From assembly GCF_000250985.1 (NCBI RefSeq), contig NW_013524651.1, positions 1 through 64,000 of the forward strand: a stretch of 64,000 nt of DNA, written 5' to 3'. Source of the DNA: Nematocida parisii ERTm1. Taxonomy: Eukaryota; Microsporidia. The translations under genes and the position numbers were made by a program. Of this stretch, positions 1 to 64,000 are shown one piece after another. Positions within the stretch are counted from its first letter, which is position 1. Every line of letters begins with the position of its first letter. The notes under the pieces are model-generated. The model did not search any database. It had not been told where the DNA came from and saw only the letters and a program-made list of their open reading frames with translations.

Positions 1-526
1 GCGTGCCTACTAGATGTGTATAACTTGAGATAAATAGATAGTGATAGTGCGCTACCGTGCTCTTTTGAGGATATATTACACCGTCTAAGAAGTATTATTT
101 ATACTTATATATAATAGCATGGCCTATTAATATTTTTACTTTTTACATTGCATTATTCTCTTTAGTATTTGTAAGAGTGCTTTGAAATTATATAGAAATA
201 AAAATAAGATTCCAGTGGACAATAATCAAAACTTACTTATTATAGACCATTGCCGTGGTATAATACGAATTGTTAAACATATTACAAAAGAAATACCTGT
301 GAATGCTATCCTTAACTGCATACATTAATGAGTACACAATAGAGTAGAATGCCCTAGCCATATAAATAGTAAACTATATAAATCCAGTTATTTATTGAAT
401 GTACACAATATATACTATACTCCAGTCTAATTAATAATAATTTGGGTTTTATAATATATATATATATATATGTGCTTATAATAATTGTAATAGAAGTATA
501 GTCTACGCATTTTAGTGCTTTCTTGT
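1..526. other. AT-rich left edge, no gene seen
   Basis: No reading frame that looks coding. The first ten codons of frame 1 are open before a stop, which is too little to claim the tail of a gene entering from the left. It holds an (AT)9 run at 454-471. Confidence 0.6.
454..471. repeat. (AT)9 dinucleotide repeat
   Basis: Perfect AT alternation of 18 bases in the 3' flank of the 940-residue gene; likely a simple microsatellite. Confidence 0.9.
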
Positions 527-3349
527 TCATATAGTAATTGGATTGGTTGAAGAACTCCCAGGAACTACATGCGTAGCACAGCTTTGAAAATGTTTTTTTA
601 TTCTTTCGTATTTTTCTACACTTTCTGTATTCGTCTCTAAATACAGCCAGCCTTTTCCTGCTTCAAGAACCATCAAAATACGATTAAAGTCCATTCCTCT
701 TATACTTGTCATATGCGCTATATACCTGCTGGTAATCTTTAATGGATCTATGTTTGTATATAGATAAGAAATTACTTCTAAATTATATGGGGTATTTATG
801 CATGCATATGATAGCCATAAGAAACAAATCTCATCTAACACATTATTATGATCTACTCTGAATGACTTTATATGCTGTAATGCCCATGATAATGTTACAG
901 GCATGTACTTGTTAACTAGTTTAACACACATTATTTCAAATGATTTATATGATTCAAATATGCCAAATAATTCCCTATTGAAAATGGCATGTGCCAATAT
1001 ACTATGGAAAGAGTTTTGAAAGGACTTCTTTGTTTCGCTTATATTTATTAAAGCGCTTAGTGCGGTTCTCACATCATCAACTCCAAGCTCTGATATGGGA
1101 AGATTATCTGTATTATATTCAATGCTTGGAAAGTATTTTTCATGGTTAAAATTGCATATAAATGGGGTTAGTAAAATCATCTTTCTTATTCTTGGATTAT
1201 CAAGACAAACACTCCCTATAATATTTGATGTAATCCGTAATATTTGATTGCTCTCTGGCAATTTTTGTATAGTATTGTGTATTAAACGATAATTTATAAT
1301 CGACATTTTATACCATAGAGAGTTTATACGCCCACATAAGAAAATATAGTTTACTGATATCTTCATTTTAGCTATCATGCCAACAATTGCACTATAGCTT
1401 TGAGCCGGCAGTTTTTTATTAAGCCGTTCTATGCTATTATTTAAATAATTCCAAATAATTATTTTAATATGGCTTTTTGCAGAATTATATATTCTTTGCA
1501 TATCCATTAGCTCGTTTTTTGCATCTTCTGAAAAGGCACTGAAATCAGACACAAGAGAAAATTTAGAATACTTAGACAAAATGTCTAGTTTTATACTTTC
1601 TTTTTTACCCTTAGCCTCAAAACCGAGTACAATGCTTCCAAACATACCAAACATCAGATTCTCAGTAGGTAAGTATTCTAGCCCTGATGAGTCAATACTG
1701 ATTTTATGATTACCTGCAATATAGTTAAAAATAAATAACAATACTTTTTGCATATTAATTATTCTTTCTACCCCTCCATTGTGTGAACTGTTAATTGTAC
1801 CTTCTATAGCAACTCTTATATTAATATTTTCACCAAACAGCTCATATATCACATATATAATGTTCTCTAGCCCACCACACAGCTCTGTTCTACTCTCTCT
1901 TACATACCTAATGTTTGGATTGCTCAACCTTGATACAACTCTGCACCAGTCTCTGTGTTTTTCCTGGCTTGCACTCTCTGTGGGTACTGAATATTTATTA
2001 AAAAATACTTTTAGGCCTACAGAGGCACCGTGCATGTGCTCAGTTGAACATACATTGGTTTCTGGATTGTATGTAAGACACGTGAACAGATTCAAAAGCA
2101 TTGTCTCCACATGGTCACTGTACTGTAATGTCTCGTCTTGTACAAAGTCCTCTATGCTCTCTGGATTGTATTCATCCTCTGGCACACGGGTGTAGGAAGG
2201 TACCATTTCTATACTTGTGAAGGGGAGAATTGAAGATCTGTCTATTTTATATTTTAGGCTGCACATGTCTATAATATGATTTCGGCGCGTATCTTCATAT
2301 AAACCGTTCATGTCTATAAAGTAATAATCTATAATTTCCTTAATCAGGTTTTTTTGTTGCTCTGATGTTTTCATGTAGTATAATAATTTCTGTAGCAACG
2401 TATGTACACTGTCTAAAAACAGCTTGTACTGCTCTACATTGTCTATGTACTCAAAAATATAAGATTGTATAAGGAATCCTGGACTGTCAAGAAAATAACC
2501 CATATTAAAATTACTTTGTGTTTCTGGTTCTCTACACCTTTCTAAATCAGATAAAAAAGGCTCTATACACAGACTCTTAAAAAACTGCACAATCTCTTCT
2601 GCTTCCTTCTGGTATACCATCATTCTTTCCACTTCATGCATAATATTCTCCTGGCGTATGTATAAATCAATGTTCTCTGATACACTGTTTGCATCGTGCA
2701 TCTGCTGATCTGCCTCTTTGGGCACTATGCTTTCCAACCATAAAGGCAGGTCAATAAAGGAAAATTCGTCAAAATCAAATTTTAAAAGTATTCTCTCACC
2801 ACTATGTATATTTTTTTCTATAGCAATAGGAACATCAATACCCTCTGAAAGAAGCAGCAGTGCAGCAAGAAGATACAGACTGTCCACCTGGCTGCAGTGC
2901 GCTCTTAGAAATCGTGTGAAAGAGTCATTTCTACATGGCTCAATAGAAAGATTATTATTTTCACACGGAAACATATAAATCATTGTTTTGTGGTAGTAAT
3001 ATAAATAATTAGGGGTATATCTACGCCCAATACCACTACATTTATATGCATTATCATTTTCTGGGTTTCTGGTATATATATAGAAATGCTCATTCTCTGT
3101 CGATTTGTCACTTTTCTTCAGACTATAATCAGTATTTATTTCCTGTGAAAACATCCGCTTGTTGTACATATAACTGCTCTTGTGCATGATGTACGTTCTG
3201 AGTGGGTTTAGCGGTCCATTGTGATTGATTAGTGTGTTTTTATCTATATAGCCCGAACTTTCTAATACTGCTTTTATGTCACTGAGCTCTAGTCTTGCAC
3301 ACACTGTGTACATCATTATTAACAATTTTATGATCATACTGTTTTTCAT
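527..3349 (-). CDS. Large secreted protein of unknown function
   Basis: I do not recognise this 940-residue protein. Residues 5-18 are a hydrophobic run ending in VCA before charged RLE, which looks like a cleavable signal peptide, so the product probably enters the secretory pathway. I see no later membrane span except a strongly hydrophobic helix around residues 158-175 (LYLLAALLLLSEGIDVPI), which is more likely buried than membrane-spanning. The remainder is rich in Ile, Asn, Tyr, Lys and scattered Cys, as in an AT-rich, fast-changing gene. The start is preceded by TATTTTATTTATACCTAGC, the T-rich leader common in this window. The gene stands alone, with gene-free DNA on both sides. Large secreted orphan proteins belonging to expanded families are typical of Nematocida-like microsporidia. 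Membership of such a family is inference. Confidence 0.8.
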   Translation of the reverse strand: MKNSMIIKLLIMMYTVCARLELSDIKAVLESSGYIDKNTLINHNGPLNPLRTYIMHKSSYMYNKRMFSQEINTDYSLKKSDKSTENEHFYIYTRNPENDNAYKCSGIGRRYTPNYLYYYHKTMIYMFPCENNNLSIEPCRNDSFTRFLRAHCSQVDSLYLLAALLLLSEGIDVPIAIEKNIHSGERILLKFDFDEFSFIDLPLWLESIVPKEADQQMHDANSVSENIDLYIRQENIMHEVERMMVYQKEAEEIVQFFKSLCIEPFLSDLERCREPETQSNFNMGYFLDSPGFLIQSYIFEYIDNVEQYKLFLDSVHTLLQKLLYYMKTSEQQKNLIKEIIDYYFIDMNGLYEDTRRNHIIDMCSLKYKIDRSSILPFTSIEMVPSYTRVPEDEYNPESIEDFVQDETLQYSDHVETMLLNLFTCLTYNPETNVCSTEHMHGASVGLKVFFNKYSVPTESASQEKHRDWCRVVSRLSNPNIRYVRESRTELCGGLENIIYVIYELFGENINIRVAIEGTINSSHNGGVERIINMQKVLLFIFNYIAGNHKISIDSSGLEYLPTENLMFGMFGSIVLGFEAKGKKESIKLDILSKYSKFSLVSDFSAFSEDAKNELMDMQRIYNSAKSHIKIIIWNYLNNSIERLNKKLPAQSYSAIVGMIAKMKISVNYIFLCGRINSLWYKMSIINYRLIHNTIQKLPESNQILRITSNIIGSVCLDNPRIRKMILLTPFICNFNHEKYFPSIEYNTDNLPISELGVDDVRTALSALINISETKKSFQNSFHSILAHAIFNRELFGIFESYKSFEIMCVKLVNKYMPVTLSWALQHIKSFRVDHNNVLDEICFLWLSYACINTPYNLEVISYLYTNIDPLKITSRYIAHMTSIRGMDFNRILMVLEAGKGWLYLETNTESVEKYERIKKHFQSCATHVVPGSSSTNPITI

Positions 3350-3532
3350 GCTAGGTATAAATAAAATATTTTTTATTGCTTAGTTTGGTTTTCAATATTT
3401 TTTTAATAAAATTGGTTTATTGATATAAGGTTTGCAAGGGCTATCGTTTTGGGTGTTATAATACACTTTAGGTGTTCTGTACTCTTTCTTTACATAGCCT
3501 TTCTCTCCTTCTTATTTAGTATTTCAATGGTA

Positions 3533-3542
3533 TTCGGGTTAT
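3533..3542. promoter_or_regulatory. ATAACCCGAA motif copy
   Basis: Exact TTCGGGTTAT on the + strand, 184 bases upstream of the start of the 940-residue gene. Function unknown; it is called a site because the 10-mer recurs 16 times exactly in the window. Confidence 0.55.
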
Positions 3543-4536
3543 TTGATTTTCTATTAACTTCTGTGCTCTTTTGTTTATAAACCTTTCATATATAAATTAT
3601 TTTAAAGTAGTAAATAGACACATTTTTACTAGAAAATTATAAACATAGAAATAAAATATACTGTATTAGAACATACTAAACACTTACAAAAATAACTTAT
3701 TTTGCATATGAAAAAACAAAAACTAGCAATTAAGAGCATATTCTAAGTAGAATCTTCGCACTGTCAACAGAAATAAACAAGAAAGTATGTCATTTGTGTT
3801 AAAGAGATTGCAGTCAAAAATTATAGCTTAAAGTAGGTTAATATAAAGAAACATTTATTTATAATAATAGTATACACCAAGATTTTTTATTAAATAGAAA
3901 AATAGAAATACTAAGTGAATAAATAAGATTTTTCAGAATATTTCTATGTATATATAGATAATTTAAAATTTATAGCAAATAATAACCAAGAATGTATTAT
4001 TAAAGTATAATTTATATGCTATTTAATATGAATTCGTGTATAAAAATTTTAACTTTCTGTGTATTATAAGACAGAAAAATAAAGAAGTACATTAAGAATA
4101 GTATAGCAAGGTAAATATATTTAAAATATTCATTAATAAATTAGATTACCTAAAATATAAAAAAAAATATAAAAAATAAAAATAGACAGAGAAGCAGAAT
4201 AGAATAGTAAATTTTCAGAAGGATGCATTAAACTAAGAAGAAAGACTTTTTAGTTTAAATTAGTATAGAAAAGAATGGTTTTAGTCCATTAGAAAAATTT
4301 AAACTAAGCGATAACCACAATTTAAATATAATTAATCCAGATTTATTAGGTATACAATATAGCTTTAAGAAGATAGAAGTGTTTATCCAGAGTTTAAGTT
4401 ATTTTGATATGAAGTTTGTTTTCTTTTCCTCTTCTTAAATGTGAACTATTATTTACCACAACCAAATCTGGATATTTATTTACTTTCCGAAGTCTTTATA
4501 TAATTTCTTGTTTTTGATAATCACTCGTCATGAACC

Positions 4537-4716
4537 TCAATCATCAATACTTAGCGCCAATGGCATCCCCTGATCATCACTAAACGCCACTCCTTTGATA
4601 ACAAAAGATTTATTCGTCGCATCTAGGATCATAGCGGGGAGAACGCCCCGGATGGCGATTATGAAATCCGTATGCGCAGAATAACAATAATGCCGTATAT
4701 TCCTAAGTAAAATTGT
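4537..4716 (-). other. G+C-rich island with an open 59-codon frame; gene remnant or structured RNA
   Basis: In 4521-4680 I count 75 G+C in 160 bases (47%), against far lower values in the surrounding DNA. On the minus strand one frame stays open for 59 codons to a TGA at 4537-4539, and reads like real protein: it contains RGVLPAMILDATNKSF and then GVAFSDDQGMPLALSIDD. It has no upstream Met, and an in-frame stop closes it at 4717-4719. It could be the C-terminal remnant of a lost or transferred gene. Alternatively the block may be a structured RNA: CGGGG at 4635-4639 pairs with CCCCG at 4646-4650, and GGAT at 4650-4653 can pair with ATCC at 4666-4669. I cannot name a family for either reading. 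Confidence 0.35.
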
Positions 4717-4784
4717 TCACAAGAAAACTACTATTCTTATAATTTAAATGTATCTTAAAGAACAGTACCTATGCCTGTGAGCTT

Positions 4785-4794
4785 ATAACCCGAA
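4785..4794. promoter_or_regulatory. ATAACCCGAA motif copy
   Basis: Exact copy just beyond the 3' end of the RecQ gene, between it and the G+C-rich island, so not in an obvious promoter. Confidence 0.5.
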
Positions 4795-4837
4795 ATACAT
4801 AAAATAGGCATAGAAAGGCTGTGTTCATAAAGACAGA

Positions 4838-7423
4838 TTACACATCTATATTATCCATTCCATCTGGCGCTTGGTAGCAAGACTTTGTGTGTGCACTGGC
4901 CATTTGTTTAAGCATTTTTGGACGTACGCGAGGCTTGCTCTCTTCAGTATGCATGCTAATAAGGACTTCTGTTGGAGTGCCTTGCCCAGGCTTTATATAG
5001 CTCCAGGAAAACCCGCGGGCCCCCATGACTAGTTTTGTTTCTAGGTGGCCCTTTCCTACCAACCATCGGATAGTTCTGGATAGCAGATCCTTAGTTTTTT
5101 TTGAATAAGACCGCATTTCAGTAATAAGATGCCCCTCAGTAATAAGCTTTTCTTTCTGCACAACCTTAATAATCTGCAGCGCTTCCTGTAAACAGTTGAT
5201 TTGTTGAACAGACCCACCTCTTTGGCAGTTATCACATCCATCACCACAGAACTTATTAAATGTTTCTCCAAAGTAGTGTAGAAGAAGGTGTCTCCGACAA
5301 TCTGTTTTATTCTCACAGTACGATATAACTTCTTGTAGATGTCTTCGCTGCCGAGATTTGGCTTCTGCTGACGCGCTCTCATTTCTATCAATCATATAGT
5401 CTATTTTTTTCTTGTCGCTGTATGTATAATACAAAACACACTCGGAGTTCAGCTGGTCCCTTCCAGCACGCCCGGTTTCCTGATAATACCCCTCTAATGA
5501 CTTTGGGAGGGAGTAGTGCAGAACATATCGAACATCTTTTTTATCAATGCCCATCCCAAATGCAATTGTAGCAACAATCACACGAATGTGCGAGGAGTCC
5601 CACTCTCGAGCCCGTTCAGTTCTTTCCTTTGTGGATAGGCCCGCGTGGTAGTACCCAGCTCTAATTCCATGGTCTTTTTGCAAAGTTTCAGCGAGCCACT
5701 CACAGTCTCGCTTAGAAAGACAGTAAATAATCCCAGAGTCTTCAGGATAGTGCGTTTCTATAAAACTTACAATCTCGGCTATCTGGTTTTTTGTCTTTGG
5801 AATGACTCGATACTTCAGATTTGGACGATTAAAGCTTTGGGTAAATATCTTGCAATTCTTTAGCCGCAGAGCATCAGTCACATCCTTTTTAACTGCTGCA
5901 GTTGCAGTTGCAGTAAGTGCAGTGATGGGAATATTGGGATACCTCTCTTTCAGGCGAAACAGCTGTGTGTAGTCCGGCCTAAAGTCATGTCCCCACTGCG
6001 AAACGCAGTGTGCCTCATCAATCACAAACCGCGTGAGCCTATTTTGCTGCGAAAGAGTTTCTAATGCCCGGTTGAAAGTCTGGCTTTCCACAAGCAGCTC
6101 AGGAGTCGCATACACGATTTTAGTAACTGGCATTCTCTTTTCTGTGGGTTCGTGCTTGTCTTTATCTAGCCCAACCATTAAAATCATGTGGTATGCAATG
6201 TCTCGCTCACTTTTAGTAAGTGAAGAATTAATTGCGACAGCAGGAATTCCCTTTGCAAGAAGATTCTTTATCTGGTCTTGAATAAGTGCTAACAGGGGGC
6301 TTACCACAACAGTGATTCCCCTGGATATTATTGCAGGAAGCTGAAATGTCAGAGACTTTCCTCCCCCCGTGGGCATTAGCACAAACACATCGCGGCCATC
6401 AAGCACTGCACTAATGATCTGCAGCTGATTCTGCCGAAAGTCGTATAAACGAAAAACTTTTCTAAGACACACATACGCCTGTATCTGTTTAAATGTAAGT
6501 TCGCGAGAGCCTGGGTCTGCCTCGGCCTGTGTGGCCTGTGTGTCACCATCTTCAGACAGCAAGATTTCTGGCATGGGCTCATGCTTTTCCAATGCGCTCT
6601 GCTTCTGCAAACTCTCCATAGGGATTTTAAATACTCCATTTCTTGCTAACTGGGGTACAGTTTCGCATTCTTCTGACATATCTCTCTGTTGAAAAATGCT
6701 TTCTTTAGTTCTGCTGCCAATGCCAGTGTACGCATCATTTATTTTGCTAGCGTTCATGCATCTATCAAATTCGTGCAGATTTCTATTTGTCTTATCAGAA
6801 TATGATAGATCAGAAGATCCCAAAGGATACCGCGAAGTATCCTCTACATTTATTGCTTTCAAGTCAATCTCCTTATTCATGCACTTGCTTCCATGCGACA
6901 TGTGCGCATATTTTCCTTGCTGCGGCCTGTTTTCTATTAATGTTTTCTCACTAGATCGAGCTCTTTCCAGCACAGAGCTTATTAACTGAGCTCTTTGCTC
7001 TAGAAGTATGTATACCTCGCGCATGCTTCTATCCATGGCATCGCAAACAGCATGGCTCAGCTCAACTATTCTTCTCTCTTCATCTGCGTTTGCATGCCCT
7101 TCCCAGGCATTCTTTCCTGTTCCGTGTGCATCTTCAAGAGTTGCTTTTCTTTTCCCAGATGATGCTTCCTTGGACACAGACAGCTTTGAAGAAAAGTGAA
7201 AAATCTCGCTAGAGTCTCTTGTGTTATTGGTTTCAAATGTGTTTTCGGTTGTTAAATCATGCATGTTCTGTATAGTGCTTTCTCCTAAAATCGTGCTTCC
7301 TTGGGCAGAGTCAGTCATTTCTACAAACTCTACGCCGCTGCTACTTGAATCATTGTCCTTTTCCGTATTAATTTTTGTCAGTGCATACTGTATCATAGGG
7401 TCTACTTCATCCAGCTTCTTCAT
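4838..7423 (-). CDS. SGS1: RecQ-family DNA helicase (SGS1/BLM-like)
   Basis: An ATP-dependent 3'-5' DNA helicase that would act on recombination and stalled-fork intermediates in the nucleus. The helicase core begins near residue 320. Walker A is PTGGGKS at 351-357, and the DEAH box lies at 469-472 in IDEAHCVSQWGHDFRP, a RecQ signature. The second lobe carries YYQETGRAGRD. A RecQ C-terminal zinc module follows, with CRRHLLLHYF and CGDGCDNC supplying the cysteines, and then a winged-helix-like stretch. I see no HRDC domain: the protein stops soon after the RQC region, at 861 residues, well short of yeast Sgs1. The first 310 residues are polar, low in motifs, and probably the partner-binding tail. 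It is the only RecQ in the window, and SGS1 is the natural orthology guess. A copy of the ATAACCCGAA-type motif lies 179 bases upstream. Confidence 0.93.
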   Translation of the reverse strand: MKKLDEVDPMIQYALTKINTEKDNDSSSSGVEFVEMTDSAQGSTILGESTIQNMHDLTTENTFETNNTRDSSEIFHFSSKLSVSKEASSGKRKATLEDAHGTGKNAWEGHANADEERRIVELSHAVCDAMDRSMREVYILLEQRAQLISSVLERARSSEKTLIENRPQQGKYAHMSHGSKCMNKEIDLKAINVEDTSRYPLGSSDLSYSDKTNRNLHEFDRCMNASKINDAYTGIGSRTKESIFQQRDMSEECETVPQLARNGVFKIPMESLQKQSALEKHEPMPEILLSEDGDTQATQAEADPGSRELTFKQIQAYVCLRKVFRLYDFRQNQLQIISAVLDGRDVFVLMPTGGGKSLTFQLPAIISRGITVVVSPLLALIQDQIKNLLAKGIPAVAINSSLTKSERDIAYHMILMVGLDKDKHEPTEKRMPVTKIVYATPELLVESQTFNRALETLSQQNRLTRFVIDEAHCVSQWGHDFRPDYTQLFRLKERYPNIPITALTATATAAVKKDVTDALRLKNCKIFTQSFNRPNLKYRVIPKTKNQIAEIVSFIETHYPEDSGIIYCLSKRDCEWLAETLQKDHGIRAGYYHAGLSTKERTERAREWDSSHIRVIVATIAFGMGIDKKDVRYVLHYSLPKSLEGYYQETGRAGRDQLNSECVLYYTYSDKKKIDYMIDRNESASAEAKSRQRRHLQEVISYCENKTDCRRHLLLHYFGETFNKFCGDGCDNCQRGGSVQQINCLQEALQIIKVVQKEKLITEGHLITEMRSYSKKTKDLLSRTIRWLVGKGHLETKLVMGARGFSWSYIKPGQGTPTEVLISMHTEESKPRVRPKMLKQMASAHTKSCYQAPDGMDNIDV

Positions 7424-7601
7424 TATAAAAATAATTCGGGATGAGCAAACTCATGCATTTTTATAAATACTTAGACTTGAAAGAAGAATCGCTATATGGC
7501 ATGCAATATGTATAATGCATTGTAAAACCTATTAAATCAGTTGTATCTGCGTATGTACACAATACAAGAGCACTTAACAGGCCTTTTGAAGCTAGTTTAT
7601 T

Positions 7602-7611
7602 TTCGGGTTAC
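7602..7611. promoter_or_regulatory. ATAACCCGAA motif variant
   Basis: TTCGGGTTAC, nine of ten bases, 179 bases upstream of the RecQ start, followed at once by a weaker ATCGGGTTT. Confidence 0.45.
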
Positions 7612-7730
7612 ATCGGGTTTGTATTTTTACTAAACATGCTAAATAGTGCTAAATAGTTTACACATGCCAAGAGAAATTATGAAAATCATGTAAAAACCAA
7701 AATATATCCAAAATTATTTTAGAAAAATGT

Positions 7731-8360
7731 TTATTCACTGCGTCTCTTTGTCTGTACTTTTTTCAATCGGAAAAACTCTTCTCTATCTTGCTCATCAAGC
7801 TCTGATTGAACGTATGAAATTGTATTTTCTAATTTTGGAATAAGCACATGTTCAAGCGCATTTACTCTTCTATTTGTAGCCAGAACCATCTGGTCTATCA
7901 TTTCAAATGAAACCTGAAGGCTTCCCATCTCTACAAGCAGAGACAAGCACCGAATGAATTGGTTTCTAGTGTCTCTCAAAAGCTTTCCAGATGTTCCCAT
8001 AAATACCATTGGGGTAATTTCTTCTGCTATTTTGTATGAAGGTATTATTAGCCCTGCAAGCCCTTCTAGACCTATCTGCACAGAAAGAGGGGAGGATTTA
8101 GCTTGCTGCAGAGCCAACCTCATATCCCCTCCATAAAACTCTGTTCTTGAAAGAAAAAAGAACGCACTTTCGATTTCTTTCTCTAGCTCGTGCTTCTTCT
8201 GCAAAAGCTTTGAAGCAATTTCCCGGTGCTTCATTTGAAGAGCATCTCCTCTTCGCTTGATAAGATTCTTTCCCTTTTCTGCCCCCTGCACACGGCCTTG
8301 AAGCTGCCCTAGCGACATTCGTGTCGGAAAAACTGCAAGTCTTTGTTCGCCTGCTCCCAT
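7731..8360 (-). CDS. VMA8: V-type H+-ATPase subunit D
   Basis: Subunit D forms the central rotor stalk of the V1 sector, coupling ATP hydrolysis to proton pumping into acidic compartments. The N-terminus RLAVFPTRMSLGQLQGRVQGA is the family hallmark (PTRM followed by a long helix). KGKNLIKRRGDAL and the C-terminal helix with ATNRRVNALEHVLIPKLE complete the paired coiled coil. An upstream in-frame ATG at 8408 exists, but I chose 8360 (MGAGEQRLAVFPTRM) because the family starts only a few residues before FPTRM and a T/A-rich leader lies directly upstream. This gives 209 residues, slightly shorter than usual because the polar tail is trimmed. The stop codon overlaps an AATAAA signal (TGAATAAA). 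Confidence 0.95.
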   Translation of the reverse strand: MGAGEQRLAVFPTRMSLGQLQGRVQGAEKGKNLIKRRGDALQMKHREIASKLLQKKHELEKEIESAFFFLSRTEFYGGDMRLALQQAKSSPLSVQIGLEGLAGLIIPSYKIAEEITPMVFMGTSGKLLRDTRNQFIRCLSLLVEMGSLQVSFEMIDQMVLATNRRVNALEHVLIPKLENTISYVQSELDEQDREEFFRLKKVQTKRRSE

Positions 8361-8964
8361 AACAATTTTTATTTTTACTGCGTCTAAACACAAAAGAGCA
8401 ACGCACACTTTGGATTTAATAAAAAAATATTAATAACATAGAGATCCAAGTAAATATTTCTATACTCCGAAGCATGCATGGCATTCTGGAAAGAATCAAC
8501 TTAAAATTTTAAGAACCCCAGCATATAGACATATATAAATGCGGGTGCAAATCAAATTAAAATACCACAGTAAATAAAACACTCTAAAAATATAGTTTGG
8601 AGTATATATAAATTAAAGCATAGAAAGTAGTTTAATTCTAATAAAAATATTTCATAAATCTTACTATAGATATAGAAAAAGACTATAATATAAAGAGCCA
8701 CACTTAAAATATTTATAATGATCTAATTAATATTTTGGAAAAAGCAATAATAGGTGTTTATTCAAAACTTTTTTATAATAATGGGCTGTACTTAGAGTTT
8801 CAGACTATTTCATGCCATTAAAATTCAATAACATCCATGAAAATTAATGATGAATATGGTGAACATCCTAAAAATAAAAAGAATTCTTGACTATAAAATT
8901 TAAATTATAGAAACATAAAACTCTCCATTTATTTATTAGGACAGACTTTTTATATTTTTTCTAT
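8361..8964. other. AT-rich intergenic, no gene seen
   Basis: Very AT-rich, with no coding-like frame on either strand and no motif copy. Confidence 0.6.
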
Positions 8965-10698
8965 TTAAAACAATGCTCTTTTTTCTTTTTCACTCTGATG
9001 CTTTTCATATGGTTTTAAAACATTATTCTTCAAAACATCATATTCTTCAATAGAAACTGAACTAGAGTTTTTATCAGTAGATGCTGCTATATCATCCTGC
9101 AGTGTGTGAGCAGATTTGTCTCCTTTAGCGGGTTTTTTGTCTACTGAAGCAGGCTTTGAGTACTTGTCTAACATATTAAAGTAGACAATCTGGTCATCAA
9201 TCAAATTCTGGGATGGGCTACTGGCGTCTGGTTTTATGTCGGCTACCTTTGAATAGCCAATAACAAATTGTGATTTTGTTTTTTCTCGGATCAATGAAAG
9301 TGTATTATGCTGGTTAATGCTAATAAAAGAGCATCGGGTCATAATGAAACGTATGGCAACACATACCCGGTGGACAGATTCTTCAAGCATTCCCTTCTCA
9401 TTTGTATTTATTTCATTCATGCGATTCTCCAGCTCCTTAAAGATGCACATGGCAATATTATTGATCTTATCCATGTCAATGAAGTAAATAGAGTTTTCAT
9501 CGTTCTGTTTTTTAACACTGCAGCTTGGGCCTGTTGTTTTTATGCTAGATTCTTTGCGTGCTTTAACATTCAATTGCTTAAACAGCATTTCCTTAATTAA
9601 AGATTGCTTCTTTTCATTAGTGCTGCTGCTTAACATATACTTGTCTAAAAATCCATTTATATCAATAATTGTTTTTTCGGTGGTTTCTACTTTAATCTCC
9701 TTTGTAAGGTCAATTGTGTTCTTAGAGTCGCTGCTGCTTGTAGATGGCTTGAATATTATAGGGCCGCAGGTGGCAAAGTATATACTGCTGGGCGAAGAGT
9801 TTTTTTTTGTAGCATTAGCTGAAGAAATGTCGTATTGGTTTGGGGTTTTGAGCTTTGTTTTATCCAAAACAGGAATTTCACTATTAATTTTTGCAATAAT
9901 ATCATCTAACGACTTCACCATGTTTTCTATCACGGTAGATGTTCCTTTCTTGTATTTACTTATTATCTCCTGTTTCCGCGCCTTTCTATCTTCTTGCATC
10001 TCGCTGCTTTCTATATTCTGTCTAATTTTTGATATAGCGATTGTTGTTGAGGCGCCGTTCTTAATAAGAGTAGATATTTCTTCTGAATTTACTGCTGCTT
10101 CAGTAATGTCTCTGATCATCTCTATCTCATTTAGAATTGAAGTACCTATTGGCATTTGCATCTTGTGCAAGAATAAAGCTAGGCTTGCAGAGTATCTCAG
10201 CGCAGACAGACTTTTACTGCTTAATTTTAGACCCTTTATATTTTTTCCTACACAAAAGTCCTCAAGAGTTTTTTCAATTTCATTTATATTCATAGAGAGC
10301 TGATTGTTCTTTAGGCTTTTATATGACTGGTTGGCTTTCAATAAAGAAACAATTACATTCTGTCTATTAAGTATTACATCTTTTTCTTTAGAGGAAGTCT
10401 TGTTAGATGGATTTGGGTGCATAAAAGATTTGCTAGAATCTCTGCCCTCTTTTATTTGGTGGTTTAATTCATCTATTCTGTGCTTTATATCACGAGAAAC
10501 GACACTATTAGTTGTATTTTCTAAAAGCTTGCCATTCTTATCATTTTTCTTTTTTTGTGCCTCTATAGCATCTTTATTATTCTCTTTTAAGCTTTCTATT
10601 CCTTTCTTACCAGGGTAATTAAATTCAACAAATTTGTTTTTGTCCTCTATTTTTATACTTAGAACATCTTTAGAATCTATAATTTTTTCATTCCTCAT
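8965..10698 (-). CDS. Unknown Lys/Ser-rich protein; body of a frameshifted gene
   Basis: I do not recognise this 577-residue product. It is rich in Lys, Ser, Asn and Ile. It has a low-complexity polar N-terminus (to about residue 140), a helical middle, and a disordered Lys/Ser tail ending in KEKRALF. The frame does not begin naturally at its first ATG (10698): it stays open upstream through a Lys/Glu repeat (KKKLEEAEKK type) back towards 10840. There it is separated from the 84-residue reading frame 10871-11125 by two one-base shortfalls in A-runs. The most economical reading is one gene, 8965-11125: an N-terminal membrane anchor, a charged repeat linker and this body. If the ATG at 10698 is used instead, the product would be a soluble protein without the anchor. 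Confidence 0.65.
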   Translation of the reverse strand: MRNEKIIDSKDVLSIKIEDKNKFVEFNYPGKKGIESLKENNKDAIEAQKKKNDKNGKLLENTTNSVVSRDIKHRIDELNHQIKEGRDSSKSFMHPNPSNKTSSKEKDVILNRQNVIVSLLKANQSYKSLKNNQLSMNINEIEKTLEDFCVGKNIKGLKLSSKSLSALRYSASLALFLHKMQMPIGTSILNEIEMIRDITEAAVNSEEISTLIKNGASTTIAISKIRQNIESSEMQEDRKARKQEIISKYKKGTSTVIENMVKSLDDIIAKINSEIPVLDKTKLKTPNQYDISSANATKKNSSPSSIYFATCGPIIFKPSTSSSDSKNTIDLTKEIKVETTEKTIIDINGFLDKYMLSSSTNEKKQSLIKEMLFKQLNVKARKESSIKTTGPSCSVKKQNDENSIYFIDMDKINNIAMCIFKELENRMNEINTNEKGMLEESVHRVCVAIRFIMTRCSFISINQHNTLSLIREKTKSQFVIGYSKVADIKPDASSPSQNLIDDQIVYFNMLDKYSKPASVDKKPAKGDKSAHTLQDDIAASTDKNSSSVSIEEYDVLKNNVLKPYEKHQSEKEKRALF

Positions 10699-10741
10699 TA
10701 TTGGGGCTTTTTCTTTCTTTTTAGTCTCTTCAGTCTTTGTT

Positions 10742-10926
10742 TTCTCCTCCTTTTTCTTTTTTTCAGCTTCCTCTAGTTTCTTTTTCTCCTCTTTTTCTTT
10801 TTCCTCTAGTTTCTTTTTTTCAGCTTCTTCAGCCTTTATCTTCTCCTCCTTTTTCTTTTTTCAGCTTCCTCTAGTTTCTTTTCTCCTCTTTTTCTTTTTC
10901 CTCTAGTTTCTTTTTTTCAGCTTCTT
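10742..10926. repeat. Tandem 99-base Lys/Glu-coding repeat with two one-base deletions in one copy
   Basis: Two copies of a 99-base unit, starting at 10742 and 10841, share the phrases TTCTCCTCC, CAGCTTCCTCTAG and CAGCTTCTT. In the first copy these span 88 bases (10742-10829). In the second they span 86 (10841-10926). The differences are T7 versus T6 before CAGCTTCC and T5 versus T4 before CTCCTC. Read on the minus strand, the repeat encodes KKLEE/EAEKK blocks. The two losses put the upstream and downstream parts of the gene in different frames. Confidence 0.85.
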
Positions 10927-11125
10927 GAACTATTTTATTCACCTCTTCTGGCTTTTTGCCGGATTTCGCGTTAGATATACTTCCACTTGGGCTGGTACTA
11001 GATTTTTTTGGTGGTGCTCCGCTGCTTTTTTCATTACAACTATACAGAAGAATTATCATCCCTAACATAAATATTATTCCTACAACTATTGCTGCTGTAT
11101 ATATATTTATTTTTTTTATATTCAT
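10871..11125 (-). CDS. Membrane-anchored N-terminus of the frameshifted gene
   Basis: An 84-residue frame starting MNIKKINIY. A clear membrane span lies at about residues 9-29 (AAIVVGIIFMLGMIILLYSC), then a Ser/Pro/Gly/Lys linker, and then a charged KKKLEEKEKEEK coiled stretch that hits a stop inside the repeat. The abrupt end within a repeat, and the continuation of the same repeat pattern in the 577-residue frame, argue that this is the 5' part of that gene and not a separate small protein. The short Lys-containing N-terminus and single span suggest a signal anchor. A motif copy lies 248 bases upstream. Confidence 0.6.
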   Translation of the reverse strand: MNIKKINIYTAAIVVGIIFMLGMIILLYSCNEKSSGAPPKKSSTSPSGSISNAKSGKKPEEVNKIVQEAEKKKLEEKEKEEKRN

Positions 11126-11372
11126 GCATTTACAGAATGCGCTTGTATTATATAGACAAATTATACGTGATATGATTGTTGATATATTATATTAATGTGA
11201 TTTTGGGCTAATATTTTTCTTATCATTAATTTCTTATAAATTCCACAAATGGCTTTCTGAGTTGATTTTTGTATGCGCCAATTGAATCTTTCTCCTACTG
11301 CATGGGGAGAGAAGTGTCCCTATCATATAAAATAAATTCTCCTTATTTGAGCTGAATTGCTGTAGAATTATT

Positions 11373-11382
11373 TTCGGGTTAT
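11373..11382. promoter_or_regulatory. ATAACCCGAA motif copy
   Basis: Exact copy, 248 bases upstream of the membrane-anchor start at 11125. Confidence 0.5.
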
Positions 11383-11508
11383 GCTATAAAATAATCGATA
11401 AACATAAGCCAAAGCAAACCTCTATAAGAAATTGTAAATAAAAATCATGCGCCGCAACTGCAGAAAAACAAGAGAAATGGATATAAAATATGTGCATATT
11501 AAGTATAG

Positions 11509-11676
11509 CAACAATATCCTAAATTCAATCCTAAATTAATAGATGGTCTTTTAATTATTGAGTTAGCTGCTTTTTCCTTGAAGACTGAGACAAACAAAAA
11601 CTTATTATTTATTGAATCCACGCGGTCCTTATATAGGCGACTTCCAATCACAAAAGCTGTCACTCACATATTTTAA
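11509..11676 (+). pseudogene. Decayed coding fragment, copy 1
   Basis: A frame of 55 codons without an ATG, bounded upstream by TAG at 11506-11508 and ending at TAA 11674-11676. It starts QQYPKFNPKLIDGLLIIE, and its first third is repeated about 225 bases downstream. It looks like a relic of a partly duplicated gene. Family unknown. Confidence 0.35.
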
Positions 11677-11732
11677 TACTCCAAACATCATCATTTTGTT
11701 TGAAATTCTGAATCTTACTATCCAAAACCAAC

Positions 11733-11815
11733 AGCAACAATATTTAAAATTTAATCCTAAATTACTAGACGGGCTTTTAATTATTGAGTTTAAGGCACTT
11801 AAATATTTATACTAA
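11733..11815 (+). pseudogene. Decayed coding fragment, copy 2
   Basis: Encodes QQYLKFNPKLLDGLLIIE and then stops at 11813-11815. It matches copy 1 over about 60 bases and diverges afterwards, which suggests an old partial duplication. Confidence 0.35.
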
Positions 11816-12092
11816 ATTTCGAGCTATTTTCAATCTGAGTACTACAAACATACATATGCATATTTAAACACGTAAGCACTTCGATTTTTATTTAGATTGA
11901 ATTTCAGACTATCTAAAATAAACAATTTTAGTTTGGTACTGAGTTTATATCATTATTTATTTTTCTATTTAATTATTAACATTGGTGTTTCAAATTACAT
12001 TTGGCTAATAGCTATACTATAAACTACAAATTAATAAGAGTGCCTTTTATGCACGGCGAAAAGAGTCTTTGTATATATATGTCTATATATTT

Positions 12093-12329
12093 CTAATTGT
12101 TCTCTAAATGCGGAAGTATTGGACGAGCTCCAATTCCTAAGTCCTGCCCTGCTGGGCACTCTTCACAGTCAACTTCTTCAAAATACTCTTTCAAACTCTC
12201 CACTGCACCAACAAAGTGCGATATTTCTTCATTTGGATATTGGCTTTCAGATAATTTAAGAAGAATATTTGCCAGTCCATCCACTATGTCATGTAGTGAC
12301 TCAATTGCTGTTTTTTTAGATGTATCCAT
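12093..12329 (-). CDS. Small acidic protein of unknown function
   Basis: A 78-residue acidic protein. Residues 8-55 form two amphipathic helices (SLHDIVDGLANILLKLSE and the stretch through VESLKEYFEE). A tail with CEECPAG and GIGARPILPHLENN follows. The size and helix pattern resemble small subunits of transcription complexes such as Mediator, but I cannot place it. The opposite strand has a 111-codon frame over the same bases, which I judge a shadow because its composition is not protein-like and its start lacks a leader. The minus-strand start is preceded by the T/A-rich leader seen at other genes. Confidence 0.6.
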   Translation of the reverse strand: MDTSKKTAIESLHDIVDGLANILLKLSESQYPNEEISHFVGAVESLKEYFEEVDCEECPAGQDLGIGARPILPHLENN

Positions 12330-13056
12330 TGGATTTATAAAACTATTTTGTATTTATTCTATTTTTCAACAGTACGCTGGCATATATAATAGTAGAAGTA
12401 GGAAAATCTATTTTTCTATTTATTCACCATAACGAAACACAATATAATAGTATAGTTGAAGAGTTTCAAAAACATATTTGCACACACCCATACTATATAC
12501 TTAAATATGTAAAATAATACAGCACCAGAAAAGAATATAATTTTATAAATACCCAGAAATCATATAATTGCACGAATAGTATATATCATAAAAATATAAA
12601 CCAACCACCGATATGCATATCTTCAATTTTTTAGAAAATTGGAAGCGTCAGTAATTCTATGAGCAATAGTATTAATTAGATTCTTTAACAGCTAAATTTT
12701 CTTTTTATAATAATATTCGAATATTTCAAGCATTGTTTAAGAAGTAATATAAAACATTGAAATTAGTGTGTATTCGTGCTTGTTTAGTTAACTTACATAT
12801 TTATAGGATATTAATAGAAAATTTAAAGCTTTTTCTTTCCGGCTATAAGAAAATATTATACAGTAGCAATTTTGTAAATAGTTTAATTTATGCGGCCAGT
12901 AGCACAATTTATATGTAAAAGAAGAATAGTGTAATACGTTCCTATAAATGCAGAATTATAAAGTAGTGTGCAGTATATTTATGAGTTACAGGCAAGTGTG
13001 GGCAGTTTTTCATTTTTAGAAAAACTATAGAATTATTTTTATTTTTAGACCCCAGC
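12330..13056. other. AT-rich intergenic, no gene seen
   Basis: The upstream regions of two divergent genes. It has a small hairpin at about 12622-12644 (CTTCAATTTT, then AAAATTGGAAG) and the T-rich leader TTTTTATTTTTAGACC just before the S2 start. Confidence 0.5.
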
Positions 13057-13833
13057 ATGGCAGCAGAGTTAAAAACAGAAGCACAACAGCCAGAAACACA
13101 GAAGACTGACAGACAAGAAAAAGGACAGAAAGGAGGAATGAGAAAGCCCAGAGAAGAGAAGAAATGGGTTCCAATGACAAACTTAGGAAAGATTGTTCAG
13201 ATGGGAAAGATGACACTGAATGACATCTACACCAACAGTTTAAAGATCCAGGAGCCAGAAATTATTGACTTCTTAGTTGGATCCAAGCTTAAGGACGAGG
13301 TTCTGTGCATCAAGTCCATCCAGAAACAGACAAAGGCTGGGCAGAGAACAAGAATCAAGGCCGTTGTCATTGTTGGAGACGGAAATGGAAGTATAGGTCT
13401 TGGAGTAAAGTCCGCAAAGGAAGCCAGAGGTGCCATAGAAAAGGCAACACAGGTTGCAAAGTGCAACATGCAACCAATTGACTTTGGATGGTGGGACAGA
13501 AAGATTGGAGAGCCTCACACAGTTAAAGTAAGAGGATCAGGAAAGTGTGGTAGTGTCAACATTACTCTTATTCCAGCACCAAAGGGAACTGGAATTGTAG
13601 CAGCAACCATCCCAAAGAAGATTTTCCAGATGGCCGGAGTTAAGGACGTGTTCACTGCCTCATCCGGGCGTACTTCAGCAAGTGAAAACTTTGCTAAAGC
13701 AACTATTTCTGCATTACAGAAGTGTAACACTTTCTACTCACCAGAAAACTGGGGAACACCAGAGCCAATCCCATCACCACTGCAGGTATACTCTGATCTT
13801 ATATCAAACTTCTCCCAGAAACTATCGATATAA
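13057..13833 (+). CDS. RPS2: 40S ribosomal protein S2 (uS5)
   Basis: A small-subunit ribosomal protein near the mRNA entrance and decoding centre. It has the eukaryotic N-terminal extension rich in Gln and Lys, WVPMTNLGKIVQMGKM, and the double-stranded RNA-binding-like S5 domain (KAVVIVGDGNGSIGLGVKSAKE, residues about 107-128). The C-terminal S5 domain follows (HTVKVRGSGKCGSVNITLIPAPKGTGIVAA, then GRTSASENFAKATISALQ). At 258 residues it has the normal eukaryotic length. Codon use is visibly richer in G and C than in the flanks, as expected for a highly expressed gene. The 3' flank carries AATAAAG signals within 30 bases of the stop. Confidence 0.97.
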   Translation: MAAELKTEAQQPETQKTDRQEKGQKGGMRKPREEKKWVPMTNLGKIVQMGKMTLNDIYTNSLKIQEPEIIDFLVGSKLKDEVLCIKSIQKQTKAGQRTRIKAVVIVGDGNGSIGLGVKSAKEARGAIEKATQVAKCNMQPIDFGWWDRKIGEPHTVKVRGSGKCGSVNITLIPAPKGTGIVAATIPKKIFQMAGVKDVFTASSGRTSASENFAKATISALQKCNTFYSPENWGTPEPIPSPLQVYSDLISNFSQKLSI

Positions 13834-14541
13834 ACAGCCACTCTAGCTAATAAAGAATAAAGCCTAGTTTATATTTGTCTTTTGCTTGGTAAAGTTTATA
13901 CAAAATATGATTTCTGAACTTATAATATATTAGTATAGCACAGAAACACCAATTTTACAGTATTATACCAAATGCAGGGATCTTTTAATTTAAAGAATAT
14001 AACAAGGCATACAAGAGATTATATAAAATATTAAATATATAACCCTAAATTCTTTGCTCTGTTGCAGTATTATACATAATATACCAAAAACGCATTGAAT
14101 TTCATATTGCAATGCACTTCCAAATGCATTAAATAGATTCCAAAAGATATTTTTGTAAATGCATTAAAGTATTTTTTGGATATTACTTTCAACTAACCAC
14201 ATATACAAAAAATTCCAAAAAGAGCTAACTATCCCAACTAAATTAATATTTCCCTCAAGAAAAAACTCACATGTCCCAAAACACAATCCAAAATACACAA
14301 AAACACATAATTTGCAGATTATCTATATAGAAGTTTCGGGTTATAATTCATTGAATGCTTGTTAATCACTCTAACACCGGACCAATATTTTTATTTTTAT
14401 TCTAGCATGAAATAACACCAATAAATACTGCTTTCCTCGTATAATATTCTTGATTTTTCGAATACTACGCATCTATTTATAGTCTGAGCAATTCTTATTA
14501 TATTACCTATAATAAATAGACAAGTGGTAGTAATTCAAATA
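13834..14541. other. AT-rich intergenic with one motif copy
   Basis: Terminates the S2 gene (AATAAAG at about 13850) and leads the coiled-coil gene. It has one exact motif copy at 14335. No gene seen. Confidence 0.55.
14335..14344. promoter_or_regulatory. ATAACCCGAA motif copy
   Basis: Exact copy, 198 bases upstream of the coiled-coil gene start at 14542. Confidence 0.5.
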
Positions 14542-14880
14542 ATGAAGTTTAAACGGAAGAAGCAGATAGAAGAACACCCGCCAATAGGATACGATCTAGC
14601 CACAAAGAACACTGAATTAAAAGAAGAAATAAAAGACCTGAAAGAACGACAAAACACTCTCTTACAGGAATCACTAAAACACCAATATTTACGGTACAAA
14701 ATGCAGTCTGACTCTGAAAGAATTCTTACAGAGCAAAGAACTCTTTTATTAGAGATCATACAGAAGATAGAGCAGGGCTTGGCTTTGTTAAAAGAAGAGG
14801 AGGCCAAGTCCATAAACAAAAAGGCACGGCAGCCATTTAAAGAAAATCCAAAACAAAAGAATAAACTGTATACAGAATAA
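14542..14880 (+). CDS. Small coiled-coil protein
   Basis: A 112-residue protein that is almost entirely a heptad-patterned, charged helix (roughly residues 20-90, ELKEEIKDLKERQNTLLQE), with basic ends. I do not recognise it. It may be a structural or complex-assembly subunit, for example of a tether or kinetochore, but nothing in the sequence decides this. I start at the ATG at 14542 because the frame upstream has only a GTG. The next gene, a SNARE, starts 10 bases after this stop on the same strand, the tightest same-strand spacing in the window. Confidence 0.6.
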   Translation: MKFKRKKQIEEHPPIGYDLATKNTELKEEIKDLKERQNTLLQESLKHQYLRYKMQSDSERILTEQRTLLLEIIQKIEQGLALLKEEEAKSINKKARQPFKENPKQKNKLYTE

Positions 14881-14890
14881 TTTTATTTGG

Positions 14891-15430
14891 ATGGAGTGGG
14901 AGGATGCAATAGAAAGAATCACAGAAAAAGCAAATAATATTGAAAGTGCACTGTCGCACAGCACGCGCACAGAGACACTTGACGCTCTTCTTTTAGAGCT
15001 TAGGCAGGACTTGACTACATACAAACACATAATTCAAAGCTCACCAAATGGAGAAAGAACGCTAGCGCAGCTGAGCACTCGAGTGCAGGCACTTAACAGA
15101 CGGGTTAACATAATGAAAATGTCATATAATGCAGAGAATACGAGAGAAAAGCATCGGATGCCGGATGAGGACTGTCATATAACCCGAAATACAGACAAGC
15201 TCAACAAATACATAAAAATTGCATCGCACTCCCTTAGCTCAATAGAGAAACAGCGTGGCATTCTTAAAGGCAGCAGAAAAAAGCTAGAAGACGGCTTGCA
15301 GTACTTAGGGTTGTCTGATAGAGTGATAGACCAAATATCCAATAGATATATCACCGATTACAGGATATTTAAAGCACTTACAGCTATTTTTATTCTTTTG
15401 TTCATATATGTATTCCTTCTTAGGAAGTAA
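14891..15430 (+). CDS. BOS1: Qb-SNARE of the BOS1/membrin family
   Basis: A vesicle-fusion SNARE of the ER-Golgi step. The C-terminal half has the membrin pattern: SLSSIEKQRGILKGSRKKL, then YLGLSDRVIDQISNRYITD, then a C-terminal membrane anchor at about residues 159-177 (ALTAIFILLFIYVFLLRK). This order, with LG-S-VI-I-R-D before the anchor, separates BOS1/membrin from GOS1. The N-terminal 90 residues form the helical regulatory part. At 179 residues it is shorter than yeast Bos1 (244). An exact ATAACCCGAA copy occurs inside the coding sequence (15179-15188), encoding H-I-T-R-N. SEC17 elsewhere in the window would disassemble such SNARE complexes. Confidence 0.85.
   Translation: MEWEDAIERITEKANNIESALSHSTRTETLDALLLELRQDLTTYKHIIQSSPNGERTLAQLSTRVQALNRRVNIMKMSYNAENTREKHRMPDEDCHITRNTDKLNKYIKIASHSLSSIEKQRGILKGSRKKLEDGLQYLGLSDRVIDQISNRYITDYRIFKALTAIFILLFIYVFLLRK
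15179..15188. promoter_or_regulatory. ATAACCCGAA motif copy inside BOS1
   Basis: One of only two exact copies inside a coding region. Probably incidental here, since the residues it encodes are in a variable part of the protein. Confidence 0.3.
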
Positions 15431-15586
15431 TTTCAGGCTATTTCAAGATATGCCCAAAATGGCCTAAAGAATATAAATAAAAGAACAAAAACGTGTAGAA
15501 AGCAATTTAAAAGTTAAATACACTGCATATTCGAATATTTGAGAGATGTATTTTATATTATATTTTTTATTTATACTCCATTGTAT

Positions 15587-15596
15587 ATAACCCGAA
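15587..15596. promoter_or_regulatory. ATAACCCGAA motif copy
   Basis: Exact copy about 155 bases past the BOS1 stop; one of a cluster of six sites between 15179 and 16535. Confidence 0.5.
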
Positions 15597-15869
15597 TAAC
15601 GCTAAAAATTAAATTTAAAAGAAGTTCTTTAATAAAGATATATTCTACTCTACTCAGAAGATTTCGAGGTACATACAGACTTTGGCTATTACATCTCTAC
15701 ACCATGATATAAATTGCTCATTTTATGCGCATAAATAAAAACAGTCTGTGTATATTATATTTTGGGAATCTTGTACTCAAAATATCCAAAACAATCCCAA
15801 TGGATCTATTTATTTATAGTCTAATAATGCATGTGTTTGATAAATTAAAAAGTATTATATTTTCTTTGT

Positions 15870-15879
15870 TTCGGGTTAT
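15870..15879. promoter_or_regulatory. ATAACCCGAA motif copy
   Basis: Exact copy in the opposite orientation to 15587, between two convergent gene ends. Confidence 0.5.
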
Positions 15880-16115
15880 CTGTCATATTGGCTATATAAT
15901 ATCTTTAAAATGTATACGGCTCTAGTATAATTAATCAATCAGTAGTTGCTGCTGCAAAACACCTTTTTGAGTTAAGTGTAGATAATAAACAACAGGATAT
16001 ATACTTAATAATAACAAAATAATATTTAATTATTTCAGAACCCTCTGCAGTGTGTGAGTAACGGTAGGCTATGGCAATTATACGCAGCAGTGGTTGGATA
16101 GCCGTATAATTAAAA

Positions 16116-16355
16116 CTACTTTGATCGATTAAACCATTTGGATAATTTGCTGGTAATCTTCTCCTTAAAGGATTTCTTCTTAGGAAAGGCACCCAGCTCA
16201 AGCAAGAATTTGTTTCTGTTGGGACTGGCCTCTAGAGGCATTGACCTAAGTATCTTCTTGTATGCTTCTCCTATCCTGTTTCTGTCAATGTATAATTCTT
16301 CTTTAATCTCTCTTGTTCTTTCTTCAGCACTCATATTTTTTGTCCTATCTTTCAT
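16116..16355 (-). CDS. Small basic protein of unknown function
   Basis: A 79-residue, strongly charged, mostly helical protein with a basic C-terminus (KSFKEKITSKLSKWFNRSK). No domain recognised. I prefer this frame to two overlapping alternatives, a + strand 99-codon frame and a minus-strand 88-codon frame, because it has a balanced, protein-like composition and an ATG with an AT-rich leader (TAATCTATAAAAAGAT). Two motif copies lie 91 and 102 bases upstream. Confidence 0.5.
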   Translation of the reverse strand: MKDRTKNMSAEERTREIKEELYIDRNRIGEAYKKILRSMPLEASPNRNKFLLELGAFPKKKSFKEKITSKLSKWFNRSK

Positions 16356-16445
16356 ATCTTTTTATAGATTACATAACAAATCTATGTCAGTCTCATGGTT
16401 TATTGAACTGATATATTATTTAGATCGATATAGTTGATTTGAAAA

Positions 16446-16466
16446 TTCGGGTTATATTCGGGTTAC
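16446..16466. promoter_or_regulatory. Tandem pair of ATAACCCGAA motifs
   Basis: TTCGGGTTAT at 16446-16455 and TTCGGGTTAC at 16457-16466, same orientation, one base apart. They lie upstream of the 79-residue gene. A variant, TTCGGGCTAT, follows at 16526-16535. Confidence 0.55.
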
Positions 16467-16638
16467 ATCGCACCACAGATACATTACATGTTTTCAAAGT
16501 AATTTCAAGTTATTACAGAGTGCATTTCGGGCTATATAAGAGCAGTAGATTTGCCCTATTAGTATAAACTAGGCTATTTATGCAATATAAATAAACTTGC
16601 GCCTGGAGGGAAGATATAATAATAGATCTATCTTTATT

Positions 16639-19600
16639 TCACTCTTTCAATATAATTCTGGGGGCTATCTTCATAGCCATGAGCTCTTGGAAGAGCAGCT
16701 TGCACGCATATGGCATTTGTATTTTCTGCATTTCTGTGCCCTTTCCGCACCCAGGGCAGCCGCTTGGGCTGATAATTAATTTACACCCACTGCACACATG
16801 CGCCATAAACTTGTCCGATGAGATAACAAGCCTTTCTATCAGGATTTCTGATGCACCGTAGCCAATTAAGCAGTCTCTCTCCATTTCTCCCAGACGGAAC
16901 CCTCCGTCTCGGCATCTTCCTTCTGTGGGTTGCCGAGTAAGAACTGCCCTAGGCCCACGAGCACGTGCGTGCATTTTATCAGTCACCATATGCTTTAATC
17001 TCTGATAGAAGACGGGGCCAAAGAAGATCCTAACTGGAATCTGCTCCCCAGAAGTACCACATATCAGAGTTTCCTTTCCTGTTTCACTGTACCCAAGAGA
17101 GATCAGCTCATTTGCAATGTCTTGGGCCTTGACTCCGCCAAAGGCTGTGGCTGCGTACTGGGTCAGCTTCTTTGACCCATTTGCAATAGATTTGCCCGTG
17201 ACCAGCTCTAAAATTTTGCCCACTGTCATTCTTGATGGAAACCCGTGTGGATTCATGACTAGGTCCGGAGAAATCCCCATTTCATTGAAGGGCATGTCCT
17301 CTTGCGGAAGAATCAAACCAACCACCCCTTTCTGCCCGTGCCTACTGCTGAACTTGTCTCCTATTCTTGGAATCCTGTGCTCCTTCACTACGGCTTTTAT
17401 TGTTATTAAATCATCTCCTGTGCGCATAATGGCTGTTTTGTCAATTGATGCGCTGTCCAGCCCTCTGTACACTGCGCCGGCCTTGCTACCCATTGGCGTT
17501 CTTCTATCAATAAATGTAATTCCTTCCTGGACCTTCATTCCAGGAGAAGGTATTCCATCTCCAACTATAGTGTCTGCAGCGCCTCCTGGATACGTCCGAA
17601 GAGACAAAGCATGTGTTTTAAACAGCAGAGCACGGCCAATACCCCGATCAATCGATGCCTTGTTAAGAATAAGAGCATCTTCTATATCATATCCAGACAT
17701 ACTCATCACAGCAATTGTTAGATTCTGGCCTGCTGGTAGCTCATTATATTTAATTATTTCCATACCTCGGGTGGCTGCAAGAGGTCGCTGCGGGTTAACC
17801 ATAAAGAAGTTGGCGCCATCCATTCGCCTTCTTTGGTCAACTCCAGTAACTCCCACCCCCTGCTTTCCCATGGCGCACTGATATGTGTTCCTCGGAGACT
17901 GGTTGTGGTGCGGATAGGGAATAACCCCCGCTACATACCCCAGAATCGCAGCTGGGTCTATCTCCAAATGGGTTGTGTCCTGCGTTATTTCAGTGCGCCA
18001 TACTGCTATTAAGGAGTTTTTTGCTTCATTCTGGTCTATGCACTCAATAAGCCCTTCTCTTAGCAAATCATTCACAGTTTTATACCCCTCTTTCAGCAGC
18101 CTTATATGAGTCTGTGTTAGCTTTGGCTCGCCATCCTCTACAATAATAAGAGGACGAGTGAGCCTTCCCGTTTCTGTTGAGATAAACAAATCGTTGTTTA
18201 CCCAGATACCCACTGTGCTGGGAATGCTTCCATTCCTCCGAACTTTTCTGAGCTCGCATGCCATGCGGGCTGGATCACTGCAGATACCAATAATCACACC
18301 ATTCACCCAGCACTTCTTGGATTTCTCCATATCTCCTGTGGAAATAACAGAAATGTCCTCTATCCCAAGAAAGGAAAGGGCAGAAATAACACTCTCCTCG
18401 CTTTCTGCTGGTGTAATTTCTGTTAGCATAGCAAGGCTCTTTACAAGACCACACGCCTCTCCTTCTGGTGTATCTGCTGGACAAAACACCCCCCACTGCG
18501 AACAGTGCAGAGCTCTAGGCCCAGAGACCTTTCTTGTTTTCTCAAACTGCGAAGAGACTCGGGAGCACATTCCAATTGCAGAAAGCCTGCTGAGACGTGT
18601 GAGCACCTGCGTAATCCCGGCCCGCTCCATACGAAATCTCTTCAGAGACCACGATCCAGTGGAGATTGCACGAAGTAGCCCCGTTGTAATCATCCCCCGA
18701 TTCATCACTAAAAAGTGCAGAGCATCTAGCTCCTGTGCTCTTGCTCTCTTACACAGCACTCGGTCTAAAGCCTTCTTTATTTCTGTGTTTAGTCTCTTTA
18801 GAAGGTCTTCAAAAAGCAGGGAAAGCATTTGCCCAGTTAGCTCTATTCTCTTGTTTCCAACAAAATCCTTATCGTTCTGCAGTGTGTCTGTGTTTCCATT
18901 AGCAGTGTCTATAAGCATCCGTGCCATTACAGATAAATATTCTGCCTTTCTGCGCATGTCAGTCCCTGTTCCTGGTATGTGTGCTAGAATAATATCGCAG
19001 AGCAGCAGCCGGGCTTCATCTATCCCACCAGACCTAGTCTTTATACGGCTGCCAATCCATGCAAGCGCCTCAAGCTCGGTTCTTATATGAGCTATGCTCT
19101 GCACTGGCTGCCCAATCAGTATATCTATCTCCAGGTCTGTGGTGACCCCCATTCCCTTCATAACAATGTTCAGTGGAATGTCTTCAGTCAGTGAGTTGTG
19201 CGACAGATACAGCAGTTTCTTTTTCATAACCACCTTGGTTTTACTTTTTCTCTCCAGAGAAGAACTGGTCACTACTGCACATAGATCACCGCGAAAGTCT
19301 GTTTCAATCAGTATTCTATTCTTTGCCAACTGCTCCTGCATTAGAAGCACCCTCTCAACGCCCTTGCAAATAAAGTACCCGCCAATGTCATACGGACACT
19401 CGTTTTTTGGCCTGGTATACATGGGATTTGTGATCCGCTGCATGTTGCTTGTGTCTATCCCCACTTGGTTCTCCATGAACTCTTTCTGCCGAAGAGAGAG
19501 GCGACTGCCAAGCATAATTGGCATCTTTCCTACCACCACATTCCTTGAAGAAATAATATCCTTTCCTCGGGTGTACTCCACATCCACCACAATATCACCA

Positions 19601-19908
19601 GAGTACGTCATGTTACGTATTCTGCACTCCTCTGGTGTGATATATCTTTTTACCATATTCTCCTCAACTGATGGTGGCTCAACTCGTATGTCTGTGTATT
19701 TCATGTAAAAGGCTGAATCCACATCAGAGTCTATGAAGTTATTTGTTCGCAAAACAGTTTTTATTTCCCGCTCTACAAAATCGTTGAATGATTCAATGTG
19801 GTGCCTATTAAGCCCCTTTTCGTACAGAAACCGTTCGGTAAATATGCTGTACGGAATGTTCTTGCTGCCATGCGAAGTGGCAACTTGTTCCTTTTGGCGC
19901 GAACTCAT
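16639..19908 (-). CDS. RPC2: RNA polymerase III second-largest subunit
   Basis: The beta-like catalytic subunit of RNA polymerase III, which transcribes tRNA and 5S genes. It is assigned to Pol III and not I or II by ESFNDFVE near the N-terminus, YMKYTDIRVEPPS, CRIRNMTYSGDIVVDVEYTRG, and CPYDIGGYFICKGVERVLL followed by QEQLAKNRI, which match the RPC128 pattern. Universal features present include RRMDGANFF, the GYDIEDALILNK block, GDKFSSRHGQKGVVG near residue 856, and NPHGFPSRMTVGK. A C-terminal zinc ribbon has CSGC and CPGC near residue 1044. At 1089 residues it is slightly shorter than yeast Ret1 (1149) and looks complete. The TGA stop overlaps AATAAA (TGAAATAAA). Confidence 0.95.
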   Translation of the reverse strand: MSSRQKEQVATSHGSKNIPYSIFTERFLYEKGLNRHHIESFNDFVEREIKTVLRTNNFIDSDVDSAFYMKYTDIRVEPPSVEENMVKRYITPEECRIRNMTYSGDIVVDVEYTRGKDIISSRNVVVGKMPIMLGSRLSLRQKEFMENQVGIDTSNMQRITNPMYTRPKNECPYDIGGYFICKGVERVLLMQEQLAKNRILIETDFRGDLCAVVTSSSLERKSKTKVVMKKKLLYLSHNSLTEDIPLNIVMKGMGVTTDLEIDILIGQPVQSIAHIRTELEALAWIGSRIKTRSGGIDEARLLLCDIILAHIPGTGTDMRRKAEYLSVMARMLIDTANGNTDTLQNDKDFVGNKRIELTGQMLSLLFEDLLKRLNTEIKKALDRVLCKRARAQELDALHFLVMNRGMITTGLLRAISTGSWSLKRFRMERAGITQVLTRLSRLSAIGMCSRVSSQFEKTRKVSGPRALHCSQWGVFCPADTPEGEACGLVKSLAMLTEITPAESEESVISALSFLGIEDISVISTGDMEKSKKCWVNGVIIGICSDPARMACELRKVRRNGSIPSTVGIWVNNDLFISTETGRLTRPLIIVEDGEPKLTQTHIRLLKEGYKTVNDLLREGLIECIDQNEAKNSLIAVWRTEITQDTTHLEIDPAAILGYVAGVIPYPHHNQSPRNTYQCAMGKQGVGVTGVDQRRRMDGANFFMVNPQRPLAATRGMEIIKYNELPAGQNLTIAVMSMSGYDIEDALILNKASIDRGIGRALLFKTHALSLRTYPGGAADTIVGDGIPSPGMKVQEGITFIDRRTPMGSKAGAVYRGLDSASIDKTAIMRTGDDLITIKAVVKEHRIPRIGDKFSSRHGQKGVVGLILPQEDMPFNEMGISPDLVMNPHGFPSRMTVGKILELVTGKSIANGSKKLTQYAATAFGGVKAQDIANELISLGYSETGKETLICGTSGEQIPVRIFFGPVFYQRLKHMVTDKMHARARGPRAVLTRQPTEGRCRDGGFRLGEMERDCLIGYGASEILIERLVISSDKFMAHVCSGCKLIISPSGCPGCGKGTEMQKIQMPYACKLLFQELMAMKIAPRIILKE

Positions 19909-20250
19909 ATTTTTTTGAAAGAAAAGAAAATTTATCCAAATTACCGCATTCGAAATTCCGTTTTTTCTATATTTTACATCTCTAATACTCCATGTTCTTT
20001 AATCTATTTACGCTCTACACTTCAAAGTATACAGTGTAAAGCACCCCACTTAAAATTAACACACATGGCTTTGAAAGGTGCTTTAGAAATATATATGTGC
20101 GCCTAAATCAGTTAGCAGAGCCCGAATAGTTCAATAAGAAAATTTGCAATATGCCCATAATTGCCAGCATGCATACAGTTTTCTTTTAATTGCATGTGTT
20201 TCGAAATAACATAAAATAGCAGAGCTGTTTGAATATTATTTATTTTATCT
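19909..20250. other. Short intergenic, no gene seen
   Basis: Between the RPC2 start and the SPT6 stop. It carries the T-rich RPC2 leader (TTTTCTTTTCTTTC) and SPT6 3' AATAAA-type signals. A weak AGCCCGAA variant lies near 20118. Confidence 0.5.
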
Positions 20251-23031
20251 TTAGTGACCTAGTGACTTTTTAAACATCGCTATAAAGTCTTCTGGCTTGG
20301 GATATATCTTTTTGTCAAAATAAAGGCCTTTTTCAACTGCATGTAAGAGAACCTCAGTTGCCTCTTCCTTATTACGAATGTACACAAAAGAAATGCATCC
20401 TGGCGAGGCCTTTGATATCGACAGTGCGTATTTATCTAGAGCATCTTCACACTTACCATGCATCAACCGCGCTTTTATTGCCTCTACTGGCTCTGTAGTA
20501 AACTTTCGATGGAGCATGACTCGTTTAAAAGACTTTAAATAGCTTGGAACGTACGTGTCTACAATACTGTCTATATCATCAAAAATGCGCCCACCCAGCT
20601 CATATCCACCCGCAAGCTCTTTAATTCGAAGATGCACCAGAACACATTTCTCTGGATTGTCAGTAACTCGCAGAGTAAGAATGAGTGAATCTGGGTGTGT
20701 TAAAGAAAGACGAAGAACAAACGAGCCAAACGGCCTTTGCTTTAAAACACGGCTTGCTTCTTTTGCAGTCAAATTCTTTACCCGCCAGTGCGACTGTGCG
20801 CGCAGGCACGTTTTATTATCTCTTTTCTCCTGCACAACTGCTCTGTAGTGTATCATGTCTAGACCTAGAATCCTAACAGTAAGCCTCTGCCCGTCAACTA
20901 CATTCTCTCTCACCTTTTGGTTGAGCACAGCAGAGACCTTATTGGCCAGCCGCAGGTGCGTCTCCTGCCGCATTCCCGTGACCACCCCTTCAATCTCCTT
21001 TCCATGCATGTTTATTGTAATTCCTGAAGAAAGTGACCACGTTGTCTGCACTGCCAAAAGCTCATCCTCTGGTATTCCGTTAAATATAAGGAACTCCTCG
21101 CTGCTGCTTAGCTCTGGGGCACCAGAGACCTCAAAGAAATTCTCAAGCCGGTGCAAACAGTGCATGTATGCTTCCTTAAACAGCTTGTTTTCTATAACAG
21201 CCACTGCAGCCGGCTTGGACCACCCAGTGTGTGATACCTTTGTTTCTTTTATGGCCTTTCTTATAGAGTCATACGTAGCATATTCGTCAATAAGAACATT
21301 TTCTGGGTCTCCCCCACTCTTCATAAACTCAAGCACATCCTTCTTCAGCTGTCCATACTCGGAAGACTGGAATATCTCAGACTCTGCCTTTTTGTATGCA
21401 ATTGCATACTCTAAAACAGCAGTGACCACTTCTGGCTTAAGCATCCGCTGCATCAAAACCATACTTGGCACATGCCCATCATTGGAAAGAAGACTCTCCA
21501 GGGAACTCACGGGATTTTTCACAACATGGCACAGCACAGAAGAAAGGTCCTTTGCCCCTCCTATTACGCGGAGCATCTCTTCACTTATGTACACTTTGCT
21601 TTTGGACTTCATATACTGCTTCAGTCGGTACCCCTCCCCAGAAATCGCCACAATCCCTGCATGGTCAGACAGGTTTATCCCATCCCTTCCCATTGATATC
21701 CCGCTAGATACAACTGCACCTTTGCTATCTACCTTTGTGTATCGGGTTTTTCCTTTGTCCATCCATACTCCTAGCACGTTCTCTTTCCCAGGCTTTATGC
21801 TCAGAATACTTAGAACCCTATTGAAGAGCTCTATCTTTACGTGCTCTTCTGAAAGTGCAGCAAGCTCTTTTTCTATGCCAGTGCATATATCTTCAGCCGA
21901 CTTTTCAATAAAATACAGAAGGCTTTCTTCCAACTCCCCCTCTGTTGGAGCACTTCCTTCAAGCCGCTGCACTATTCTTTTCACTGTTTCTTCTTTATTC
22001 AGAACTATTCTATAAATGACCCCTCTGGTCTTAAGCTGCTGCAGAAGATACATGTCGGTTTTTGTGATTTTACTGGCTGGTATGTTTATATTTTCAATTC
22101 CTTGTATCTCAATGGAAGAAATCACCATGCCTATCTCCACAGCAGCCCTGAATATCCACGGATTGTGAAGAAGCCCCTTCTCACTTGTCAGCTTTGTCTT
22201 TTCTTCCCCGCTTGCTTTTTCACTGTTCATCTTTTTCTCCTCAAGATCATTTTTTACCTGCTGGTCATCGCTGTTCACGGCAGTATAGTCGGTGTAGTAT
22301 ATTGATACATTTGTTATTTTCTGCGTAACATTGGCAGCCAACTCCCTGTCCTCGTCCGTGCACTCTGCTGACTGCAGCCTATATACATACCGCACCAGGC
22401 GCGTGTACTCCTCTGGAGTCTTAAGCGTGTGCGCACAGGAAATAACCGTTTTTACTTTTTTGTCAATAACCTTGGGCAGCTGGGCAAGTATCTTGTCCTT
22501 CTCTCTGTACAAAGAAACAAGCTTTCGCGCCTCCATAAGAGTCGTGTGGTTTTTTTCGCTGTTCAAGAAGTGAAATGACTCTGCAACCGCATCAACCAGA
22601 CTCTTATCATCTACAATATTACTCACTAACATCTCAATATCTTGCTTCGGGAATGAGGAATTGGCCTCCATTAGCGACTCCGTTACTTTGCTTATAATTT
22701 CCTCTTTGTCTATCTTGCTGTATACCTCCACCTTGGGCTGCAAATACTCCTTGTGCCGCTCTTCTTCCTGCTGGTTTTTTTTCACATAGTAGTCCATTAC
22801 GTGCAAATAGTCAGTTCCGTTGCCAAATATCTCCAGAAGAATGCCTGCTGCTGCTCCACCTGTCATTTTCCAGCCCTCCATTTCTGCAGGCTTTTCTTCT
22901 ATTGTCTGTTCCGATGAATTCTCCTCAAAAAGATCCTCTATCTCGTCCTTTACATCCTTTTCTTGTTTGTGGACTTTTCTTCTTCTTTCAAATACCTCAT
23001 CATCACTGTCCTCTTCCCTTTCTCTCTTCAT
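20251..23031 (-). CDS. SPT6: Transcription elongation factor SPT6
   Basis: A histone chaperone and elongation factor that travels with RNA polymerase II. It has an acidic, charged N-terminus (KREREEDSDDEVFERRR) and a Tex-like core. A YqgF-type RNase H fold lies near residues 415-475 (NVLGVWMDKGKTRYTKV onward), with helix-hairpin-helix repeats after it and an S1-like domain near 690. An SH2 domain near 750-825 contains GSFVLRLS, with the expected Arg of the phosphopeptide pocket. I could not make out the second, tandem SH2 confidently. Length 926 versus 1451 in yeast, so it is heavily trimmed at the acidic N-terminus and the tail. The leader TTTTCTTTTCTATTTTTAA sits directly before the ATG, and a motif variant lies 79 bases upstream. 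Confidence 0.93.
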   Translation of the reverse strand: MKREREEDSDDEVFERRRKVHKQEKDVKDEIEDLFEENSSEQTIEEKPAEMEGWKMTGGAAAGILLEIFGNGTDYLHVMDYYVKKNQQEEERHKEYLQPKVEVYSKIDKEEIISKVTESLMEANSSFPKQDIEMLVSNIVDDKSLVDAVAESFHFLNSEKNHTTLMEARKLVSLYREKDKILAQLPKVIDKKVKTVISCAHTLKTPEEYTRLVRYVYRLQSAECTDEDRELAANVTQKITNVSIYYTDYTAVNSDDQQVKNDLEEKKMNSEKASGEEKTKLTSEKGLLHNPWIFRAAVEIGMVISSIEIQGIENINIPASKITKTDMYLLQQLKTRGVIYRIVLNKEETVKRIVQRLEGSAPTEGELEESLLYFIEKSAEDICTGIEKELAALSEEHVKIELFNRVLSILSIKPGKENVLGVWMDKGKTRYTKVDSKGAVVSSGISMGRDGINLSDHAGIVAISGEGYRLKQYMKSKSKVYISEEMLRVIGGAKDLSSVLCHVVKNPVSSLESLLSNDGHVPSMVLMQRMLKPEVVTAVLEYAIAYKKAESEIFQSSEYGQLKKDVLEFMKSGGDPENVLIDEYATYDSIRKAIKETKVSHTGWSKPAAVAVIENKLFKEAYMHCLHRLENFFEVSGAPELSSSEEFLIFNGIPEDELLAVQTTWSLSSGITINMHGKEIEGVVTGMRQETHLRLANKVSAVLNQKVRENVVDGQRLTVRILGLDMIHYRAVVQEKRDNKTCLRAQSHWRVKNLTAKEASRVLKQRPFGSFVLRLSLTHPDSLILTLRVTDNPEKCVLVHLRIKELAGGYELGGRIFDDIDSIVDTYVPSYLKSFKRVMLHRKFTTEPVEAIKARLMHGKCEDALDKYALSISKASPGCISFVYIRNKEEATEVLLHAVEKGLYFDKKIYPKPEDFIAMFKKSLGH

Positions 23032-23631
23032 TTAAAAATAGAAAAGAAAATTGCTTAAATAGATTATATTTCGACACATTGCACAAATTGTTTTAAACTG
23101 GCTTGCTCTTTAACCCGAAAAAATTAGAAATCTTCTACCGCTAAGCCCATAAACACGTAGTTATATCTAAGTGGCCAGAAATTTTACAGACGCTCTTCTG
23201 TTTTCACTGAAATGCTGAATTAAAAGTATTCTGTCTTTATTTTTACACATTATTTTTAAAATACAGTTTTATTTATATTTATTGTTGCTAACAAATTAAA
23301 CCAAGATAAAATTTTATTAAACTAATTACTAATATATAGTCCCTTGGCAACATTTATTATAAACATAATAGTATAAATCCAGTTATTTCAGAATTCTTTT
23401 AAAAATCCTCCATATACGCTGCACACACTCTACTGGCACGAATACTGCACATACATGCCTAATCATTTGCTACTAAAAATAGATAGGGCTTCTTATTATA
23501 TAAACAAAGTCCAGCCGAAAATGCCCAGAACTTTTATTCATTTGTTTATATATTCTAGTAGACAGAGATTTCTTGTTCTTCAAATTATTATTTTAGAAAT
23601 ATAATATAATCTACTCCAGCGCCTGCTATTA
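23032..23631. other. AT-rich intergenic, no gene seen
   Basis: About 600 bases with one near-exact motif (23110) close to the SPT6 start and otherwise featureless AT-rich DNA. Confidence 0.55.
23110..23119. promoter_or_regulatory. ATAACCCGAA motif variant
   Basis: TTAACCCGAA, nine of ten bases, 79 bases upstream of the SPT6 start. Confidence 0.45.
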
Positions 23632-25215
23632 TTATCCCATTGGCATTATATTTATCACGGCATCACTACAGGCGCTTGTAATCGTGATTATAGTGGACCC
23701 AATTACTTTAATTGTGCTGTTTACTTTTGATGAGTTTCTAATTCTTGTAATAGTTGGTCTGTATGTTGCATACGAAAAAATCCTCCAAGTTTGAATATTC
23801 TTAGCAATATCGCTACTCCAGAATGAATTGTTTTTATCTTTTAAGTCATTATACACTCTGTAATAAATCACCTGTAAATTTGCCATTTTATTCATTACCC
23901 AAATACACGCACTTAACTTCATTAGCATTCCACAATACTCGTTATATTTTAGGTTAAACCACGCATAAAATGGTATCCAGTATATGTTAATAAACATATT
24001 TCTTATCCCTTGTGCCCACTGTTTTATCCCTATACCATAGCACACGACAGGCCTAAACTTAGGCAATTTCACAATCTTCCCTGAAGTCTGCATATCTTTC
24101 ATCATATCATATATCAAAACTTGGCGTTTGTCATTATACACGGCCTTTAAAGAATGAATAGTTCTTAGAATCCTCCTGGAAATAATCTCTTTCATTCTAT
24201 TAGAAACAAACGGATTAGTCAATAACTTTTCTAAATTCTCTAAATTTATAAATGATTCTAAAATTCCCTTTTCCTTGACCAGCCGCTCTAGCTGCCGGAA
24301 ATTTTTGAATGATGGAGTGCGCAATGGAGCTGTCATTGGAAATAGAATCATAATGTTCTCTACAGAAAAGCAGCTTAGAAAGTTATACTCGGCCTCTAAT
24401 ATTTCCTCCCAGTGCTCATCCATCCCTATAATAATGCCTATGTCTCTTTTTCTTTCCTCTATTTCCTTTTCATTGTCTGCAGAATTCCATGTAATTAATG
24501 AATAAAACCAGCTTTTCAGAGAATGCCCCAGGGTATTCCTATTATTAAATACCTCAAGGACTCCTTTGTTCTCTAGTAGCATGCGCATTCCATACTCTAT
24601 GTACCTATCCCCGTGCTCTGTTTTTTTCGTATACAATTCATCCAGCGTGTATGCTGTTACATCTAGTCTTAGCTGCACACGCTCTTTATAAAATACACTA
24701 AATTCTCTCAATACGTCCTTTGCTATATGCCAAGTGCTCTGCCGCTGCAAAATAATTGCATTCCTAAAAATATACTCAATCGAAAAGTATGCATCCTGGT
24801 GAAGACTGCTTGCACTCACCATGTTCATCCACAGATATATGTTATTTCGGACTGCTACAAACATCTTTTGAATTTCTGTATAAATATTGATTCGCAGTAT
24901 TCGCATTGTTAGCAGGCTTTCTGCGTATTGCATGCCTATAAACTGCTCTTCAAGAGTCTCATCGTATACCTGCAAAAGCCCACCCCAAAAAATAGTTCTA
25001 TATAGTTCTTTTGGCATATGCCTAAACATAGTTATGCGTATAAAATATATGATTAAAGTATTGAATAGGTCTCTTATTATGTACATTCGCACGCCATATA
25101 TATTTGACATATCTCTATACCGATCTGTGTACTTTTCCATGATTTCATCAAACTCTTTAATGTACTGTGTGCTTGCTAGTACATTTCCTAGCTCAGGGTA
25201 ATTCTTTGCATCCAT
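23632..25215 (-). CDS. Unknown protein rich in hydrophobic helices
   Basis: A 527-residue protein that I cannot assign. It is rich in Ile, Tyr, Arg and Met, with many amphipathic helices. Short hydrophobic runs occur near residues 48-62 (LFNTLIIYFIRI), in the aromatic IYWIPFYAWF region, and in a C-terminal stretch (STIKVIGSTIITITSA). There is no signal peptide: the N-terminus is MDAKNYPELGNV. It could be a peripheral membrane protein or a diverged helical-repeat protein. Neighbours (SPT6, tRNA-Lys) give no clue. The ATG is preceded by TTTTGCTCCGATGAATC; a nearby upstream ATG (at about 25222) is out of frame. Confidence 0.7.
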   Translation of the reverse strand: MDAKNYPELGNVLASTQYIKEFDEIMEKYTDRYRDMSNIYGVRMYIIRDLFNTLIIYFIRITMFRHMPKELYRTIFWGGLLQVYDETLEEQFIGMQYAESLLTMRILRINIYTEIQKMFVAVRNNIYLWMNMVSASSLHQDAYFSIEYIFRNAIILQRQSTWHIAKDVLREFSVFYKERVQLRLDVTAYTLDELYTKKTEHGDRYIEYGMRMLLENKGVLEVFNNRNTLGHSLKSWFYSLITWNSADNEKEIEERKRDIGIIIGMDEHWEEILEAEYNFLSCFSVENIMILFPMTAPLRTPSFKNFRQLERLVKEKGILESFINLENLEKLLTNPFVSNRMKEIISRRILRTIHSLKAVYNDKRQVLIYDMMKDMQTSGKIVKLPKFRPVVCYGIGIKQWAQGIRNMFINIYWIPFYAWFNLKYNEYCGMLMKLSACIWVMNKMANLQVIYYRVYNDLKDKNNSFWSSDIAKNIQTWRIFSYATYRPTITRIRNSSKVNSTIKVIGSTIITITSACSDAVINIMPMG

Positions 25216-25265
25216 GATTCATCGGAGCAAAAATTTCTTTTATTTAACTTCTGCCAAATCAAAGC

Positions 25266-25272
25266 AAAAAAA
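25266..25272 (-). terminator. RNA polymerase III terminator of tRNA-Lys
   Basis: A run of seven T on the minus strand, starting two bases after the tRNA 3' end; the usual Pol III stop signal. Confidence 0.85.
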
Positions 25273-25273
25273 C

Positions 25274-25345
25274 ACCCAGTACGGGACTCGAACCCGCGGC
25301 CCTCAGATTAAGAGTCTGATGCTCTACCGACTGAGCTAACCGGGT
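25274..25345 (-). tRNA. tRNA-Lys (anticodon CTT)
   Basis: A 72-base cloverleaf without an intron. The acceptor arm is ACCCGGT with ACTGGGT (one G-U pair). The D arm is GCTC with GAGC, the anticodon stem TCAGA with TCTGA around loop CTCTTAA (anticodon CTT, reading AAG), and the T arm GCGGG-TTCGAGT-CCCGT-like. The internal B box is GGTTCGAGTCC. CCA is not encoded. It sits in the 425-base space between two divergent genes. An ATAACCCGAA copy lies 51 bases upstream of its 5' end. Confidence 0.97.
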
Positions 25346-25395
25346 ACATATATTAAATTAAACACACAACACGGCCTATACACAATATCCACCAC

Positions 25396-25405
25396 ATAAC
25401 CCGAA
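25396..25405. promoter_or_regulatory. ATAACCCGAA motif copy
   Basis: Exact copy, 51 bases upstream of tRNA-Lys and 236 bases upstream of the preferred start of the 1453-residue gene. Confidence 0.5.
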
Positions 25406-25640
25406 TGCCACATGCAATATGAGCTATACAATACGTAGAATACAATACATTCTGTGTATTTGCACATATTCCACTTTATACAGCAAATTAATGCGCAGTT
25501 TAATTTTGGCTTCATATTATACTGCTCTTATGTACTTCTATTTATATATGGTATTTTGTACGTATGGTTGTACTTTTAGATATATCATGTCTATTAATAT
25601 CAAGAATTGTCTATATAATTGCCAAAATTATGTATTTTTT

Positions 25641-28600
25641 ATGAATCTTAATTATGTTATTTCTTTTATCTATATGTATATATTAGCATTTGCTAATAGC
25701 AAAAACCTTCTGCAGGAAAAGACAAGTTATGCTACAGAGGTTAAAGAAAATATGACAATGCCGCATGAAGCAACTACTTCCTATAATCCAATTTATAGCA
25801 CTGGTTATACCCAAGCCCCCACCCCACTATACAAGAAAGAGTCCATTACTTCTCCAGAATGTGCTGGATTCGAAACTATAGAAGACCATGATGAAGAATC
25901 TCAAAATATTTACAGCACAGAAACAGCAGAAAATACACATGAAAGAAACAAAAGATCTACCAATAAAAACAAAACGTCTAAAAAGCGAAACTCTGCAATA
26001 GCAAGCAAGAACACTAGGGCCGTGCCCGAAAAATCATTAAACTACACGAAAATTAATAAAATCCAAGAAGACAGACCACTGACCATGAGAAATATGCTTG
26101 AATACATAAAATCCAGCCAGGAATGCGCCTATACTCCCGAAAAAACAATTATATACCAGTCAATTATTGCGATTCCTAATGAGTTTTCCTCTTGGTATGG
26201 GTTCACTATTAAAGAAATGGTACATCCGGATCCGTCTATGCCGGCTATCAAAAATTATAGTTTTCTTAATGATGATATAGGCTCTTCTACCATACAAATG
26301 AAGTTTGACAAAAACCTAAAAGACAATACTAAAAACTGCTCTAGCGTTGTGATCAATGAAGACCGCAGGTATAAATATGAGCATGGCCATATTTTGGTGG
26401 ATACATTGTTTAAAAACGCTGGGATAGTTTCTTTCTACTCCACATCGCATGATTATATACTTCACAAAATTAAAGGAAGCAATGACCTAATCCTTACTAT
26501 TATTGATGCCTTTAACACAGATCACGTATTCCCTTTTGCGGTATCATTGTTGATTAAGGCGAATGGAAGTGAAGCGGCAGCATATTATGAAGTAAGCGCC
26601 AAGAAAAACTCGAAAAAAACTGTAATTAAGGTAAATACAAATAGTGAAACAGTATACGTTCTTAACTGGGCCAAAGTAGAAAATCAAAACCTATTAATCT
26701 GTAATTCTCCTGTGTTTGTGACGAGTAGACAATCTAAGAATAGACAGTTAAAAAGCAATTTAGTGCACATCTCTACAGAAATAGTTACACATACACCTAC
26801 TAACGCAAAAATGCATTCTTCTGAGTTTATTCAAACTAGCAATATCGCTATAAAGACAAAACTTGCATTTGACCCGAAAACCACCCTAATTATGGAAAGT
26901 TATAACCCAACAGCACCACTATCCTTCTCAAAAAAAACGCCGAAAATATATTTTGTACAAATCTCTAGAAATATAAATTCTATTAATATAGTTAGTATTT
27001 GCTCGTACACCCCGCTGGTAAATGATTTTAAGGAAAGTCCTATAGAGCACAGATTCTCGCAAGAGCCCATAAAACCAGATGGAACAATTACGGCAACTAT
27101 ATACCAAAGACTTAGTGGCCAGCTATCTTATATAAAAGAATCCAGCCAGGAAGATATTTGGACTGCAGTTAAAACATATATAAATAAGATATATGCAAAA
27201 AGAGATCCCAATTCTTCTGATCCATACCCAGAAGTCAGTGGGCTGCGGATTATATCAAAAGATGATTTAAAAATGGCTTCACAGACCCGCATGCGCAGGC
27301 TAAACATATACAAGTCACTGCGCCAAATCAAAGAATACTCTTTTCTGTTGGAAATTTACAAGAATAACCCGAATATAACCCAAAAAAATCCATTTAGAGA
27401 CAACATAAACCCAAACGCCATGAACAGAAAGCACTTAACTGTGATGGCCTCAATACTTGGTGACAGTTCTTATAATCAAACTAGCTATTCATCGAAAAGT
27501 TCAATGATAAAAGGACAGCTTAATTTTCCTCACACTGACTACTACAAATCACTGTTTAAGCAGTACTCTATTGGAGTTTCTAATATCAGAAAGTATAAAG
27601 AAATCAATTTTAAAAAAGCTGGGCTTCCTCTTTATGCAGACAAAATGATTTTCTACCTAACAGATGAAAGAGACACATACTCCCCTGGAATTGCCAGCTG
27701 GACTGACATTCTATCATACCGACAAATAACCCTGCAGGATGAGCCATCTGAAGATAATATAAATCTGAAAATTGATACCAGCAAAATGTACATGAATCTA
27801 ATAAGCGTCCATCTAAGCTATAAACTTATGCATATTGTGAGCGGCATGCTTGATCTGAATGGAATAGATAACTCATATGCCATAATGAATATGCATAAAA
27901 GCGACAGTGCGACATACCTTAATCTGAGAAAGCCATATACGATAAGTTTTCTTTCTCTAGCCCAAAAGGTTTTTGACTCAAAATACAACGCATTCAATGA
28001 GTTTGTCTATTCACTTAATCAAACACTAGCCGCATATTCATTTGACAATCTGTCTGGGTTTATTTCTAAAACCATATTAGATGAGAGCTTAGATGAAAAA
28101 AACATAGTAAATCATACTATTGACTCCAATTCTAATAATGACAACACTCCGTCTAATAGTGCAGTGAATGAGATGCTGATAGTGGACCGATTGATTACTA
28201 TTATTAAGAAAAGCATTCACATTATGGATGACTTTACAAACCAATACCTTACGCCCCTTTCCTCTGTGACCAATACGCTTACATCACCAGAGTATACCAT
28301 GGAGATACAAAAGCTCCTCCATATGAAAAAAAGTCTTTCTAATAATATTTTGGAGTCTTATATTCTTACTGCAAATAATTGGGACATAACTCAAAATATC
28401 AGAAATGTTATAAATAATACAATAATTCCGCTTCAGAACAATCTGTTCATTATTACCAATGGAGTCCTCAACCTAATCTCAAAAGATATTTACAAAAGAC
28501 TGGACGCCACCGATGGATCTCAGGATGCCGCAATCCATGACTTTATAAAAATCAGCAGCGAATGGACTTTTTCAGAGTGGCAGAGAAAAGTCAAAGATTA

Positions 28601-30002
28601 CACGTCTACAATTAAAATATTTAATTACCTCCAGGCAAACATTTTAGATCACAATTACCAGATAAACGGAAAAGAAATAATTCAGAAAACTACATCCCAC
28701 TTTATAAAACTGGCTTTGCATGCATCTATAGGGAAAAACCCATTCTACGCATGGAAGCCAATTGAAGTAGCAGAGCTAGATCCTAAGCATCTTCAAAACA
28801 GCCGGTACAGAAGGGATACGCTTGAATCACTCAGAATGGTTTCCAACACGTACACAGATAGTCTAAGCATGTTCATAAAAAATGCTTTCAATCAGATACT
28901 ATCCCACAATGAGTGCAGTGGCTACCTAAATGACGAAACAAACAAGCTAATCAGCCAATACATGAACAACACAGACTACAAATCAGGAAAGTCTATTAAA
29001 GTCAGTGAGTTTAAACTGTTTCCAGCTGAAGTAGACATATCAAAAGGAGTGACTTCTATTCTGCAGCAGCAAATAAACAATACAATCTTACTATATTTGA
29101 GCGAAGACCTTCTTGCACAGGTTGCTTCCTCCTCCATGGCCTCCTCTTCCTTCATGTCTGTTTTTACAAAACAGAAAAAAAATGAAATTACCTTGCGGTA
29201 TGATGAAATGAACAAAATAATCCCCGTGGTCCTTCACTCCCAGCTTATATTAGCGGGAAAGCTGCACAATATTAAACATAAGACATCAAATAACAGCACT
29301 GCTCTAGCTAATTCTCAGATGATGTATGATGAAACAAAAGATTCTGCTGTTAAAATGTTCTCTAACATAGCATTCTCTGAGTTTTCAGAACAAATATATA
29401 TCACCAAAACAAGCCCTCTTTATAAGAAGTATCAGAAAAAAATAGAAAACTTGCTTATAGACTTATACGCCACATATAAAACAGAAATCTTGGCTCTATT
29501 CTCTAATAGACCAGCTATAAACACTGAAAATTGCACTGCGAAAATGTCTGCTGAGCATTGTAAAAACCTCTACATAAACAATCTTTCTATTCTTAGCAGG
29601 ATTGAATCTTCTATTGATAAAATAAAATCCATTGAGGAAAATGAAGACTTCAAGAAAAACGGGAATAAGGCCATACGCCGCCAAAATCTCAATAAAAAAA
29701 TTAATGAATTTAATGAAAAGTATAAAGAAAGAATGAGCTCTACCACAAAAAAAGATGTATTCTTAACCGAGCTTAATACCTTAATAGCCAAAACATCAAA
29801 GGAAATCCGTTCTTTGTTGATGTTCATGTATCTTATGGAGATTAAGGCGATGGGAGAGACTCACAATTTAATGAAGAAGAAAAATAGATGCTCTCAAACG
29901 GCATTTGATATATATCAGAAAAACGGCCCCACCGATAGCTCGCAATCTAATGGAAATAAAAATCGCGCGGCAACACATCTACTTAGCACAATCATTCATT
30001 AG
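25641..30002 (+). CDS. Very large secreted protein of unknown function
   Basis: A 1453-residue protein that I do not recognise. The frame is open from 25419, but I start at 25641, where MNLNYVISFIYMYILAFANS forms a clean signal peptide. The 74 upstream codons look like AT-rich non-coding DNA, with Tyr, Cys and Ile runs. After the signal come a Thr/Ser/Glu-rich variable segment and a Lys/Arg-rich stretch (KRSTNKNKTSKKRNSAIASK). A long folded body follows. It is helical towards the C-terminus, with Asn-rich and Lys-rich loops. No repeat or membrane span after the signal is evident. One exact ATAACCCGAA occurs in the coding sequence (27364). Size, signal peptide and lack of relatives point to a host-exposed or spore-surface protein. 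This is inference. Confidence 0.78.
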   Translation: MNLNYVISFIYMYILAFANSKNLLQEKTSYATEVKENMTMPHEATTSYNPIYSTGYTQAPTPLYKKESITSPECAGFETIEDHDEESQNIYSTETAENTHERNKRSTNKNKTSKKRNSAIASKNTRAVPEKSLNYTKINKIQEDRPLTMRNMLEYIKSSQECAYTPEKTIIYQSIIAIPNEFSSWYGFTIKEMVHPDPSMPAIKNYSFLNDDIGSSTIQMKFDKNLKDNTKNCSSVVINEDRRYKYEHGHILVDTLFKNAGIVSFYSTSHDYILHKIKGSNDLILTIIDAFNTDHVFPFAVSLLIKANGSEAAAYYEVSAKKNSKKTVIKVNTNSETVYVLNWAKVENQNLLICNSPVFVTSRQSKNRQLKSNLVHISTEIVTHTPTNAKMHSSEFIQTSNIAIKTKLAFDPKTTLIMESYNPTAPLSFSKKTPKIYFVQISRNINSINIVSICSYTPLVNDFKESPIEHRFSQEPIKPDGTITATIYQRLSGQLSYIKESSQEDIWTAVKTYINKIYAKRDPNSSDPYPEVSGLRIISKDDLKMASQTRMRRLNIYKSLRQIKEYSFLLEIYKNNPNITQKNPFRDNINPNAMNRKHLTVMASILGDSSYNQTSYSSKSSMIKGQLNFPHTDYYKSLFKQYSIGVSNIRKYKEINFKKAGLPLYADKMIFYLTDERDTYSPGIASWTDILSYRQITLQDEPSEDNINLKIDTSKMYMNLISVHLSYKLMHIVSGMLDLNGIDNSYAIMNMHKSDSATYLNLRKPYTISFLSLAQKVFDSKYNAFNEFVYSLNQTLAAYSFDNLSGFISKTILDESLDEKNIVNHTIDSNSNNDNTPSNSAVNEMLIVDRLITIIKKSIHIMDDFTNQYLTPLSSVTNTLTSPEYTMEIQKLLHMKKSLSNNILESYILTANNWDITQNIRNVINNTIIPLQNNLFIITNGVLNLISKDIYKRLDATDGSQDAAIHDFIKISSEWTFSEWQRKVKDYTSTIKIFNYLQANILDHNYQINGKEIIQKTTSHFIKLALHASIGKNPFYAWKPIEVAELDPKHLQNSRYRRDTLESLRMVSNTYTDSLSMFIKNAFNQILSHNECSGYLNDETNKLISQYMNNTDYKSGKSIKVSEFKLFPAEVDISKGVTSILQQQINNTILLYLSEDLLAQVASSSMASSSFMSVFTKQKKNEITLRYDEMNKIIPVVLHSQLILAGKLHNIKHKTSNNSTALANSQMMYDETKDSAVKMFSNIAFSEFSEQIYITKTSPLYKKYQKKIENLLIDLYATYKTEILALFSNRPAINTENCTAKMSAEHCKNLYINNLSILSRIESSIDKIKSIEENEDFKKNGNKAIRRQNLNKKINEFNEKYKERMSSTTKKDVFLTELNTLIAKTSKEIRSLLMFMYLMEIKAMGETHNLMKKKNRCSQTAFDIYQKNGPTDSSQSNGNKNRAATHLLSTIIH

Positions 30003-30654
30003 AATTCTTCTAAAGGTTTTTTATGCGCCTTTATTCCAAATATAACTCAGAACTATTTTGCTAGCTATAGTATTCGGAAATCCAAACTGCTCTGGGTGTG
30101 TCTAAAATAGCTCTCTAAATGATTTAAATAAATGCGATTTTAAAACTACGTAATATAAGCATGATTTATTAAAAATAAATATTATCTATCCTTTACATAA
30201 TAAAACCCTGCGCTCCTGGAATTTTCTACCTACCTAGAATAATTTATATTTGCAAATATATAAATCCTTTCTTTTGCGCTATTAGCTTATTATAAGCAAC
30301 AGCCATGTATATAGCAAGTTGTTTTCTTAGGAAAAGGCATTCTTAAACTTTGACCTCTATTGGATTTGTATACGTATTTATAGATCGTATAATCAATTTA
30401 ATTTATGTTGACTTGATGTGTCAACAAATATTTCTGATTTAATTTGTGCTGTCCTGTTTATGCAAACATTCCGATAACTCATGTCATGCTAAACTAATGC
30501 TATTCTTAACATACAACATAACATGAAAATATATAAAGAAGATTTAATTTTTATTCATATTGTAGTTATTATAGGAATTTCCATATGCATAATGCGGCTC
30601 CACACGGCTCTATAGACTTTTCTAGCAGCATAGAGCGACACATGCCTTATTTGA
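30003..30654. other. AT-rich intergenic, no gene seen
   Basis: Convergent gene ends. It contains a small perfect hairpin at about 30406-30426 (TGTTGAC, 7-base loop, GTCAACA). Nothing coding. Confidence 0.55.
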
Positions 30655-32451
30655 TTAGTTGTATTCTAAAAGCAGTTCTTCTGTTGACACAAATTGGTAT
30701 TCTGGCTCTGCTTTTTGTTTTTGCATAAATGCACTAGAGATCCTTCCCATTCTTTTCTTAAAAGTTAGAGAGTTTCCCTCTTTTATTTCCTGCGATAGTG
30801 TTATGATCTGTCTTTTCATCTGCTGAAATATTCCCAAAATATTCTCTATTTCCTCGTTTGGCTCTTTTATTTTAGCATTTAAGACATCCTCTAAATTATA
30901 AAAGAGTCTTCTCTGTTTTTCCCACCGCGGAAAGATGCTTTGATGTGTTGAAAGGACCTCGTCCATTTTTTTGATCTCTTCTGTTATTTTCTTTAATTCT
31001 TCTTCTGTCTGTGACTGTGCTTCTTTTTTCTTTTCGTATTTCTTTCCTCCTGCTCTTGGCGAGCTCTCCACTGGGCTAATGTGCACCGGAGACTCTATTC
31101 TGTCTATTTTAGGCCGAGCTTTAAGTTTCTCTTCCTGTCGTAATTTAATAGGCTTTACTTCATGCGAGATTGGCCCTAGCGCTCCCCCCTTTGAATAATG
31201 ATTTGGCGGTGCCATGCGTGTGTTGTTCATTTTCGCCGCAGTGTTTGTGCTTCCTGCTGCTCCCGTTCGGTGCAAAACATTTCCAAGTGTGATCCCGCCC
31301 ATGCCCATGCCAATTCCCTGCATATCTCCCATGTGGTCTACTCCCATTCTTGAAAACTCCGATCCCTCGCCTGCGCCGCCAAATCCTCCAATCGGCACAA
31401 ATGGATCTAGCCTTCCCATACTTTTCGCCATTCCGGTGTTTATGCCCCGCAGCGTATCCCTCTGCATAGTTGGGTTAATGCTATTCACCTCTACTCCCTT
31501 TAGACCCATCTCATTTCTGCTATCCCGGCCCCCAGAGATAGAGCCCAGATCTGTCATTGGGTCTAGTTTTATGATATTTGGCCCTTGCACGCTTACTCTA
31601 TTTATATTACCCCCTATATCAATCGGGCCATTCCGCGCAGCTCCAACACTTACAAGCCCATACCCACCTGGCTTGTTGTTTATATTTATTGACTGCCCTG
31701 CAGGCTGCCCAAAGCTGTTATTCATCGAATGCATGCCCATTTGCGGGTTTGGCATCCTTTGCATGTGCATATTTATAAACTGATTGCCGCCCATATGATT
31801 TGTTTGGCTGGAAGACATCTCTGGATTGTTGATTGGCGTGCTTCCTGGAATGGTTTGTGAATACCCCTGCATAGAAGAATTGTTAATATCGCACCCTCCA
31901 CCCAGTCCCATTCCCATACCAGAAGGTCCTGAATGGCTATTTATCCCAGAAACCATATGGGGTGCAGGATTTCTTGGCCGTGCTCTCCCCATGTGCGAAT
32001 CATCAGGAATAAATGAAAAGTTTGTCCCCCGACCCTGCTGGCTTCCTGCTAATGAAACAAACTCGGGCCCTGTCTTTTTTTGGCTGTGCATAGAATACTC
32101 CTCCATATCAGAATTAGATGGCTTGTCTACCTGATCCCTAAACATCCCCATTGGCCGACTCACATGAATGGGCTCTGGCTGCATATGCCCTGGCTTGTTC
32201 CCCATCTCTCGAAGTATCTCCTCTGCATTCATTACATAACTTTTTTCTATCTTTTTAAGCTTAGAATGCATTGCTTGCATATACTCTTGTTTGGTAAATG
32301 AACGATCAAACGTCAGCTGCTCGGATTTTATAGCAGAGTCCCGTATGTGCTCGACAGAATAATGAGTAAACATGGGAGACTGTCGTAGTGCATGGTATAT
32401 CTTCTTTAAAATAGATTTTCTTTCCTCTGGTCCAACTGGTGCGTGCTTCAT
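30655..32451 (-). CDS. MED15: MED15/GAL11-like protein with N-terminal KIX domain
   Basis: Likely a Mediator tail-type coactivator that binds activation domains and passes the signal to RNA polymerase II. Residues about 8-72 form a three-helix KIX domain. RSFTKQEYMQAMHSKLKKIEKSY closely follows the end of the yeast Gal11 KIX domain, and ERKSILKKIYHALRQ fits its first helix. Residues about 95-425 are a low-complexity Met/Gly/Asn/Pro/Ser region, filling the place of the Gln-rich spacer of MED15. The last 150 residues are charged helices, including EELKKITEEIKKMDEVL, matching the usual MED15 Mediator-binding end in position only. Alternative: another KIX coactivator. The 598-residue length is about half that of yeast Gal11. 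Confidence 0.7.
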   Translation of the reverse strand: MKHAPVGPEERKSILKKIYHALRQSPMFTHYSVEHIRDSAIKSEQLTFDRSFTKQEYMQAMHSKLKKIEKSYVMNAEEILREMGNKPGHMQPEPIHVSRPMGMFRDQVDKPSNSDMEEYSMHSQKKTGPEFVSLAGSQQGRGTNFSFIPDDSHMGRARPRNPAPHMVSGINSHSGPSGMGMGLGGGCDINNSSMQGYSQTIPGSTPINNPEMSSSQTNHMGGNQFINMHMQRMPNPQMGMHSMNNSFGQPAGQSININNKPGGYGLVSVGAARNGPIDIGGNINRVSVQGPNIIKLDPMTDLGSISGGRDSRNEMGLKGVEVNSINPTMQRDTLRGINTGMAKSMGRLDPFVPIGGFGGAGEGSEFSRMGVDHMGDMQGIGMGMGGITLGNVLHRTGAAGSTNTAAKMNNTRMAPPNHYSKGGALGPISHEVKPIKLRQEEKLKARPKIDRIESPVHISPVESSPRAGGKKYEKKKEAQSQTEEELKKITEEIKKMDEVLSTHQSIFPRWEKQRRLFYNLEDVLNAKIKEPNEEIENILGIFQQMKRQIITLSQEIKEGNSLTFKKRMGRISSAFMQKQKAEPEYQFVSTEELLLEYN

Positions 32452-33157
32452 TTCATGTAAATAAAAAAAATAGATACATTATCGCGTGGCAATGAAAATG
32501 GCTGATCGCCTCGGTCTATAAAGCGAAATAGTTAATACAGCCTCTGCGTTTAATTCGTATATTTTGCCAATTGCCTCTTTTGTGCATACGCAGACATAAT
32601 TTCTCTTCTATATTTTTGAGTTTAATAAATTCTATTTGGCCTTTTATACTTTAGTACATCGCTATTAATAGATTTTCTGTTCTCATTATATTAATTATTT
32701 ATAACACTTTAATTAATTAATCCTGAGAATAATAATATATTTGTGCTTATTATTGTGCAGCTAATTGGTTAGATGTATTTGGTTTTAATTTTAATGAATC
32801 TCTAATTCAAGTGTTGATTGCTTCACATCAGAAATGTGACAAATTATTTTTTGTCAATTTAGTAATTATTTCTATTTTAATAAATTAGCTAAAACCATAT
32901 AATTGTTTCTGTTTATGTATAAATTACATGATAAAATATCCACTGCTTCCTGCTATGCCCTTTAATACTTCATAATAGTGCATAAGTGGAGTTTCAGTTG
33001 TAATAATAAAGAGTCTTTGATAAATTAATTAAATTCTGGACAAATATACTTCTGGCTTTATTATACTTAATGGCATAAATTAAATATCTATTTCAAGAAA
33101 TTTTAAGTATATATTCTATTTTAATTAATCGGCAGTAACGAATTGTTCTGTCCATCC

Positions 33158-33188
33158 CATTAATTTAATGTCATTCATTAAATTAATG
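33158..33188. repeat. Perfect inverted repeat, 13-base arms
   Basis: CATTAATTTAATG at 33158-33170, spacer TCATT, and CATTAAATTAATG at 33176-33188. The arms are exact complements and would form a 13-bp stem with a 5-base loop. Confidence 0.9.
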
Positions 33189-33262
33189 ATGTCTTTCTGT
33201 CAAAGTGTAATTAAATTGTTTAATTAATGTTTTGGCGGTATTAGTCATACTTCTTCTATTTT

Positions 33263-33336
33263 CTTATGGATGGTTTGATTCAGATGACTTTTAACTATAA
33301 GAGTTAAATATATATCTGAATTAAACCATCCATAAG
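33263..33336. repeat. Inverted repeat, 23-base arms, 28-base spacer
   Basis: The arm at 33263-33285 (starts CTTATGGATGG, ends ATTCAGAT) and the arm at 33314-33336 (starts ATCTGAATT, ends CCATCCATAAG) are complementary at 22 of 23 positions. The spacer itself contains TTAACT and AGTTAA as inner complementary words, so the whole 74 bases can fold on itself. It could be a small foldback element, a transcript hairpin or a protein-binding palindrome. Confidence 0.88.
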
Positions 33337-33518
33337 ACTATGTTTTTATAGAATATTATATACTAGCTACTTATATTCACTCTGTATATAAAATATATCT
33401 TTAAATTAAAAAAATAACTTTTCTCTCTTTGCCATATAGCAAGTAGTTAATTATAACTCATATTAGACAACATTAAATATTTACATTTATTCTGTGTTAT
33501 AATTAAATCTCTTTGAAT

Positions 33519-33528
33519 TTCGGGTTAT
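33519..33528. promoter_or_regulatory. ATAACCCGAA motif copy
   Basis: Exact copy in the two-kilobase gap, far from any start codon. Confidence 0.45.
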
Positions 33529-33913
33529 ATACTGGAACAATGCCTAGTTATATATTCTGGACTAGTTGATATATCATATTTTGCTTAATAGCCATTCTAT
33601 GTTACTTTTTTATTTTTATAATACACTGTATTGTGCTATAAATATGTTTACATTCACTTATTTTTTTATTTATTTTATAGAAAAAAATCAAAAGTGTACA
33701 CTTTATATACTGTTACATAGACCAGTGAATAGGTTTTATTTAAATTAATTCGAAATAAAATAATCCAAAATTTCCCTAGATACATCTAAAAACATCAAAA
33801 GAACCAATAAATTATCTAAATATATAATTATTGTGTTATGACATATATTGAAATATATCCGAAAACAAATGGGAAAGAAGATTTAGATTTATACACACAT
33901 AAAATAGAAACAG

Positions 33914-33936
33914 ATAACCCGAAGATATAACCCGAA
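33914..33936. promoter_or_regulatory. Tandem pair of ATAACCCGAA motifs
   Basis: Exact copies at 33914-33923 and 33927-33936, same orientation, separated by GAT. This 13-base spacing differs from the 11-base spacing of the 16446 pair. Confidence 0.55.
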
Positions 33937-34447
33937 AAATACTTCTATATAATAGACTAAATTATCTAAAAACACTTATATATTTCAAAATATACTCCTG
34001 ATAGAAGCAAGACCCTAATATTGAATAAAATAAAGAATGTGCGCATTTTGGGGTATATTAATTAATATATAAATATGTGAACATGTTTTCTTTTTAATAT
34101 CCTAAAATGCCAAGAGAGGCCACTCAATAAATTTAAATAAACAATTAATAACAATGCTTAATTACGTATAAACCTAAAATAAATTTTAAAATAGAATATC
34201 CTGAAGGTACAATTGATTCTTCTTAATTCTAATTGAGCATACCCATTCCTTTAAAACAACATACAACACTTATATATGTATTCTGTGGGCACTTTGTTCT
34301 AAAAGTGCTATGTTTAAATCGCTCACATTCCCGGAGTTATTCTGTAGTATTTATTCCAACTTTCCTTTATACACCCGAAATTAAATTATTAATAATAAAA
34401 CCTTTTTCTTAAATTTTCTTTTTATTTTTCTATTTACCAGTACATTC

Positions 34448-34900
34448 TCAGGGGCCAGTTATTTCTTTTCTTTTTCTTTTTTCATTTAAATTAAGTTTGT
34501 TAATTAGGTTTTGCTTTTTGTTTATTTGTTTTTTTACTAAGTATATGGCCCTTTCTTTAGCCTCTATCTCTCTTTTACTGCTTATAATTAAATTTATTTC
34601 TTCATATAATTTTTCTATTTTTTTAACTTCGCTCTCTATTCCCCGGGGTTTTTTTATACGCACTGAGTTATGGACAGACTCAGTAAAGAGCGCAGTTATG
34701 TCTGATAAGACCTGGCTTAACTCACGGCAGGGCGCAGGCATTTCTTCCACAGACAGTGGCCTTTGAAAGGCCTCAATTATTTTTGGTATTCGAGGAACTT
34801 CCATGGCCTTCTTTGGCAGTGGTGGCTCTGGCCATATTTCTTTGATGTGCATGGCAATCATAAAGAAAATAATATTTATAATTTTGAAAATTAAACTCAT
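34448..34900 (-). CDS. Small secreted or membrane-anchored coiled-coil protein
   Basis: A 150-residue protein of unknown function. Residues 3-18 (LIFKIINIIFFMIAMH) are a hydrophobic signal peptide or anchor. A Pro-rich segment with PEPPLPKKAMEVPRIPK follows, then a Lys/Glu-rich coiled coil and a very basic end (NEKRKRKEITGP). Its start is 53 bases from that of the MADS gene on the other strand, so the two probably share a promoter. The leader TTTTTCTAAAACAGGAAAATAGCC precedes the ATG. Confidence 0.65.
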   Translation of the reverse strand: MSLIFKIINIIFFMIAMHIKEIWPEPPLPKKAMEVPRIPKIIEAFQRPLSVEEMPAPCRELSQVLSDITALFTESVHNSVRIKKPRGIESEVKKIEKLYEEINLIISSKREIEAKERAIYLVKKQINKKQNLINKLNLNEKRKRKEITGP

Positions 34901-34953
34901 GGCTATTTTCCTGTTTTAGAAAAATATATTTGCTAATTTTATGCGCCCCTGTA

Positions 34954-36000
34954 ATGGTAGACCCGAGGTACTCACGAGATGATAGTTCTCCTAGGCTCGG
35001 CCCATCTTACGAGAGAGCTGAACGGCAGAAGCAAAAAGCCTTTCACAATAGTATAGATGAAAAATACCAAGCCCCCTCTGGTATATACAGAGAATATCAA
35101 GAGAAGCCTGACTATGAAGACAGAGCCTCGGAAGATTACAGATATAATCAAAACAAAGAATACAGATATCGAAGGAATGATGACTACTTACCTATGATGT
35201 ATGAGCGGGCTTCTTCTGCTGAGAGGTCTCCAATAATGGAGCAGTCGCCTTCACAAACACGAAAAGAAAACACAGCAAGAGACAGAAGAATGTATAACCA
35301 GGCATTTCCAGGAAGACAGTTCAGAAGTAATAGCATATCTGGGGGATCTTTATTATCTATAGGGCAAGAAATAGAAAGAGACAAAATGCTGGGGTTTCAT
35401 TCGCCCCCTATTCACACTGCGCACAATTCCCCTACAGAGCCAAGCCTTTCTTCCATGGATAGTCATTCATTAGAGAGGCAGAAGTCATCTGCTGCGCTTT
35501 CTAGCCTTAGATTCTTTAGAAAAGAGCACATAGAAGATTCTGGCGAAAGCGAAGATGATTCATCCAAGCCAACAAAAGGCAGAAAGAAGATTCGCATGGA
35601 CTTCATCAAAGACAAAGGCAGAAGAGGGGTTACCTTTAGCAAAAGAAAGAAAGGAATTATGAAAAAGGCATACGAACTGAATGTGCTGACAAAGTGTGAG
35701 ATTCTTCTTGTAGTTGCATCAGAAACAGGACATGTATATACATTTGCCACACCAAAATTGCAGCCAATCATTAAGCAGCACGAGAATCTAATTCAGCAGT
35801 ATCTTAACACCCCCTATACAAACGATGTAAACAGGATATACGACACTCCAGAAAGATTCCCACAAGACTCTGCTGGATACTACAAAAACAACGACACATA
35901 TGGTTATGATAGAATTATCCGCGGTAGCACATACCCTCCTGGATACTACCAAAATGGATACGATGGGGACAGCTCCCCAGAGAATGGGCCAAGGCTATAA
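34954..36000 (+). CDS. MCM1: MADS-box transcription factor, SRF/MCM1 type
   Basis: A sequence-specific DNA-binding regulator. The MADS domain is near residues 209-272 of 348 (GRKKIRMDFIKDKGRRGVTF, then SKRKKGIMKKAYELNVLTK, ILLVVASETGHVYTFATPKL). It is of the SRF/MCM1 class because of YTFATPKLQPII after the beta sheet. Unusually, the MADS box is C-terminal: about 200 residues of Arg/Tyr/Ser-rich disordered sequence precede it. A Pro/Tyr/Gly-rich tail follows. I use the ATG at 34954 because the frame upstream offers only TTG. An out-of-frame ATG at 34941 opens a short frame overlapping this start. RPC10 follows 30 bases after the stop. Confidence 0.9.
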   Translation: MVDPRYSRDDSSPRLGPSYERAERQKQKAFHNSIDEKYQAPSGIYREYQEKPDYEDRASEDYRYNQNKEYRYRRNDDYLPMMYERASSAERSPIMEQSPSQTRKENTARDRRMYNQAFPGRQFRSNSISGGSLLSIGQEIERDKMLGFHSPPIHTAHNSPTEPSLSSMDSHSLERQKSSAALSSLRFFRKEHIEDSGESEDDSSKPTKGRKKIRMDFIKDKGRRGVTFSKRKKGIMKKAYELNVLTKCEILLVVASETGHVYTFATPKLQPIIKQHENLIQQYLNTPYTNDVNRIYDTPERFPQDSAGYYKNNDTYGYDRIIRGSTYPPGYYQNGYDGDSSPENGPRL

Positions 36001-36030
36001 ATATTTTATTTCTTCTTTTACTTGCAGAAA

Positions 36031-36186
36031 ATGAACGAGGAAGAGCGCAAATGCAGTTACCAATGCTCGGAGTGTAATAAAATAGCAATACTTGGACCAA
36101 AAGATGCTGTTCGATGCGTACAATGCGGACACAGAATTCTCTATAAAATAAGATCAAACCAATGGACACAGTATGAAGCACTATAA
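36031..36186 (+). CDS. RPC10: RNA polymerase shared subunit ABC10-alpha (Rpb12)
   Basis: A 51-residue zinc protein shared by RNA polymerases I, II and III; it clamps the catalytic core together. The zinc ligands are C12-x2-C15 and C29-x2-C32. The signature DAVRCVQCGHRILYK is followed by the ending QYEAL, matching the family ending QFEAR. The length is normal for the core of this subunit (70 in yeast, with a longer N-terminus). It starts 30 bases after the MADS stop and would be missed by a length cutoff of 60 residues. The leader TTTATTTCTTCTTTTACTTG matches others in the window. Confidence 0.93.
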   Translation: MNEEERKCSYQCSECNKIAILGPKDAVRCVQCGHRILYKIRSNQWTQYEAL

Positions 36187-36499
36187 TTAAATAAATAATG
36201 AAAATTCAAAGAAAGCGCCTTCTAGGATTTTAAGATGAAAGATAGTATTTTATGCTGTACACGAATTTTTATGGCCCATTGATAATATGCATACTAAAAA
36301 TAGGCACGGTTAAAATGGCAATTGCTTTAAAATTTATCTTTGAAATATACAAGCAGTATAGAACAACAAAACAGGATATTCCTATGCACTGAACAGAGTA
36401 TGCAGATTTAGAAATGGTGTCTGGTCTTCAGAGAGTCTTTGGCTACTAGTGTGTACCAGCAGAAATTTAACTGAAACATGAAAATTTTTTAGTATCCGA
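36187..36499. other. Intergenic, no gene seen
   Basis: About 310 AT-rich bases between RPC10 and UTP12; no motif or repeat noted. Confidence 0.5.
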
Positions 36500-38656
36500 A
36501 TGAATGAGTACATAGCCAATTATGCGTACACAAAAAGTATCTCTTCTATTGGAGAGAGCAGCTCTGTTTCTACGCGAATAGGAGAAAGCAAGATAGCAGC
36601 CACTGCATACGAAAACATCATTGTATGGGATGTTGACACGCTGTCTATTCAAGAGTCAGTTAGCTACATAGGATTAAGTGTAGTAACGGCCATTGCATGT
36701 GTGTCAGAAGAAGACATGCAATTTATGGTAGGGCATTCCGACGGAACTGTCAAGTGCATTGACAGGCAGGGCAGAGAGCTATTTGGATTTAGAGAGCATA
36801 TTAAAAAGATAATAGGAATATACTGCAGCTCTGACATTGCTGTGGTCTACACTACGTCTGCATTCACTGTGTTTGATCTAAGAACAGAAAGCGTTCTGTG
36901 CACCATCTCTATAGACATTCCTATTTCGGTAGGAAGAGTGATTGGAGACAAAATATACATGGGGACCATCCAGGGAATAGTTCACATATACAATATCAGC
37001 GATCTGTTCAATCGAATAGAAGAGGCCACTATGGTGCACCTTAGCGGCAACCAAATCTTAGACTTTCTTGTTGCTGGCGCTTTATACGCAGTGTTGCCGG
37101 AATGCATCACAGATCTGCAGACAAAGGCTGAAATACCATTGAACCACAGGGCGTCATTGCACAGCTGCACAGATTCTTTATTATTTACAAAGGACACTAA
37201 AGGAAAGTACCACTGGTTAAGTGTATCACAGGGAGTTATCACTGAAAGGGGGCAGTTTAAAAACACACGCCCGCCCACATCTATTCAGGTGTTTAAGAAC
37301 AAAGCAGTAGTGCTATTTGCAGATAATGGATTATTGGTCTATAGAGGAAATGAGTATATGACATCTATTGAAGGAGGCCGGGAGAATCTTCTTGCAGTGG
37401 TGGAGAACTCAGGCTCTATTTTAGGAATAACTGAGACTGAGGGCAAAGTATTTGCATCTGCGCCTGAAACAGATGAGATAGACACCCATCCAATGGCAAC
37501 CCTTCTCTTTGAAGACCAAGGAATGACATGTATATCTGTTCACAATGGCAAATACTATATTGGAAAGAAGGATGGAAACATGTGCATACGTAACAAAGAG
37601 GGAGAAGAAATAGAAAGTATAAAAATATCAGACGAGCCAATTAGCTCGGTTGACTTGAACGATCAACTAATTGCAGTGTCCACAGAAAGCCGAGTGGTGC
37701 TACTGGAAAGAAATCTAAACAAGGCGGGCGCAGCTGATCTTGAAAGCTTTGAAAAGGATGAGCTAGAATATGAAGACGAGGTTATTTGTGTGCGAATATC
37801 ACAGGACAGCACGCTGATATTTGCATCTTTGGCAGACAACACAGTTAAAGTGCATAAGGTAGACGGAACAAAGGTGCTTTCATTGTATGGCCACTCAGTT
37901 CCTGTTGTAGACATGTGTATGTGTAGCGAGAAAGACCTTCTATATACCCTAGGAGGGGACAAACTGATCAAGGTGTGGGGGCTGAGGCATGGAGAATGCA
38001 GAAAAACTCTGAACCCTATCGACCCATCTGGAATATTCCTAAAAAACAACCTTCTTCTGGTCAGCACTGGGTATGGAATGATATACTACCTGAAAGACAC
38101 ATTTGAAAAGGTCAAAAAGATAGAGTATATGACAGGAAAGGCAAGAGCAGTTCCTGGGCAGAGAAGAATTGCGCTGCTCGATAGACATCTTCTGATTATT
38201 CGAGAGAGGGCACTTTCTCTTTTTACAGAAGGAGACTACAGCACAACAATAGCAGAACAGAGATCGCTTGAAGAAAGAGAGGCAGAAACAAAAGAAATTG
38301 CAAAAAGCAAAAAGATCTATAAAATAGATGCAATAGAGGAGCTAGAATCTGCTTTAGAAGGGAACGATCCACAGTACATCTATAACGCTCTTAAAAGACT
38401 GTCAAAGACTGATATAGAAAAATCGATTGACATTATGAATGGTGAAATTCAAGAAAAGCTATTGTGGGCACTTTCCAAAATACCAACAGATGATAATCCA
38501 ATAATTTTTGCCTGGGCACTTGGAAGGCTTCTTCAAAAAACCCCATGCACCGAAGTTCTTTCTGAAACCCTGCAGAAATTGCGGGCTGAGCTAAGAAAGC
38601 AGGCAAGACTTGCTATGTCAAATAGAGCAGCCATCATGTGGAGTATAAAACAATAA
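36500..38656 (+). CDS. UTP12: WD40 small-subunit processome protein UTP12/DIP2
   Basis: A component of the UTP-B complex that assembles on pre-18S rRNA in the nucleolus. Tandem WD40 propellers fill residues about 1-560. The N-terminus (YENIIVWDVDTLSIQ, then MVGHSDGTVKCID) and the second propeller (LSLYGHSVPVVDM, then KLIKVWGLRHGECRKTL, near residues 457-500) match WDR3/Dip2 rather than PWP2 or UTP13. A charged helix (ERREAETKEI-like) and the helical Utp12 C-terminal domain occupy residues about 605-718. Length 718 versus 943 in yeast, so several blades are trimmed. Start and stop look natural. Confidence 0.85.
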   Translation: MNEYIANYAYTKSISSIGESSSVSTRIGESKIAATAYENIIVWDVDTLSIQESVSYIGLSVVTAIACVSEEDMQFMVGHSDGTVKCIDRQGRELFGFREHIKKIIGIYCSSDIAVVYTTSAFTVFDLRTESVLCTISIDIPISVGRVIGDKIYMGTIQGIVHIYNISDLFNRIEEATMVHLSGNQILDFLVAGALYAVLPECITDLQTKAEIPLNHRASLHSCTDSLLFTKDTKGKYHWLSVSQGVITERGQFKNTRPPTSIQVFKNKAVVLFADNGLLVYRGNEYMTSIEGGRENLLAVVENSGSILGITETEGKVFASAPETDEIDTHPMATLLFEDQGMTCISVHNGKYYIGKKDGNMCIRNKEGEEIESIKISDEPISSVDLNDQLIAVSTESRVVLLERNLNKAGAADLESFEKDELEYEDEVICVRISQDSTLIFASLADNTVKVHKVDGTKVLSLYGHSVPVVDMCMCSEKDLLYTLGGDKLIKVWGLRHGECRKTLNPIDPSGIFLKNNLLLVSTGYGMIYYLKDTFEKVKKIEYMTGKARAVPGQRRIALLDRHLLIIRERALSLFTEGDYSTTIAEQRSLEEREAETKEIAKSKKIYKIDAIEELESALEGNDPQYIYNALKRLSKTDIEKSIDIMNGEIQEKLLWALSKIPTDDNPIIFAWALGRLLQKTPCTEVLSETLQKLRAELRKQARLAMSNRAAIMWSIKQ

Positions 38657-39309
38657 ATACACTCAATATACAATCTATTGTTGCTTCTAACCATAATTTC
38701 TATACTGTGCATCTCAATATAGCCCGAAATCCAAAAAACCGCAGTTTAACCCTGATGCTTAGTAAATCTTAGGTATTATTAAAATGCATATATGCTGCTG
38801 TTTGTATTTGTAAATAGCATTTCTTTCTTTATGCTATTATATTTTTAATGCAGAATAGTTACTTGTGTGCATATCATATTATAAATATAAAAAAGCTATA
38901 TGATAAAGAATCTTAATGAGCTTTAAATATATAAAACCCTTAGAGATATATCTAAGTATTTATAATTATTATAGTTCTCATATGGCCGATCATGGCACAA
39001 CTAGTAAGCATTAAACAAATATGTTCAACACATTTTTACATTATCAGATAGGCGCAGGGGAGCATTAAAAACAAAATTATTTATTCCTTAAAAATACAGA
39101 TTTGTTAATAAATGTGAGCTAATACTATTTTTATCACACTTCACTTGAAATACCCCAAAATTCAAAATCTATTTCACAAATAATATAATACTATTTTATA
39201 TTTATAATACTGCACAGAACCAAAAATAAATTCAATTTTTGGATATTCTATGGTGCATTTTTATAAATTTCTGCTCGCTTGCATAATTTGTTGGATCAAT
39301 TCTTCTAAA
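38657..39309. other. AT-rich intergenic, no gene seen
   Basis: Convergent gene ends, with one motif variant, ATAGCCCGAA, at 38719-38728. Confidence 0.55.
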
Positions 39310-40011
39310 TTAGAGAATTTCAGATACTTCTACTTTATGAACTGTTACTCCATCTTTTTTATCATTTTTTATTTTCCACTTACTCTTTTTCTTATGCACT
39401 TTGTCTTCTATTTCATTATACATATCTGCAATAAACAAAAGCTCTTTCTTTTTTCTGTTATATTCGACATGGTTTACATCTAGCAGCTCACCTGGCGCAT
39501 ACCCCACTCGTATACTTCTCCATGCGTACGGAGAATATTCTTGCAAAAGATCATCATAATGCATTCCCTCAATTACTGCAGTTATTAATTTTTTTGCTTG
39601 GTCTTGTGTTAATGGCAGATCCTTCATCTGTAAGTTGTTTGCCTCTATATCAATATTTCGCTTGTAGGGCTGCCCACTGTAAATATGCCTTCCAGTATGA
39701 AGAATCGGCTTGTAAACTATATCACTCAGTATATTTAGAGGCTGGGAAATTGTCTTGTCCATTATATCTATAATAGATGTACTGGCTATTTCTAATAAGA
39801 CATCTGCAATATTAAGTGTAGCAGCCCCAGTGTTCACTGTGGATTTGGTAAGCTTAAACACCCGAGAGCATATGGGAGATATACAATACCTGTTTATTAG
39901 ACTGTTTTTTATACATAGCACATGGTGCAGCAGGTTCTTGTACTCTGGAGTACTTAGTACCTCCCGCTGTAAGTGTTTCTGAAACACGGAAAGAAATCCT
40001 TTTGTTTTCAT
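39310..40011 (-). CDS. Unknown protein, divergent partner of a small membrane protein
   Basis: A 233-residue protein without recognised domains. It starts MKTKGFLSVFQKHLQ, a basic amphipathic N-terminus that could target a membrane or mitosome. The middle is helical and mildly hydrophobic (ADVLLEIASTSIIDIMDKT), and the C-terminus is charged. An upstream in-frame ATG at 40038 exists but would overlap the start of the + strand gene at 40026, so I prefer 40011. The two start codons are then separated by only 14 bases. Confidence 0.6.
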   Translation of the reverse strand: MKTKGFLSVFQKHLQREVLSTPEYKNLLHHVLCIKNSLINRYCISPICSRVFKLTKSTVNTGAATLNIADVLLEIASTSIIDIMDKTISQPLNILSDIVYKPILHTGRHIYSGQPYKRNIDIEANNLQMKDLPLTQDQAKKLITAVIEGMHYDDLLQEYSPYAWRSIRVGYAPGELLDVNHVEYNRKKKELLFIADMYNEIEDKVHKKKSKWKIKNDKKDGVTVHKVEVSEIL

Positions 40012-40025
40012 TTGTTTTTGTAAAA

Positions 40026-40262
40026 ATGGAAGAGCCAAAAAAAAAGAGCATACTTGACATTCTTTTCCTGTCGCTAGCCATGTTCGTCTTCTCTTTTATA
40101 ATATTATACGTCTATATGAAGAGGGTTATTAATCCTGGAAAGAAAAACTTTGGGAAGGTACTAGGGAAAGGAACTAAAAGAAAGCAGAAAAGAAATATAG
40201 ATGTAATGAGCAGCAATAATTCAACAGTAAGTATTGAACTAAGCACTGCAGAAATGGACTAA
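40026..40262 (+). CDS. Small single-span membrane protein
   Basis: A 78-residue protein with a short Lys-rich N-terminus (MEEPKKK), one membrane span at about residues 9-31 (ILDILFLSLAMFVFSFIILY core), a basic stretch (KKNFGKVLGKGTKRKQKRN) and a Ser/Asn tail. The charge pattern suggests a tail facing the cytosol. Function unknown. It shares a 14-base divergent spacer with the 233-residue gene, which could mean joint expression. Confidence 0.6.
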   Translation: MEEPKKKSILDILFLSLAMFVFSFIILYVYMKRVINPGKKNFGKVLGKGTKRKQKRNIDVMSSNNSTVSIELSTAEMD

Positions 40263-40999
40263 CTACTAGATATAATTTAAAACAGATTAAAGCTTAAAAC
40301 GTGCTTTACACTTTCAGATCTTTAAATAGGAACAATTAATCATTATATATAAATTAAAATTATGCATGTGTGTGCATACTCTGAAAAATCTTTAAGAATA
40401 TGCCATAAGAAGATTAGATTTTAAGCTGCTCTAGTGGTTAACTGGCTTCTTATAACTCGAAAATGCAGATATTCATTTGTCACTTGTATATTTAAGTAAT
40501 TGCTGCTCTAGTAAACTTCTGTGATTTTTTAGCAATAAAAAAGCAAATTTGATGGCAAGCCTCATTTATTTTCGTATTGTTTATACTATATTAATATTAT
40601 AATGGCAATAAATGAAATTAAATATATATTATCTGTTTGTATAGCATATTTTTATTTCTTTTATAATATATGAATATATTTATCGCATGGTTTCTTATTT
40701 TAATGTATTCTTTATTTTTCTTTCTCTTTATAGATGGCAATTAACCATTTGACGTATATTATAACTGCTCATAAATATTAAATGTTTATATATCCAAAAA
40801 TCAGCTGATACACATTTATAAACACTGTGTTTAATTGAAAATACACAGGAAGTATTTCTTATAGCAGCAGTAAATAGGCAGAAAATTAAATATACGCTCG
40901 TGTATTTATCCTATAGCACAGCATGCTAGCAATAAATTCATTTAATGGCCCTACCCCGCAGCCTGTTAGTTTATAATCATTTTAGAGCGGCAGTAAATA
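40263..40999. other. AT-rich intergenic, no gene seen
   Basis: About 740 bases; convergent gene ends. Nothing beyond AT-rich words. Confidence 0.55.
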
Positions 41000-41614
41000 T
41001 TATTCCACCTGCTGCCGAATTAGTTTATTTAGTATTTTTGGCGAGACTGCGCCTTTTTCTATAGAAATGTCTATTATTTTATTATTTTCAGATGTAATGC
41101 ATATAATAGCATCTGACGCTGCATACTCCTGGAGTATTGGTGATATGAAAAACTTGTCATCTACCAGGCCATATGTAACTGTTTTTTTGTTTATTTTCCG
41201 CTGCTCGGCCCTGTAAATGTTTTTGGCAATTGAATGTCTGTTTTTAAATAGCTCTTTTATGTCTGGAACAGTCAGCAGTCTTTGTGCCTCTGCCAAACAA
41301 GCCTGCACTATTTCTTGAACTGCCCCCGTGTCTACAAGCACATCCACGGAAACATTCGCAACTACCTCGTTATTTAGTTTTATCTTTTGCGCATTTATTG
41401 GAGCAGACTCTTCTGTTTTTATTCTTATGCTTACAATTGCAGAGCTTCCATTTTTGGATCCTTTCATTGCTATGTCACCATAGTTCTCTATTTCCTCTAT
41501 AGTCACCTCAGAGTCCTTTGGATAAAATCCATTCTCATTTACCAACGCTCTGAAGAATCCTCTCTCACTTGTACCAATAACTGTTCTACTACATCCTTGC
41601 CGAGAAAGTTTCAT
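41000..41614 (-). CDS. RNase PH-fold protein, probable exosome ring subunit
   Basis: A 204-residue protein whose layout fits an RNase PH-fold subunit of the RNA exosome, the 3'-5' RNA decay and processing complex. It has an early strand pair with GSSAIVSIRIKTEES (the GSA.V.IG.T-like block). A middle VSVDVLVDTGAVQEIVQACLAEAQ follows, like the usual V-V-DG-A helix. The late FISPILQEYAASDAIICITSENN is like the DPT-EE-D.. strand. Phosphorolytic residues are not visible, as in most eukaryotic ring subunits. Which of RRP41/42/43/45/46/MTR3 it is I cannot say. The family call is moderate. A motif copy lies 70 bases upstream. Confidence 0.5.
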   Translation of the reverse strand: MKLSRQGCSRTVIGTSERGFFRALVNENGFYPKDSEVTIEEIENYGDIAMKGSKNGSSAIVSIRIKTEESAPINAQKIKLNNEVVANVSVDVLVDTGAVQEIVQACLAEAQRLLTVPDIKELFKNRHSIAKNIYRAEQRKINKKTVTYGLVDDKFFISPILQEYAASDAIICITSENNKIIDISIEKGAVSPKILNKLIRQQVE

Positions 41615-41934
41615 AAAAATCTTTTATGGTACACCAAAGCTAAGAACCTCTTGAAATATGCAAAAAGCCTCAAAAAGGTGTAAATAACCCGAACTCTTTA
41701 GAACATCTCTACATGCAATAGATAACTCTAAATTTTAGGCCAAAATGCACAAAATATTACAGCAATCAGCTTTAAATTTCAGAAAATATAAGTAGCCATA
41801 AAATAGTAATATACTCCCGAAGCAATTAGCAATATCTGAAAATATCCAGAAGTAGAATTTGTTTTTACATTGTATATCATACATGCGATCACAACAGCGA
41901 ATTTCTTTCTGTATCCTTTCTGTTATTAATTATT
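41615..41934. other. Short intergenic with one motif copy
   Basis: Contains the motif at 41684 and no gene. Confidence 0.55.
41684..41693. promoter_or_regulatory. ATAACCCGAA motif copy
   Basis: Exact copy 70 bases upstream of the RNase PH-like gene start, the closest exact copy to any start codon. Confidence 0.55.
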
Positions 41935-42762
41935 TTATGATGGTGGATAATTGTTGTATAGTAAATACGCCCCCCGAACATTTCCAAACATGGCTGATAT
42001 AAGCATATTTCTATCAAGCTCTCTATCAATATTCAAGCACTTTCCTATTGTTTCCTTAATATAGTGGAGAATTGCTGCATATGTACACTTTGCTGTCTCC
42101 AAAGTCACCTGTTCGCTTAATTTGTACTCAAATGACCCCTTTTTAAGTCTATTGTGGAGGTCTTTCACACTTAAAATCCTTTTTATCTTGCAGCACAGTA
42201 CGTTATAGTTGGCGGAGAATAGAGAGATAAGTTGCGGCCTATTACTCACAGCACTAGATAAATCTTCAGGGGTTCTTTTAAATAGTGAATATTGCTGATG
42301 TGTCTTTGTGTTGTATGCAGGATCATCTAAGTCTTTTTTTATATCCATAAGGAATTGATCCTTTAACGCCCCCTTTAACTTTAATACTTTTGACCTGCTC
42401 TCTGACTGCACATTCTTTGCACTTTCTTGGCTGGCAAGAGATATAAAATGAATAATTAGTCTATTATATGCCACGGGATCTATTCCCATCTCATTCACTC
42501 TTGTTATAATTTGTTGTTTTGTGTGCTTTTTTGTAACAACATCCCTTATAAGACTTTTCATCTGGTCTGTTTTCTCTACTGGTATGTACATAGAAATAAT
42601 CTCATATATATTTACGTCAGATGCTGGCGTGGAAAGATCTCTTTCATTCGGCAGATATTCGCTCTCTCTTACAGATATTTCAGAGTGGGCCTGCTCGTGC
42701 TTTCCAAGAAAGAAATCCTCACTTTCTTCCACGTTCTCCATCTCCTCCTTTTTTATGTTCAT
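41935..42762 (-). CDS. Unknown helical protein
   Basis: A 275-residue protein with an acidic N-terminus (EEMENVEESEDF). It is helical throughout, with a compact segment near residues 50-110 (YEIISMYIPVEKTDQMKSL, then TKQQIITRVNEMGIDP). No signal peptide or membrane span. I do not recognise it; the pattern would suit a nuclear complex subunit. The start follows AATTTTTGTTTTA, the common T-rich leader. Its divergent neighbour, the SKN7-like gene, begins 413 bases away. Confidence 0.65.
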   Translation of the reverse strand: MNIKKEEMENVEESEDFFLGKHEQAHSEISVRESEYLPNERDLSTPASDVNIYEIISMYIPVEKTDQMKSLIRDVVTKKHTKQQIITRVNEMGIDPVAYNRLIIHFISLASQESAKNVQSESRSKVLKLKGALKDQFLMDIKKDLDDPAYNTKTHQQYSLFKRTPEDLSSAVSNRPQLISLFSANYNVLCCKIKRILSVKDLHNRLKKGSFEYKLSEQVTLETAKCTYAAILHYIKETIGKCLNIDRELDRNMLISAMFGNVRGAYLLYNNYPPS

Positions 42763-43175
42763 TAAAACAAAAATTAAACTTGCCCTCTACTTATTTTCTT
42801 CCTTTCTAACTCTATTTATACTTTATAAAACAATACGGAAGCTCATTTTATTAACATATAAAAATATAAATAATATATGCAACATACCATGTGTTATACT
42901 GTTTCTATGGATAAATGCCTTATAATGAATTGTTATTAAACACCAGGGATGTTCTAATATATCCCAATCTGTAAAGATTGGTTGATTTAATGCTATTCGA
43001 ACTTTCTAAGTGACATATTTAATTTATATAAAGACAACACATAGTAATTAATTAAAAGAGGTCTTCATAGCAAAAAGTCAATTCTTTTTACAGAATTAGA
43101 ATAAATATTTTCTATACAAAATAAGACTGATTAAAACCTGTCTATATTAAAGGTTCTATTAGAAAAAGAAGCAAT
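42763..43175. other. Divergent promoter region, no gene seen
   Basis: AT-rich, no motif copy, between the 275-residue gene and the SKN7-like gene. Confidence 0.5.
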
Positions 43176-44111
43176 ATGAAGGTTCTGAAGACCGCATCAC
43201 AATCAACAGAATTTATAGAAAAGTTGTACAGCATGCTGGAAGATGTTCAGAATCAACCGTACATTCAATGGACAGGGCAGGGGACAAGTTTTCTCATAAT
43301 AAACCCGACGGATTTTGGCAGGTGCATGCTAAACAAGCACTTTAAGCATGGAAACTTAAGCTCATTTGTTCGGCAGCTAAACAAATATGACTTTCACAAG
43401 ATAAAGAGCCAAGAGTGTATTTTAAAGCAGTTTGGGCAGCAGGTGTGGGAGTTCAAGCACAATTATTTCCAAAGGGGGCGAGACGACATGTTAAAGCATA
43501 TAGTGCGGAAGAAAAGCAATGCAGACAAGCGGTTTAAGACGTCTCGAGAGATGAGCTCGGACAATTTAGAGGCCTCTAACAGAATACAGTCCCAGATTAT
43601 TGGAACACTAAAAATGCTTACTGTGCATTTTCAAGTGCTAGTAGAGGAAGTAAATGATCTGAAAAGAAACCTGAGCAAGAAGGACGTTCTCTTCAAGGAG
43701 AATGTAAGTGCTCTTGTTGCCGAGGATAACGTTACGTGTAGCTCCTATGCAGGTGCAATTCTTCGAAAAATAGGATGCTCTGCAGACATTATCGAGCAGG
43801 AGAAGGACATTCTTGTAAAATTGTCCGAAACCAAGTACGATATTGTTTTTCTGAGTCTTCAGATTCCAAGCATACAAAAAATTCTCTCTGCTTTCAGACA
43901 GTATGACGAAATAACGCCGGTTATTCTGACTATCGACGGGCTGGCCCAGGAAGAGTACATTTCTGTTTTGGGCGCGGGAGCAAATGACATTTTGGTTAAG
44001 CCATACCATCAGAATGCAATGGTTCAGCTTATGATGAAATACTGCTACAACCAAAGAACAAATGCTCCGATCCATACAAAGCCGATCTCTAACAACCTTT
44101 CTATTTGGTAG
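43176..44111 (+). CDS. SKN7: SKN7-like factor: HSF DNA-binding domain plus degenerate receiver
   Basis: A nuclear stress-type transcription factor. Residues about 11-112 form an HSF-type DNA-binding domain (IQWTGQGTSFLIIN, then KHGNLSSFVRQLNKYDFHK, VWEFKHNYFQRGRDDML). A coiled helix follows at about 131-168. Residues about 178-290 form a response-regulator receiver fold, the domain order of yeast Skn7 and fission yeast Prr1. The acidic pair is present (E183-D184), as are the conserved Thr (T252) and Lys (K275 in DILVKPY). The phospho-acceptor Asp is replaced by Ser227 in YDIVFLSLQIP, where Skn7 has MDIVMP. So the domain cannot take phosphate in the usual way. Its 311 residues are half of Skn7's, lacking the Gln-rich tail. 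No histidine kinase is in the window. Confidence 0.88.
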   Translation: MKVLKTASQSTEFIEKLYSMLEDVQNQPYIQWTGQGTSFLIINPTDFGRCMLNKHFKHGNLSSFVRQLNKYDFHKIKSQECILKQFGQQVWEFKHNYFQRGRDDMLKHIVRKKSNADKRFKTSREMSSDNLEASNRIQSQIIGTLKMLTVHFQVLVEEVNDLKRNLSKKDVLFKENVSALVAEDNVTCSSYAGAILRKIGCSADIIEQEKDILVKLSETKYDIVFLSLQIPSIQKILSAFRQYDEITPVILTIDGLAQEEYISVLGAGANDILVKPYHQNAMVQLMMKYCYNQRTNAPIHTKPISNNLSIW

Positions 44112-44861
44112 TGGTACTGCATGTATAAATACAACTCACATATTTGAATGTTTTATTTTATTTATACATTGATTCTATAAATTAAACCTGTATTCTTTTG
44201 TATTTTAAAGTATACACTTTCATTTTATTTTAAATTTTAAATAAATCAAGGCTCCTAAACAAATAGGCTTTGCCAGAATTGCAGTTTTAAAAGATGAGAC
44301 TTTCTTCATATACAAACAATCAGCCAAAGTCCACAATGCTGTTGTGCATAGCTGTTTTTTATGTAAATTAGTATTTTTATTTACAATTTGCATAATTGAT
44401 TATTTAATTAATAACCCGAAACTAGTATATTTAAATTCTTGTTTATTAGAAATAATGTATGCAGATCACATTCATTGAACTAAGTATTTCTGTATGAGGA
44501 AACTCTGTCTATAACACAACTGTTCCTTTAAATTATAGTTTAAATGCATTTATTAGTATAGAGAAACAATTGGCATGTGTAATATATCAACTAAAATATG
44601 CTTTAATTCCAACCTCTAACAAAATTTACACTTTCTACTTTTCTATAAAGCAAACTCTAATAGAAGAACAGCTATATTGGGCACACATAATACCAAAACC
44701 CTATATCAACAAATTGCTCTAAACTAAAAAACACATAGTACTAAGAGTATGCTAAGAAAAGCAAAAAAAATTGAAAATACTGAGCTGGCATAGAAAGGAA
44801 TAAATACAAGAAATGCACTTTATTTTACAGTATATTTTGTGTCGAATCAAATGCAACCTTT
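44112..44861. other. AT-rich intergenic with one motif copy
   Basis: About 750 bases between convergent genes; exact motif at 44411. No gene. Confidence 0.55.
44411..44420. promoter_or_regulatory. ATAACCCGAA motif copy
   Basis: Exact copy between two convergent 3' ends, so not a promoter of either neighbour as annotated. Confidence 0.45.
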
Positions 44862-45770
44862 TTATACAGAGATAGGAGTGCGTACTTTGTTTAGGAATCT
44901 TGGTTTAGAAGCACGGTAGAAGCCTTCAACTGGGTCTTCGGGATCTTCGGGGTCTTCAGGATCTTCTGGGTCTTCTGGGTCCTCTGGGTCTTCGGGATCT
45001 TCTGGGTCTTCTGGGTCTTCGGGGTCCTCAGGATCTTCTGGGTCTTCCTCGTCTTCTGGTTCTTCCTCGTCCTCTGGGGTGGCTGCAGCAAGAATAATAA
45101 CACCTGAATCATAGATGTTAATAAGCCCACTTCCTGATGGGATTCTGGCGAAGATTGTGATATCTAACTTGGTAGAGTTGTATGGGAACAGAGTCAAAGT
45201 AAATCTGCTTGTTGGGCTCTCAATTAATCCACCTTCTTCCATTCTACTCAAGGATGGAATAAATCTTGGTCCTGGGGTTATTCTCCAAATAAGACCTGTC
45301 TCATTGGAAACTACCTCATTAACACTGGAGCCTTCAGATGCATCTCTGAACACAAGCTGGAGGTCCCTAATTCTTAGCTGCTCGTCGGAGGTGAGGTATG
45401 CCATTTCTGAGAATGCAGATGGCCCAGCTGGAGATTCTAAGGTTACTTCAAACTTAGCCTCAAGGTATGGAGATCCTCCCATTCCTGCAATGTCTGTATG
45501 AACTGATGTGGTTCTTGTAGCAGTACCTGCTGCTGCACCATCAACCATTATGTCATATGTATCAATAACTTCAGTAGGCTTGATCTCTCTCTTTGAGAAT
45601 GTCATGTTTCCTTTCTGAATAGTAGTGTTACCAACTGGCCCTGACTCAACAATAATTGCATTAGGTCCTTTGGAAAATTCAGGAGAGAATACAGTCTCCT
45701 GAATGTAGTTAACTGCAAGTACTTGTGATGCAAGCATAGCAATCAAGGTGATGAACTTCATTACAAACAC
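44862..45770 (-). CDS. Secreted protein with acidic EDP repeats
   Basis: A 302-residue protein starting with a signal peptide (MKFITLIAMLASQVLA, from Met4; the true start may be 45761). A beta-rich region of about 220 residues with Asn-linked glycosylation sequons (NTT, NMT, NET, NST) follows. Thirteen Glu-Asp-Pro repeats come next, and then a basic tail (FYRASKPRFLNKVRTPISV). I do not recognise the family. The coding sequence is richer in G and C and better codon-adapted than the other secreted orphans, which suggests high expression, as for a spore wall or polar tube component. That role is inference. The acidic repeat followed by a basic end could mediate self-association or calcium binding. 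Confidence 0.85.
   Translation of the reverse strand: MFVMKFITLIAMLASQVLAVNYIQETVFSPEFSKGPNAIIVESGPVGNTTIQKGNMTFSKREIKPTEVIDTYDIMVDGAAAGTATRTTSVHTDIAGMGGSPYLEAKFEVTLESPAGPSAFSEMAYLTSDEQLRIRDLQLVFRDASEGSSVNEVVSNETGLIWRITPGPRFIPSLSRMEEGGLIESPTSRFTLTLFPYNSTKLDITIFARIPSGSGLINIYDSGVIILAAATPEDEEEPEDEEDPEDPEDPEDPEDPEDPEDPEDPEDPEDPEDPEDPEDPVEGFYRASKPRFLNKVRTPISV
44931..45047. repeat. Thirteen 9-base units encoding Glu-Asp-Pro
   Basis: Thirteen in-frame 9-base units (plus-strand form NGGGTCTTC with third-position variants). The variation is almost all silent (GAA/GAG, GAC/GAT, CCA/CCC/CCT), so the peptide repeat is kept while the DNA has drifted. Three further degenerate units follow at 45048-45074. 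Confidence 0.95.
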
Positions 45771-46219
45771 AACGCAACCATATATTTATAGTTTTTATTT
45801 AGTTCTAGAGGCGCCTATTTGAATAATTATCCTAGATAATATACCTGAAATAAGGATTATTTATTTTTAATAGACCAATCAGACCTGGCCAAATTTAAAT
45901 AGCCCTTTCGAATTATTAAATATTATATGCAAAAAATAGTAATTCTATTTTCTTTATTATAAGCTAGGCAAGAAATACAGAAATAGCCTGCCACTGAGAG
46001 TTGCTATAAACCAAACACACCTGGGGGCTTCTTCTCTTTGCAGTGCTATGGCATAGATAAACAGAATAAAGGATGTATAGGGACAAACAACTCCTATGCG
46101 CATACTAAGGGTATGATTTCTAGTTGGTTTCAGACTGGTCTAATAGACACATAAGTACATTTCAGGATATAAACATAAGAACTAATATTATAAATTGGTT
46201 TAATAAGTATACTTTTATT
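45771..46219. other. Intergenic, no supported gene
   Basis: About 450 bases. A 48-codon hydrophobic minus-strand frame (45957-46103) is discussed among the rejected items. Confidence 0.5.
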
Positions 46220-47086
46220 CTACAGTATATCATTGTTGGGGTCAATTGCAACTTGCGCATCATGCATGGCTATTGTGACTTCTGATGAAAGCTTGTTTGT
46301 TCTCTTGAAGTACTCAATAGTCTTTTCAAGGTCTGCCTGGTCTGATGATCTTTTTGTTTTAACATCAAGCATTCTATATGCAATCTGCGATTCTGTTCTT
46401 GTGTCATCCATTTGGTTTAGCAGCTCATACGCATCCTTGGTTTTCTCTAAAATAATCCCACATAAAACACCAAGAAACAGAAAGCTTGTTTTTTCTAAAA
46501 CATGGCTGATTTCAGATTTGTCATTTGATAGAGCTTTATACAAATCAAATGCCTTTTCATAGTTCTTGAACCGAATCTCACTAGCTGCACACTGTATCAA
46601 AATGTTTCTTTTGTTTATGTGCATCTTTGATCTTCCATACACATCTGCAGCTCTGTAGAAGTATTTCAGAGCTTCTTTCTCTTGATCTGTCTCTCTGAGC
46701 AGCCCCCCTATTTTAGCTGTAAGAGAGGCAACCACCGAAGTAGCCTCTGTGCTCATTGATAGTTCATTTAATGCCTTCTTGTATACAGAAATGGCCTCCT
46801 CTTTCTTTTCTGCAGCCAAAAGTGATTCTGCGCTTTTTTCAAGATACGAAAATATTTCATACTTGTTGTTTTCTTCTTTTGTGTCTATAAGAATGTTTGC
46901 AGAGGAAGAATACATCTCAGCCGCTTTCTCGTGCCGGCCTGCCCGAGAGTACGCCTGCCCCGCTTTTTCGTATAAAAGCACTGCTTTGTCTGTGTCATAG
47001 CTCATTATCATTTTAATAATAAAATTGCTTCTTTTCCTAGTATACTGGTCTGCCTCTCTTTCTAATTCTTCGGGGGATGCGTGCAT
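46220..47086 (-). CDS. SEC17: Alpha-SNAP (SEC17)
   Basis: An adaptor that recruits the NSF/Sec18 ATPase to used SNARE complexes to take them apart. The 288 residues form TPR-like helical hairpins: YEKAGQAYSRAGRHEKAAEMY, AISVYKKALNEL, EALKYFYRAADVYG and YEKAFDLYKAL, in the SNAP order. The C-terminal end is acidic with a terminal Leu (DPNNDIL), as expected for the NSF-stimulating tip of the family. Length matches yeast Sec17 (292). It would act on SNAREs such as the BOS1-like protein in this window. The stop is followed directly by AATAAA (TAGAATAAA). Confidence 0.88.
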   Translation of the reverse strand: MHASPEELEREADQYTRKRSNFIIKMIMSYDTDKAVLLYEKAGQAYSRAGRHEKAAEMYSSSANILIDTKEENNKYEIFSYLEKSAESLLAAEKKEEAISVYKKALNELSMSTEATSVVASLTAKIGGLLRETDQEKEALKYFYRAADVYGRSKMHINKRNILIQCAASEIRFKNYEKAFDLYKALSNDKSEISHVLEKTSFLFLGVLCGIILEKTKDAYELLNQMDDTRTESQIAYRMLDVKTKRSSDQADLEKTIEYFKRTNKLSSEVTIAMHDAQVAIDPNNDIL

Positions 47087-47500
47087 CGCTTTTTATGAAA
47101 ATAAAAATAAAACAAATAAAGATAAAACTCTATAACATAGACATAACTACTAAAAGTATGCAGCAAACTCTTAGACACTCCCACTCAAACTGAACTAAAT
47201 ATTTTCATATAATTGCTATAATCTCACATAATATCAAGTGCTTTGCTCATTGAATTGCTTGCTTATAAAATACCCACAGTATTCTTATATATTTTTATTG
47301 ATGTGTATGTTGGGCTATAAAAAGAAAGATCACCTCCTCTAGGATTTCTATTGTTTTATAATTTAAATACAACTATTAACTCTTTCTACTACAAAGAATG
47401 AGTCATCTTTTTGTGTTTTCTGTTATTATTTTGGATTATATAAAAATAGAAAGAGAAGTAATGTATTTTCTATATAAATGTATTTTGCCAAGATGTATTA
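47087..47500. other. AT-rich intergenic, no gene seen
   Basis: About 410 bases between the SEC17 start and the next minus-strand stop; no motif. Confidence 0.5.
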
Positions 47501-49105
47501 TTATTTGTCCGTATCCAAATCTAGAGAGTCACTGTCTAAATGATCTAAACACTCCTTATAATTATCCTGCTTAGCATTAGAGGCATCCTCAGGGTTTTTT
47601 ATGGATTCTTTTTCTGATATGTCCTGAGTGGATTTCTCTATAGAACCATTTATAGGAGATGCACGCGAACTGTGAGTATTTAATTCATTGTCTTCTAGGT
47701 GAACATCATCTTTATTGTCTACTGGTAATTCTTCATATTGCTCCACAGGCACGCGCAAGGTGCTTTCCGGCTGCGGTAAGTTATCCAGCAAAACATCTTC
47801 ATAATATTCATTTAACACCATTTCCTCATCTTCTTGTTCATCATCATCTTCCTCAGAAAAATCGTGAGGTATGCCAAAACTTGCTGGTATTCGCACTTTA
47901 TTATATAAACCAGACTTGTATATCACTTTTGCAAGTTTTTTTCGGGACATTTGCTGTATCTTCCTAATTGTAGCTTTACTTTGAGTCTTTTCAGCAGGAA
48001 GGGCCCTGAATGGAGCCATCCACTGCTTTTCTTCCTGCTTATCCTTTACATCTCCGCAGAATATTCCCAGTTTTTCTGCAAGTGGTATCAATTCTTTGCA
48101 GATTCTTCTCTCCAGTACATATTTCAGACACTCTTTATCTTTAGGTACCTCTTCAAAGTATTTTAATAAATCTTTTTTGTTTAAAAGCGGGTTCTTCAGA
48201 ATATAAAGCCGCCTCAATGTAGAGTGCGGGAGGTTTTTTGATGCCAAAAATTCTTCTAGCTTTTTTATGTCCTTAATATCCTCAATTACTTCAAAGTACT
48301 TTGGATTATTCAAATTAATAACAGAAAGCGACTTAAACAGAGCACCCTCCTCCTCTTCAAATAGCACTTCCTTTTGCACTGTATAAATAAGAATGAAGAG
48401 CCCATAGCTAAACTGTTTTTCAAGGCACTCCAATGCTTTTTCTACCCAGGGTTTGGCTTTATATATATTGTTCTCGTTTAAGTACATGTGTCCCTCTATA
48501 ATCATAGAAAGTATTATGCAAGGATATGGAGCCTTATCTGTTATGTTTTCTCTGGCTATGATAAAGGCGCTCTTTATGTCTTTGTTTTGTATACACCCTG
48601 CTATTCCTGCAAGTATCCGTTTATAAAAATTTGAACCCGATTTCAATTGATTGAACACACAGCTATACAGCTCGTCATATCTCTTTGCCTGGAATAATGA
48701 ACTCATGCAAGCATCTCTGTTCCATCTAATCAACAGCGATGAAATTTTATTTTTCCCACAGTCGACCCCGTTGGCCAAAGCCAGCAGTGTTGTAAACATT
48801 TTATACTTCTCTTTATATATATGCTCCATTAGAGAAAATCCTTCTTTAAATTTTTCAAATATAGAAATAGATGAAAATAACGGAAACCAATAGAACACAC
48901 CAAATAGCAGTAATATTACTAAAAACGTATGTTTATTTGCAGCAGAGCCAGTGTATGGCACATTCCATCTTATAAATAAAGTATTATGATATATTATAAT
49001 ATATTTAAGCTTTGTATAGAGATATTCTGTTTTTATGCTGATATAACAAAGTGCAGCCAGAATAGAAGTAACTATTTTTATATGGTTTAATTTAGTTTTA
49101 GGCAT
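47501..49105 (-). CDS. Unknown helical-repeat protein with acidic tail
   Basis: A 534-residue frame. The first 90 residues are hydrophobic, with possible membrane spans at about 10-22 and 61-80 (TFLVILLLFGVFYWFPLF). They may not be translated: an internal ATG (MEHIYKEKYKMFTTLLALA, position 48829) would give a soluble 442-residue protein. The body is a helical solenoid of TPR type (residues about 100-330), followed by a basic patch (MSRKKLAKVIYKSGLYNKVR) and a long acidic, Asp/Glu/Ser-rich tail. The layout recalls SRP72-like or other scaffold proteins, but I see no diagnostic motif. It is divergent from RPT2, with 98 bases between starts. Confidence 0.65.
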   Translation of the reverse strand: MPKTKLNHIKIVTSILAALCYISIKTEYLYTKLKYIIIYHNTLFIRWNVPYTGSAANKHTFLVILLLFGVFYWFPLFSSISIFEKFKEGFSLMEHIYKEKYKMFTTLLALANGVDCGKNKISSLLIRWNRDACMSSLFQAKRYDELYSCVFNQLKSGSNFYKRILAGIAGCIQNKDIKSAFIIARENITDKAPYPCIILSMIIEGHMYLNENNIYKAKPWVEKALECLEKQFSYGLFILIYTVQKEVLFEEEEGALFKSLSVINLNNPKYFEVIEDIKDIKKLEEFLASKNLPHSTLRRLYILKNPLLNKKDLLKYFEEVPKDKECLKYVLERRICKELIPLAEKLGIFCGDVKDKQEEKQWMAPFRALPAEKTQSKATIRKIQQMSRKKLAKVIYKSGLYNKVRIPASFGIPHDFSEEDDDEQEDEEMVLNEYYEDVLLDNLPQPESTLRVPVEQYEELPVDNKDDVHLEDNELNTHSSRASPINGSIEKSTQDISEKESIKNPEDASNAKQDNYKECLDHLDSDSLDLDTDK

Positions 49106-49203
49106 AGTAAGGAACTTCTAAATTAAAGAATATTTGGCATAAAATTATCTTGAATATTTTAATGTGTTTATTCTTTATTAATTTCTTTGTTTTTCTTTTT
49201 GTA

Positions 49204-50505
49204 ATGGGACAGCAACAATCCTCACCAAACGGGTCATCGCAGGCACCAAAAGACCAGCAAGAGAAGAACTTAAACCTAAAAAAGAAGAAGCGCATGAGAG
49301 GAGCAGAAACTCTCTCCAAGCTCCCCACAGTGTATCCTCAGAGCAAGTGCATGCTTAGGCAGATAAAGCTGGAAAAAATAAGAGACTACTTTATGCTAGA
49401 GGAAGGAATTCTTTCGTACTTCAACTCTTCTTCTGAAAAGGAGGGAGAAGAGAAATTTGTAACAGAAAGAGATGAGGTAGACAGGTTTAGGGGCTATCCA
49501 ATGAACTTGGGCACGCTAGAGGAGTTTATTGATGAAGACCACGCAATTATAAGCACCAGCTCTGGGCAAGAGTACTATGTGCCAATATACTCATTTGTTG
49601 ATAAGGATGCGCTAGAGCCAGGATGCACAGTTCTTTTGAACCATAGAGAGAGTGGTGTGGTTGGTGTTCTTGAGGGGGAGACTGATCCTCTAGTCAGTGT
49701 AATGAAGCTAGAAAAGGCGCCGGTTGAGACCTATGCAGACATAGGAGGGCTTGAGCACCAAATCCAAGAAATAAAAGAGGCGGTAGAGCTGCCACTCACA
49801 AATCCCGAGCTGTATGATGAAATGGGGATAAAGCCGCCGAAGGGGGTTATTCTATATGGAGAGCCAGGAACAGGAAAGACTCTTCTGGCAAAGGCAGTTG
49901 CCAACCAAACATCTGCAACTTTTTTAAGAATAGTTGGGTCGGAGCTAATACAAAAGTATCTAGGAGATGGGCCAAAGCTTGTGAGGGAGCTTTTTAAGGC
50001 TGCGGAAATGTATGCACCAACAATTATCTTTATAGATGAAATTGATGCAATTGGGGCAAAGAGATATGACACAAACTCTAGCGGAGAAAAGGAAATAGAA
50101 AGAACTATGTTAGAGCTGCTAAATCAGCTGGATGGATTTGACACCTCATCCGATATAAAGGTGATTATGGCAACAAATAAGATAGAAAGTCTAGACCCAG
50201 CTCTTATTAGGCCGGGGCGTATTGACAGGAAGATAGAGTTCCCTGTACCCGATATCCAAACAAAGAGGAAAATATTTGGAATTCATACGACTCGAATGAC
50301 TTTGTCCAAAGAAGTTGTTCTTGATGACATGATAGGAACCAATGAAGACCTGAGTGGAGCTGACATAAAAGCCATCTGCACTGAGGCAGGTATGCTTGCG
50401 CTCAGAGAAAGAAGAAAGCAGGTCACCATGCAAGATTTCACAAAGGCCAAAGAAAAAGTGCAGGCGACAAAGCTAGAGGCCATGCCCACATCTTTATATG
50501 CTTAA
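49204..50505 (+). CDS. RPT2: 26S proteasome regulatory ATPase RPT2
   Basis: One of six AAA ATPases of the proteasome base that unfold substrates and open the 20S gate. I start at 49204 ([12 protein letters not shown]), not at the earlier in-frame ATG at 49150, because Rpt2 begins with a myristoylated MGQ and the 18 upstream residues are AT-rich hydrophobic noise. Walker A is GEPGTGKT near residue 219. Walker B is [11 protein letters not shown] near 274. The second region of homology is [15 protein letters not shown]. The C-terminus LYA fits the HbYX gate-opening motif. Length 433, close to yeast Rpt2 (437). Confidence 0.96.
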
Positions 50506-51135
50506 TCACAAATTGGCACCAGATCAATAAATGGTTTATATTGTTACACCTCGCTCTTTGTATTTTTGTATATGCAGCAATATTAACAAGAACTATGAGT
50601 TCTTTTTTGTCTTAAGTTGTTATGATGTGGCTTTTAATTATATATTTTTGTATGCATTGTGTCTCGTGTCTTGTTTTTAAACGTATATAATTGGTGTGTG
50701 TATAAAGAAGAATAGGTTGTTGTAATTAGATTCTGGCAACTTTATTTTCTATTTTTATAGTAGACTTTTATAAATAAACCTCTTCAGATTCTCATTGGCA
50801 TAGAACGGGTTTTGTTTAAAATAAATAACAAACAGATGCACATAAAATATATAGAAAGAACCAATAATAGAATACAATGCACGCTAAAGCAAATAATCAA
50901 AGAATTAAACCCAAAGTAAGTTTATAATACACCATAAGATAAATAGTATTTATGTATTTTATGTTTAAGAAAGCCTTCTCATTTTTACTTAATAGTACTT
51001 CTCATCATGCACAACTAGACACATCACATAAATTAGTATTGAATATAACAGAATAAAACTAGTGTTGCAAAGCAAATGGTAATAAAAAAGGCATGTGCAC
51101 TCTATATACAAAAATAGAACTATTTTTTTACAGCT
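50506..51135. other. AT-rich intergenic, no gene seen
   Basis: About 630 bases between two same-strand genes; T-rich leader CTATTTTTTTACAGCT at its right end. Confidence 0.5.
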
Positions 51136-53235
51136 ATGCATGGGCATGAAAAGAGAATTGTCAAAGAAGTGTTTTCATCAAAACGAACTATCCACATGCT
51201 ATACAAAGGAGTGCGTTTAGAGATAATACTTAAGTCTATTATAGATAAGTCAGAGGAGACTCTTGTAGTCTTAGGAGCCACTAAATTATTTATTGCAAAA
51301 GTAAAAGAAGCAGCAAAAAAAAAGAGTCTTCTAGGAAGTGCAACGTGTAATGCGGTAAATAAGATACATGAAATAGACATAAAGACACCAAGCGCCCGCC
51401 GGCAAAGAATTTACAATGAAATTGGCTGCGTGTTTGTTAATGATCAGATATTTCTATCTGATATATTAAAAAACAATGTGTTAAACACCAATATTCGTAC
51501 TGTCACAGTGATTAGTAGTGCCTTTTTACCACGGGTTAAAACTATCCACGATTTTATTTTATTCACCTTCAAAGGATTTTTAAATATACTGTTTGAATGG
51601 ACAGGAAAAGACTCTTTTCCTGATGTAGTGGCAAGAGGATACATACCATCTTCTGGAATATTTTTGTATCCATCTTTCAGAAATTCTGTAATAAAGTCTT
51701 TTGGTGAGCTGGAAGTGAACGAGCTAACTGTTCAGATCGATCAGAACAGAAGAGTGATACAGAGCGAAATATTAGACCTCCAGCAGAAAGTTAAGAGTAT
51801 GGTTGGTAAAGAGCTGTTTAATGAATATATAGCAAAAGTATTAAAATTATTAGAGAATGCGTTGGTTATACTACACAACACGTCTATAGCAGAGTTTTTT
51901 AAATACTTCACAGACATTACAGACATAAATTACATAATGGGCATTATAGTCAGTATGTATGGAATTGCAGACTCCCAACATTCTAGAACTATAGTGTATA
52001 AATCTGCACTAGAGTGGCTGCACTTACCAGGCATTGAAGTTATACATAGATTAGCTGGGGATCTGCAGGAAAAAGAATTCCCAAAGGAAGCACTCATCCG
52101 GCGTGTATTAGAGAAAAACAGCAATTCGGCTCCAGTGATTTTCACAGAAAGCATTGAGGCAGAATATGTTAAGCCAATAGGCACCGCAAAAGATTCTAGA
52201 GTAGATATTTTTGCCGACAATATACACACGGTAAGAAAACTAAGCTCTACTGTACATAGAGCGCTTGGATATACCAAGAAGAAAGGCAGTTTTAAAGAGC
52301 CAGAGAAAGAACTAGAAACAGAAATGCCTAAAAAGTTCAGTCATAAAGCCCATCCAATACATATTATTCTAATGAACTATTCAATTGGATCGTTAAGAAG
52401 GATTAATATGTGTAGAAATAGGTGGCATAGAAGAGGGGTGGATTTTCCTTTAACAATAATAAACATAAGAGACTCATCAGAAGAGATAAATTATCTTCAA
52501 GAAACAGTTGCTGAGAAAGATGCATTTTTATATGGAATTGGGCTTAAACAGAACAGGCCAGAGATTATTGAAAAGCAGTTATATGCAAAAGAAGCAGAGG
52601 ATCCAAAGGCCCCTCTTTTGCAGATAGATATTCGAGAACTTAAAAGCAGTCTTCCACTGCATCTAGTTCAGAAGTTTAATAACCTCTTTAGATTTGAGTT
52701 TAAGCAATTAACAGTTGGGGATTATGTTCTAAATCAGTCATATTACATAGAAAGAAAAAGAATAGATGATTTTGTATCCTCTTTAAAGAACGGAAGGCTG
52801 TTTAAACAGCTACAAGTGCTTGAGTACACAAAGGGGGCTTCATATCTACTAATTGAATTTTCACAAAAAGAAAAAATAAGCTTTCTGAGTTATGCAAATA
52901 GATTGCAAGAGATAGATCTAACAGGCAGAATAGTTAGCTTGCTGCAAAACATGAAAAACACCTATATTTTCTATTCTTCTATAGAAAGGCACTCATCAGA
53001 ACTAATCAATGCATTGGCGCGCAAGCCACCACACAAACTTATTTCGCAAAAGAAACAATCACCGGCAACACTCGAGGCTCTCATGGCAGTCCCAGGAGTA
53101 GATAGCAGAAACATAGACCTAATATTCAGTAACTTCACATCTCTATATGATTTAATCACAGCATCAGAAGAAAGGCTAACAATGGCCATGGGAGGCAAGC
53201 ATGGTAAGAAAATATATGAGTTTTTTAATACTTAA
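51136..53235 (+). CDS. RAD1: XPF/RAD1 structure-specific endonuclease subunit
   Basis: The catalytic half of the nucleotide excision repair 5' nuclease, which cuts beside DNA lesions and recombination flaps with a RAD10/ERCC1 partner. The ERCC4 nuclease motif is intact near residues 530-548: GDYVLNQSYYIERKRIDDF fits GD-(X)n-ERK-X3-D. It is followed by GRLFKQLQVL and a C-terminal tandem helix-hairpin-helix (ALMAVPGVDSRNIDLIF). The N-terminal 500 residues replace the inactive SF2 helicase part of XPF in a shortened, weakly conserved form; VVLGATKLF resembles its start. Total 699 residues versus 1100 in yeast Rad1. MUS81 is less likely because of that N-terminal part. Confidence 0.87.
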   Translation: MHGHEKRIVKEVFSSKRTIHMLYKGVRLEIILKSIIDKSEETLVVLGATKLFIAKVKEAAKKKSLLGSATCNAVNKIHEIDIKTPSARRQRIYNEIGCVFVNDQIFLSDILKNNVLNTNIRTVTVISSAFLPRVKTIHDFILFTFKGFLNILFEWTGKDSFPDVVARGYIPSSGIFLYPSFRNSVIKSFGELEVNELTVQIDQNRRVIQSEILDLQQKVKSMVGKELFNEYIAKVLKLLENALVILHNTSIAEFFKYFTDITDINYIMGIIVSMYGIADSQHSRTIVYKSALEWLHLPGIEVIHRLAGDLQEKEFPKEALIRRVLEKNSNSAPVIFTESIEAEYVKPIGTAKDSRVDIFADNIHTVRKLSSTVHRALGYTKKKGSFKEPEKELETEMPKKFSHKAHPIHIILMNYSIGSLRRINMCRNRWHRRGVDFPLTIINIRDSSEEINYLQETVAEKDAFLYGIGLKQNRPEIIEKQLYAKEAEDPKAPLLQIDIRELKSSLPLHLVQKFNNLFRFEFKQLTVGDYVLNQSYYIERKRIDDFVSSLKNGRLFKQLQVLEYTKGASYLLIEFSQKEKISFLSYANRLQEIDLTGRIVSLLQNMKNTYIFYSSIERHSSELINALARKPPHKLISQKKQSPATLEALMAVPGVDSRNIDLIFSNFTSLYDLITASEERLTMAMGGKHGKKIYEFFNT

Positions 53236-53620
53236 ATAAGATATAACCTAAAATAAATAGCTTCTTTATTGTACTGAAATTATGATATTGCTTCACCGTT
53301 CAACTAAACAACGATTTTACACTAAATAATATACTACTTTAAGACTATGTGTATTTTAGTAATATTAAGAGTGTGTTGTTTGCAGCATTTCATACAAAAT
53401 ATAGAATCTTACTCATAATAGCAACAGTACATTTATTATGCTGATTTTTATGGACATATTAATTCTATAATTGTTTTCAGGGAGTTTCATATCGCAAATT
53501 GCGTACCAACCAACCAATATTAACATTTCAGGTTGGTGTCCGGTTCTAATGCTGATTGGCTGTGCCAGCTGAGAAAACTATATAAGAAGTTAGGAAGTAA
53601 ATAAAGATTCAGATTTAGCT
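53236..53620. other. Upstream region of the Gag-like gene
   Basis: A TATA box lies at 53579-53586. I looked for a long terminal repeat or primer binding site here and saw neither. Confidence 0.5.
53579..53586 (+). promoter_or_regulatory. TATA box of the Gag-like gene
   Basis: TATATAAG, 35 bases before the ATG at 53621, in a slightly less AT-rich context than most leaders here. The distance leaves room for only a very short 5' leader. Confidence 0.6.
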
Positions 53621-54538
53621 ATGGCAGATAGTAGTTCACATGCAATAAAAGAAAGAAAACATCTAGAAACAGACATGCCCCTTGCTTTCAACACACAGTT
53701 AGAACCACAAGAAGAGAACACCAAGGGCGCCAACTCTACGGGAATTCTACAAGCTTTAGCTGCGCTAAACTTTAGAGCAGGAAGAGCCACACTTACATTA
53801 AATTTAGAGACAATTACAGCGCTCTATCCGAAATTATGGCATAAACTTAATCCAGAGACCCGGATACTACTCCTACAAGAGGAGCTGAACAGACGTTCTG
53901 GCTCAATAGAAGCAGCCATGGCTAACCAATTAGCAGAGCTTATCTCTAATGTTAGCTCGACCCAGCTGCAAGAGTGGCCAGAAGAGTTGTGGCATAATGC
54001 TTGGCAAATAGTCTTGTCAATCTCGGAAGGAAATAGGGTCTCCGCTGTCGCAAACCTTTGGTGTTTCAGAGACTTTGCACAGATTACAATGAGCCGTGGT
54101 TATGAAGAATGGTGCTACATTATGATAGGGCAGACCGAAGCACCATTCAAGTACTTGTTTCATGAGATAGCCTTAGAATTTGCATTAAAAGAGACCATGT
54201 ACCCCATTAGATTTACAGACGTGTGGAATATGGGCAAAGGAGATCGAGAAAATGCAAATAAAAATCTTCTATTGGAGTGCCAGAGATTAGACAGACTGCT
54301 AAGAAAGAAAGCTGGTCGGATAATTCATAACCAAAAAAAAGAAAAAATCCACCGAAATTCAAACAGCAAACATAGAAGGTTTTTTAGCAATTGCTACCGA
54401 TGTGGTAAGAGGGGACATAGGGCAAGAGAGTGCCGTGGCGAAATTCAACAAGATCGAAGAAAAGACTACATGAATAATAACAAATGTTCATGGCAAGGAT
54501 GGAACCTTCCTAAAAAGGACGGTTCACAGAATGACTGA
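53621..54538 (+). CDS. Gag-like protein with CCHC zinc knuckle
   Basis: A 305-residue protein with the organisation of a retrotransposon Gag. The N-terminus is polar and disordered. A helical capsid-like region of about 170 residues follows (LYPKLWHKLNPETRILLLQEEL, then VANLWCFRDF), then a basic linker (KKEKIHRNSNSKHRRFF). One perfect CCHC zinc knuckle lies at residues 258-271: C-x2-C-x4-H-x4-C in CYRCGKRGHRAREC. A basic tail ends the protein. The frame is fully open, while the pol remnant just downstream on the same strand is full of stops and has lost most of its length. This is either a recently dead Ty3/gypsy element whose gag has not yet been hit, or a gag kept by the host. A TATA box 35 bases upstream and the lack of LTRs fit the second view. 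Confidence 0.8.
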   Translation: MADSSSHAIKERKHLETDMPLAFNTQLEPQEENTKGANSTGILQALAALNFRAGRATLTLNLETITALYPKLWHKLNPETRILLLQEELNRRSGSIEAAMANQLAELISNVSSTQLQEWPEELWHNAWQIVLSISEGNRVSAVANLWCFRDFAQITMSRGYEEWCYIMIGQTEAPFKYLFHEIALEFALKETMYPIRFTDVWNMGKGDRENANKNLLLECQRLDRLLRKKAGRIIHNQKKEKIHRNSNSKHRRFFSNCYRCGKRGHRARECRGEIQQDRRKDYMNNNKCSWQGWNLPKKDGSQND

Positions 54539-54689
54539 CACTAAAAAGGTTATGATTAATCCAGACATAGGAGAGGTGTACAAAGACACAAAAGCAAGTA
54601 TCCAGAGAGGTGCTTTATAAGAGTTTACAAGAATGGATAAATAAGATTAAACTCATGGATGATAGAATAAGAAGGGGGTGAAAATATAT

Positions 54690-55225
54690 ATTTCATGGGC
54701 ACCAGCAAGTGTAAAGTTTCTTAGAAAAGATTAACTATACAAGAAGGCATATTTATAATTCTCTAAACTTAAAGCGCCCTAAATGAGTTCACGAGTAATG
54801 GAAGGAAGTTTGCCTGAACAGGAAGACACCAGCAAGCCTTTGAGAATTTAAGTGTAGATGTAAGTAAGATTGTTACAGCTACTATACTGAAGTTAAAGAA
54901 GAAGTTTAATTTAGAAGCAGCCGCATCGAATGCCGATGTAGGCGCCGTATTGAGCCAGAAGGATAATATTATAGGTTTTTTCACCCAGATTGATTCTAAC
55001 ACAGCAGAGGTACAGGATTATAAAGAATTGTATGCAATGGCATGTGCAATGGAAGGATTTAAACAATACTTATTATGAGACAAGTTGATATTAATACGGG
55101 TTATAAGGCAATAGAAGTACTCTGCACAAAAGTACAGAGCATTTAGCAGTGAGAAGGTTACGTGAAGGATGCAAATGTTAGAGAGCTTTCAGTTTACTCC
55201 AAAATATAGGAGAAGATGTGATTCT
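54690..55225 (+). pseudogene. Decayed Ty3/gypsy pol fragment (RT connection and RNase H)
   Basis: Read on the + strand in shifting frames. From 54693, WAPASVKFLRKINYTRRHI matches the gypsy W-P-s-v-k-lR-fl-nYyRrfI block after the RT thumb. Near 54810 come QQAFENL and then, after an in-frame TGA where Trp is expected, the RNase H start. That segment reads NLEAAASNADVGAVLSQKD, then IIGFFTQ, YKELYAMACAMEGFKQYLL, matching le-tDAS-giGAVLsQ and kELyAm. The catalytic Asp of DAS is Ala here. Near 55185, ESFQFTPKYR matches the lqeF-f-i-Y-pG block. Protease, the RT palm and integrase are absent. Clearly dead. Confidence 0.8.
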
Positions 55226-55845
55226 AATTTTCGGGATATATCACTGTCTATTTAGGACTATGTTATACAGATAGAAACGATGTCTCTTTATGAGCACGGT
55301 GTTCTTCTAGAAATAATGTATAAATTATTTATATAAAAACATATGGCTGGTTGGTGTTTATTTAGTCAGATAACAACTGTCTACTCATAGAATTCAGAAG
55401 GTTTACATCGTATAATATCAGTCAAAAGTGTAGGCTGCATGTTATCGAATCACAACACTACATACTACAACATATCAAGTAATTTACTAAATCAGTGCAA
55501 TGTGCCATGGTTAATATTATTTAAGTTAATCCGCATTGCTTGGAGAATATATATCTAAATATATATGTTTTCTTTTAGAAAACTAGATAATGGTTTTTAT
55601 TTTAAAAGAAGATTTCATAGCTTAGAAGGCATAGAACGCATTAAATGAGCATCCAAATTATTTTATGCAAGACATAAATAATATTTATTTTTAATAAGTT
55701 GTGGCTAGCTTCCATTAACTTTTATTTATTAGATGCGCACTAGCAGTAATAAGTGAAATCACATCAGGAAATTTATAAAAATAAACAGTTCCTATACATT
55801 TTAATGCACTATGACAATCTCGTGTTTGACTATGAAGAGTAAAGC
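55226..55845. other. AT-rich intergenic beyond the retroelement
   Basis: About 600 bases, no gene. I see no copy of the 5' flank of the Gag gene, so no LTR pair can be claimed. Confidence 0.5.
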
Positions 55846-57306
55846 TTAGAAATAGAGAGCTCTTCCCAAAAAGTTTTCTTCATTTGGGTTATACACAGAC
55901 GGCAGTTCTTGCGTGTACTGCATTGTCCATCTTCTGACCTGTCTATCGGGAATATTCACATTTTCAACGACCCACATAACAAGAGATAGCTTTGAGGGGG
56001 AAAAAAGGCTGATGGGAATGCTATCAAGAATTGAAAGCACGCGAATCACGGATGTGCAATGCTTATTCACATTATCCCTGGGCTGTATTTCTAGCAGCTC
56101 TAAAATACGAGAGCTATCTTTTTCAACTATTTTTTTGACTCCAAGCAAATCGCTTTCAGATAAAATATCACACAGCACTGCAAGGCCTTCAATTGCCAGA
56201 ACTCTTTCTCTCCACAAATCAGCCTTTTTCTTCTCTTTTGTCTCCTTAGTAATAGTTAGCGCCCTGGATAAAAAATATTTGGCTGTGTATGAAGAAAGTC
56301 TTTGCGCTGCAACCAGAGAAGTTCCTCTAATTTCAGCACTTCCGCACTGTTTTGATGCTCTAACTAGCTCTAAATAGCTCTTAAAAAGTTGCGACTCCGC
56401 TTCGTCTACAGTGTTCTGTATAGCAGAGTAAAACATAGCAGTAAGACAGAATAAAATCTCTTTTTCGTACGTAGGCACTTCTATGTTATTTACTAAATTA
56501 TTCAAATGCCATATGGTTGCAGATTCTATTTCTTTTAAGTCGCTCTGATTTTCACACCAATTCACAAGGGACTTGTGAAATATCTCGTACTCATCCTGGA
56601 ATGAAAAGACTCTTCTATACGCATCCGTGGTTGATTCTGGGAAGGCACAAAAATACTTTGGCATAAAATATGCAGGATCTCTTCTGTGCACAAGAATAGT
56701 TGTTTTGTTGTAGATGGACTCTTCTACTGCAATTCTGTAAGGCGTACTATCTGTCTTTCTTTTTTCCTTTTTTTCTACTTTCTCAGATATGCTGCTTTCA
56801 CTTTCTATCTTACTAAATATACTAGAATAGAACTTAAGCAGACTTGGGCCACACCAAAGATTAATTAGTATGAAAATGCCACACCTCTCCATTGCATCAA
56901 CAACTGCCTCCTTCCTCTCTAAAGGAATGCTTTCCATAATCCCAGCCAATGACTCAAGAATTTCTAATGTATGCTCAGGCATTTTCCTGTCATCTGAGTC
57001 ACTTGCTGCCTCTGCGTCTATTTTTATCATTTCTGAGACTCTGAACATAAATCTAATGCTGCTGATTAAATATGAAATGCTTCTTTTTTCTTCTTCAGAC
57101 TCTAAGTTACTCCGTAGCAGGCGCATGCAAAGGGCTTTAGAAGGAGTAAGTGCTTTTTTGCTTTCTATTATATTAACAAGTATTTCAGAAGGAATACTCA
57201 ATTTTTCCTTTACACATTTCTTCAAAAGGCTAAACAGCGACTCTAAGTCATTCTCTAGGCCATCAACTATCTTTTTAGTAAGAGAGTAAGACTGGTCATT
57301 TTCCAT
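55846..57306 (-). CDS. Unknown helical protein
   Basis: A 486-residue protein without recognised domains. It is helical throughout, in HEAT- or ARM-like hairpins (LTPSKALCMRLLRSNLE, ILESLAGIMESIPLERKEAV, ALTITKETKEKKKADLW), with an acidic N-terminus and a short Lys/Glu spacer near residue 185. No signal peptide or membrane span. Candidates would be a scaffold, adaptor or nuclear transport protein, none supported by a specific motif. The start follows a TATTTT-type leader (TAAAATATTTACG). Confidence 0.7.
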   Translation of the reverse strand: MENDQSYSLTKKIVDGLENDLESLFSLLKKCVKEKLSIPSEILVNIIESKKALTPSKALCMRLLRSNLESEEEKRSISYLISSIRFMFRVSEMIKIDAEAASDSDDRKMPEHTLEILESLAGIMESIPLERKEAVVDAMERCGIFILINLWCGPSLLKFYSSIFSKIESESSISEKVEKKEKRKTDSTPYRIAVEESIYNKTTILVHRRDPAYFMPKYFCAFPESTTDAYRRVFSFQDEYEIFHKSLVNWCENQSDLKEIESATIWHLNNLVNNIEVPTYEKEILFCLTAMFYSAIQNTVDEAESQLFKSYLELVRASKQCGSAEIRGTSLVAAQRLSSYTAKYFLSRALTITKETKEKKKADLWRERVLAIEGLAVLCDILSESDLLGVKKIVEKDSSRILELLEIQPRDNVNKHCTSVIRVLSILDSIPISLFSPSKLSLVMWVVENVNIPDRQVRRWTMQYTQELPSVYNPNEENFLGRALYF

Positions 57307-57916
57307 CGTAAATATTTTATTTTACAGTAAAATAGAAATTTCGGACAAAAATCCCTAGAATAAAAGAATACATTGCCTTTAGCATATCGATTACAGTTTT
57401 ATCATATTTACTAGTGTGTTTTTCGTTTATTGTTTGTTTCAATTAGAATATACACAGCAATTTGTTTATATTACGATATAGCCCAAAATTATAAAAATAT
57501 TTGCTTTATTTAAGCTGTGCAGCATTTAGCTATGCATTCTACTCTATCCAGTAATGAACAGACAAAATTATAAATATTCTGATCTATACCTATACATTAA
57601 CTGATGCGCAAGTATTTTGATATTTCTATTTTTCTTATGTTTATGCTTATCCCCTAAATTATACAAAATATATTCTATTATCTCGGGGCATTGCAGGCAT
57701 TTATAACGTTGGCCGTATTTTCATGTCACATGCTATCTATTCACGTATATTTTATGTGAGTTCTTTTGTTTTCTGCCTTCCCTCTTGTTATGGTGGCGTA
57801 CAATAAAAATTCTGTCTCTTTGTTTGGTTGAAATTTCTACCGGTATATGCCCTTTTCTTTTCTGTACTTGCCCGACTGGGGGCATGCTATGCCAATTGGT
57901 TCAGCAATATCTTAGA

Positions 57917-57925
57917 TTCCCGCGC
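57917..57925. promoter_or_regulatory. E2F-like site TTCCCGCGC upstream of RNR2
   Basis: TTCCCGCGC, 67 bases before the RNR2 ATG. It resembles the E2F/DP consensus TTTCCCGC and overlaps an MBF-like CGCG core. Embedded in AT-rich DNA, so it stands out. Confidence 0.5.
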
Positions 57926-57949
57926 ATTTTATATTTTAGCGGACTTTTA

Positions 57950-57961
57950 CCCGCCGGCGGG
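57950..57961. promoter_or_regulatory. Perfect 12-base palindrome CCCGCCGGCGGG upstream of RNR2
   Basis: An all-G+C palindrome 31-42 bases before the ATG, flanked by T- and A-runs (TTTTA and ATTTTAAAA). Each half contains GGCGGG, as in half of an E2F-type site. A probable operator or activator site. Confidence 0.6.
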
Positions 57962-57991
57962 ATTTTAAAACTATAAATAGAAAATGAAAAT

Positions 57992-59032
57992 ATGAGAAAT
58001 ATGCAAGAAAGCACAATACAAAACACACCAAGACAAGCAGAAAAAACAGTAGCCAGAAGTAACACAGAAGAAGTGTATGAGCCAATCCTGCAGGAGTCAA
58101 ACAATAGATTTGTTATTTTCCCAATAGAGCATCATGATATTTGGGCAATGTATAAAGATGCAGTGGCAGTGTTCTGGACTGCAGAAGAAGTTGACTTGTC
58201 AAATGACCAAGCCGACTGGGAAAAGCTAAATGCAAATGAGAGACACTTTATTTCCTATGTACTTGCATTCTTTGCTGCCTCAGATGGAATTGTAAATGAA
58301 AACTTAGTTGAAAGGTTTGCTTCAGAAGTTCAAATAAGCGAGGCAAGATGTTTCTACGGATTCCAAATTATGATAGAAAACATACATGCAGAGATGTACA
58401 GCTTACTAATAGACACCTACATAAAGGATACTGCAGAAAAGAACTTCTTATTCCAGGCAATGGAGAATATTCCTGTAATAAAAAAGAAGGCAGACTGGGC
58501 CCTTAGATGGATATCAGACAAGGAGTCTAGCTTTGCAGACAGACTAGTTGCTTTTGCATGTGTAGAGGGAATATTCTTCTCTGGATCCTTTGCATCAATT
58601 TTCTGGCTTAAGAAGAGAGGACTTATGCCAGGGCTTACTTTCTCTAACGAGCTGATCAGCAGAGATGAAGGACTTCACTGTGACTTTGCCTGTCTTTTAC
58701 ATTCCCACCTCATAAACAAGTGTAAGAATATCAAGAAAATAGTTTTAGAGGCTGTTGAGATTGAAAAAGAGTTTTTAACTGATGCACTTCCTGTTTCTTT
58801 AATAGGTATCAACTCAGACTCCATGTGCCAGTACATTGAGTTTGTCGCAGATCGGTTACTAATTGCCCTAAATGAAGAAAAGGTCTACAACACACCAAAC
58901 CCATTCGATTTTATGGAGCTAATTTCACTGCGAAGAAAAGCAAATTTCTTTGAGATGCGTGTGGGCGAGTATAAAAGAGCATCTGTTGGGGCACCACAAG
59001 CTCAGGGATTTGCCATGGATGATGATTTCTAA
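57992..59032 (+). CDS. RNR2: Ribonucleotide reductase small subunit (class Ia R2)
   Basis: Holds the di-iron tyrosyl radical that starts reduction of ribonucleotides to deoxyribonucleotides in the cytosol. The family blocks are intact. D98 lies in [14 protein letters not shown]129 and H132 in IENIHAE, and the radical Tyr136 follows. [20 protein letters not shown] and [11 protein letters not shown] supply the remaining iron ligands. The C-terminus FAMDDDF is the peptide that docks on the large subunit. At 346 residues it is shorter than yeast Rnr2 (399), mainly at the N-terminus. Two G+C-rich promoter elements upstream suggest cell-cycle control. Confidence 0.97.
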
Positions 59033-59471
59033 TATGGGGATGCTACAATCGCTACCACAATAACAATTCTACCCTAAATATCTATCTAAATATTCAAATA
59101 AATCTATTCATTAAATCCGCTACTTTTCTTTAAATAATATACAAACAGTATTTATACACAGTTTTCCATTAATAATAGAACGCAGGCAATAGATGTTTGT
59201 TTCTCTTAAAGGGAATTGTGTAATTTTCAGGCTGTGTTTGTACTATATAGTTGTTTCTGTTTCTTAGTAATTGCCATGTGGTTAGCCGACTTCTCATTTA
59301 TTATTCTTTGATCCTGAATCCTTATAATATAACCACAGATCTTATATTGGGTTGAAAATTTTACTAATTATGCTTTAGTTTTTTCTAGAATGCATTAGTT
59401 ATATCAATACAAAAAGACTAATAAACAGTATTCTTTGTTTTAACTAGTTTTTATTAATGTTTATGATATAT
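59033..59471. other. AT-rich intergenic, no gene seen
   Basis: About 440 bases between the convergent RNR2 and trehalase genes. Confidence 0.5.
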
Positions 59472-61472
59472 TTACTTAAAATTATTATCAAATATATAGT
59501 ATATCCACTGGGCTACCCCAATACTCCAGCCAAATCCTTTCTGCACCTTATACTCGCCAGTGTTCTTGGCTTCATACTCTATCTTCTCTGGAAGATTGCC
59601 GTGCGCTATGTAATACTCATTCATTTTGGCCATATAGCTCTGTGCTGTGCGCTGTGCAAGATCTATATTATTTGATCTAATCAAATATTCTATTGTTAGA
59701 TGCACCAGAGGCGGCCATACGTTTTTGCCATCCCATTGGTCTTTTATTTCATTCTGATGTATTAGCGCGGCCTCTGCAGTTTTTTGAAGCATGCCGCATA
59801 GGCTGTCTTGTGCACTTTCTTCTGTATATTCTCTCGTGCTTGTACATGGTAGCATAACATCTTCTGATATCCAAATATTTTTCGCATTTCTGCTAAGAAT
59901 GTGATTATTTGGATCATTTACTATGCCCATATACAGCGGATGTAGGTCACTATGGTAGAATACACTGTCTTCTCTTTTCTTATAATGGTAGTCGTTTTCT
60001 TTTTCCATTAATATTAAATCTCTCCATCTTGTGTGCTCTGCATCCCACATTAAATCATCAATGCATGAAGACAAGCTGTTTGCAAGATTTTTCCAGTATA
60101 TATTCTGTTCAACACTTTTGTACTCATTAATATTGTATATTTCTGCTAGAATGTTAAAATTCTTTACAAGTATGCTGTTTAAATCTACTGGTATGACATT
60201 ATGTGTATTTAAAAATCCATACATTTTTGTATCCGTGTTGTATTGTCTCCACCTGCTGGAAAAGTCCCATCCAGACTCAGTGCTAGCTGTTATATGTGTG
60301 TAGTATTCAAATGGCCCGGCGGATTTATTTGTTGTCTGATAGTTTTCATTTGAAATTAAGTCGGGAATAAGCATTTCTACCCTTGGTATGGCTGTCTTGC
60401 TACCATATCGAAACATTCTCCGGCTTTGGCCGCTTTCATCTTTAAACTCAACGCATCTGCTGTCTACCCAGAATTTCATTTCTTTGTAAAGCGCATCTAC
60501 CTTCTCCTTCGTAAGTTGTTTTTCTAAGTCATCCAGGTATGCTGGCTGGTATTCTTTAATCAATGGCTGAGAAACTACTAGGTTCATATAATCTGCACTA
60601 GTCTCTGGGTTTGATTTTTGGCTCGCTGCTCTTGAATGGTTTGATACAATGTCTTTAAGCTTTTTAAACTCATCCATTGAGTCAAGCAGTATTTGTGCAA
60701 AGTATGGGGGCTGCGACCTGTTTATATAGTACCATCGCGTGCCATTTGGAATAAACCCAAATGCATTTATTTGGTCTATGAAGTTACTAGTCATACCATC
60801 AACTGCTTTTTCTTTTCCACTAATAAGCAGTCCTTTTGCCATCCAGAAAAAGTCCCAATAGTAAGCCTCTTGAAACCTTCCTCCCGGCACTACAACATCG
60901 TTTTTCTGTGGTATTTTGCTGTCAAAGTACTCTTTGGGCTCTTTTTCTCTTAGATCCTTTGTCAAGCAGTCCCAAATTTTCTTTATCCCAATGTTCATTT
61001 TTTCATAGCAGTTTATACTTTCATCTGAATCCTCTGTGGGCTTCTGTGCAGAAATAGTATTTTCCGGCAACTTGAAGTAATTAGTGTATAGTTCAAGTAT
61101 TTTATCAGTTTGTTCTGATACATTCTTTTCTTCCATGTCTATATCTTGATGGTATGTCAACACCTGCTCATACGGCCTATTAGATACAAGATCAGGAATG
61201 GTCTTTGGATCCTTCCTTCCCGTATAGAAACATAAATCTACAAATAAATTCCAAATCTCATTGGTTGTCTCAGTTTGGTATATCCTGGGATAGCTTTCAG
61301 ACATGCTTTTTGCTTTTTTATAGAGATGCGTGTGCTCTGACTCTATAAGCGATGATTTAAGTATTTTTTCTGTACTTATTTCGTTCTCTGTGTCTGCGCA
61401 CATTACTAGCCCCCCAAGGCACATCATTGCCATTGGCATATAAAAAAGTTCGGCAAGATAAGCTTTCTTCAT
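59472..61472 (-). CDS. Secreted trehalase, glycoside hydrolase family 37
   Basis: Hydrolyses trehalose to two glucose units. Signature 1 is PGGRFQEAYYWD (residues 196-207). The catalytic acid is D403 in SGWDFSSRW. Signature 2 appears as QWDGKNVWPPL (from 579). The catalytic base is E640 in GEYKVQKGFGW, though the usual run of glycines before GEY is reduced to NTG. A hydrophobic N-terminus (residues 8-26, ELFYMPMAMMCLGGLVMCADT) looks like a signal peptide, so the enzyme probably works outside the cell or in a compartment. In microsporidia, trehalose breakdown is tied to spore swelling at germination, and a secreted form could also use host sugar. 666 residues. Confidence 0.93.
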   Translation of the reverse strand: MKKAYLAELFYMPMAMMCLGGLVMCADTENEISTEKILKSSLIESEHTHLYKKAKSMSESYPRIYQTETTNEIWNLFVDLCFYTGRKDPKTIPDLVSNRPYEQVLTYHQDIDMEEKNVSEQTDKILELYTNYFKLPENTISAQKPTEDSDESINCYEKMNIGIKKIWDCLTKDLREKEPKEYFDSKIPQKNDVVVPGGRFQEAYYWDFFWMAKGLLISGKEKAVDGMTSNFIDQINAFGFIPNGTRWYYINRSQPPYFAQILLDSMDEFKKLKDIVSNHSRAASQKSNPETSADYMNLVVSQPLIKEYQPAYLDDLEKQLTKEKVDALYKEMKFWVDSRCVEFKDESGQSRRMFRYGSKTAIPRVEMLIPDLISNENYQTTNKSAGPFEYYTHITASTESGWDFSSRWRQYNTDTKMYGFLNTHNVIPVDLNSILVKNFNILAEIYNINEYKSVEQNIYWKNLANSLSSCIDDLMWDAEHTRWRDLILMEKENDYHYKKREDSVFYHSDLHPLYMGIVNDPNNHILSRNAKNIWISEDVMLPCTSTREYTEESAQDSLCGMLQKTAEAALIHQNEIKDQWDGKNVWPPLVHLTIEYLIRSNNIDLAQRTAQSYMAKMNEYYIAHGNLPEKIEYEAKNTGEYKVQKGFGWSIGVAQWIYYIFDNNFK

Positions 61473-62421
61473 TTCAGATAATAAATAAACATTATTATAT
61501 AAATAGTTTTCTGCTTTTGATTAGACGTATAATAATTTTTATATGACTGCTCTATATATATAATAGGCGAAATAGACACATTCTCTTTGTGGACCATTAC
61601 TTTTAATTGGTGTGCTTTTAATCTAATTCTCTTTACCATATGTCACTTAATAATTGACAGATTCTTTAATATAAATCAATTCACGCATATATTTTAGTTG
61701 TTTTAAAAATAAGCACTTCTAGTAAATAATTAAGATGTTTATTAAACAATTCTGTCTTAGTACTATAGGAATATAGAGTAGAAATAATTAAAAATATTTT
61801 GAAGTATTTCGGGTTATAATGTATTTATGTGTTTAAGAATAATTAAATGGCTTAATCTGCTTTCTTGCTGTTCTTATAATAAATCTAAATTCTACAATTA
61901 TAAATTTAGAAATAAAATATGTAAACCCTTTACTTTTATTTTATAAATATCTGTTTATTCACTGAGAAATTCCATATTAAATAGAATTAAAAGACATGTA
62001 GTGATTCTTGGATAATAGAAAGAAAATGTTAAAAAGTAAATAGAAAATTACTGCATAAATAGAACAAATATTCATAGGATATTGAAAGAATTGGTTCAAA
62101 TTATTTTGAAGAATTGTCATTTTTACTTATGCTGGCTATTCTATTTCTAGATATTTAAGTTGTAAAATTAGAAAAGTAACTGGTTGTAATATTTCTGGTA
62201 TATATAATTTTATAAAAAATTAATATTATTTAGAATTATAGACTCTCTGTGGTATTTAACACTGCATTTTAATATATTGTGTGTGCTTTGGTAGTGCATA
62301 TATGACGAATAAGCTATGTTGTTTTTATATTGTGTGAATTTTCAGTAAGATAAATTTATCTACATGAAAAATAGTTGGAAATTTAGAAATGTTAACTGGA
62401 ATATCATTTATTTAGGGAAAG
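61473..62421. other. AT-rich intergenic with one motif copy
   Basis: About 950 bases with no gene; exact motif at 61808. Confidence 0.55.
61808..61817. promoter_or_regulatory. ATAACCCGAA motif copy
   Basis: Exact copy 336 bases upstream of the trehalase start. Confidence 0.5.
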
Positions 62422-63624
62422 CTAGTGCAAAGAGATTTTTTTGATTGGGGAGAATTTCTTTCCCAGCACAAATCCACCTGCAAACAGGCTGCATCCCAAA
62501 ACAATCAAACCAAAGATGGGAATATTTCTACTTCTTGGCTCAAGTTCTTCTTTTCTTGACATTTCAGCAAGCTTCGCACTCATATTCTGCACTAGGTAGA
62601 ATAGCTCTTGTCTGTGGGCATCTTCTTCCATTGCATGCTTTTTACTTATTTTCACCATAGCTTTAATCTCATCCCTGATTTCCAGCGTATGTGCACTCTG
62701 GAAGTTTATGAGCTTTTTAATATATACGACATTCTCTGCAACGGGCCTGCTTTGAGGATCCCCTAAAACAACCCGCAGGTACTTTGTAAGATGCTCAATG
62801 CCAGAGATTGTGTGCTGAATTTCTTCATTCGTATGTGGTATTTCATGAGGTAGGCGAGGAGTTGTATCTGCAACCTCGGTGTGGTATGTATCTGGGTCAT
62901 ACTCTTCAGTCTCTTCTCTCTCAAACAAATCAAGTCCTTGCAGGTGAAATCCATTATTTTCAGTGCCTTTGGTGCTTGAGTAATCCGTGGTAAGACCAAA
63001 GTACTTTCCAGAAAGCCGAGATCCTATTTCTGTCATGGAAGTATATCTTACTCTGTCATACAGCATGTTCCGATTTGCATCATAGACCTCTATTTTGAAG
63101 TTCTTTGCTGTAGAGATGATTTTTAAGATAAGATCTGTATGGCCCTTAAAAATAGAAGGATCTGGTGAGTCTTTGAGCTCTGTCTCCTCTGGCTTTAGGT
63201 TTGTGTAGTCATTCTCTCCGTGGTTTACTGAAACTACAATGTCCACAGACTTGCCAATAAATTCTAGCCCAGCCATAACCCCATTAAATCGGCCACTTGC
63301 TCCCTTGAACCCCCCATGCTTTATGGGTTCTTCAGTGTACCAAAAGTATAGCCCTGCAAACTCGGGGTGGAGAAGCTGAGGCGCCTTAAATTTGATCTCC
63401 AGACTCCACTCGTCATGGTCTGCATTTTTGTTTGTTAAATTAAGAATTGACCCAGAGTTGCCATTTCTAAGGATCCATTCGTTGCTTTGCTTTATTCCGT
63501 TGTATAATCTAGCAGAGCTATCCGACATAGTCACAAGATCAAGTTTTGTTTCTATATATTTTCCAAGTGCAGTATCTGCAAGCATTAGCATGCCTATTGT
63601 CATTGCCAACCTGACTTTGTTCAT
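62422..63624 (-). CDS. L-type lectin cargo receptor (EMP47/ERGIC-53-like)
   Basis: A type I membrane lectin of the early secretory pathway. From Met at 63624, residues 1-21 are a signal peptide (MNKVRLAMTIGMLMLADTALG). I prefer this to the ATG at 63675, which adds 17 residues unlike a signal. Residues about 22-235 are the L-type lectin fold: NSGSILNLTNKNADHDEWSL, then KFKAPQ and FAGLYFWYTEEP, then RFNGVMAGLEFIGKSVDIVVS, in the order of the family. The usual Asp and Asn of the calcium/sugar site are only partly recognisable (VNHGENDY). A helical stalk follows, then a membrane span (FGLIVLGCSLFAGGFVLG) and a cytosolic tail KKFSPIKKISLH, lacking a terminal KKXX. 400 residues. AATAAA lies 10 bases after the stop. 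Confidence 0.8.
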   Translation of the reverse strand: MNKVRLAMTIGMLMLADTALGKYIETKLDLVTMSDSSARLYNGIKQSNEWILRNGNSGSILNLTNKNADHDEWSLEIKFKAPQLLHPEFAGLYFWYTEEPIKHGGFKGASGRFNGVMAGLEFIGKSVDIVVSVNHGENDYTNLKPEETELKDSPDPSIFKGHTDLILKIISTAKNFKIEVYDANRNMLYDRVRYTSMTEIGSRLSGKYFGLTTDYSSTKGTENNGFHLQGLDLFEREETEEYDPDTYHTEVADTTPRLPHEIPHTNEEIQHTISGIEHLTKYLRVVLGDPQSRPVAENVVYIKKLINFQSAHTLEIRDEIKAMVKISKKHAMEEDAHRQELFYLVQNMSAKLAEMSRKEELEPRSRNIPIFGLIVLGCSLFAGGFVLGKKFSPIKKISLH

Positions 63625-63726
63625 GTGTTGTTTTTTTACAGATATATTTATACATGCAATCTCCATAGCAAACAATTAGTTTCGTATTGTTTTTGTATAT
63701 ATCTAGACATGACATTGTATTGAAGA

Positions 63727-64000
63727 ATGCATCTTATAAGAATTCTGCTCTTATTCAGTGCAATTATAAGCTTAAGCAGTAAAGAGACCGGCGCCGTTCC
63801 TATTTCTATTAACTCACTCTGCTCATGCGTGAATCCATCCGGGGTTTGTGCTATTCTGTGCATGCGCCAGAATTATATAAATCCAGTGCTTGCAAACAGA
63901 ACTTCCCCATATAAAATTGTACAACGACATCCATTGCCTGCACTAACACAGGAAAAGAAGATTGTATTCATTCCAAAGGAGCAACCCGCGCAGCCCATAT
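63727..64000 (+). CDS. Secreted protein, 5' part only (cut by the window edge)
   Basis: The frame from the ATG at 63727 is open to the last base, giving 91 codons. Residues 1-18 (MHLIRILLLFSAIISLSS) are a clear signal peptide. Then come a Cys-containing segment (LCSCVNPSGVCAILCM), an NRT glycosylation sequon, and a Pro/Lys-rich stretch. Family unknown. It is divergent from the lectin, with 102 bases between starts. The reverse-strand frame 63648-63863 overlapping it looks like a shadow. Confidence 0.65.
   Translation, partial: MHLIRILLLFSAIISLSSKETGAVPISINSLCSCVNPSGVCAILCMRQNYINPVLANRTSPYKIVQRHPLPALTQEKKIVFIPKEQPAQPI

Follow-up and report, generated by a model that had tools for sequence, protein, structure and literature searches.

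How very compact eukaryotic genomes keep their crowded genes apart is, to our knowledge, poorly known. The closest described systems include the sites of the yeast general regulatory factors, among which Reb1 marks promoters. Rap1 and Tbf1 are described in a review as factors that exclude nucleosomes and can act as insulators (PMC6410037). In another microsporidian transcription overrun is reported (PMC2803860), and hence boundaries between genes would be useful. Here we describe a 10-bp word, ATAACCCGAA, of which the 3.98-Mb (3,978 kb) Nematocida parisii genome contains 700 exact copies (344 and 356 by strand), or about one per 5.7 kb. We tentatively propose, at somewhat less than an even chance, that the word is recognized by a sequence-specific protein that binds double-strand DNA and would act as a general boundary factor between genes.

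The window analyzed is a 64-kb stretch at the start of contig C6. The 16 exact copies and five close variants (7602, 16457, 16526, 23110 and 38719) reported in a sequence-only reading of this DNA are all present, and its estimate of A+T near two thirds was right, as window GC is 35.8%. Nine exact copies are on the plus strand and seven on the minus strand, whereas dinucleotide shuffles predict 0.05 copies and none of 100 shuffles reached 16. When one mismatch was allowed there were 28 matches versus 2.95 expected; the 12 one-mismatch variants are the five given above plus those at 3248, 14039, 27375, 40452, 55095, 55230 and 55883. The sites discussed are as follows.

3533..3542, minus strand: exact site, tandem spacer
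4785..4794, plus strand: exact site, tandem spacer
7602..7611, minus strand: one-mismatch variant GTAACCCGAA
11373..11382, minus strand: exact site, divergent spacer
14335..14344, minus strand: exact site, tandem spacer
15179..15188, plus strand: exact site within the V-SNARE gene (14891-15430)
15587..15596, plus strand: exact site, convergent spacer
15870..15879, minus strand: exact site, convergent spacer
16446..16466, minus strand: head-to-tail pair, exact (16446-16455) plus variant (16457-16466), 11 bp apart, convergent spacer
16526..16535, minus strand: one-mismatch variant ATAGCCCGAA
23110..23119, plus strand: one-mismatch variant TTAACCCGAA
25396..25405, plus strand: exact site, divergent spacer, 50 bp from tRNA-Lys (25272-25346)
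27364..27384, plus strand: head-to-tail pair within the ORF 25419-30002, exact (27364-27373) plus variant (27375-27384), 11 bp apart
33519..33528, minus strand: exact site, tandem spacer
33914..33936, plus strand: head-to-tail pair, both exact (33914, 33927), 13 bp apart, tandem spacer
38719..38728, plus strand: one-mismatch variant ATAGCCCGAA
41684..41693, plus strand: exact site, tandem spacer, ~70 bp upstream of the ORF 41000-41614
44411..44420, plus strand: exact site, convergent spacer
61808..61817, minus strand: exact site, tandem spacer, ~340 bp upstream of the trehalase gene

Only the copies at 15179 and 27364 had been placed inside genes, and the same two are found there when ORFs of at least 100 aa are used. 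Site 15179 falls at residue 96 of the V-SNARE gene product, the start point of its Pfam match. An RNA family search of the window matched only tRNA.

The excess noted in the window stands genome-wide, the 700 copies comparing with 8 for the reversed word as control. Of all 10-mers occurring 16 or more times in 264 kb, ATAACCCGAA has the highest ratio of observed to expected (63 versus 0.64 by a Markov model, 98-fold). The word is one fixed short 10-mer strongly over-represented across the genome, as are general regulatory factor sites. Three other strong word families from the 264-kb ranking, TTAGTCTA, TGTAATAAGT and CTTCTGGTTG, were checked and lie mostly in local arrays, whereas ATAACCCGAA does not, which rules out local tandem arrays as its source. 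The copies are also without common flanks (across 63 sites no position exceeds 0.24 bit) and therefore are not a dispersed repeat, so the sequence-only reading is not undone by a repeat family sharing longer flanks. The commonest one-mismatch variants in the 264 kb include C-to-T and G-to-A changes. Along contig C1 the sites are unevenly spread, being dense in the first 400 kb and last 50 kb, and their spacing is more clumped than random; the C1 list comprises 155 sites among the matches listed and probably contains every same-strand C1 match.

Placement relative to genes was scored in 284 kb of the 3,978 kb, taken from the window, the beginning of C1 and one stretch poor in sites. Coding and spacer classes were drawn from mechanically called ORFs rather than annotation, with minimum lengths of 80, 100 or 150 aa; results were alike at all three cut-offs except that the 150-aa cut-off lowers divergent-spacer density to 3.76 per 10 kb. 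Two broad variant sets were also used, both picked after the 10-mer excess ranking: 15 words for orientation and density counts and 9 words for spacer-length and occupancy counts. With ORFs of at least 100 aa, the 61 collapsed exact sites were distributed as 15 in 201,480 bp of coding sequence, 24 in 41,034 bp of tandem spacers, 10 in 18,944 bp of divergent spacers, 12 in 19,231 bp of convergent spacers and none in 3,311 bp of edge regions. ORFs also hold sites, 16 in 185 kb, clearly exceeding the 0.64 that a Markov model predicts for the whole 264 kb, and these occur in both stop-free forward frames. Along tandem spacers the sites are evenly placed (KS p 0.85), with no skew to the start- or stop-codon side. 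Short spacers are favored: spacers of <400 bp make up 17.7% of spacer length but contain 25 of the 78 broad-set sites (p 0.0015), and the enrichment is weaker for exact sites alone (14/45, p 0.02). A broad-set site is present in 59 of 129 spacers versus 52.4 simulated (95% range 46-58), and the scatter in sites per spacer does not differ from random (dispersion 139.8, simulated 92-177). Full orientation independence of the sites is not clean, because broad-set sites in tandem spacers (ORFs of at least 150 aa) lie 17 in the same and 33 in the opposite direction to the gene (p 0.033); for exact sites with ORFs of at least 100 aa the numbers are 9 and 15 (p 0.31).

These placements bear on several roles for the word. 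If it is a boundary site, a DNA-binding factor would recognize the 10-bp word in spacers of all gene orientations, keep a short stretch nucleosome-free when bound and separate neighboring transcription units, such that read-through from one gene would be blocked and the next gene would remain accessible. The sequence features consistent with this are a fixed-end 10-bp word in hundreds of copies that is mostly intergenic, lacks a clear promoter or terminator bias and is denser in short spacers. Counting against it are the copies in ORFs, the unclean orientation independence, the weaker short-spacer enrichment of exact sites and the random scatter in sites per spacer. An ordinary promoter element serving a transcription factor with many target genes seems unlikely. 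Several tandem-spacer sites do lie close upstream of start codons (e.g., by 59, 74, 107, 109 and 123 bp), a Swi3/Rsc8-like gene on contig C4 carries four sites between 62 and 114 bp upstream of its ATG, and in spacers of <400 bp (exact sites, ORFs of at least 100 aa) the few sites trend in this direction, with 5 in 4,179 bp divergent, 7 in 6,124 bp tandem and 2 in 3,675 bp convergent. However, convergent spacers overall are as dense as divergent spacers and sites do not favor the start-codon side; the suspicion that this is not a simple promoter box was borne out by the similar densities of the three spacer types. A site acting solely in transcription termination or as a polymerase roadblock, with no promoter-opening role, is less probable still. 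Convergent spacers hold sites and 5 of their 12 exact sites are within 100 bp of a stop codon, but divergent spacers are about equally dense despite needing no terminator, and tandem sites are not shifted toward stop codons. Thus, the spacer densities support neither a promoter-only nor a terminator-only role. We consider a replication-origin, cohesion/condensation or nuclear-tethering element very unlikely: the clumping on C1 and the mostly intergenic location in all spacer types would fit, but the site frequency is dense relative to typical origin spacing.

How units are arranged and gained bears on whether the copies could instead have been written by a mutational process. Close neighbors form 35 head-to-tail pairs 9-13 bp apart (17, 11, 6 and 1 at gaps of 0, 1, 2 and 4; gaps 0-6 examined), a spacing of about one helical turn, which would be as for cooperative binding on one DNA face. 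Neither inverted arrangement gave any pair at gaps of 0-20. Chance tandem duplication does not account for the pairs, as an exact tandem copy follows in 3 of 70 cases for the 9-mer of this word (~4%) versus 14 of 47,262 for comparable 9-mers (~0.03%). Outside doublets, words spanning the unit junction show no enrichment, and hence the ends of the unit are fixed. At five sites where paralogs could be compared, with changes counted by eye from alignments, units were gained by substitutions with a gap of at most 1 bp rather than by insertion. The gain at C3:457 comprised four changes within six bp; the copy carrying it and its sister are 95.7% identical, and three older copies agree on the ancestral state. 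That at C5:268 took three core changes plus one adjoining relative to the inferred ancestor. At C1:952709 a second unit appeared beside an existing unit via six changes and a 1-bp loss, and two further gains needed only one or two changes. C1:145637 was excluded because the C2 and C5 copies (~70-80% identical) are too diverged to polarize the changes.

Since several of these sites arose by clustered substitutions, a mutational writing process is possible, for example by telomerase or by template switching in repair, in which case the copies would be short interstitial telomere-like repeats that are at most secondarily functional. We regard this as doubtful, if somewhat less so than a promoter element. 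In its favor are the near absence of length change in the polarized paralogs, the exclusively head-to-tail pairs, sites that are even along spacers and uneven along C1, and the C-to-T and G-to-A variants; insertion of telomere sequence at breaks is also described in a review (PMC6410037). Against it are the fixed ends, the finding that none of the 35 listed pairs extends to a third exact unit in direct tandem, the replacement rather than insertion of bases, the two gains needing only one or two changes, and the short-spacer enrichment, which is not expected of a neutral process. No telomere array of the unit was found in ten contig-end stretches (three beginning with N), and no arrays matching TTAGG (one mismatch) or TTAGGG (two mismatches) were found in the assembly for comparison. 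A combined scheme, in which 6-13 bp of existing sequence would be replaced by TTCGGGTTAT through a templated process or through repair, such that a protein-binding boundary element spreads without insertion and is read by a fast-evolving, species-restricted Myb protein, is about as unlikely as the promoter element.

For the putative boundary factor itself, weak evidence points to a candidate reader, a 345-aa Myb protein encoded on contig C8 (~145078-146115) and identical to N. parisii NEPAR06_1596, which was the only telomere-factor-like protein noticed. It has one C-terminal Myb domain narrowly above the Pfam cut-off (26.8 versus 24.4 bits), and its best solved-structure match is fish TRF, a weak match (E 0.047). 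The predicted model is poor (mean pLDDT 44.5), no fold was matched at E ≤0.001, and a search requiring shared 5-residue words found no relatives outside N. parisii. Six core sites, including three exact ones, follow the gene within ~370 bp of its stop codon and a further core match precedes its ATG by 45 bp, whereas no 450-bp window in the 284 kb had more than four core sites. Such a cluster is not unique, the Swi3/Rsc8-like gene having seven core sites in the 450 bp upstream, and neither locus was picked at random. Perhaps the protein is a distant TRF/Tbf1-like factor that regulates its own gene via the surrounding sites.

No description of the word was found in the literature searched, which included AACCCG, 8-base pieces of the word and passages of PMC3486916, PMC10815200, PMC3879972 and PMC13174016. 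Among the matches listed for the 8-base pieces none contained "microsporidi", and the main text of PMC10393165 contained none of six regulatory terms. One 700-copy word in spacers of every orientation would provide a testable handle on microsporidian chromatin organization; the candidate reader could be tried first, and C. elegans is available as a laboratory host. The young duplicates that gained the word offer a chance to watch a putative binding site arise.

Among known systems, the resemblance to telobox sites suggested by the sequence-only reading stands for the letters but not for the genome. Telobox/TTAGGG-factor sites (AACCCTAA) share seven of eight core letters with AACCCGAA and the head-to-tail arrangement, but our word has G where the telobox has T, true telobox sequences are scarce (7 versus 85 raw counts in 264 kb) and no telomere array was seen in the assembly. 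Short interstitial telomeric sequences are similar in the telomere-like G-rich strand TTCGGGTTA, the head-to-tail doublets and the dispersal, but they occur as variable-phase arrays or fragments whereas the word has fixed ends, is mostly in single units and replaces rather than inserts bases in paralogs. The CCC-like and AAATTT-like start signals of microsporidia (PMC2803860) share the phylum and a C-triplet signal; the CCC-like signals lie directly upstream of the coding start whereas the word is spread evenly over spacers. It is not confined to the immediate upstream region of start codons. Like the yeast sites for Reb1, Tbf1 and Rap1, the word is a short fixed site with many genomic copies, although it presumably differs from the Reb1 and Tbf1 consensus. 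Tbf1 sites mark promoters (PMC6410037), whereas the word uses convergent spacers as much and shows no overall enrichment in promoter-bearing spacers.

All 16 exact copies of the 10-base word that the sequence-only reading had counted in the window were confirmed. The assembly comprises 3,978,357 bases in 11 contigs, with the window at the start of contig C6, and contains the exact word 344 times on one strand and 356 times on the other. The control, the same word read backwards, occurred 3 and 5 times by strand. Within 264 kb (the window plus C1:1-200000) 63 copies were found versus 0.64 expected from an order-3 Markov model, the highest observed/expected ratio of all 10-mers having at least 16 copies. 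The consensus letter was far above the alternatives at each of the ten positions, and the commonest single changes were G to A at position 8 (14 cases), A to T at position 10 (9), and C to T at positions 5-7 (6, 8, and 6).

Three other over-represented word families from the 264 kb list were mostly found in local arrays; TTAGTCTA and TGTAATAAGT form such arrays at about 32700-35500, 41200-47300, and 198500-199000 of C1. Other repeats in the window include a short dispersed element of ~75-95 bp (23272-23360), which recurs several times in C1:1-200000 and once close to the C10 start (about 82-92% identical), and a nine-base tandem array (44930-45065) encoding a Pro-Glu-Asp repeat close to the C-terminal end of a protein that may be secreted. 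An ORF with a gag-like CCHC zinc knuckle (53621-54538) is perhaps retroelement-derived. Nematocida are microsporidia parasitic on nematodes. The ribonucleotide reductase small subunit of the window has 99% identity to that of Nematocida sp. AWRm78 and 91% to that of N. ausubeli, and contig C8 of the assembly encodes a protein identical to N. parisii NEPAR06_1596.

Flanking positions of the 63 oriented sites carry at most 0.24 bit each, and close neighbors of the word share its orientation. Genome-wide, TAACCCGAA forms 35 pairs at gaps of 0-6 bases (17, 11, 6, and 1 at gaps 0, 1, 2, and 4) and 11 pairs at gaps of 7-36, with no inverted pairs in either arrangement at gaps of 0-20. An exact tandem copy was present for 3 of 70 occurrences of this 9-mer versus 14 of 47,262 for comparable 9-mers of the same region. 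Degenerate neighbors (at least 8 of 10 letters matching, an exact-exact pair counting twice) around the 63 sites gave 18 same-strand cases at offsets of 9-13 bp versus ~0.05 expected per offset, and a single opposite-strand case within 40 bp, at offset -31. Upon masking of doublets, words spanning the tandem-unit junction showed no enrichment and therefore the element has fixed ends.

Placement of 61 collapsed exact sites was scored over 284 kb, with intergenic spacers classed by the orientation of the flanking ORFs.

Exact sites by location (ORFs of at least 100 aa)
Coding sequence: 15 sites, 0.74 per 10 kb
Tandem spacers: 24 sites, 5.85 per 10 kb
Divergent spacers: 10 sites, 5.28 per 10 kb
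Convergent spacers: 12 sites, 6.24 per 10 kb
Edges: 0 sites

Densities were alike at cut-offs of 80 and 150 aa, except that the divergent value fell to 3.76 at 150. A role confined to promoters or one confined to terminators fits these densities less well, and in tandem spacers the sites are evenly positioned along the length (KS p 0.85). Exact sites run with the tandem genes in 9 cases and against them in 15 (p 0.31); the broad set (exact word plus chosen variants) at 150 aa gave 17 and 33 (p 0.033), and thus a mild orientation preference is not excluded. Spacers shorter than 400 bp make up 17.7% of spacer length and hold 25 of 78 broad-set sites (p 0.0015) and 14 of 45 exact sites (p 0.02), versus 9 of 45 for permuted control words. 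At least one site was present in 59 of 129 spacers (52.4 simulated), just over the 95% range, and the overall spread among these 129 spacers did not differ from random. Of 16 exact sites in ORFs, 12 lie in gene orientation; 7 of these fall in one stop-free frame and 5 in the other, and so the constraint is on DNA rather than on protein.

Along contig C1 the 155 listed sites are clumped beyond random (50-kb bin variance 19.3 versus 7.4 simulated; largest gap, p 0.0105), with high density over the opening 400 kb and the final 50 kb. In the site-poor middle of the contig, a 20-kb segment that is 82% ORF has four core matches and no exact sites.

Duplicated families at contig ends allowed five site gains to be polarized. 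The copy at C3:457 departs from its C4 sister at four of six bases, and the C5, C6, and C2 copies agree with C4. Local template switching is plausible there owing to a second local clustered change nearby. Near position 475, in C3:1-2000 versus C4:1-2000, a 12-bp word seems to have overwritten its diverged neighbor copy, a possible template-switch mutation. The C5:268 site is absent from seven other copies and required three core changes plus one adjacent from the inferred ancestor. At C1:952709 a new unit replaced ~13 bp beside an existing unit, the latter common to the copy at C1:917931. The C1:916189 gain took two changes, and the C1:917931 unit is one base off a copy near C5:6.7k, which could be a decayed site. 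Under independent point mutation, one- or two-change gains should dominate. Three of the five gains were multi-change, which suggests that selection was strong or that the mutational process was a clustered one; the five cases are too few to decide between the two. The element's fixed ends contradict an insertion of telomere fragments, and so does the fact that new units replaced bases instead of being inserted.

Searching the genome for Myb domains yielded ten matches, spread over six genes.

SNAPC4/Myb-like in appearance, three repeats
Myb_DNA-bind_7 (Pfam) protein, presumably Bdp1-like
C4 about 418311-421442, SWIRM plus Myb domains, which we take to be Swi3/Rsc8-like
Two-SANT protein
Gene on C2
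C8 protein, 345 aa, single C-terminal Myb domain; nearest solved chains those of fish TRF, a weak match

Past the stop codon of the C8 gene, which encodes the candidate reader of the word, six core sites (three exact) lie within ~370 bp, and a further core match stands 45 bp ahead of the ATG. Across the 284 kb, 450-bp windows held four core sites at most. The densest cluster observed, seven core sites, lies in the 450 bp upstream of the Swi3/Rsc8-like gene, and hence the C8 gene is not alone in having a dense cluster. Counts at the remaining Myb loci that were scored were zero or one. A fold search with the predicted structure of the C8 protein, a poor model, found no fold, and the searches made found no relatives beyond N. 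parisii. Other transcription-related genes form a run at 30655-44111 of the window (KIX domain, Med7-like, MADS box, SAGA-Tad1-like, HSF; the Med7-like and SAGA-Tad1-like matches were below cut-off). At 43176-44111 its HSF-type DNA-binding domain is fused to a response-regulator receiver domain in a Skn7-like protein, and this fusion seemed unusual for a reduced microsporidian.

The identity of the binding protein and the effect of binding are what we infer from sequence. The literature searched gave no comparable element, and the word fits best as the site of a sequence-specific factor that would separate neighboring genes in all arrangements.
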